Virus record (IMG/VR): IMGVR_UViG_3300030109_003790
Span: 1-22,500 of that record
Length of the DNA: 22,500 bases
Reading direction: 5' to 3' (one strand)
Source: a virus
The position numbers and the translations under genes were made by a program. Below the pieces are notes generated by a model. It did not search any database. It had not been told where the DNA came from and saw only the letters and a program-made list of their open reading frames with translations. Positions within the stretch are counted from its first letter, which is position 1, and every line of letters starts with the position of its first letter. Below, piece after piece: positions 1-22,500 of the stretch.

Positions 1-12
1 TACCATATGGTA
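1..12. promoter_or_regulatory. CCATATGG palindrome (copy 1)
   Basis: TACCATATGGTA is a perfect 12-base palindrome and the first of the repeated intergenic boxes. The left flank lies outside the window, so its CCAAAG arm cannot be judged. No CTTTGG arm is seen to the right. Confidence 0.5.
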
Positions 13-385
13 CGATTCTTATAAGATATATCGTAAACGAGCGAATGAATAGTTTTAAATGGAAGATTTATCTTCCTTTAATACTGTTAAGGATATGTGA
101 ATAATATATCCTGAGTGAGTGAAATTACGGATATCTTATATATGGGAGTTACCTTAAATAATTTGAGGGACAATTTAGGTCAGTTGCTGTATTCTTTAAG
201 CAAATGCAAAGAATATCGCGCCTTCCTCATATACACACCCATATGATTGGGTAAGGGTTTTTAGGTCTGCGTATAGCAGAAATACCGTTAAGAAAACCCC
301 ACAATCTCAAAAATAGGGCCAAGGCCTAACCCTTAAATGCCTAGTGTTTTATGAAATAAACAAGTAATTTCAAAAACACCCCATG

Positions 386-410
386 ACCATATGGTAATAT
401 AACACTTTGG
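386..410 (-). promoter_or_regulatory. CCATATGG dyad element (copy 2)
   Basis: ACCATATGGT at 386-395 is followed ten bases later by CTTTGG at 405-410. Read on the minus strand this is CCAAAG-N10-CCATATGG, the same order seen upstream of other transcription units. It sits between the terminator hairpin of the minus-strand operon and the hairpin-rich segment 1-380. Confidence 0.55.
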
Positions 411-419
411 GATTATATT

Positions 420-431
420 GCCCCGAAGGGC
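420..431 (-). terminator. UUCG hairpin after minus-strand operon
   Basis: On the minus strand this reads GCCC-TTCG-GGGC, a four-pair GC stem with a UUCG tetraloop, ten bases past the last stop codon of the operon (441). The same 12-mer occurs on the plus strand at 3804-3815, also directly after a stop codon. No long U-tract follows, so it may stabilise or process the 3' end rather than be a classical intrinsic terminator. Confidence 0.5.
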
Positions 432-440
432 GTAATTAAT

Positions 441-551
441 TTATTTTATGTAATAAGCAGGAATTCTACCACCTTTTACACATTTGGGGCAATAATATGC
501 TCTACCGCCCCATTTCATTCTTTCTCCACAATCCATTGTTTTACATTTCAT
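441..551 (-). CDS. Small zinc-ribbon-like protein, 36 aa
   Basis: This short frame is the last gene of the minus-strand operon. Its ATG overlaps the TGA of the preceding gene (ATGA, 551-548), the same coupling used throughout the operon. The product has C3-x4-C8 and C21-x2-C24 with basic residues between and after them, a plausible single zinc-ribbon knuckle. It ends ten bases before the UUCG hairpin. Function is unknown. Zinc knuckles of this size in viral early operons may bind nucleic acid or protein, but nothing here decides which. The exact ATGA overlap and the cysteine pattern are the main reasons to believe it is real. Confidence 0.6.
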   Translation of the reverse strand: MKCKTMDCGERMKWGGRAYYCPKCVKGGRIPAYYIK

Positions 552-769
552 TCTTCTTCATCCCCTGTTATTACCCAATCTGCATGATGATACATTTTAT
601 CCATAATATCTTCAATTCCTTTTTTAACAGGAATTCTCATTCTAGATACATCTCTCAAGTTTTGAGCAATTTCTTCTTTTGCTTCTGCTCGTCTCATTCG
701 CCTATCTTCGTTCTTAATTTCTGCTCTTCCGACAAATCGCCCTTTTCCTGTTTTCTTTGTTGAACCCAT
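548..769 (-). CDS. Hypothetical charged protein, 73 aa
   Basis: An unrecognised protein with a basic, glycine-containing N terminus (residues 1-18), a strongly charged Arg/Glu helix-prone middle (about 19-45) and an acidic C terminus ending in D-E-E-E. It starts in a TAATG junction with the stop of the 152-aa gene and ends in an ATGA overlap with the 36-aa zinc-ribbon gene, so all three are translationally coupled. The opposite-strand frame at 497-763 is a low-complexity shadow. The basic segment could contact nucleic acid, but this is inference. Confidence 0.7.
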   Translation of the reverse strand: MGSTKKTGKGRFVGRAEIKNEDRRMRRAEAKEEIAQNLRDVSRMRIPVKKGIEDIMDKMYHHADWVITGDEEE

Positions 770-1227
770 TATTCTTCCTCCCTTAAATCAATCAATTCTA
801 ATTTTCCTGTTTCGCTGTTTCGCTTGAATTCAAATACTCCTTCCTTTACTCCTTTACGGATTTTGCGAGTTATTGTGTGATAAGTCAAATCTTGATAATA
901 CTCTAAAGTCATTATTTTTCCTCCATTTCTTGTATGGCTCAATAAATAATCTCCAGCAATATCCCATGCTGCTTTAGCCGCAGCATAAGACATATCTTTC
1001 AAATCTTCCAAATCCTCATCTAATTGTGAACGTGGTCTACGGGGTACAGTATGTTCTCGCATTAAAAGAATAACACTATCATATATCATCTTTCTTCCAT
1101 AATAGTCTTGTTCATCCCAACGCTTCAAGTACGCTTCAATAATTTCAACAGTTTCCTTTAATTGCATTTCTAAACTATAGTTTAAACATCGAGTTATACC
1201 TTCAAACATCATTTTACTTGACCTCAT
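769..1227 (-). CDS. Hypothetical protein, 152 aa, possible winged-helix C-terminal part
   Basis: The largest gene of the minus-strand operon. The N-terminal two thirds look mainly helical and charged. The last 45 residues (Y-H-T-I-T-R-K-I-R-K-G, then an F-E-F-K hairpin-like stretch and L-E-L-I-D-L) read like the recognition helix and wing of a winged-helix domain, but no family was recognised. The ATG at 1227 overlaps the TGA of the 39-aa gene. A later in-frame Met (residue 6) is possible, but the ATGA overlap favours the first. A DNA-binding or regulatory role is a weak inference. Confidence 0.7.
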   Translation of the reverse strand: MRSSKMMFEGITRCLNYSLEMQLKETVEIIEAYLKRWDEQDYYGRKMIYDSVILLMREHTVPRRPRSQLDEDLEDLKDMSYAAAKAAWDIAGDYLLSHTRNGGKIMTLEYYQDLTYHTITRKIRKGVKEGVFEFKRNSETGKLELIDLREEE

Positions 1228-1343
1228 TCTTCTTCCTCCAATTCTCCTGTTTCTGGATTTAGTTTCATTCCAGCAATTGCCATAAGAATAGCAAAAGCAT
1301 GTTCCTCATAAGTTAGCCTATCAGTTGATTCCGTTGACGTCAT
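1224..1343 (-). CDS. Hypothetical protein, 39 aa
   Basis: A short frame preceded by a very strong Shine-Dalgarno (AGGAGGAAAA, eight or so bases before the ATG at 1343). It ends in an ATGA overlap with the 152-aa gene. The product has a central hydrophobic helix-like stretch (A-F-A-I-L-M-A-I-A-G-M, residues 16-26) and an acidic tail. The hydrophobic run is too short for a confident membrane segment. It overlaps the end of the 53-aa gene by 23 bases in another frame. Function unknown. Confidence 0.6.
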   Translation of the reverse strand: MTSTESTDRLTYEEHAFAILMAIAGMKLNPETGELEEEE

Positions 1344-1482
1344 TAAATTTTCCTCCTTTTTCAATAGAAACCTTACCACAATTAAAACAACCAAGATAAA
1401 CAGTGTATTTCATTCCCCAACGTGGGTGATAATCCCACTCTCTATCCACTTCAACAATAATCTTATTATTACAACAATTCAT
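1321..1482 (-). CDS. Small zinc-ribbon-like protein, 53 aa
   Basis: The ATG at 1482 overlaps the TGA of the upstream 67-aa gene (ATGA). The protein has C3-C4 near its start and C32-x2-C35, with an aromatic middle (W16, Y18, W22, Y26, Y29). This suggests a zinc-bound beta-ribbon. It is the second such small cysteine protein in this operon. Its 3' end carries, in another frame, the SD and start of the 39-aa gene. Function unknown. Confidence 0.6.
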   Translation of the reverse strand: MNCCNNKIIVEVDREWDYHPRWGMKYTVYLGCFNCGKVSIEKGGKFNDVNGIN

Positions 1483-1682
1483 GCTTTCACTTCCATTTTA
1501 CCAATTTCAATTCTTAGTTTCATTTCATCAAATTCCTCTAAAGCCTGTTGAGTCAATTCCATCAACTCTTCTACCGTATCAGACTTAACAGTTAATTCTT
1601 TAATAATCAAAGTACCATATCTGTCATGGCCGACTTTCAAGGAATATTTTTTCTCTTGTATTTCTTCTTTTTTCCAAAACAT
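1479..1682 (-). CDS. Hypothetical protein, 67 aa, paralogue of the gene at 3913
   Basis: First gene of the six-gene minus-strand operon. Residues 15-32 carry the core K-V-G-H-D-R-Y-G-T-L-I-I-K-E-L, followed by V-K-S-D-T and a helix. The same core is present in the 65-aa protein encoded on the plus strand at 3913-4110, and both begin M-F-x-(K/R)-K. The predicted fold is a short beta-hairpin plus helix. The CCATATGG dyad at 1751-1760 lies about 70 bases upstream of the start and is the likely promoter or operator. Function unknown. Confidence 0.75.
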   Translation of the reverse strand: MFWKKEEIQEKKYSLKVGHDRYGTLIIKELTVKSDTVEELMELTQQALEEFDEMKLRIEIGKMEVKA

Positions 1683-1731
1683 TTAATCAAATCCTGTTAT
1701 TGACAATTAACAACTTAGCCCACATTATACC

Positions 1732-1793
1732 TTGGGGCATACAAAGTACCACCATATGGTGTGGTTTAAACTTTGGGGTAAACAAGGCCCCAA
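1732..1793 (-). terminator. Long-range stem enclosing the dyad box, after the 134-aa gene
   Basis: TTGGGGC at 1732-1738 can pair with GCCCCAA at 1787-1793, which directly abuts the stop codon of the minus-strand gene 1794-2198. The loop contains the CCATATGG dyad. A shorter GGGG/CCCC pairing inside is also possible. This could be a terminator or a structured operator; the sequence does not decide. Confidence 0.3.
1742..1776 (-). promoter_or_regulatory. CCATATGG dyad element (copy 3, two-armed)
   Basis: CAAAG at 1742-1746, CACCATATGGTG palindrome at 1750-1761 and CTTTGG at 1771-1776 form an almost complete dyad. It lies in the gap upstream of the six-gene minus-strand operon that starts at 1682. 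It is one of the clearest copies of the repeated element. Confidence 0.65.
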
Positions 1794-2198
1794 TCAAAAT
1801 AATTGAGAGAAGCACTTTGCACCGATAATTTGCCCTTTATCGTTTCTAACGGTTTGACCGACCATTAGAAAATCAGTGCGATTGTGAAATGTTTCGCAAA
1901 CTGCGCGTGAGACAATATACCACACATTATCACGGATAGGTGGCAACTCAACACAGTCCATTTTCATTTGAACGCATTTAATTGGAATAGTGAATTCAGC
2001 ATCAAGAACAGTACAATCGCTTAGAGGTTCATAATCAGTATCAAAGGAAAATTCACCCAATGGCCCCCATTCTTCAGAAAGCCGAATAGTATTACCTGAT
2101 GGTGGAATAGAAAGTAGTTCGTGTCCCTTTTCGTTAACAATGTTAATTACGTGGGGTGTCATGTTTACAAATGTTTGATTGTCTTCATAGATTGTCAT
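1794..2198 (-). CDS. N(L/M)TPH-type conserved protein of unknown function, 134 aa
   Basis: A single-gene unit. The pattern T-P-H-V-I-N-I (residues about 14-20), P-P-S-G with a following Arg (about 32-39), Y-I-V-S-R (about 94-98), then R-T-D-F and V-R-N-D-K-G-Q-I-I-G-A matches a small beta-rich protein often seen in phages and actinobacteria, whose members usually read NLTPH near the N terminus. I know of no established function for that family. The length is typical. The ATG at 2198 is preceded by an AGGAG-like SD on the minus strand (acaggagatgcta). The dyad at 2252-2286 lies upstream. The TTGGGGC/GCCCCAA stem begins right after the stop. Confidence 0.75.
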   Translation of the reverse strand: MTIYEDNQTFVNMTPHVINIVNEKGHELLSIPPSGNTIRLSEEWGPLGEFSFDTDYEPLSDCTVLDAEFTIPIKCVQMKMDCVELPPIRDNVWYIVSRAVCETFHNRTDFLMVGQTVRNDKGQIIGAKCFSQLF

Positions 2199-2251
2199 AT
2201 TAGCATCTCCTGTAATATAACAGACTTTATTTCATTTTACTTATGAGATTG

Positions 2252-2286
2252 CAAAGCACATCATATGGTTGTAATGAAAACTTTGG
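2252..2286 (-). promoter_or_regulatory. CCATATGG-like dyad element (copy 4, two-armed)
   Basis: CAAAG at 2252-2256, TCATATGG at 2261-2268 (one mismatch from the palindrome) and CTTTGG at 2281-2286. It lies about 55-60 bases upstream of the minus-strand start at 2198, a distance similar to that at the 1682 and 3913 genes. Confidence 0.55.
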
Positions 2287-2289
2287 TGA

Positions 2290-2755
2290 AATGAAACCAC
2301 AAAAAAATAAAGGAAATCCGCAGGTTTGCCAATTAGTGCATATTGCATTCTCCAATACTTCCAGTGATTATCGCGCGATTTCACTGTTCTTTGTCTGATA
2401 CAAGTCGCTATCAGTTTATTGACCTAACTGCTTCATTCCCGTCGGGGAAAAAGAGGTGTCGATGGGATTACGCCGGATAAGCGCCTTCGCCATAAGTTTT
2501 CTTCGTATCTCCTAGAATTCTTTTTCTTGAATTATAGTCTTCGATTACTTCCAACCACCCCACTAGAGCGTTATACTCCCTAATGTTCCACTGACCGCGC
2601 TACACGGTGATAACCGAAGTTATCTTGTTCTCAGCCATTTGGCCATCAAACATTCCTGCTAAGGAATCTCGGAGGTGTGCATTATCCCTGATAAAGAGAT
2701 TATTCTGCCACGACGAATGCTGAAGCCGCTAAGCCTCAGACAATAAAGGGAATTA
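2290..2755 (-). ncRNA. Candidate large structured non-coding RNA, about 450 nt
   Basis: This segment is visibly richer in G and C than its surroundings and has no uninterrupted gene of useful length. It is packed with stems: CAGTGA/TCACTG at 2362-2386 with inner ATC/GAT, CTGATA/TATCAG at 2395-2414, TTCCC/GGGAA at 2436-2449, ACCG/CGGT near 2594-2608, GATAAC/GTTATC at 2609-2624, and ATTCC/GGAAT near 2651-2668. On the minus strand the 2609-2624 stem is GATAAC-TTCG-GTTATC, a C(UUCG)G tetraloop, which favours a minus-strand transcript. The dyad copy at 2925 is oriented to drive that strand. It was not recognised as RNase P, tmRNA, rRNA or an intron. The size recalls ornate large phage RNAs such as GOLLD or ROOL, but no match is claimed. 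Confidence 0.45.
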
Positions 2756-2774
2756 AATTATATGGTAAATATAG

Positions 2775-2798
2775 GGTTGCCAAAGACAACCATATGGT
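2775..2798 (+). promoter_or_regulatory. CCATATGG dyad element (copy 5)
   Basis: GGTTG at 2775-2779 and CAACC at 2787-2791 form a hairpin whose loop contains CCAAAG (2780-2785). ACCATATGGT follows at 2789-2798. The 33-aa membrane-peptide frame starts 2 or 17 bases downstream. The related GGTTGGTT hairpin at 3329-3351 has the same layout. Confidence 0.6.
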
Positions 2799-2814
2799 CA
2801 TGCATTTATGCATT

Positions 2815-2916
2815 ATGACCTCAATAATTAGGGCTATCTTGAATTTGATAATATCAGTAATAACAGGCGTATTTATATCCTCCCTGTTTGCGTTATTCTT
2901 ATATTTAATCTCATAA
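2815..2916 (+). CDS. Predicted tiny membrane protein, 33 aa
   Basis: A short frame whose product is almost entirely one hydrophobic helix: residues 7-32 are Ile, Leu, Val, Phe, Ala and Ser with only N10, T17 and Y30 as polar breaks. K/R is limited to R6. This fits a single transmembrane segment. An in-frame ATG at 2800 would add five residues and would sit immediately after the dyad box, allowing a nearly leaderless transcript. No good SD precedes either start. It is followed by another dyad box at 2925, so it would be a one-gene unit. A chance hydrophobic frame in AT-rich DNA is the main alternative. Confidence 0.4.
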   Translation: MTSIIRAILNLIISVITGVFISSLFALFLYLIS

Positions 2917-2924
2917 TTCTTAAT

Positions 2925-2953
2925 ACCATATGGTTGGTAGTTTAATAACTTTG
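2925..2953 (-). promoter_or_regulatory. CCATATGG dyad element (copy 6)
   Basis: ACCATATGGT at 2925-2934 with CTTTG at 2949-2953. On the minus strand the order is CAAAG-N15-CCATATGG, which would point toward the candidate structured RNA at 2290-2755. Confidence 0.5.
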
Positions 2954-2984
2954 TGAGTATTTAAACGTAAACCCCAAATTGGGA

Positions 2985-3011
2985 GGGGATGGCTTGTCGA
3001 AGCGCATCCCC
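2985..3011 (-). terminator. Strong GC hairpin after the 81-aa gene
   Basis: GGGGATG-GCTT at 2985-2995 pairs with AAGC-GCATCCCC at 3000-3011, eleven pairs with one bulge and a four-base loop. It lies 24 bases beyond the stop of the minus-strand gene at 3035 and probably ends its transcript. A second small stem, CCCAA/TTGGG, lies at 2973-2983. Confidence 0.6.
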
Positions 3012-3034
3012 CCCGCTAAATCAACCAGAGGTGG

Positions 3035-3280
3035 TCACTGAATTGAAATCTTTTTCACCGAAAACGGTGAATTGGACATCTCAGAAATAATTTCCTGAAA
3101 TCGTTCTGCATTCTTGCCACGCTTCCACCCGACTAGTCGAGCAATTTCGTGAGCAAGGTTACTCATGCGGTATCTCTCCTGTTGTGAAATATAGCGATTA
3201 GCGCTACTCTCATAACGGAAAAATCCGTAACTTGTTGTCTTTCCTTCTCTGTTCTGCTTTACTACTTCATACACATACAT
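3035..3280 (-). CDS. Hypothetical protein, 81 aa
   Basis: A single-gene minus-strand unit, divergent from the gene pair at 3425. The product starts with a beta-like stretch (M-Y-V-Y-E-V-V-K) and continues with basic helical segments rich in Arg, Asn and Ser. No family was recognised. A GAGGTGT sequence on the minus strand, about nine bases before the ATG at 3280, serves as SD. The two-armed dyad at 3337-3371 lies in the shared divergent control region and a strong hairpin follows the gene. A small early-phase virus protein is the most that can be said. Confidence 0.65.
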   Translation of the reverse strand: MYVYEVVKQNREGKTTSYGFFRYESSANRYISQQERYRMSNLAHEIARLVGWKRGKNAERFQEIISEMSNSPFSVKKISIQ

Positions 3281-3328
3281 CTTAATACACCTCTTAGGTA
3301 TCTATTGATTTAATTTAGACGATATTAG

Positions 3329-3371
3329 GGTTGGTTCCAAAGAAACCAACCATATGGTAAGAAATCTTTGG
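3329..3371. promoter_or_regulatory. CCATATGG dyad element (copy 7, two-armed, divergent promoter region)
   Basis: GGTTGGTT at 3329-3336 pairs with AACCAACC at 3344-3351. CCAAAG is at 3337-3342, ACCATATGGT at 3349-3358 and CTTTGG at 3366-3371. It sits between the divergent genes starting at 3280 (minus) and 3425 (plus) and could serve both. A further small inverted repeat (ATACCT/AGGTAT, about 3384-3404) lies between it and the plus-strand start. Confidence 0.65.
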
Positions 3372-3424
3372 TTACGCACCTTATACCTAGATTCATCAGG
3401 TATTAGATACTAGGAGCGATAAAT

Positions 3425-3616
3425 ATGGAATTAGAGTATAAGACAATAGAAGAAATGCACGCGATGACAAAAACGGAATTACAGGCTTATGAGAGCCTAG
3501 TTTGGAAGCACTATATGGATATTTCGACAATCAAGAAATATATCGACAGAATTGGCCACCCTAAGTTATTGGGCGCACCAGTGGTTGAAGTAGAATTTCA
3601 GGAGGAAGAAGAATGA
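3425..3616 (+). CDS. Hypothetical protein, 63 aa
   Basis: First of a coupled gene pair. The product is helical and charged, with a helix-prone N-terminal half (T-I-E-E-M-H-A-M-T-K-T-E-L) and an acidic end of four Glu. An AGGAGCG SD lies about six bases before the ATG. Its stop overlaps the start of the next gene (ATGA at 3613-3616). It is driven from the two-armed dyad about 55-75 bases upstream. No family recognised. Confidence 0.7.
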   Translation: MELEYKTIEEMHAMTKTELQAYESLVWKHYMDISTIKKYIDRIGHPKLLGAPVVEVEFQEEEE

Positions 3617-3801
3617 GTAAATTTCAAAGGAGACATTATGAAGCAATTGCTGAAGTTCTCGGCCTTATGGTTGATGAGCGAATTCGTAATTATTGCATCG
3701 CTCACTTCAGCATGATGTTTGAACGTGACAATTCACGGTTTCAACCTGATAGGTTCCGTGAAAGGGTCAAACAGCACGCTGATGGCATCATTATGCGTTA
3801 A
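3613..3801 (+). CDS. Small conserved phage-type protein (RRHYEAIAEVL...DNSRFQPDRF), 62 aa
   Basis: The order F-Q-R-R-H-Y-E-A-I-A-E-V-L (residues about 4-16), an F-x-x-M-F helix, then D-N-S-R-F-x-x-D-R-F (about 38-48) matches a widespread small phage protein that typically reads H-Y-x-x-I-A ... D-N-P-R-F-D-x-x-R-F. To my knowledge its function is not established. The length is normal for that group. Translation is coupled to the 63-aa gene, and a UUCG hairpin follows the stop by two bases. It is one of the few left-arm genes with a recognisable family. Confidence 0.75.
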   Translation: MSKFQRRHYEAIAEVLGLMVDERIRNYCIAHFSMMFERDNSRFQPDRFRERVKQHADGIIMR

Positions 3802-3803
3802 GC

Positions 3804-3815
3804 GCCCTTCGGGGC
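3804..3815 (+). terminator. UUCG hairpin after the 62-aa gene
   Basis: GCCC-TTCG-GGGC begins two bases after the stop codon at 3801. It is identical to the minus-strand hairpin at 420-431. No U-tract follows, so it may act as a 3'-end stabiliser or a partial terminator. Confidence 0.5.
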
Positions 3816-3827
3816 CACTTATATCCA

Positions 3828-3864
3828 CAAAGTTAATATACGTGTACCATATGGTTGTGCTTTG
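3828..3864 (+). promoter_or_regulatory. CCATATGG dyad element (copy 8, two-armed)
   Basis: CAAAG at 3828-3832, ACCATATGGT at 3846-3855 and CTTTG at 3860-3864. GGTTG (3853-3857) can also pair with CAACC just downstream. It lies about 58 bases before the start of the 65-aa gene at 3913. Confidence 0.6.
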
Positions 3865-3912
3865 AACAACCCTATCAAACGATAGTTATTGTTGTCAATA
3901 ACGGTGAGAACC

Positions 3913-4110
3913 ATGTTTAGTAGAAAAAAAGAAATCGTAGCAATAAATAGTGAATCAAAAGTAACCCTCAAAGTAGGCCATGACAGAAATGGCACTTTAA
4001 TTATCAAGGAGTTGGCCGTCAAAGGTGACACAATTGATGAGGTAATAGAAAGAACAAGAGAAATGTTGTCAGAGTTTAATATGATGACAATTGATATGAA
4101 GGTGGCTTAA
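3913..4110 (+). CDS. Hypothetical protein, 65 aa, paralogue of the gene at 1479
   Basis: The core K-V-G-H-D-R-N-G-T-L-I-I-K-E-L-A-V-K is nearly the same as in the minus-strand 67-aa protein, so the two are diverged paralogues on opposite strands. The frame is open from 3889, but the ATG at 3913 is preferred. It gives the shared N terminus M-F-x-(K/R)-K-K-E-I and has a GGTGAG SD five bases upstream. It is followed without any gap by the 81-aa gene at 4111. Function unknown. Confidence 0.75.
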   Translation: MFSRKKEIVAINSESKVTLKVGHDRNGTLIIKELAVKGDTIDEVIERTREMLSEFNMMTIDMKVA

Positions 4111-4356
4111 ATGTATAAGAGAGAAAGAAAACTTGAAACCCATCATTTCTGTGAATGTGGTGGTATGGTATTGAACCATATTACTGAAAAGGCACAGGTT
4201 GCTGGTGGATGGCCTATGCAGGTCAAAAGCATCGGTATTTGTGAATGTGGTTCTATCCATTGGCGTAAAGACCTAACAAACTACGCTAAGGAAGAATACC
4301 GACTCTATCTGAAAGAATCAGAGAACAGTAGAAAGAAACATCTTAAACTAAGATGA
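4111..4356 (+). CDS. Zinc-ribbon-like protein, 81 aa
   Basis: Two C-x-C knuckles, C14-E-C16-G-G and C44-E-C46-G-S, are spaced as in a two-hairpin zinc ribbon. H11 and H12 precede the first knuckle, and a basic, helical C-terminal tail follows (residues about 50-81). The start ATG follows the previous stop directly (TAAATG). The gene ends in a UUCG hairpin. Compact C-x-C ribbons of this kind occur in transcription-factor-like and RNA-binding proteins, so a nucleic-acid role is possible but unproven. Confidence 0.7.
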   Translation: MYKRERKLETHHFCECGGMVLNHITEKAQVAGGWPMQVKSIGICECGSIHWRKDLTNYAKEEYRLYLKESENSRKKHLKLR

Positions 4357-4357
4357 C

Positions 4358-4377
4358 GGGCTTCGGCCCACATGGGC
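4358..4377 (+). terminator. Two alternative hairpins after the 81-aa gene
   Basis: GGGC (4358-4361), TTCG, GCCC (4366-4369) form a UUCG hairpin just after the stop. The same GCCC can instead pair with GGGC at 4374-4377 across an ACAT loop. The two stems exclude each other. A similar ACAT-loop stem recurs at 11183-11196, again shortly upstream of a CCAAAG...ATATGG element. Confidence 0.5.
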
Positions 4378-4381
4378 TATT

Positions 4382-4437
4382 CCAAAGTAATACCATATGG
4401 TTGTGTAAAACCTCGATTTATCCAACCATATGCTTTG
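4382..4437 (+). promoter_or_regulatory. CCATATGG dyad elements (copies 9 and 10, paired)
   Basis: CCAAAG at 4382-4387 and ACCATATGGT at 4392-4401 are followed by a second, degenerate box ACCATATG at 4425-4432 and CTTTG at 4433-4437. CATATGGTTG (4396 on) and CAACCATATG (4423-4432) form a ten-base inverted repeat joining the two. This is the last cluster before the late genes and probably controls the 4440-4945 leader or the late operon. Confidence 0.55.
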
Positions 4438-4945
4438 TATCCAAAAATTAAACAAATAAAATTAATGCTGATTAGGCTCTAAATGGTCAGTTTCGACATA
4501 AGTTTATTCCCTAGATAGGAGCATTTATACCTAGATGAAATACTGCTGAATCAGGAGGCATTAGCGAGTTTAATGTATGTGAAAAGTAATCTGTATTATG
4601 TTTAATCTTATTACACTTTCAGAAGCACTACGGCCCTAGTTATCAATCAATACAAACTAGATAAAGGCCCATTTAGTCACAGCGCGTGTTATAAAATCAA
4701 TTAAAAAAATAACATTTCTTGTGACCTTTTCATTCAATTGTTTTAACTTAAACAACATATTAGCATTAGTTTAAACATAACTACCTGATTTGAACTGTTA
4801 TAATTGAAAGTCCTATTCTTATACTGGAAATAGATTGATTTTATTTAAAACTTTTTTGCTAGTCCCTCACAAATCGCAGCCCAAATTTTGAAAAACTGTT
4901 TTAAAATGGCTTAAAAAAATTTCTCAGAAAATTTTGGTGAATATT
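4438..4945. other. AT-rich non-coding leader before the late cluster
   Basis: No gene longer than about 15 codons with a plausible start was seen. It holds an AGGAGG at about 4554 without a useful frame after it. CTAGTT/AACTAG (about 4636-4660) is flanked by GGCC on both sides. A nested inverted repeat, GTCAC...TGTTA / TAACA...GTGAC, spans 4676-4725 and has a TATAAAA in its loop that could be a TATA-type promoter. The last 80 bases are poor in G and C and lead into the first late gene. It could be a long 5' leader, a late promoter region or an origin; nothing decides. Confidence 0.4.
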
Positions 4946-5092
4946 ATGAGTAAGATGGATTATAAGAAAGCAAACAAAGAATTACGCCAGCATATTGAGT
5001 TGTTATTAGAGCATTTTGATAATGATGATGAGATGGGTTGGGTTAAATTAATGAAAATTGCTAAATTTGTTGTAAAGGTGGACTACGAATGA
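4946..5092 (+). CDS. Hypothetical protein, 48 aa, first gene of the late cluster
   Basis: The ATG at 4946 has a GGTGA SD five bases upstream, and the gene ends in an ATGA overlap with the first tagged gene at 5089, so the two are coupled. The product is a charged helical peptide. Residues about 33-39 read G-W-V-K-L-M-K, which loosely resembles the W-x-x-(I/L)-L-K tag of the following proteins but is internal and imperfect. Function unknown. Confidence 0.65.
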   Translation: MSKMDYKKANKELRQHIELLLEHFDNDDEMGWVKLMKIAKFVVKVDYE

Positions 5093-5379
5093 GTTGGAAA
5101 GATACGCTTAATAAAGGTAAGCGAATAGATAGTCTAGTTGCTTGGTGGAAAAATAGAAAGTTTAGAAATGCTGCAAGAAATTTTTTAAAGACACAAGTTG
5201 ATTTTGCTATGCAAGGTGATTATGGTAATTGGACTTATGTTCATAGACCAGAAAAAATGGTAGAAGATAAAGAAGAGTTTCTAAAAATTATGGGAGAAAT
5301 TTTTGAAGAAGAATATCCTAAACTTGGTAGAAGTGCAGCATCGGATATTAGCGTTAATGAATCAAGTTGGGGAGAGTGA
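5089..5379 (+). CDS. Tagged late protein, 96 aa
   Basis: Begins M-S-W-K-D-T-L-N-K, a variant of the shared N-terminal tag. It continues with a basic, aromatic helix (residues 10-35: A-W-W-K-N-R-K-F-R-N-A) and an acidic second half (about 55-96). The start overlaps the stop of the 48-aa gene. The next gene starts five bases after its stop. No family was recognised. By position and tag it is probably a virion or assembly component, which is inference. Confidence 0.75.
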   Translation: MSWKDTLNKGKRIDSLVAWWKNRKFRNAARNFLKTQVDFAMQGDYGNWTYVHRPEKMVEDKEEFLKIMGEIFEEEYPKLGRSAASDISVNESSWGE

Positions 5380-5384
5380 ATAAA

Positions 5385-5747
5385 ATGGGTTGGGAAGATA
5401 TTCTTAAAGAAAGACAGCCCGGTTGGGCCAATGATGAAGAGAAATGGGAATTGCGTGAACAAATGCAACGCCGAGCAGATAAAGCAGCATCTTATGATAA
5501 ACCCACTTATTCTGATGACCATGAATTTTATCTAAGTCTGGAATCAGTTACTAGAGATGGTCGGGATATGCCTGATTTGGATGAGCAAGAAACTTTTACT
5601 GGTACATTAGAAGAAGCAAAGAAATGGGCAGAAGAAAAATTTGATTATTATGCAGATTCAAATGAACAATTTAGAAATTATGGTAGTTCTGGTTTTAAAT
5701 TATATGATGAGGAAGATAATTTAGTTCATAGTGGCGGCTATTATTAA
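5385..5747 (+). CDS. Tagged late protein, 120 aa
   Basis: Starts M-G-W-E-D-I-L-K. An upstream in-frame Met at 5367 exists, but the ATG at 5385 puts the tag at the extreme N terminus, like its neighbours. After an Arg/Glu-rich helix (about 20-42) comes a part rich in Asp, Tyr and Phe that looks beta/alpha (E-F-Y-L-S-L-E-S ... E-E-A-K-K-W-A-E-E-K-F-D-Y-Y) and ends H-S-G-G-Y-Y. The middle could be a small ferredoxin-like fold, but I do not recognise it. SD GAGTGA lies upstream. Confidence 0.75.
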   Translation: MGWEDILKERQPGWANDEEKWELREQMQRRADKAASYDKPTYSDDHEFYLSLESVTRDGRDMPDLDEQETFTGTLEEAKKWAEEKFDYYADSNEQFRNYGSSGFKLYDEEDNLVHSGGYY

Positions 5748-5757
5748 GGTGATTAAA

Positions 5758-6054
5758 ATGAGTTGGGAAGATACAATTAGAAAAGATTTACGACCTGAAG
5801 ATTATAGAGAATTTGCTGCGAGAGATGCTATGATGGAATCTTCTCGTATTAAAGACATAGATAGAAGAATTAAAAAGGTTAAACAAGATTTGCAAGAAGT
5901 AAAAAATTTCATTACAGGTTTTCATAATCATACTGATGGTGAAGATTGGGAATATGATGAAGCACCTTCACTTAAAGCGTTTGATAATTTGAAGGAAGAA
6001 TTAGAGAAGGAAATTGAAGAATACTATGAGCATCTAAATTATCAAGGTGATTAA
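5758..6054 (+). CDS. Tagged late protein, 98 aa, probable coiled coil
   Basis: Starts M-S-W-E-D-T-I-R-K at 5758, with the SD AGGTGA six bases upstream. The longer frame opening at 5731 would bury the tag and overlap the previous gene, so it is rejected. Residues about 28-55 and 72-92 are Lys/Glu-rich heptad-like helices separated by a His/Asp-rich segment (F-H-N-H-T-D-G-E-D-W). The whole resembles a small helical hairpin. Role unknown; expressed with the other tagged proteins. Confidence 0.75.
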   Translation: MSWEDTIRKDLRPEDYREFAARDAMMESSRIKDIDRRIKKVKQDLQEVKNFITGFHNHTDGEDWEYDEAPSLKAFDNLKEELEKEIEEYYEHLNYQGD

Positions 6055-6055
6055 A

Positions 6056-6229
6056 ATGAGTTGGAAAGATTTACTCAAAGAAGATAAAGGATTAGGTGAT
6101 ACAATTGAACGTATTACTACTGCAACAGGAATTAAGAAAACTGTTGATACTATTTCTAAGGCAACCGGAAAAGATTGTGGTTGCAAAAAGCGTAAGGCTA
6201 AATTAAATGAGATGTTTAAATACCGGTGA
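6056..6229 (+). CDS. Tagged small protein with a DCGC motif, 57 aa
   Basis: Starts M-S-W-K-D-L-L-K. The rest, G-L-G-D-T-I-E-R-I-T (12-21), A-T-G-I-K-K-T-V, then D-C-G-C-K-K-R-K-x-x-L-N (about 41-52), recalls a small conserved segment that I associate with marine phage proteins reading G-D-T-I-E-K ... D-C-G-C-x-x-R-K-x-x-L-N-x-x-F. That family has no function known to me, and the recollection is not verified here. C42 and C44 could bind metal or form a disulfide. The ATG follows the previous stop by one base, with SD AGGTGA. Confidence 0.75.
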   Translation: MSWKDLLKEDKGLGDTIERITTATGIKKTVDTISKATGKDCGCKKRKAKLNEMFKYR

Positions 6230-6234
6230 TTATT

Positions 6235-6540
6235 ATGGAACAGTGGTGGGGAATACTCAAAAGAAAACTTGTTGGGCGTAAATTTAGAAATCACGTTGCT
6301 AACGAAATTGATGATATGCCCGAATGGGAAGTAACAGGTGTTGACCCTAATCCCGGAAAAAATGGTAGAATTGATTATACCGAAGAACCTGCTGAAGAAC
6401 CTTTAGAAGAAGCACCTCATAATATCTTTCCTCCTAATACTCCAAAAAACATGGATAACTATATGAGAAGATTACCTGCTAAATTACGACAAAATGCACA
6501 GGGCCGTGGCGGATTTAAGACTGGACAATTTAAGTTGTGA
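6235..6540 (+). CDS. Tagged late protein, 101 aa
   Basis: Starts M-E-Q-W-W-G-I-L-K-R-K at 6235 after a GGTGAT SD; an earlier in-frame Met at 6226 overlaps the previous gene and is less likely. A basic segment (9-24) follows the tag. Then comes an acidic, Pro/Glu-rich linker (about 50-66) and a basic C terminus rich in Arg, Gln and Gly (80-101). The low-complexity layout suggests a flexible adaptor or scaffold-type protein. No family recognised. Confidence 0.7.
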   Translation: MEQWWGILKRKLVGRKFRNHVANEIDDMPEWEVTGVDPNPGKNGRIDYTEEPAEEPLEEAPHNIFPPNTPKNMDNYMRRLPAKLRQNAQGRGGFKTGQFKL

Positions 6541-6545
6541 TTATT

Positions 6546-7334
6546 ATGAATTGGTGGACTCTACTTAAGCAAGTAGATATTGATTTTACTTTTGTAGAGG
6601 GAGCCGGTTGGTATGGATTATACAATAGGAAGGAAGATGAAATATTAATTAACCTTTCTGCCTTTGGTGGAGATTATTCTAAAAGTGGTTTGACTCAAAG
6701 TGATTATCAAAGAATGGAAGATATTATTGAAACTATTATGCACGAAGGAGGCCATGCTGCTGCTCTTGGAAAAAAATATGCAGATTTAGAAGTGGAATTA
6801 TATAATTGGGCAAGTAATAAAGTTTCCAGAATGTTTGAAGGTACTGATAAAAAGTTACAAGATATACGTCCGATTTTAACTAGGATTGTTGATTATTTAA
6901 TTAATGAATACGTTGCTGCTATTGCAGAAGGTAAAGCAGGTACAGAAGCCATGAAAAATGCTTATGACCAAACAATAGGAGCATTAGGTGAGGAATTACA
7001 TCAATTAGTTATGTTCTTTGATGCAGAAATGGGTGAAGAACCTAGTGATAAAGTTATGAATAGTATGATTGAGTCATTGTTTGGAGCGCCGACTCAATGG
7101 GAAGTAACAGAATACCTTATTCCACTATTTGATAAACATATTAATGGTATGGGAAAAATTATTTTTGATGCGTATAAGGAAGGAACAGCATACAGTGATA
7201 AGGAAGCATTTAAAGAATTAACAGGTGAAGAACCTAAACCAAAAGTTAGAGGTACGTTAAAACTGCCGCCTTTTATTAGAGATAGAGAAGGGCGAGCATC
7301 AGAAAATTGGATGGAAAGACTTAGAGGTGAATAA
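6546..7334 (+). CDS. Tagged metalloprotease-like protein (HEGGH), 262 aa
   Basis: Starts M-N-W-W-T-L-L-K-Q, a tag variant. Residues 66-70 are H-E-G-G-H in the helix I-I-E-T-I-M-H-E-G-G-H-A-A-A-L-G, the zinc-binding and catalytic HExxH signature of zincins: two His bind zinc and Glu activates water. A third ligand is not certain; E79, E81 or a later Glu in the following helix (E-V-E-L-Y-N-W-A) are candidates. The N-terminal part before it (8-60) looks beta-rich, and the rest is helical to about 230, then basic and disordered. It is the only protease candidate in the window, so it may mature tagged virion proteins. The specific family was not recognised. Confidence 0.7.
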   Translation: MNWWTLLKQVDIDFTFVEGAGWYGLYNRKEDEILINLSAFGGDYSKSGLTQSDYQRMEDIIETIMHEGGHAAALGKKYADLEVELYNWASNKVSRMFEGTDKKLQDIRPILTRIVDYLINEYVAAIAEGKAGTEAMKNAYDQTIGALGEELHQLVMFFDAEMGEEPSDKVMNSMIESLFGAPTQWEVTEYLIPLFDKHINGMGKIIFDAYKEGTAYSDKEAFKELTGEEPKPKVRGTLKLPPFIRDREGRASENWMERLRGE

Positions 7335-7335
7335 A

Positions 7336-8340
7336 ATGACAGACGAAATTAGTAAAATAAAGGGCGGTAGAGTAGTTCAGTATGAAAATTTACCTGAAGG
7401 CCCGAAGAAAAGAGTGGATGCTTTTTATCAAGTTATTGAAATAAGAAGCCGTAAAAAAATTATGGAAGAGATGGAGAAAACTGGTGTTGATTTTAGCCAT
7501 TACCAACATAAGAAAAGTGTCGAGGCTCATAATGAAAGGACTATTAAAGATAGAAGTAGGCGATGGTGGAATTTAACTGAAAATGATGCTATTCCTCGAA
7601 GTTGCCCTCTTGAGGGTCATTTAAGTAAACAGTTGGCTGAAGACGCAAGAGAGCGAACAAGCGGATTAACAGGCGTTAAGGTAAGAGCGGCTATTAAAAA
7701 TTATTCAGAAAAAGAAGTTAGTGAGATGGTAGATGAGTATGTTGAAGAAGTTATTGATGCTCCTTATGTTAAGAGTTTAATGGCTATGATGGAAACTTAT
7801 CTTGCAGAAGGTGAAGCCTATAATACAGGACAAGCCGGTGATAAACCATATCGAGAGCGAAGAAAGGATTTATCGTATGCTCTTAAAGTTCTTAGAAGCC
7901 AAGTTGATGAAGTAATTAAAAGAAATGAATGTTTCCCACCACTTGCATTAGAACAAATTGAAGATGTTCGTAAAATGGCTATAAGAAAGGGTGGCGCACA
8001 TGATGGGCATATTGCAACAATGGATTATATTTCTGATATGATACAAGAAAATTTATGCCCTTACGATGAAGAAAATAAATCAGTCAAAGGTGTAATGGAT
8101 GCTATTAAAAATGTTAAAGAAGCATTAGAATCTGAACCTGATAGGGAAATGAAAAGTGTCCCAGAAGTTAAGAAATCATGGTGGGACACATTAAAAACTG
8201 CTGGTGCAGTAACTACTACTAATCCGGGAACAAAGGATATGTTTAACAATGAAGCAATTAATCCTCCTAGAAAAAAGAAAAAGAAGGAAGAAGACATTTA
8301 TCCCATTGTTCCAGAAGATATGGATTTTTTCAGAGATTGA
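7336..8340 (+). CDS. Late protein with an internal tag, 334 aa
   Basis: No tag at the start (M-T-D-E-I-S-K), but residues 281-287 read S-W-W-D-T-L-K, preceded by V-K-K and followed by a Thr/Asn/Pro/Lys-rich tail (about 290-334) ending in an acidic peptide. Residues 1-275 are helical and charged, with G-G-A-H-D-G-H at about 217-223 as a possible metal-binding turn. The start at 7336 follows the previous stop by one base, with SD AGGTGA. The internal tag splits the protein into a large domain and a short tail. No family recognised. Confidence 0.75.
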   Translation: MTDEISKIKGGRVVQYENLPEGPKKRVDAFYQVIEIRSRKKIMEEMEKTGVDFSHYQHKKSVEAHNERTIKDRSRRWWNLTENDAIPRSCPLEGHLSKQLAEDARERTSGLTGVKVRAAIKNYSEKEVSEMVDEYVEEVIDAPYVKSLMAMMETYLAEGEAYNTGQAGDKPYRERRKDLSYALKVLRSQVDEVIKRNECFPPLALEQIEDVRKMAIRKGGAHDGHIATMDYISDMIQENLCPYDEENKSVKGVMDAIKNVKEALESEPDREMKSVPEVKKSWWDTLKTAGAVTTTNPGTKDMFNNEAINPPRKKKKKEEDIYPIVPEDMDFFRD

Positions 8341-8350
8341 GGTGATTTAA

Positions 8351-10204
8351 ATGGCTTGGCAGGATATTCTTAAGAGTTATGACTTAGAAGAGTTTATTGT
8401 TAAATCGAAAGGTTCTAAAAAGAAAAAGGGCGAGAAAGATGTTAAGGTAAATATTCCCGGCGGGACATTAACTGTTACGCAGACCGCTATGATTACTAAA
8501 CTACAAAATGATATGAAAAGATGGTATGAAACTTGTAGTAGTCTTAAGATGGAAGATATTGGTATTGTCGGTGAAAAGGGAAATACTAGCCTATTAGATT
8601 TTATTATGGACCATGTAGACCAAAGAGTTCAAAGACCTAAACAAGAAACAAAAGTAGGTGCTATGGACACTATTAAGGATATTATGGAAATTGTTAGAGA
8701 AGATGATATTTACACTAAAGAAGATTTAAAAACTGTTCAAGAATTTATTGACACTTTAGAAGAAATTGAAAAGGATAGTAGGTCTAATCCCAAGAACATT
8801 ATATTTACTGAGCAGCACAGTAGAACGAAAACTGTAACTGTTAGAGGCCATTATCGAACTCCTTGGTTTGAAAGAAAAACAGGTAAAAAAGCAGTACCTG
8901 AAGGTTGGTATGATTTAGATGCTGGTCCCGGAAAAACTAATGATAAATCTCAGGCCAAACCCCCAATGTGGCAAGCACTGTTTAATGGTAGAACTTTACA
9001 AAAATCTACTGTTCCGGGTTTAGAGAGAGGTTTGCTAACTTTACTTATTGACTTTGAAGAGGAAATGAAGAATCAAAAAATTGGTGATATTCCTATTGTT
9101 GGCAAACAGGGTAGAGAAAGAGTAATTCAAATTCAAGGTGTTATTAAGGGCCTTAGTAATATTCTTGCTAATCAAGAAAGTTACCATAGTACTAACGAAC
9201 CATTTAAGAGACTATGGTTAAATGTCGCAAATGTGCGTAAACAATTAAATACTTTTGATTTTGAAATTGCAACTAACGATAAGAATGGGGTAGAAGCAAT
9301 TAGGTCATTAGTTCCTGCTCTTGAAGATTCTATTTCTGAAAATTTAGGACCATTTAGAATTGTTAAAATTACTCCCGGCCTATTGAGAAGTATTGTTCGT
9401 AGAATGGGCATCAACTTAGATACTTTTGCTCACGGTGGGTATAAGGGTATTTTCTTACATAGGCCTTGGACTACAAAGAGTATCGAAGGTAGAAAGAAGT
9501 TATGGGAAACAGAATATAAAAAGGCTAAGAAAGATGGTAATTTACCTCGCTGGGCAGAAAAAGATGATGAAGGCGGTGAAGGTGGAGGCGGAGTTAAGAA
9601 GTCTTGGGAAGATATTCTTAAATTAATGCCACAAAGAATTGAACCTATGAAAAACCCTGCCGCTGGATTACATATGCCTTCAGTATATAATAAGGCAAGA
9701 CAGGCGGAAATTAGTAGAAATAAAGGTGAAACTTGTGATTTTTGTGATAAGGAAGTTGTTTTAGATTGTAAAGATTGTAGACAAAAATTATGCTATGACC
9801 ATTTAAATAAACCTTGTGTTACAAAAAAATCTTTTACTAAGGCCGAAAGAAAAGAAAAGCAACCTGTTAGAATGGCAGGTGGTGAAATTAGTATATCAGA
9901 TTTAAGAAGACTATTCCAAGAAATTGATGATGATTTTGATGAAGAGGATGGGGATATTGAAAAGGAATTAGTTTTGGTAGTAATTCCTACTATGTGGGAA
10001 GATGGGAGTAAAGAGTTAAAATTTGGAGTATTTACATATAATTTTGCTAAACAACATTTTGGTGATTCGCAGTTAAAACGGTTGATTGAAAATGCTGCGG
10101 GAATTGCTGGCGCGAGATTAGTTACTAGAGAGGATTTAACGGAAATTTCTTTTGGGCGAAAATTAGAAGTCAATTCTCCTATGCAGAGTATTAATATGGA
10201 GTGA
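8351..10204 (+). CDS. Large tagged protein with second internal tag and zinc finger, 617 aa
   Basis: Starts M-A-W-Q-D-I-L-K-S after SD GAGGTGA. The first domain (about 25-400) begins with a basic Lys-rich stretch and has helical and beta segments. Residues about 402-417 are an Asp/Glu/Gly-rich linker ending V-K-K, followed by a second tag S-W-E-D-I-L-K at 418-424. The C-terminal part has a zinc-binding cluster, C462-x2-C465-x7-C473-x2-C476-x4-C481-x2-H484-x4-C489, similar in spacing to B-box or AN1-type fingers. A final alpha/beta domain runs from about 515 to 617. It looks like two formerly separate tagged proteins joined by a flexible linker. Function unknown. Confidence 0.75.
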   Translation: MAWQDILKSYDLEEFIVKSKGSKKKKGEKDVKVNIPGGTLTVTQTAMITKLQNDMKRWYETCSSLKMEDIGIVGEKGNTSLLDFIMDHVDQRVQRPKQETKVGAMDTIKDIMEIVREDDIYTKEDLKTVQEFIDTLEEIEKDSRSNPKNIIFTEQHSRTKTVTVRGHYRTPWFERKTGKKAVPEGWYDLDAGPGKTNDKSQAKPPMWQALFNGRTLQKSTVPGLERGLLTLLIDFEEEMKNQKIGDIPIVGKQGRERVIQIQGVIKGLSNILANQESYHSTNEPFKRLWLNVANVRKQLNTFDFEIATNDKNGVEAIRSLVPALEDSISENLGPFRIVKITPGLLRSIVRRMGINLDTFAHGGYKGIFLHRPWTTKSIEGRKKLWETEYKKAKKDGNLPRWAEKDDEGGEGGGGVKKSWEDILKLMPQRIEPMKNPAAGLHMPSVYNKARQAEISRNKGETCDFCDKEVVLDCKDCRQKLCYDHLNKPCVTKKSFTKAERKEKQPVRMAGGEISISDLRRLFQEIDDDFDEEDGDIEKELVLVVIPTMWEDGSKELKFGVFTYNFAKQHFGDSQLKRLIENAAGIAGARLVTREDLTEISFGRKLEVNSPMQSINME

Positions 10205-10209
10205 TTAAT

Positions 10210-10866
10210 ATGAAAACAAGAAAACATTGTCGAGTATGTCAGTCTGACAGAAGAGAAGAAATAGAAGAGTCTATTCATTCTATGGATAAAACTGCTGATG
10301 ATTGGGATAAAGAAATGGATTGGCCTTCAGGAACAACAAGTCGGCATATGAGAAATCATGCAGGGGAATATGAGCAAAAATCTAACCCAAGGTGTAAATT
10401 ATGTACAGACCCTTCAAGAGATATTTATGAGAAAGGTCTGGCTGATGGTTCATTAGCATCAAAAGATTTGGCTGCTGTTTTAGGAACAACAACTGACCAA
10501 ATTGCATTACATATGAGAAGCCATCTTCAACCATTAGTTCAGAAATCTGCGGCTCAAATGATTGCTAAAAAGGAATTAGATGAGATTGAGTTATTATCTA
10601 AGAACATTCAAAAATTAGATGTTAAGTTGGATGAAATTTTTCATCAGGATGACATTGATTCTAAGACGATTGATTCATTAACTAAGTTGGCTAGAGAGGT
10701 TCGTGAGAGTTTAAAATATCTTATGGAATTCAAAGGAAAACTTATTCACAAGAGGCAAGATACAATTGTTATCGCACAGATGCAAATTGTTAAAGAAGTT
10801 TTGGCTCAACAACATCCTCAAGTTTGGCTTGATGTTAAGAGTAAGATGCAGGAGAAGTTACAATGA
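10210..10866 (+). CDS. Double zinc-finger/HTH protein, possible small terminase, 218 aa
   Basis: Two similar units: C7-x2-C10 ... H46-x3-H50 and C62-x2-C65 ... H101-x3-H105. Each spans about 44 residues; the second contains a clear helix-turn-helix-like segment (L-A-S-K-D-L-A-A-V-L-G-T-T-T-D-Q-I-A-L-H). The C-terminal half (about 115-218) is a long helical region suited to oligomerisation. DNA-binding repeats followed by a helical oligomerisation part fit a small terminase, which selects viral DNA for TerL, or a transcription regulator. It lacks the tag, as does TerL. A GTG start at 10201 is possible; the ATG at 10210 has SD GGAGTGAT. Its stop overlaps the next ATG. Confidence 0.55.
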   Translation: MKTRKHCRVCQSDRREEIEESIHSMDKTADDWDKEMDWPSGTTSRHMRNHAGEYEQKSNPRCKLCTDPSRDIYEKGLADGSLASKDLAAVLGTTTDQIALHMRSHLQPLVQKSAAQMIAKKELDEIELLSKNIQKLDVKLDEIFHQDDIDSKTIDSLTKLAREVRESLKYLMEFKGKLIHKRQDTIVIAQMQIVKEVLAQQHPQVWLDVKSKMQEKLQ

Positions 10867-11177
10867 GTTGGGAAGATATATTAAAAATTAGCACAAAGGA
10901 TGCCATGTCTGATGCAAGAAGATTTGCGCCGGAAGATGTAAAAGAAGCAGAAAAAGAAGTTCAGGCTGCTATGAAGGAAAGAATGCGACCTGTTCTTCTG
11001 AATATGATAAAAGCATATATGTCAGCAGAAGACCCTAAAGGGACTAGAATGATGCTCAATTCGATTAAACAGGTGCTTAGAGAATATGATTTAGCCCCTT
11101 CCTTATATGGTAGATTTGCAGATAAAGAGGCAAATAAGAAAATTTTACTTGATTGGTTAGGCGAAGAGAGTGATTGA
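10863..11177 (+). CDS. Tagged late protein, 104 aa
   Basis: Starts M-S-W-E-D-I-L-K-I-S in an ATGA overlap with the zinc-finger gene. The product is almost all helical: a Glu/Lys-rich helix (24-50), M-I-K-A-Y-M-S-A-E-D-P-K-G-T-R-M-M-L-N-S (about 47-66) and a final helix ending D-W-L-G-E-E-S-D. It is the last gene before the only real gap in the late cluster; tandem hairpins follow its stop. No family recognised. Confidence 0.75.
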   Translation: MSWEDILKISTKDAMSDARRFAPEDVKEAEKEVQAAMKERMRPVLLNMIKAYMSAEDPKGTRMMLNSIKQVLREYDLAPSLYGRFADKEANKKILLDWLGEESD

Positions 11178-11182
11178 TAAAT

Positions 11183-11216
11183 TAGCCACATGGCTATCTA
11201 AATACGCACAGTATTT
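11183..11216 (+). terminator. Tandem hairpins in the 11.2 kb gap
   Basis: TAGCC-ACAT-GGCTA at 11183-11196 is followed by AAATAC-GCACA-GTATTT at 11200-11216. They lie just after the stop of the 104-aa gene and just before a dyad-like element. This marks a transcript boundary inside the late cluster. The first stem shares its ACAT loop and flanks with the stem at 4366-4377. Confidence 0.5.
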
Positions 11217-11217
11217 A

Positions 11218-11235
11218 CCAAAGTATACAATATGG
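11218..11235 (+). promoter_or_regulatory. Degenerate CCAAAG...ATATGG element (copy 11)
   Basis: CCAAAG at 11218-11223, then TATA, then CAATATGG at 11228-11235. It matches the left-arm copy at 4382-4400 in order and nearly in spacing, with one mismatch in the palindrome. It lies 15 bases before the start of the 46-aa gene and is the only such element found in the late cluster, exactly in its only gap. Confidence 0.45.
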
Positions 11236-11249
11236 GGAAAAGGGTTATA

Positions 11250-11390
11250 ATGCTCAATTGGGATTATTGGAACGCTCAACTTGAAGGTTACAAGAATCTA
11301 AATAAAAAGAAAATTTGGCGTGACCATAAAAACGAACATAAAGATGTAATTGATAAAATTTACGAATGGTACTGGGGTGACGAACAATGA
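11250..11390 (+). CDS. Hypothetical protein, 46 aa
   Basis: A short frame rich in Trp, Tyr, Lys and Asn (M-L-N-W-D-Y-W-N ... I-Y-E-W-Y-W-G-D). The N terminus has a Trp at position 4 but lacks I-L-K, so I do not count it as tagged. Its stop overlaps the start of the 782-aa gene (ATGA at 11387-11390). It starts the second block of the late cluster. Function unknown; it may also serve translational coupling. Confidence 0.6.
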   Translation: MLNWDYWNAQLEGYKNLNKKKIWRDHKNEHKDVIDKIYEWYWGDEQ

Positions 11391-13735
11391 ATTGGATGAA
11401 CATTCTTAAAGGAGCCATGTGGGATGAATTTACCTACAAGGTTAAGAATGATATGTTTCCAACTGATTTGAAAGAATACGTTTTGTATAGTAAATTAATG
11501 AGAGATAATAAAAAAACCGTTGATTGGTATTTGGAAAAAGGTAAATCCGCAGCCTCCCAAGAAAAGAAAAAACTTTTTAGATTAATCCTTGGGGAAATGC
11601 GTAGGGAAAATAATTTTAATTATTGGATGACAGACCAAGAAGATAAAATGTTAAAGCAGAGCAAAACTTGGCCTTATCCTTTTACTGAATCCCAGTGGTG
11701 GGGTATATTTGATACCGATGAAAACACCCAAAAATTTATTAAAGAGTATGAACAAAATAAGAATTTAAAACCTAGAGCCGGAACATTAAGTGAAGCCGCT
11801 ATATTCTTAAACAGGTCAAAAAATAACTTATTTGGTTTAATGAGAAAAGTTGGTGGGTATGATGGTAGAACATATAGAGAAAAGGTAAAGGAGTGGGAAC
11901 CTAGATATGAACTTTTAAAACCAATTATGGATGCTATTATTGAAAGAGATGAAAAAGGAGATATTATTCGGCAAAAGAATTTCGATAGATTTGAAAATCG
12001 AATCCTTAATATTTTAAATAAAGATACTTTAGATATGGATGATTGGGAAGATTTAGAAAGTATTTTATCTAGTAGATATACTGATAAAAGAAACAGGATA
12101 AATAAGAATAATTTACGTAAACTTGCTGATAAACTTGGTGATGAATATATCTTAAAACATAAAAATAATTTACCTCAGCAGACTGATGAGAAACCCTTTG
12201 AATATACTTATATGTTAATGGATGTTAAAGGATTTAGGTCGGAAGAAGAAGAAGGTACTTATGCTTCTTTTTTTGATGACGAGTATGATGTTGTAACTCC
12301 GGTCACACTAGAACAAGCAAAAAAATATTTAGATAAATATAGTTCAATAAGAAAAAAATCAGTTGGTGATGAAACCTACTCTTATGATATTATGAGATTA
12401 AGAGGTGAAGATAATCAAATTTTACTATATAGATTAGGAAAAGTTACCGGAGGAAAGAAACTTTGGTTGTCTAAAATATTTAGAGAGATATTAGATATTA
12501 ATGCTAACTTAAATGAACATGACCAATGGAAATTTTTAAAGGATAAAGTTAATAGGGAATTTAAATTTAATTCTGAAAAATTAAAAGATGTATATTTAAA
12601 CGAGTCATATCGTTTATCTGAATCCGGTAAATCTAATCCAAATATTGAGATTATGCCAATTGGCGAAAATATGAGTAGAGAGAAATACAAAGATGCACTA
12701 AAACGTAGAATAGGTTCTGATGAAGATAGTGGCAATAAGTGGAGAAATTATCTTGAAAGTAGAACAAGTGATATTCAAGCGATTATGGATTCTACTCCAA
12801 AAGTGTTCGTTGATTTTATAATTAAAATGCACGAAGAGTTGAAAGGGGGTTCGCAATCCGAAGATTTCAAAGAGGGTTTAATAGAGGTACTAGGCCCAGA
12901 AGATGCTGAAGAATATATTAATCTTGTTTTAGAAAAAGACTTCAGGCCCACGGTTGGTTTTAGGCAGAAGGGTAGCGGAGCAAGAGGGGCAAGTGGAGAA
13001 ACGATTGCTATTTTTGAGAGGCTTGAGCCGGAACAGTTTTCTGGAAATAAGTATTATCCTATCATTAAGTTTATTGACACCGCTTACAGTGTATTTTATG
13101 AAGGAAACGATGAAGATGGTTGGTCTGATTTAGAATTTGAATGGGAACAATTTAAAGATAATTATAAAGAAAAAGATTTATCAGTAGAATTAGAACAATT
13201 AGGTTCTGTCCAATCTCCGTTTGAAGAACTTACAGAAAAATTTAGCAAAGATACCACTAAATTAATTGCTGAATATATTTACCTATTATATTCTAAAAAA
13301 ACTTTTTTAGAAAGACTAGTTGGTTCTGGAACTAAAATGAAAAAAGATATGTCATTTAGTGATTATACTATGGCTGAGTTTATACGAGTATTTTTTGCCG
13401 CCGAAGAATCTTTTTCTGAAACTAATGATATATTAATGGCTATTCAAAAAATAGATACTATTATTCAAAAGGCCTCAAATGAAGAATCTGAAAGAATGGG
13501 TTATTTATTTAATACTCTCGATGAAGGTAGAATTCCACTTGGTAATGAGATAACTGGTTTAGAAGATGCACTTGTTAAATCTATTACTAAAATAAAAAAA
13601 GGTTTGTCTGATAAAGTAGAAATCAATTTAAAAAGAATTGTTAAAAATAAACGAAAATTAAAGAATGAAATTCCTTGGATGTTGGAAGAATTATTAAGAG
13701 AAGATTTTATTAAAGTTAAAGGTGAAGAAGTATGA
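11387..13735 (+). CDS. Very large tagged protein of unknown function, 782 aa
   Basis: Starts M-N-W-M-N-I-L-K-G. The sequence is hydrophilic, rich in Lys, Glu, Asp, Asn and Leu, and seems mostly alpha-helical, with no signal peptide or membrane segment. A Ser/Gly-rich turn lies at about 527-541 (G-S-G-A-R-G-A-S-G). No catalytic motif or family was recognised, and it does not show the long hydrophobic repeats of a typical tape-measure protein. It overlaps the 823-aa gene by four bases (ATGA), so the two giant proteins are coupled and may form a pair. A structural or ejected virion protein is possible; this is inference from place and tag. Confidence 0.75.
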   Translation: MNWMNILKGAMWDEFTYKVKNDMFPTDLKEYVLYSKLMRDNKKTVDWYLEKGKSAASQEKKKLFRLILGEMRRENNFNYWMTDQEDKMLKQSKTWPYPFTESQWWGIFDTDENTQKFIKEYEQNKNLKPRAGTLSEAAIFLNRSKNNLFGLMRKVGGYDGRTYREKVKEWEPRYELLKPIMDAIIERDEKGDIIRQKNFDRFENRILNILNKDTLDMDDWEDLESILSSRYTDKRNRINKNNLRKLADKLGDEYILKHKNNLPQQTDEKPFEYTYMLMDVKGFRSEEEEGTYASFFDDEYDVVTPVTLEQAKKYLDKYSSIRKKSVGDETYSYDIMRLRGEDNQILLYRLGKVTGGKKLWLSKIFREILDINANLNEHDQWKFLKDKVNREFKFNSEKLKDVYLNESYRLSESGKSNPNIEIMPIGENMSREKYKDALKRRIGSDEDSGNKWRNYLESRTSDIQAIMDSTPKVFVDFIIKMHEELKGGSQSEDFKEGLIEVLGPEDAEEYINLVLEKDFRPTVGFRQKGSGARGASGETIAIFERLEPEQFSGNKYYPIIKFIDTAYSVFYEGNDEDGWSDLEFEWEQFKDNYKEKDLSVELEQLGSVQSPFEELTEKFSKDTTKLIAEYIYLLYSKKTFLERLVGSGTKMKKDMSFSDYTMAEFIRVFFAAEESFSETNDILMAIQKIDTIIQKASNEESERMGYLFNTLDEGRIPLGNEITGLEDALVKSITKIKKGLSDKVEINLKRIVKNKRKLKNEIPWMLEELLREDFIKVKGEEV

Positions 13736-16203
13736 TTGATGATAGTACTAAAGAAGAAATTATTAAGGATATACTTCAGTATATCCATCAGGGCGGTTCT
13801 CTTGCAGAGGGTATTAAACAACAGCAAGAGAAACATAATAGTAAATTTGAAGACCCGACAACAGGGGTAGTCAAAAGATTTTGGAAAGGTGTCCGTAAAG
13901 AAGTTAGTAAGAAAATGAAGGGTTCAGATAAAGATGTTCAAGATAAAGCATTAAAGGCTGCTACTAGTGCAGTTAGAAACTTTTTAACTGGGATTAAATT
14001 TAAGGGTAAATTTATACGAACAAGAATTTTAGATACCTTGCCACAAATTACTGAAGACTCTAAACACAGGCTTTCAATCACTGATAAATTTAATAAGGAT
14101 ATGGATAACTTTGAGAAAGAAATGGAAGCAATATTACCTTTGTTAGAAAGAGCAGGTAAGCGTAATTTATACCCTGTGTTAGAGCGAATATTTAATGAGA
14201 TTTCTATTCAAATTTTTAATACACCTGATTCTGAAGAGTTAGAAAAACTTAACATGATGGTTGAAGATTTCTATAAAGAATTAGGTGAAGTAGATTTAAA
14301 GAAAGCAAATGATAGAGAAAGAATGTATATGTTTTGGGAAAGAGTTCAAGACAAATATCCCGAGTTAGTTACTGCTGTTAATAATTTAAAGGATGTTCTT
14401 GAAGACCAAAGACCCGATGATAAAGAGTATCAAGATTTAGTTGCAGAATTAGAAGTTCCCCCTCCTTATATCAAAAAGATTGGAATAGTTGAAAAACAAT
14501 TTTCTACTCATGTTGAGAGAATTATTGATTTAATTTCTAGATTAGGTGCTAAGCGACCTGCTAGAACCACATATTCTCGGCAAAGTATTAGAACTAAAGA
14601 TGGTAAATTACAGCCGGAATTATCTCAAAGAGTGCCTGAAAAAGCCCCCGGCGGTTCTAGGGATGAAAGAGTTTTTGAAGGAGATGTTGAAGGAACAGTA
14701 CCAACCTTTGCTACTACATTAAAATTAGACCCAATTTTATGGCACAATATTAGTCAAGAATTACAAGAATTACCTGTTGGTATGGGTGAGGACTTAGAAG
14801 ATATTTTAACAGAGTTAGGTATTATTAGAGAAGCCTTGCCAGAAGGCGACCAAAAGAGATTAATAGAAGATTTGATTGAAGAGTTGAAGGAATCTGTTAA
14901 GGATATTCCTGAAGCAATTATGTTCTTACCTATTACATATTGGTTAAGGGAATTTGATTCGGGAGTAATAGAGGAAATTAATGAAATTACTACTAAAACA
15001 GGTAAGTTCTTTGCTGTTCTTAATAGACTGTTTTTAGAAAGTGGAAAATTACCAATTACTATGAGTCCTAAAGTCGGTGGACCGCAGCGAGGTGCAGCCG
15101 GTGGTTCTATTCAAGTTAGTGGTAAAGATGACCCTCAAGGATTTAGAAGACCCAGAACTCAAGGCACTCCAAGTGAAATACCTTCTGAAAAATTAGAAGA
15201 ATATGTTTCTGAAGTTAAGGAAGAGTTTGACAAATTAAAGGAATTATTGAATGCTTATTATTTCCAGCCTTTAAGTAAAGGTAAATTTGTTGATGAAAAA
15301 CCTGAGTTTGTAGATAAGGGTGGTGTTGATTTTGGTGAGGAATTTGACCCCGATGCTACAACTCAAGAAGGTAGATACCCATACAGGGCTATGGAATTAA
15401 ATTTCGGCACTAGTGCTAAGGCAAAAACTTTACAGAATATGCTAAGAGCATTGGATGATAACTTCTTTGACACTGAATTATTGGAAGATTTAATTAATTA
15501 TTTGCAACTCTTAAAGGGAGGATTTAGTTCTGTTGAGGGTTGGGAAAACTATGTTAGGGAGATTCAATTAGGTATTACTAATGTCTTAGATGAGTTAATG
15601 CCAGATTTTGCAGAAGAGCATAGAATTTGGGGTGCTGGTAAGATTGGTGAGGCAATTTTAGCGCATCAAGATAAAAAACTTCTCTCCGAGTTAAAGTATT
15701 TTAATAAGCCTTTAGATGAGTATTATCAAAAATATCTTGAAATGGGAGATAAGGATTTACCATTAACTAATTTACGAAGTATTTTACAATCACCTGATTT
15801 CCAGAATTTACTTAGAGAGGAACAAGAAAATTCATCAAAGGAAGATTTTGACGCACTTGATAAGAGTATTGATAAGATTATGGATTTGACTGAACCTAAA
15901 AAGGAACAGGGTGTTAAGGAACAAATTGATATTCAGGAAAGTAGAATTGGTAAATCATTATTAACTGTTCATGATTATATTAATAAGATGAATGGGCTTC
16001 CTATTTATTATGGTAAATTAGATGTTGAGGATGTGGATGATGTTGATTATCTAATTAATAAGATAGAGAAAGAAGATAAATTGGAAATTAATTGTGTAGA
16101 AATTACAGGAATTGTGAATTCTATTGATTCCCATAGTAATATTTCTAAATCTTTTGGTGTAACAGAAAAAATTGTTTACAAGATTAAGGGGTTGTGTAGA
16201 TGA
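13732..16203 (+). CDS. Very large untagged protein of unknown function, 823 aa
   Basis: Starts M-I-D-D-S-T-K-E-E-I-I-K, without the tag. The protein is hydrophilic, acidic and helical, with several proline/glycine-rich disordered breaks (about 270-315, 443-485 and 525-550) separating helical blocks of roughly 130-200 residues. The last 70 residues (from I-G-K-S-L-L-T-V-H-D-Y) form a more compact alpha/beta part. It starts in an ATGA overlap with the 782-aa gene and ends in an ATGA overlap with a tagged 80-aa gene. Scaffold-, tape- or internal-protein roles are all possible; no family was recognised. Confidence 0.75.
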   Translation: MIDDSTKEEIIKDILQYIHQGGSLAEGIKQQQEKHNSKFEDPTTGVVKRFWKGVRKEVSKKMKGSDKDVQDKALKAATSAVRNFLTGIKFKGKFIRTRILDTLPQITEDSKHRLSITDKFNKDMDNFEKEMEAILPLLERAGKRNLYPVLERIFNEISIQIFNTPDSEELEKLNMMVEDFYKELGEVDLKKANDRERMYMFWERVQDKYPELVTAVNNLKDVLEDQRPDDKEYQDLVAELEVPPPYIKKIGIVEKQFSTHVERIIDLISRLGAKRPARTTYSRQSIRTKDGKLQPELSQRVPEKAPGGSRDERVFEGDVEGTVPTFATTLKLDPILWHNISQELQELPVGMGEDLEDILTELGIIREALPEGDQKRLIEDLIEELKESVKDIPEAIMFLPITYWLREFDSGVIEEINEITTKTGKFFAVLNRLFLESGKLPITMSPKVGGPQRGAAGGSIQVSGKDDPQGFRRPRTQGTPSEIPSEKLEEYVSEVKEEFDKLKELLNAYYFQPLSKGKFVDEKPEFVDKGGVDFGEEFDPDATTQEGRYPYRAMELNFGTSAKAKTLQNMLRALDDNFFDTELLEDLINYLQLLKGGFSSVEGWENYVREIQLGITNVLDELMPDFAEEHRIWGAGKIGEAILAHQDKKLLSELKYFNKPLDEYYQKYLEMGDKDLPLTNLRSILQSPDFQNLLREEQENSSKEDFDALDKSIDKIMDLTEPKKEQGVKEQIDIQESRIGKSLLTVHDYINKMNGLPIYYGKLDVEDVDDVDYLINKIEKEDKLEINCVEITGIVNSIDSHSNISKSFGVTEKIVYKIKGLCR

Positions 16204-16442
16204 GTTGGAAATCAATACTAAAAATGTCTTCTAACATTGAGTGGTTAATTGAGCAATTAGATGATAATGAAGTAGTAGAGATTTCTGGGACTACTGATGC
16301 TAATGAAATAGAAGTAATATTAGAAATTCCAATAGACCCTAGATTTATTGAATGGATGAGTAAAACATATAAGATTGATTTAATAAGTTCTGAAAGAAGG
16401 GGAACTAGAAATAAATATAAGATTGAAGCACTAGGAGCGTGA
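16200..16442 (+). CDS. Tagged late protein, 80 aa
   Basis: Starts M-S-W-K-S-I-L-K-M. The rest reads like a small alpha/beta domain: helix (N-I-E-W-L-I-E-Q-L), strand (E-V-V-E-I-S-G), strand (I-E-V-I-L-E-I-P), helix (P-R-F-I-E-W-M-S-K) and strand. The Ile/Val-Glu alternation suggests an edge-packed sheet. It overlaps the 823-aa gene by four bases and the next gene follows after four bases. No family recognised. Confidence 0.75.
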   Translation: MSWKSILKMSSNIEWLIEQLDDNEVVEISGTTDANEIEVILEIPIDPRFIEWMSKTYKIDLISSERRGTRNKYKIEALGA

Positions 16443-16446
16443 AAAA

Positions 16447-17607
16447 ATGACATGGAAATATATATTAAAAAATACAGCAGGTTCTGGTCCTGAAGATATG
16501 GGTGGGATATTTACTATTGATATGTTTAAAAATAGTAATTGGGTTAATGCTTTAGAGCAATTATTATCATTATCAATTAAGGATGCTGAAATGGGAGAGG
16601 TTCAAAGTTTTAAAAAGGTAACTGATGATGCAATTAATTATGGGCTTGAATACTATGTTGACTTGTTTAATACTTTAATGCAATTTACTGATTATGGTAA
16701 AGATGTGTTAGATGCTTCTGAAGATTATGGCCAATCCACTCGAAGATTTGCAGGAGAAAAAGAAATATCTGAGCCTAAAGCCGGAGATAAAGGTAGAGGC
16801 ATGACGCCTAAAAGATTAGAATATCTTACTAATTCTATTAGTAAATCTGTTGAGTCGAATGTCACCAAGTTAATTCGGGATATACAAAATAAAATAGATA
16901 GATTTCACGCCAAGGGTGGAGAATTAGAAGAAAGTGATGAGAAGGTGGATTTATCAGAAGGACTCACTGAAGAAATGGTAAATCAAACTTGGGACCAATT
17001 GACAGCAGGAAATTATGTAGATGGGCTATTATTAGAGGGAACTGATGATATTGCTGAAGCATTTACAGAATCCGGGTTTAAAGTTAGTACTGTGGATATG
17101 AAAACTGTTGCTAATCAAATGAAAGATAAAGAGAGTACAAAAAAGTTTTTGACTCATGTTTCTATTATTTTAGAAAGTAAAATTATTCAAGGTATGGGTG
17201 CAAGAAGTCCTGAAGAGATAGATAGGAAACTTAAAGACCTTTTAACCGAAGAAGAGATTAAATGGTTTAAAGATAATGCTGTACGAGTTTCAGAAAATTT
17301 AGGCCCGTTGGGTACTATTGATGAGACAGTATATCCAGAAGTAGATAGATTTGGTATTCCTAAAATTAGACAAGTTAACCCAGAAACAGGTGAAGAGTAT
17401 TTTATTCCTAAAGATATTGGAGAAATTAGTGACCCTGATTTTGACCCTGCTGAAGAAAGTGAAGATAGACCTGCACCCGAAGTTCAAGAATATGACCCTG
17501 AATCAGGAAGAATGAGAACACCTGCGGAATGGCGACAATTTCAAGATAAATTTGCATCGGAAGATTCTAATGATATAACTTGGTTTAGCATATTGAAAGA
17601 AGAGTGA
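16447..17607 (+). CDS. Late protein tagged at both ends, 386 aa
   Basis: The only protein here with tags at both termini: M-T-W-K-Y-I-L-K at residues 1-8 and T-W-F-S-I-L-K-E-E at 378-386, the very end. Between them are a helical domain (about 25-170), a second helical part (about 180-275) and an acidic, proline-rich tail from about 285 to 370 with D-P-D-F-D-P-A-E-E-S-E-D. A V-Y-P-E-V-D-R-F-G-I-P turn precedes it. The disordered tail places the C-terminal tag on a long tether. SD GGAGCGTGA precedes the ATG. No family recognised; a bridging or scaffold role would fit. Confidence 0.75.
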   Translation: MTWKYILKNTAGSGPEDMGGIFTIDMFKNSNWVNALEQLLSLSIKDAEMGEVQSFKKVTDDAINYGLEYYVDLFNTLMQFTDYGKDVLDASEDYGQSTRRFAGEKEISEPKAGDKGRGMTPKRLEYLTNSISKSVESNVTKLIRDIQNKIDRFHAKGGELEESDEKVDLSEGLTEEMVNQTWDQLTAGNYVDGLLLEGTDDIAEAFTESGFKVSTVDMKTVANQMKDKESTKKFLTHVSIILESKIIQGMGARSPEEIDRKLKDLLTEEEIKWFKDNAVRVSENLGPLGTIDETVYPEVDRFGIPKIRQVNPETGEEYFIPKDIGEISDPDFDPAEESEDRPAPEVQEYDPESGRMRTPAEWRQFQDKFASEDSNDITWFSILKEE

Positions 17608-17611
17608 TTTT

Positions 17612-18838
17612 ATGGACGAATCTGAAGGTATTCATGGCCCGGTTAGTGAGCAAGTAATTGCTTCATTATTCGAGAAACATCATGGGCCTAATGTGTACAA
17701 TATGAGGGAAGGTAGAATTCCTAGTTGGTACACAGATAACATGCAATATTTTTATGAAATTTATAAGGGTAAAATATTAAGCACTCTTGGATATATTGAT
17801 AAACTAACTTACTATATTTTGGGTGGAGCATTTGTTTATAGTAAATGGAAAAGCGATTCTGGTTATTTTGGTAAACCTCTTAATAAATTAATGGGGTTAA
17901 GAGAAACTAAACTAAAAAGGGATTTGCCTAAAATAGCAGGATTTAAATATACTGGACCGGTTACTCCTGATAGAAACCAAGAAACGTATGTCGAGATGAT
18001 GAGTCAATATTACGATATAGACCCTGTTGATACTAAAGGTATTCCTGAAGATATGGTTGATAATTTTAGTAACAGATACCCAAATGCTTGGGGAGTTAGA
18101 ATAAATGGTGATTCAGATAGTTTGGAAAGAATGGCTAAAGGTCTTTCTGATTGGTTTTCTAGTAGTTGGTGGGATGTAGTTAAGGTGCAAGTGTTAGATA
18201 CTAGTACGGGAATACAGTCTATTAATGAACCTATGATAGAGGATAAGGATTGTTATAACAAATTGATGCAAAAGATGGAAAGTTGGTTATTTAATCCAAA
18301 ACTAGTATCTTTAGAAATAACTGAAACTTATTTAGATAATGTTGTAGAGTTTAGTCATCCTAGTCGAGCAAAACCGGGTGATGTTAAACAGCGTAATAGT
18401 GAACATAGGAAGCGAGGAAGAATTATTGAAGACTATTCTTCAAACGAAATGAAATACCCCTTTAAACCCAGGGATGTTGAATTAGAATTTTATGGTGTGA
18501 TTTTTGAACAAAACTGGGATACAAGAGAGTATGAACAAATATCAGAAGAGGATGCTTGTACAATTTTAGAAATATTTGATTTGTTAAAATCTGCTAACAA
18601 CTCGACTGAGGGAACTTTGAATGGCTTAAAATACAATTATTATCATTATTCTAGAGCCCCTGTTAGAACTAAAAAGGGCATTGAAGAATCGCGCGAATTA
18701 GTTATTGAACGTGAATTAGGCACAAAATATAAAAGGTCGCAACCTTTATTAGATTTAGATACACGCTTAATTTTTAATTATGGTGTTATTATTAATCTTG
18801 GTGAAGTTATTAGAAGTTTAGATTTCCTTAAGTGGTGA
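17612..18838 (+). CDS. Two-domain late protein with an internal extended tag, 408 aa
   Basis: Starts M-D-E-S-E-G-I-H, untagged. Residues 1-180 form an aromatic, helical first domain. Residues 185-191 read S-W-W-D-V-V-K, followed at once by V-Q-V-L-D-T-S-T and S-I-N-E-P-M (to about 210), then E-D-K-D-C. This is the same long block found at the N termini of the five following paralogues. The second domain (210-408) is different from theirs. The protein looks like an untagged domain fused in front of a member of the extended-tag family. SD GAGTGAT lies upstream of the ATG. Function unknown. Confidence 0.75.
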   Translation: MDESEGIHGPVSEQVIASLFEKHHGPNVYNMREGRIPSWYTDNMQYFYEIYKGKILSTLGYIDKLTYYILGGAFVYSKWKSDSGYFGKPLNKLMGLRETKLKRDLPKIAGFKYTGPVTPDRNQETYVEMMSQYYDIDPVDTKGIPEDMVDNFSNRYPNAWGVRINGDSDSLERMAKGLSDWFSSSWWDVVKVQVLDTSTGIQSINEPMIEDKDCYNKLMQKMESWLFNPKLVSLEITETYLDNVVEFSHPSRAKPGDVKQRNSEHRKRGRIIEDYSSNEMKYPFKPRDVELEFYGVIFEQNWDTREYEQISEEDACTILEIFDLLKSANNSTEGTLNGLKYNYYHYSRAPVRTKKGIEESRELVIERELGTKYKRSQPLLDLDTRLIFNYGVIINLGEVIRSLDFLKW

Positions 18839-18843
18839 TTGTT

Positions 18844-19347
18844 ATGGGTTGGGAAGATATACTAAAGGTTCAGATTCTTGATACAAGTACAGGACTAAGT
18901 TCAATTAATGAACCGATGATTGATGAAGATAAAGAAAAATGTTGCTTGAAGGCATATGAAAATTTTGTAACACTTTTATGTTTTTATGCTACAAAGGATG
19001 AAAATAATATAGGATATATAAAATCAAGATTAAGCGGAACTGATGAAGATTGGGATAATTACATTAACCACATTATTCAAGGTAGTCGAGCGACACTTGA
19101 TGTATTAGCAGAAGATATGGGAATAGGTATTATAGATGGGGAAAAATTATGTACAAATAGTAATGCTCCTAATTTTGATGCTAATCTTTGCGATAAATTA
19201 GAGCAAGTTATGGAAGATGCTAAAGAGTATTTTTGGGGTGTGTTTGATAAATTTCAAAATAATACAGTTCCCGGTGCTACTGCCTATGACATTTTTGATA
19301 TAATTAAAATTATATTTAAAGAATGGGAGGATTGTGAAAATGCTTGA
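18844..19347 (+). CDS. Extended-tag cysteine protein 1, 167 aa
   Basis: Longest of the five paralogues. It starts M-G-W-E-D-I-L-K, followed by V-Q-I-L-D-T-S-T and S-S-I-N-E-P-M, then an acidic run and a C-C pair at about 36-37. The middle has additional Cys (E-K-L-C and N-L-C-D-K-L) and helices; the end is E-W-E-D-C-E-N-A. Four conserved Cys positions could bind zinc or form disulfides. The ATG at 18844 follows SD GGTGA at 18834-18838; the frame opening at 18832 is rejected because it would bury the tag. The W-E-D-C codons contain the SD of the next gene. Confidence 0.75.
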   Translation: MGWEDILKVQILDTSTGLSSINEPMIDEDKEKCCLKAYENFVTLLCFYATKDENNIGYIKSRLSGTDEDWDNYINHIIQGSRATLDVLAEDMGIGIIDGEKLCTNSNAPNFDANLCDKLEQVMEDAKEYFWGVFDKFQNNTVPGATAYDIFDIIKIIFKEWEDCENA

Positions 19348-19684
19348 TTGGAAAGAGATTCTTAAGGTTCAGGTATTAGATACCTCTACAAGTTTATCTA
19401 CTATTAACGAACCTATGTTAGATGACGATAATAACTGTTGTGATGAATTAAAGGAAAGATTAATTGACTGGTGGAAAGAATGGGTCGATTTGGGTGATAA
19501 ATTTACATATCGAGATGATATGGATATGTTTGAACAACATACATTGTGGATAAGGAAAAAGACTTGTGATGAACTTTTAGATTGGTTTGAAAGTGAAATT
19601 AGAGATGGGGATAAAAATATTATAGGTTATATGTATCTTGTAGAAACATTTATGAAATATGAAGATTGTCTTTTGGGTGAGTAA
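19340..19684 (+). CDS. Extended-tag cysteine protein 2, 114 aa
   Basis: Starts M-L-D-W-K-E-I-L-K, followed by V-Q-V-L-D-T-S-T and S-T-I-N-E-P-M. An acidic D-D-D-N-N leads to the C-C pair. The middle holds a Trp-rich helix (W-W-K-E-W) and T-C-D-E-L-L-D-W-F. It ends K-Y-E-D-C-L-L-G-E: the Cys anchor is kept although here the codons do not supply the next SD (a GGGTGAG further on does). A GTG start at 19334 is possible but less likely. Starts inside the end of gene 1. Confidence 0.75.
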   Translation: MLDWKEILKVQVLDTSTSLSTINEPMLDDDNNCCDELKERLIDWWKEWVDLGDKFTYRDDMDMFEQHTLWIRKKTCDELLDWFESEIRDGDKNIIGYMYLVETFMKYEDCLLGE

Positions 19685-19685
19685 T

Positions 19686-20018
19686 ATGTGGCAAGATATT
19701 TTAAAAGTTCAGGTATTAGATACTACTAGTAGTTTATCTAGTATAAATGAGCCTATGATGGAAGATAAAGATTGTTGCGAATTAGCGCGTGAGAAATTTC
19801 TTGAAGAACAAGCAAATTATTATGACGATAAAATATATATTGATTATATTGAAGAAATACTTGGTCTTACGAATTGTAAAACATTTAGAGAAATATTGCA
19901 AGATGTGAAAAATAGCAATCAAGCCCCGCATCTTGGCGGGCGATATAGAAAAGAACAACCAAAATCAAGTATACCGTATCTCAATACACTTCGTTTTTGG
20001 GAGGAATGTGAGAAATGA
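19686..20018 (+). CDS. Extended-tag cysteine protein 3, 110 aa
   Basis: Starts M-W-Q-D-I-L-K, the shortest lead-in to the tag: Trp is residue 2. It is followed by V-Q-V-L-D-T-T and S-S-I-N-E-P-M, then E-D-K-D-C-C. The middle contains N-C-K-T-F-R-E-I-L-Q and a Gly/Arg/Lys-rich loop (G-G-R-Y-R-K); it ends F-W-E-E-C-E-K. The longer frame from 19659 would start inside gene 2 and bury the tag, so the ATG at 19686 is chosen. An ATGA overlap links it to gene 4. Confidence 0.75.
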   Translation: MWQDILKVQVLDTTSSLSSINEPMMEDKDCCELAREKFLEEQANYYDDKIYIDYIEEILGLTNCKTFREILQDVKNSNQAPHLGGRYRKEQPKSSIPYLNTLRFWEECEK

Positions 20019-20416
20019 ATTGGGAAGATATTTTAAAAGTCCAAGTCTTAGATACTACCACTAGTTTATCTAGTATAAATGAGCCTATGATGGAAGATAA
20101 GAATTGTTGTGAAGAGGCAAAAGAGGAATGGATAGCAATAGTAAGACAGGATATTGGTCAATATGAGGGTTATGATATTCCGCCCGGAGGTTATTTGCCG
20201 GGCGAAACATTAGAAAATACAAGCATTATTTATCGTTATGAAAATATGTCCTGTGAAGAATTAAGAGGGATATTGGAAGATATTAGTGGTAAAAAACCCG
20301 GTCGTCTGTATAATATTCACTATACTCAAAGGAAGAAAGATTTCGGTATTCCTACTATGCTTCATCGGCGTGGTAAAGATTTATTGACAGGTTGGGAGGA
20401 GTGTGAAAATGAGTAA
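20015..20416 (+). CDS. Extended-tag cysteine protein 4, 133 aa
   Basis: Starts M-N-W-E-D-I-L-K, followed by V-Q-V-L-D-T-T-T and S-S-I-N-E-P-M, then E-D-K-N-C-C. Its DNA over the tag is close to that of gene 3, so these two probably duplicated most recently. The middle has a Pro/Gly-rich stretch (I-P-P-G-G-Y-L-P-G) and M-S-C-E-E-L-R-G-I-L-E-D-I. It ends G-W-E-E-C-E-N-E, whose codons contain the GGGAGG SD for gene 5. Function unknown. Confidence 0.75.
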   Translation: MNWEDILKVQVLDTTTSLSSINEPMMEDKNCCEEAKEEWIAIVRQDIGQYEGYDIPPGGYLPGETLENTSIIYRYENMSCEELRGILEDISGKKPGRLYNIHYTQRKKDFGIPTMLHRRGKDLLTGWEECENE

Positions 20417-20828
20417 TTGGGAAAATATTCTTAAGATTCAAGTCTTAGATACTACTACTGGTTTATCTAGCATTAATGAACCTATGGTCGAGGATGAACC
20501 AAATTGTTGCGAAATAGCCATAGATGCATATGAAGATTTAATAGTCGAATATTCCCATATGGGAAAGAGTGAAGATGAGAGAAGATGGGCTAAAGAGGCT
20601 TGGGACGACTATATTTTTATATTAAAAGAATATGGTTCATATAATACTTGGACAATACAGGAACATTTAGAACATAGAAAGGGTGGATTAAATGAAAAGA
20701 CTTGTGATTTTTTTTGGTGGTATTTAAACGAATTCAACAACGACCTCCATAGAATGAATGAAGTCGAAGAAATAAGGAACCAAGTAAAAGATATACTTAA
20801 TAATTGGGAGGAATGTAAAAATGAATGA
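20409..20828 (+). CDS. Extended-tag cysteine protein 5, 139 aa
   Basis: Starts M-S-N-W-E-N-I-L-K, followed by I-Q-V-L-D-T-T-T and S-S-I-N-E-P-M, then E-D-E-P-N-C-C. The middle is Trp- and Tyr-rich and contains E-K-T-C-D-F-F-W-W-Y-L. It ends N-W-E-E-C-K-N-E, and the W-E-E-C codons hold the GGGAGG SD for TerL. A GTG at 20403 is a less likely start. It overlaps gene 4 and terL by eight bases each. A perfect TCCCATATGGGA inside this gene is coding and lacks the CCAAAG/CTTTGG arms. Confidence 0.75.
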   Translation: MSNWENILKIQVLDTTTGLSSINEPMVEDEPNCCEIAIDAYEDLIVEYSHMGKSEDERRWAKEAWDDYIFILKEYGSYNTWTIQEHLEHRKGGLNEKTCDFFWWYLNEFNNDLHRMNEVEEIRNQVKDILNNWEECKNE

Positions 20829-22272
20829 AGAAATGGATTCATTAGATTTCTCTACGGAGATGGATTTGGAAATTTCTAAAACGTCTTTTCCGTATTTCTT
20901 TACTCAAGTATTGGGATATGATTTTGCACCGTTCCATGAAGAATGGTTAGAAACAATTAATACTACATCTAGAACAGTTATTATTTGTTCTCGTGACCAC
21001 GGTAAATCAGTATTTATGCACGCTTGGGCAGTATGGAATCTTTGTTTCCAACCCCCACCATATCAAATGCTATACATTTCTTCTAACCATAAGCAGACTA
21101 TGGTTCACATGAGAGACATCGACAAGTTATTCAATAAACCAGCCTTAACAAAATTTAGACCAAGTAGAGGTTGGGCTATGGGTAATATGCAATTGACCAA
21201 TGGCAATTCTATTCTTGAACGTTCAGTTGGTTCTCAGATTCGTGGTCTTCACCCTCAAGAAATTATTATTGACGACCCTTTGAAAGAGTTTAGTTTAGCC
21301 GCTATTAAACGTGTAACTGATTGGTTCTTTGGTGATATGATTCCGACCTTGCACCACACGGCATCGTTAAGAATGATTGGTACACCCTTTACATATACAG
21401 ATATTTTTACAGTTCTTGAGGAAAATGAGGCTTATACAGTAAATAAATACCCCTGCCTTAACCAGTTAAATGAACCACTTTGGCCTGAGCGTTGGGGTTA
21501 TGATGCTCTTATGCAACGTAAAGCAGAAGTTGGCTCTATGAAATTTACGCGTGAATATATGTGTATACCAATTTCAACAGGTACATCTTTATTCAATCCT
21601 GAACATTTAGATGCTTGTAAGGAATTAGGTAAAAAAGACATATTGAGAATGAGAGAAAGGAAAGATAAGGGTTACAAATACTTTGTTGGAGTTGACCCTG
21701 CAATTTCTACTGATGGTGACTATAACGTAATTATTGTTTTAGAAGTAGATGAAAATAAAAATAAAAGAATTATTTTCGTTGATAGGCAAAAGAATGTAGA
21801 GTTTAGAGAAAATATTAATAAATTAAAACTAATAGGTCAATTATTTAAACCTGAGTGTATTTACTTAGAAACAAACACGTTTGCTAAATCATTTACTCAA
21901 GAATTAAGAGACATTACAGACTTAAATGTGCGAGACTTCACTACTACTAGACAAAAGAAACAAGAGATTATATTGAACTTGCAGATGAATATTGAGAATC
22001 ATAAGTTAATTTTCCCAAGAGGTAATGATGAGTCAAGAAGGGTCACAGATAACATTTTAGACGAATTATCAATGTTCGCCATCACCGACAGCGGTAAGTT
22101 TGAAGGTGTCGGCGCACACGACGATTTGGTAATGGGGCTTGCCCTTGCGAATGCTGCTACACATCAAGATACTGATATTTTCTTATTATTGGATGATTTA
22201 GACATTTTTGGCACAAGTGAACCAGTAAAAACTGATTACAGAGGAGGTGGAGTTCTTGGTCTTAACATCTGA
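20821..22272 (+). CDS. terL: Terminase large subunit (TerL), 483 aa
   Basis: The DNA-packaging motor of tailed viruses: an ATPase that drives DNA into the prohead and a nuclease that cuts it. Residues 57-63, S-R-D-H-G-K-S, are the Walker A loop in the terminase form (R-x-x-G-K-S). I-I-I-D-D at 148-152 is Walker B; a T-x-x-R/G-T-P-like coupling segment (M-I-G-T-P) lies at about 180. The RNase H-like nuclease follows: D292 in V-G-V-D-P-A, E350 in Y-L-E-T-N, and D434/D435 in H-D-D-L-V-M-G-L-A. Length is typical. It lacks the W-x-x-I-L-K tag, as expected for a motor that docks transiently. SD GGGAGG lies in the preceding gene. Confidence 0.93.
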   Translation: MNEEMDSLDFSTEMDLEISKTSFPYFFTQVLGYDFAPFHEEWLETINTTSRTVIICSRDHGKSVFMHAWAVWNLCFQPPPYQMLYISSNHKQTMVHMRDIDKLFNKPALTKFRPSRGWAMGNMQLTNGNSILERSVGSQIRGLHPQEIIIDDPLKEFSLAAIKRVTDWFFGDMIPTLHHTASLRMIGTPFTYTDIFTVLEENEAYTVNKYPCLNQLNEPLWPERWGYDALMQRKAEVGSMKFTREYMCIPISTGTSLFNPEHLDACKELGKKDILRMRERKDKGYKYFVGVDPAISTDGDYNVIIVLEVDENKNKRIIFVDRQKNVEFRENINKLKLIGQLFKPECIYLETNTFAKSFTQELRDITDLNVRDFTTTRQKKQEIILNLQMNIENHKLIFPRGNDESRRVTDNILDELSMFAITDSGKFEGVGAHDDLVMGLALANAATHQDTDIFLLLDDLDIFGTSEPVKTDYRGGGVLGLNI

Positions 22273-22500
22273 AAAATTACGTGAAGCGGCTGAGGAATTA
22301 GAACCTCTTGAAGACGAACAAGAAAGCATACTTGATGAAATAAAGATGTCTTGGTTAAGGGGTACTAATTTAGATGACGAGAGTAGTATTGTAAAAGAGT
22401 TTTCAAAAAGATTTACAGTTAATTTATCGGATGCAAAAAAATCTTTAGATAATTTTCCAAAGCAATATATTATTGATGATAAAGAAATCAGAGATAGTGG
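22256..22500 (+). CDS. Start of gene after TerL, partial (portal expected by position)
   Basis: An open frame runs from the end of terL to the end of the window, so the gene is cut off. GAGGAGGTG at 22241-22249 is a strong SD; the start is then TTG at 22256 (V-L-T-S-E-K follow), with an in-frame GTG at 22247 as alternative. It overlaps terL by 17 bases. The visible 81 residues are acidic and helical (E-K-L-R-E-A-A-E-E-L-E-P-L-E-D-E-Q). In tailed viruses the portal often follows TerL, so portal is the first guess, but no portal motif is visible yet. Confidence 0.55.
   Translation, partial: MVLTSEKLREAAEELEPLEDEQESILDEIKMSWLRGTNLDDESSIVKEFSKRFTVNLSDAKKSLDNFPKQYIIDDKEIRDS

Follow-up and report, generated by a model that had tools for sequence, protein, structure and literature searches.

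The window analysed here is a 22,500-nucleotide stretch of viral DNA (positions 1 to 22,500 of the 42,892-b IMG/VR record IMGVR_UViG_3300030109_003790), and its left arm holds a hub of small genes interspersed with copies of a short palindromic element. A scan of the window located exact CCATATGG at positions 3, 387, 1752, 2790, 2926, 3350, 3847 and 4393, and all eight copies extend to ACCATATGGT (at 2, 386, 1751, 2789, 2925, 3349, 3846 and 4392), in agreement with an earlier note on this DNA that had counted eight exact copies in the first 4.4 kb. The single further copy mentioned there was also recovered, at 20555 within the gene at 20403-20828, where it does not extend to ACCATATGGT. Nine copies of CCATATGG compare with 0.33 expected over the entire window, a number reached by none of 100 shuffles; ACCATATGGT is absent from the remainder of the record beyond the first 4.4 kb, and the reversed control gave zero.

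Element A (core ACCATATGGT, 2-11) lies at the contig end, where its arms are not visible, and is followed by element B (386-412), with a core at 386-395 and the right arm CTTTGG. The TATA-like boxes given below were read from the sequence. Element C (1742-1776) consists of CAAAG, a core at 1751-1760 and CTTTGG; it serves the minus-strand gene at 1479-1682 (67 aa, hub gene family 1, found in 25 of 26 hubs), towards which a TATA-like GTATAAT is directed at 1724-1730 (minus strand). The degenerate element at 2251-2285 (TCATATGGT at 2261, with two arms) serves a minus-strand gene of 134 aa at 1794-2198, which resembles phrog_30542 of unknown function and whose TATA-like AATCTCATAAG is found at 2240-2250 on the same strand. 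Next to element D (2780-2798; CCAAAG arm and core at 2789-2798), the C-TATA promoter CCCTATATTT at 2766-2778 (minus strand) points toward the gene-free interval 2750-2290, and in element E (2925-2953) the right arm CTTTG lies distant from the core at 2925-2934. Element F (3337-3371) is bidirectional and is the only complete CAAAG-N-core-N-CTTTG of the window at strict spacing. Leftward it serves the 81-aa gene of family 10 at 3035-3280 through the C-TATA CCCTAATATC at 3321-3330 (both minus strand), and to its right the C-TATA ACCTTATACC at 3378-3387 (plus strand) precedes the gene at 3425-3616, which belongs to a plus-strand unit of two genes (3425-3801) whose second member, at 3613-3801, is of family 2 (FQRRHY..). 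Element G (3846-3864; core at 3846-3855 with CTTTG) is followed by the C-TATA AACCCTATCAAA at 3868-3880 and by a second copy of family 1 at 3913-4110 (65 aa from its inferred start), both on the plus strand. Element H (4382-4401; CCAAAG and core at 4392-4401) marks the right edge of the hub. The degenerate H', ACCATATGC-TTTG, lies at 4425-4437; the two degenerate copies had likewise been reported before.

The earlier description was confirmed. No element copy of the first 4.4 kb falls inside a supported gene, the one at 2261 overlapping just an unsupported frame of 51 aa. The stated distance of 55-75 b upstream of starts holds for several copies, being 62-69 b for 2261 to 2198, 1751 to 1682, 3349 to 3280 and 3349 to 3425, and 57 b for 3846 to 3913. 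Of the four copies said to have both arms, those at 1751, 2261 and 3349 have them at close range; the left CAAAG of the copy at 3846 is 13 b away. The right arm alone is seen at 386 and 2925, and the left arm alone at 2789 and 4392.

Enrichment in the intergenic regions of relatives had been named beforehand as the test of the element, and it was found, which favours the finding. ACCATATGGT is present in 32 of 49 relatives' records, almost always in one cluster of 3-6 kb (reversed control 0), and almost all records that reach the hub have 3-10 clustered exact copies. The consensus derived from 393 non-redundant copies is CAAAG-N4..8-ACCATATGGT-N4..8-CTTTG, often with a C-tract adjoining a TATA box outward of the arms. 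At least one arm occurs at 344 of these sites; of 324 sides, 224 have an arm no farther than 15 b away, as against 5 expected, and the spacing between core and arm varies from 3 to 10 b. Arms and the outer C-tract are also frequent on sides without a called gene start.

The distance to the start codon proved to be highly constrained. With start codons called mechanically, the ATGs of open frames with 38 or more codons show a peak at 45-53 b from the core, where three 3-b bins hold 141 of them, against about 5 per bin just before. Alignment of 175 ATGs of a leaderless class placed the C-tract at -31..-28 and TATA at -27..-22. Position -1 is a pyrimidine in 86%, and the arm CTTTG lies at about -42..-38, near the C-tract; no Shine-Dalgarno sequence was seen upstream of these ATGs. 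Of 61 distances from ATA to ATG, 30 are 24-28, and a second class lies near 61-73. As the window's own promoters have about 41 b from TATA to ATG, they do not belong to the leaderless class. C-TATA is enriched 13-fold around elements, 13 of 15 instances being directed away from the element, and it precedes only one of 353 conserved replication-block genes, all of which lie outside the hub. A TATA near -25 combined with an initiator at leaderless starts is what an archaeal TBP/TFB promoter would present, the transcription starts having been placed from sequence.

The hub lies between the block of replication genes and that of structural genes, at their point of divergence. Among its 106 genes with homologues, 68 have the element upstream and 24 follow within an operon, while 14 have neither element nor operon partner at the expected position. 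Most of the gene families (98 of 131) are singletons, a protein scan with the 73-aa hub gene, aimed at its close relatives, returned one locus, and no Rfam or tRNA matches were obtained. Hub cassettes have undergone inversion with their ends at elements; since the breakpoint statistics include overlapping records of the same contigs, individual clean cases are given instead of percentages. Between records L107 and L109 a 738-b cassette between two elements is inverted, each of the four ends lying no more than 15 b from the centre of an element, and between L113 and L204 the ends of a 640-b cassette lie within 6 b of elements. In the window itself, blocks 388-2747 and 234-396 are reordered relative to L230, with the junction at element B.

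The full element was present in 95 viral stretches. Searched for in its exact full form across 84,980 genomes of bacteria and archaea, it gave one match (L215), which lies in the coding sequence of a transporter-like gene and was discarded as a chance match. Since no cellular copy of the full element beyond chance was found, a host regulator, one of the options of the earlier note, loses weight. The window's group would correspond, judging by its matches, to marine archaeal viruses of 60-100 kb assignable to Magrovirales, although the phage set searched yielded no named magrovirus. Magrovirales share a group TerL and have genomes of 90-100 kb encoding their own PolB, RFC, ligase and TFB, and in the surface ocean their hosts rank among the most abundant archaea. 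Relatives with the same TerL as the window carry a split PolB, RFC, ligase and TFB; the replication genes fall outside the 42.9-kb fragment to which the window belongs.

Among the options put forward earlier, three findings strongly support the virus-specific promoter or regulator: the enrichment in relatives, the constant spacing to TATA and start, and a virus-only distribution. We consider it likely that the element is the site of a virus-specific regulator, probably dimeric, placed directly upstream of BRE/TATA in the archaeal-type TBP/TFB promoters that would drive most units of the small-gene hub. Being symmetric, the element is able to serve a promoter on one side, the other, or both. 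We infer both that a protein binds it and that this protein is encoded by the virus, and the hub genes would then form a single co-regulated class for host take-over. If such a regulator exists, we lean slightly towards activation, because the site adjoins BRE/TATA on its upstream side, as does the GvpE UAS. Speaking against the regulator reading are the variable spacing between core and arms, the arms and C-tracts on sides without a called start, the 14 hub genes with neither element nor operon partner, and the window's own promoters, which fall outside the leaderless class.

Viral TFB, encoded in 23 of 34 records, in 21 of 23 over 70 kb and in all 12 replication blocks sampled, also speaks for this reading. 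Candidate binders were considered as well. No universal HTH protein was found among the 34 records, and a two-HTH protein of G045 was rejected as binder, being present in that record and missing from the other 33. AlphaFold models of hub families 0 and 1 are helical (pLDDT 89) and beta-beta-alpha (pLDDT 78), respectively; neither gave a significant match by structure or a meaningful relative among PDB sequences. A search with a universal protein of 82 aa, encoded just outside the hub, yielded no relatives. A weakly supported PC4-like protein occurs in 11 of 12 genomes; as PC4 proteins are known mainly for binding single strands, it fits a palindrome poorly.

The strongest competitor is a repressor operator, in which early hub genes with strong promoters are later shut off by a virus-encoded Aca-like repressor on the palindrome. 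Small, mostly lineage-specific genes sharing one common sequence do resemble the early genes of SIRV2; there, later repression has been ascribed to Aca8, which binds the regulatory sequence (PMC11065993). The predominance of singleton families also speaks for it. The site, however, is upstream of BRE/TATA and not over BRE/TATA or the start, a position at which the activator GvpE binds (PMC4390858), and no conserved wHTH/HTH protein, Aca-like wHTH included, was matched among the hub representatives scanned, which are part of the hub genes; we regard repression as possible but rather doubtful. It is far less probable that the dyad acts in RNA, as a transcript hairpin for termination or processing. 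All the arms (outer, inner and core) form inverted repeats, and at the end of many hub genes there are CCCTTCGGGG-type hairpins adjoining the element, but arms and flanks within sites covary no more than in within-genome shuffles, and the left gap does not match the right one in length (correlation -0.28, then -0.13 on a larger set). Arms without covariation do not constitute a hairpin, and the covariation test thus led us to reject this reading, which we hold to be the least probable of all.

The copies could instead be iterons or initiator boxes of a replication origin, as the earlier note had also allowed. A single cluster per genome at the replication/structural divergence point, where cumulative GC skew has its minimum, would suit an origin, although gene direction alone suffices to cause that minimum. 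Like iterons, the repeated motif is restricted to one genome region; unlike them, the elements are irregularly spaced (about 50 to 2,600 b), neither tandem nor phased, and each is linked to a promoter, alternating with transcription units, with TATA boxes pointing outward and fixed distances to start codons, all of which makes an origin improbable. We assign the same low probability to the proposal that the palindromes are primarily targets of a site-specific recombinase for cassette inversion or exchange, with promoter spacing secondary. The inverted cassettes of L107/L109 and L113/L204 and the L230 reordering speak for it, but records about 92-95% identical are collinear, which excludes a frequent switch; according to ICTV the family has no identifiable integrase (PMC10768690), and ordinary recombination among repeated promoters accounts for the breakpoints. 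More tentatively than the regulator reading itself, the symmetric element might create orientation-independent expression cassettes, recombination at the palindromes shuffling or flipping host-takeover genes under one viral regulator. Should this be true, the element would double as switch and exchange joint.

In the open-access literature searched, we found no description of a promoter motif for Poseidoniales viruses and nothing on gene timing in magroviruses. The regulon defined by the shared element comprises about 5-10 units per genome, mostly small unknown genes, and the element allows hub genes to be listed in any assembled relative. By analogy with Sulfolobales viruses, these genes are candidates for anti-defence functions. 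Additionally, the element offers a specific bait for the viral regulator, and whether viral TFB reads the C-rich BRE can be tested.

Several known systems share some of these properties. In SIRV2 and other archaeal viruses, as here, one promoter-bearing sequence precedes many small, poorly conserved genes, and its early timing is established (PMC11065993). The SIRV2 type has a purine-rich BRE and a TTTAWATA box; here, in uncultured tailed viruses of marine archaea, a symmetric composite site is accompanied by a C-rich segment (-31..-28) and a short AT box (-27..-22). Halovirus HF2 is likewise an archaeal tailed virus with conserved intergenic repeats, which have a TATA box at -26 and promoter activity, class II being active in reverse too (PMC8707807). 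The HF2 repeats are, however, spread over much of the genome, with no palindromic core and paired arms described, in contrast to the clustered palindromic element. The GvpE UAS of haloarchaea is bipartite, serves two divergent promoters and is bound by a dimeric activator (PMC4390858), a leucine-zipper-like protein that recruits TFB/TBP. It differs from the viral element as a cellular system at one locus, its 20-nt sites being made of two 8-nt parts separated by 4 nt, yet both lie directly next to the BRE.

The core decamer ACCATATGGT occurs in eight copies, all between 2 and 4401 and with no others in the 42,892-b virus record that contains the window; for the octamer, shuffling gives 0.33 expected copies in the window. 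The repeated element claimed in the earlier note is therefore real, and the positions given there for its copies are accurate to one or two bases. Degenerate copies were confirmed at 2261 and 4425, and a ninth CCATATGG, at 20555, is intragenic and does not extend to the decamer.

Relatives of the terminase gene (20821-22272), 60-95% identical to it, lie on marine IMG/VR contigs as long as 103 kb. The gene complement of near-complete relatives includes a split family-B polymerase, RFC, ATP-dependent ligase, XPF-like nuclease, ribonucleotide reductase and a complete TFB, a set that fits the ICTV description of Aoguangviridae and other magroviruses, which are Poseidoniales-associated and have two gene blocks transcribed in opposite directions (PMC10768690). 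The window's own fragment lacks the replication block and starts within the hub, the region of small genes between the two blocks. Relatives also carry a ThiF/E1-like protein (Pfam 3.8e-18; 12 of 12 near-complete genomes), a ubiquitin-like protein of 66-80 aa ending mostly in VGG plus 1-2 residues (ThiS 0.0044; 11 of 12) and a Prok-JAB-like protein (12 of 12), located in record G045 at L218:6985-7575, L218:2245-2445 and L218:8453-8962, respectively; together they are a possible viral ubiquitin-like conjugation set.

Amongst relatives, 32 of 49 records contain the decamer, many of those lacking it being short and relatives' records possibly incomplete; it occurs in up to 10 copies each, nearly all inside one 3-6 kb stretch, while the reversed decamer, used as a control, was absent from these records. 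When 31 relatives' regions and the window were reduced to 26 non-redundant regions, 224 of 324 sides (5 expected) had CAAAG no more than 15 b from the core, preferentially across a gap of 4-8 b and followed by T in 73%, with a C-tract on the outward strand outside the arm. Once pattern-scan loci were added, 213 of 393 non-redundant sites had both arms and 131 had one. The full element (CAAAGT..ACTTTG form) is present in 95 viral stretches; across 84,980 cellular genomes it was seen in a single contig, within the coding sequence of a transporter-like gene. The same terminase family is found on 37 of 50 tested element-bearing viral contigs, and on 29 of the 30 longer than 60 kb.

Such a dyad could also be read as an RNA hairpin. 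Opposed bases within sites showed no covariation, their complementarity being equal to that obtained when arms are swapped among the sites of one genome, and left and right gap lengths are not matched. The hairpin was therefore rejected, and a dimeric DNA-bound protein is the best explanation of the symmetry.

Elements and transcription units alternate along the hub, and for 106 mechanically called hub genes with homologues, an element lies directly upstream in 68 and a same-direction gene in 24. The distances from the core to ATGs that open frames of 38 or more codons show a sharp peak at 45-53 b. Alignment of 175 ATGs of this leaderless class revealed C at -31 to -28, an AT box at -27 to -22, 86% pyrimidine at -1 and no Shine-Dalgarno sequence upstream, which is how a leaderless archaeal promoter, transcribed from the A of the ATG, should look. 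In a second class the ATG lies ~40 b farther from the element, often preceded by GGAG; the window's own hub genes have short leaders, since their TATA-to-ATG distance is ~41 b. Near elements, the motif ACCY(Y)ATAWW reaches 13 times the density seen elsewhere, and 13 of 15 instances are directed away from the element. Among 353 conserved replication-block genes, only 1 is preceded by this motif, and 68% have a Shine-Dalgarno-like motif instead; hub promoters thus constitute a separate class. Element F (3337-3371) appears to be two-sided, serving gene 3035-3280 leftward and 3425-3801 rightward. Small CCCTTCGGGG-type hairpins, possibly 3' end signals, often close hub genes beside the element (418-433, 3801-3816, 4356-4371).

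A 738-b unit between two elements is inverted in L107 relative to L109, with collinear neighbours, and L113 and L204 differ by the inversion of a 640-b unit whose ends lie no more than 6 b from element centres. Window blocks 234-396 and 388-2747 are swapped in order relative to L230 and inverted relative to the right flank. Records ~92-95% identical are collinear, so the shuffling is slow. Of 131 hub gene families, 98 are singletons, possibly including spurious frames, and three families recur (about 170, 67 and 60 aa). A symmetric promoter would let a unit function in either orientation, and it might also promote cassette exchange.

Several other features of the window may be mentioned. The stretch 2200-2750, 550 b without supported genes, is 93% identical in L199/L230; element D (2780-2798) and its C-TATA, a C-tract abutting the TATA box, point into it. 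Its folding has no clear advantage over that of shuffled sequences (z -1.4), and it is possibly a non-coding RNA or long leader. In many relatives, a conserved non-palindromic block, at 4815-4911 in the window (CTGGAAATAG ... TTTTTGCTAGTCCC.CACAAATTACAGCCCAAATTTTGAAAAA), directly precedes the first structural gene; it is a candidate late promoter, leader or origin. Across 5089-20416, the peptide M(S/N/G)W(E/K)DILK at the start of, or within, many structural-side proteins looks like a common targeting or cleavage tag, and at 18165-20510 a longer repeat, WEDILKVQVLDTTTSLSSINEPMMED, is common to six successive proteins, mostly N-terminally, with otherwise different bodies.

The regulator is likely to be virus-encoded, because the element is viral, its sole cellular match is coding and most carriers share one terminase family. 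TFB is present in 23 of 34 virus records, 21 of 23 records longer than 70 kb and 12 of 12 sampled replication blocks, and a viral TFB could be the reason for the unusual C-rich BRE; a palindrome centred ~55 b upstream of the start is unexplained by TFB alone. A PC4-like transcription coactivator (L218:10601-10840 and homologues; Pfam PC4 1.4e-4, 1.9e-4) occurs in 11 of 12 genomes. A protein with two HTH regions seemed a suitable binder but was rejected, being found in one genome only.

The element spans ~-70 to -38 relative to the start and adjoins BRE/TATA, as does the site of the archaeal activator GvpE, for which a short UAS-BRE distance is important (PMC4390858). Since the element sits where GvpE binds, we favour a putative activator by analogy. 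The main rival reading is Aca-like repression of early genes, a mechanism proposed for SIRV2 (PMC11065993).

In the open-access literature, we found no publication on Poseidoniales viruses with a promoter or motif, and the magrovirus survey (PMC10160649) makes no mention of either. The closest precedents are regulatory sequences shared among viruses of the SIRV2 type and the promoter-carrying intergenic repeats of halovirus HF2; what is new in comparison is a symmetric, two-sided element in an unstudied, abundant virus order.

Follow-up and report, generated by a model that had tools for sequence, protein, structure and literature searches.

In T4, the first 10 residues of the internal protein IPIII suffice for targeting, with residues 4 and 7 being needed, and the cargo of such capsid-targeting sequences (CTSs) consists of diverse defence proteins that have only the CTS in common (PMC9026906, PMC3012670). 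Cargo has been loaded into P22 particles by fusion to the scaffolding protein, the C-terminal helix-turn-helix of which is needed for capsid assembly (PMC9962691), and the building blocks of encapsulins and phages have homologous folds (PMC13185644). The Magrovirales have dsDNA genomes of 90-110 kb in which morphogenesis and replication genes occupy two opposite arms (PMC12999244, PMC10768690).

The DNA analyzed here (the window) comprises the first 22,500 nucleotides of a 42.9-kb virus record, IMGVR_UViG_3300030109_003790, which encodes TerL, a portal, a protease, a capsid protein and a late ligase; the head genes recognised in it are of the tailed-virus type. Judged by genome layout and gene content, the source virus appears to be magrovirus-like, i.e., to belong to a tailed virus group of Poseidoniales archaea. 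Its relatives are 86-103 kb long with two opposed arms, which fits the genome layout of the Magrovirales, and the genes that characterize that group (family B polymerase, clamp loader, ERCC4 nuclease, TFB, ATP-dependent ligase and HK97-type head genes) were found (the relative G003, e.g., encodes PolB, RFC, ERCC4, a TFIIB zinc domain, PD-(D/E)XK, a ligase, an S78 protease and a SU10-type capsid protein). Magroviruses occur throughout the surface ocean; to our knowledge, none has been cultured and most of their late genes are without annotation.

Late proteins of the window share an eight-residue tag, about M-S-W-E-D-I-L-K (consensus M-[STN]-W-[EQKF]-[DENS]-[IV]-[LIV]-K). The 20 copies in 18 genes of the original prediction were confirmed by recount, and the 16 N-terminal copies all lie at real ORF starts; 14 are strict (matching W-x-x-[ILVM]-[ILVM]-K) and two are loose (near-matches outside that pattern). 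The features described below are all on the + strand. The loose N-terminal copies are MSWKDTLN (5089..5112, followed by K) of a 96-aa protein and MSWEDTIR (5758..5781, likewise followed by K). The strict ones are MGWEDILK (5385..5408), MSWKDLLK (6056..6079), MEQWWGILK (6235..6261), MNWWTLLK (6546..6569, on a 262-aa protein with a metallopeptidase-like HEGGH motif), MAWQDILK (8351..8374, on a 617-aa protein of family 10), MSWEDILK (10863..10886), MNWMNILK (11387..11410, on a 782-aa protein), MSWKSILK (16200..16223), MTWKYILK (16447..16470, on a 386-aa protein) and those of the last five tagged genes, MGWEDILK (18844..18867), MLDWKEILK (19340..19366), MWQDILK (19686..19706), MNWEDILK (20015..20038) and MSNWENILK (20409..20435), in which the tag is followed by an extension (VQILDTSTGLSSINEPM in the first of them). 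Four copies are not N-terminal: WEDILK (9605..9622) within the 8351 gene, followed by a zinc-finger-like extension; WFSILK-EE-stop (17581..17598) at the C terminus of the 386-aa protein starting at 16447; WWDVVK (18167..18184) in the 17612 gene; and the loose WWDTLK (8179..8196, coordinates counted by hand; SWWDTLK with the preceding residue), 47 residues before the C terminus of the 7327 gene. Beyond the window, the same record holds seven further N-terminal tags (W at 23719, 24135, 24526, 26526, 29933, 38472 and 38644), and the 21 tagged proteins observed in the record stand against a mean of 0.03 expected by chance (2000 N-terminus shuffles, maximum 2).

The tag was then sought in related viral contigs, as the original prediction had proposed. 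In 80 relatives found with TerL, all 487 tagged ORFs lie on the same strand as TerL (0 on the opposite one), and the tags cluster around the TerS, TerL and portal genes; in a second clade, the TerL of which is about 58-61% identical to that of the first, the numbers are 120 and 0. Tagged ORF starts are preceded by a Shine-Dalgarno-like purine stretch 6-12 bases upstream, as in real genes. The tagged ORFs of the 80 relatives fall into 187 protein families (106 of them singletons), and 148 tagged representatives have the consensus MSWxDILK with no conservation past the tag. The W and K were fixed by the search pattern, and the bias at the other positions is observed: between W and K, [IV] and [LIV] are strongly biased, and [EQKF] and [DENS] are preferred. 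A search with the tag only recovered 46 contigs, of which 39 carry the same TerL and a 40th the portal; five of the remaining six have homologues of genes from the same virus group. The tag was not above chance in 257 Gb of cellular genomes, and no shared N-terminal tag was seen around TerL in the haloarchaeal relative HGTV-1. No tagged gene was found on either strand of the left arm of the window, as predicted, but this did not hold elsewhere: in the replication arm of the relatives the tag is nearly absent, with two tagged genes there in other genomes. The tag is thus not equally common in early genes or host proteins, the finding that was to count against the prediction. Neither the motif nor any conserved N-terminal tag of archaeal or magrovirus proteins turned up in a literature search. 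The tag is a lineage-wide and lineage-specific feature of this virus group.

From the differing codons of the window it had been proposed that the peptide rather than the DNA is conserved, and the synonymous codons do vary across families, so that the peptide is the conserved unit. Near the start there is a codon bias (Ser AGT 221/224, Glu GAA 97%, Ile ATA 65%), as might be expected of a translation or transcription signal at gene starts, in DNA or RNA, to which the peptide would be incidental. We give this reading next to no credence: AGT is also the main second-codon Ser of untagged genes (167/219), the Leu, Val, Ile and Lys codons of the tag are freely variable, and the tag is kept in C-terminal and internal copies, which refute such an element. 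It is very improbable, too, that all tagged genes derive from one recently duplicated gene with the tag as its remnant. Such a history holds only for the last five genes, which are true paralogues over the longer N-terminal segment that they have in common; for the tagged set overall it is refuted by the 187 families, by the representatives in which no residue past the tag is conserved, by the movement of the tag to C termini, and by a synonymous codon identity between tags of different families that is hardly higher within genomes (61%) than between genomes (58%), whereas a recent duplication was predicted to leave matching synonymous sites. The claim that the tagged proteins are otherwise unrelated apart from the last five needs one correction: the conserved stretch after the tag in these five is also present inside the 17612 gene.

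The tag is mobile: besides N-terminal copies there are C-terminal ones and copies between fused domains. In the 17612 gene, WWDVVK lies at the junction of an untagged domain of ~185 aa and a domain with VQVLDTSTxxxSINEPM, which is common to the next five genes. Six gene fusions in the relatives (L020_224, L037_931, L040_3266, L051_7354, L070_3104 and L084_619) keep the tag before a domain that elsewhere is encoded by a tagged gene of its own. In family 10, the Trp of a C-terminal tag is invariant (25/25 aligned members), some members also have an N-terminal tag, and W419 of the internal copy in the 8351 protein aligns with this invariant Trp. AlphaFold models the N-terminal tag of the latter as a short low-confidence helix (residues 3-9) ahead of a disordered segment (10-23), and the internal tag as an isolated helix (419-424) in a low-confidence linker (406-450); a fold search with this model gave no significant match.

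Core genes are never tagged. This applies to TerL (20821..22272 in the window; 0/81), the portal (0/81), the late ligase (0/72), a conserved 823-aa late protein (family 6; 13732..16203, 0/70 homologues), the protease (0/41) and the capsid protein (0/8); the TerS-like zinc protein (10210..10866) is untagged in all 49 homologues (0/49), so that the predicted absence from TerL and TerS extends to the relatives. The tagged genes are interspersed with those for TerS, TerL, portal, protease and capsid protein; most lie upstream of the capsid gene and some downstream of it, and in five records none of the recognised large tail genes was tagged. On this distribution the tag is probably a label on accessory cargo and not on core head machinery or large tail genes.

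The recognisable tagged proteins form an RNA-repair set comprising a cyclic phosphodiesterase (CPDase), a HAD phosphatase and a CCA-adding enzyme; tagged genes for a CPDase, a HAD_SAK phosphatase and a CCA enzyme are adjacent in one relative (L015), and another (L009) has a tagged CPDase and CCA enzyme. The other tagged proteins include small basic and zinc-rich proteins. This recognisable cargo suggests an immediate counter-defence, e.g., the repair of tRNAs cut by host nucleases. The CYHK domain of one tagged protein recurs in cyanophages, in proteins that carry a virion or structural annotation; a comparison of the same cargo under a different tag failed, because the cyanophage domain sits inside a longer protein without a T4-like CTS. 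A CTRATKK-type cargo link gave no match in phages, no PDB or Pfam relative was found for the metallopeptidase-like 6546 protein, and two tagged representatives matched a phage tail tube initiator model weakly.

The original prediction saw in the tag a common docking signal for virion assembly. A peptide-level signal on unrelated late proteins fits every test that we ran, but the tag is not only N-terminal and sits only on accessory cargo. We consider it fairly likely that the tag acts as the T4 CTS does, as a short linear motif of helical form that would send virus-encoded cargo into the prohead, the head under assembly. One face of a short helix would be formed by the Trp and the two hydrophobic residues after it, and this helix would dock in a groove of a many-copy assembly component; the probable candidates are the scaffold domain of the protease-scaffold protein and the inner face of the capsid protein. 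The docked cargo would be enclosed in the head, travel in the virion and reach the next cell together with the DNA. No shared motif for a prohead-protease site was found within 35 residues after the tag; the prohead protease itself is encoded. Mimicry of the scaffold C terminus by the natural tag has only partial support: a C-terminal W-x-[DE]-I motif, common to the protease-scaffold and a small coiled-coil protein (30256-30492 of the record), resembles the first half of the tag only; the C-terminal element of the coiled-coil protein is predicted as two short helices; and the C termini of the scaffold and family 7 exceed the 90th percentile of all Trp sites when scored over positions -1 to +3, but not when scored over the tag as a whole. 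A broader reading, which we hold tentatively, is that, throughout this lineage of marine archaeal viruses, a universal, position-independent peptide address may load an open-ended set of proteins with fast exchange of its members (among them tRNA/RNA-repair enzymes, along with other probable factors of counter-defence) into the virion via the same assembly groove as the scaffold C terminus.

The same sequence facts would fit docking to any other late hub, such as an intracellular assembly site, a membrane, a chaperone or a portal- or terminase-bound complex, with the tagged proteins acting as assembly helpers or late enzymes outside the head; the clustering of tags around TerS, TerL and portal genes and the two tagged early-arm genes are in its favour. 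However, RNA-repair enzymes and small basic zinc proteins would make poor assembly helpers, the cyanophage proteins with the CYHK domain are annotated as virion proteins, and the T4 precedent with the same spacing is a head signal, so that we regard this alternative as unlikely, though deserving serious thought. A role in assembling the tail or other external virion parts instead of head loading is improbable: although some tagged genes are downstream of the capsid gene and two representatives weakly match the tail tube initiator model, most tagged genes are upstream, the large tail genes recognised in the five records are untagged, and tagged families so many and so varied are more readily reconciled with cargo than with a fixed tail.

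Under the preferred reading, head loading, a tag readable in sequence would sort out the proteins that the particle probably contains and delivers to the cell it infects. If the broader reading is true, any gene that gains eight codons would become virion cargo, so that the effector repertoire of uncultured viruses could be read from their tags with no more than the sequence. That RNA-repair enzymes are tagged suggests that some tailed viruses arrive with tRNA repair at hand instead of producing it once infection has begun. The tag might also be used to load cargo into HK97-type heads.

With such a tag, archaeal viruses would have a broad equivalent of the internal-protein system of T4. The predicted likeness to the T4 CTS despite a different sequence was borne out and goes further, since IPIII (MKTYQEFIAE) has Y4-x-x-F7-I8, the same spacing as W-x-x-I-L. 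Both in IPI-IPIII and here, otherwise unrelated proteins have nothing in common but an N-terminal peptide of about 10 residues, polar or acidic residues stand within an aromatic-x-x-hydrophobic-hydrophobic spacing, and the cargo is diverse, including counter-defence proteins (predicted here). There is, however, no detectable homology (T4 IPII/IPIII lack the Trp and Lys at the tag positions, and the spacing alone matches), up to about 20 proteins per genome are tagged in these archaeal viruses compared to a few in T4, the tag is also C-terminal and internal, and T4 CTSs are cleaved off whereas no cleavage site was recognised after the tag. The cargo-loading peptides of encapsulins and the encapsulation peptides of bacterial microcompartments likewise are short peptides sending cargo inside a shell (PMC13185644); the shell here would be a virus head with scaffold, portal and terminase, and the likeness is one of principle, with no sequence relation claimed. 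Loading in P22 is an engineered fusion to the scaffold, whereas mimicry of a scaffold terminus by a natural tag is only a suggestion; the parallel to P22 is the W-x-[DE]-I element at the ends of the protease-scaffold and the coiled-coil protein.

Most late proteins of the window were predicted to share a W-x-x-(I/L)-L-K peptide tag, and this was upheld by the ORF list and a six-frame motif scan, in which 14 strict and 2 loose copies were found at N termini and 3 strict and 1 loose copies internally or at protein ends (20 copies in 18 genes, the number originally counted). Seven further tagged genes lie beyond the window in the same record (42,892 bases, the window being positions 1-22500), and in the whole record 21 tagged proteins were observed versus a mean of 0.03 (maximum 2) in 2000 trials with shuffled N-termini.

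The record has genes for a terminase large subunit (TerL), a portal, an S78 prohead protease, an SU10-type capsid protein and a late protein resembling ATP ligases. A TerL search of IMG/VR recovered 80 loci on contigs of up to 103 kb. A 99-kb relative has two opposed arms, with genes including a family B polymerase, RFC, an ERCC4 nuclease, a TFIIB zinc domain, a PD-(D/E)XK nuclease and a ligase; published work gives the same layout and gene set for the Magrovirales (PMC10768690, PMC12999244), which are viruses of Poseidoniales archaea, and our assignment to this group is based on these two features. The late arm holds a second ATP ligase-like protein (842 aa; L004:11202-13730 in the locus of the window's own record, record 31202-33730), which stands just before the protease in 72 loci, is untagged and has long N- and C-terminal parts without a match; the relative G003 has a ligase in the other arm also. 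In one contig of 184,733 bases (G026) the TerL genes at 84 kb and at 175 kb differ from each other, so that it may be a chimeric assembly or the product of joining two virus genomes. In the left arm of the window a 44-base stretch forms an inverted repeat (1594-1637 and 3970-4013 (-), 84% identity) within ORFs 1479-1682 (-) and 3889-4110 (+), where similar peptides are encoded (SLKVGHDRYGTLIIKELTVK / TLKVGHDRNGTLIIKELAVK).

Across the 80 loci and the window's record, 487 ATG-started tagged ORFs were found on the TerL strand versus 0 on the opposite one, under a strict definition that left degenerate forms in many relatives (e.g., MTWEDMLIK, KKSWVEHLWR) out of the counts; tagged-gene counts are slightly generous because gene calls were mechanical and favour tagged starts, the antisense control being zero. 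Tagged proteins follow the consensus M-[STN]-W-[EQKF]-[DENS]-[IV]-[LIV]-K, and in 380 of the 435 unique ones the W stands two residues from the M; nothing is conserved after the K, either in this set or in an alignment of 148 representatives, which gives MSWxDILK. In a second, divergent clade (120 versus 0 tagged ORFs by strand) only 34 of 110 unique tagged proteins are related to the first set and the consensus is identical. Upstream of the tag starts, at -12 to -6, lies a purine-rich stretch like a Shine-Dalgarno sequence, a sign that these starts are genuine. One protein of a related locus (L019:3810-4061) starts with two consecutive tags (MSWQDILKIDITMNWQDVIK).

Conservation was proposed to act on the peptide rather than the DNA, and indeed the codons for Leu, Ile, Val and Lys differ from tag to tag; for Ser the codon is almost always AGT and for Glu GAA, preferences that untagged gene starts share in part. 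Where residues are identical, their codons agree in 61% of cases within a genome and in 58% from one genome to another, so recent duplication is not the source of the copies. In 257 Gb of cellular genomes the exact DNA pattern for MSW[EQ]DILK was matched 4 times, never in an archaeon-labelled record and near chance by estimate (about one expected), versus at least 119 matches among viral records. Among 46 contigs found by this pattern alone, 39 have the same TerL, one more the portal and five others genes homologous to those of the group; the last (L100) has three tags and no recognised relatives.

Clustering outside the tag gave 187 families with tagged members, including 106 single proteins. 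Among the clustered relatives the tag never occurs on TerL or the TerS-like protein, as originally noted for the window, nor on the portal, protease, capsid protein, late ligase or four further conserved late families (6, 7, 8 and 11). In five records the tagged genes are interspersed with those for packaging and the head, most of them lying upstream of the gene for the capsid protein, and the large tail genes and opposite arm are without tags. Two replication-arm genes of other genomes (G005:3006-3710 (-) and G002:68375-68680 (-), the latter with a GNAT-like GRGLG motif) break the late-only pattern by being tagged.

Known domains are rare among the tagged proteins. Beside TerL in the late arm lies an RNA-repair set, each gene separately tagged: three neighbouring genes in L015 (3842-5979) are those for a 2H cyclic phosphodiesterase (PF08302), a HAD phosphatase known from RNA-repair proteins (PF10307) and a nucleotidyltransferase that adds CCA (PF01743 family), and L009 (3352-4988) has the cyclic phosphodiesterase and a CCA-adding enzyme, whose C terminus is also tag-like (ISKMSWEDLLWR), just before TerL. 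Other tagged proteins are small basic or cysteine-rich. One (L004:3710-4123) has a CYHKVKSRY domain (CYHKVRSRYKKWPSAYASGALVQCR), present in 365 phage records, mostly of Synechococcus and Prochlorococcus phages, and located inside proteins annotated as virion or structural in both of two cyanophage cases checked.

The position of the tag is variable. Family 10, to which window gene 8351 belongs, has a C-terminal tag Trp that is invariant (25/25 aligned members); in the 617-aa window protein, tagged at its N terminus as well, this Trp has become internal through the addition of a zinc-finger-like domain behind it. AlphaFold predicts both tags of this protein as short isolated helices (3-9, 419-424) within low-confidence linkers. 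C-terminal tags occur likewise in the 16447 gene of the window and in families 85 and 341. In several two-domain proteins the tag marks the precise boundary between the domains, the second of which is elsewhere a stand-alone tagged gene (e.g., separate L019_2558 and L019_3064 are fused as L020_224 in another genome).

The tag probably serves to dock cargo, either onto the core of the prohead or onto its inner shell. The prohead protease-scaffold (L004:13767-15251) and a 78-aa coiled-coil protein (L004:10256-10492) have a common C-terminal [KN]M[SD]W-x-[DE]-I element (IAKMSWDDIN...), which suggests that the latter is a second scaffold-like head protein. This element is a candidate clue to the receptor of the tag, a lead because it resembles only the first half of the tag. 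Two short helices are predicted for it in the 78-aa protein, and it may be likened to the C-terminal helix-turn-helix of the P22 scaffold, which is needed for assembly (PMC9962691). The nearest precedent for the tag itself is the capsid targeting sequence of T4: homology is absent, the original prediction having noted that the sequences differ, but the aromatic-x-x-hydrophobic-hydrophobic spacing is shared.
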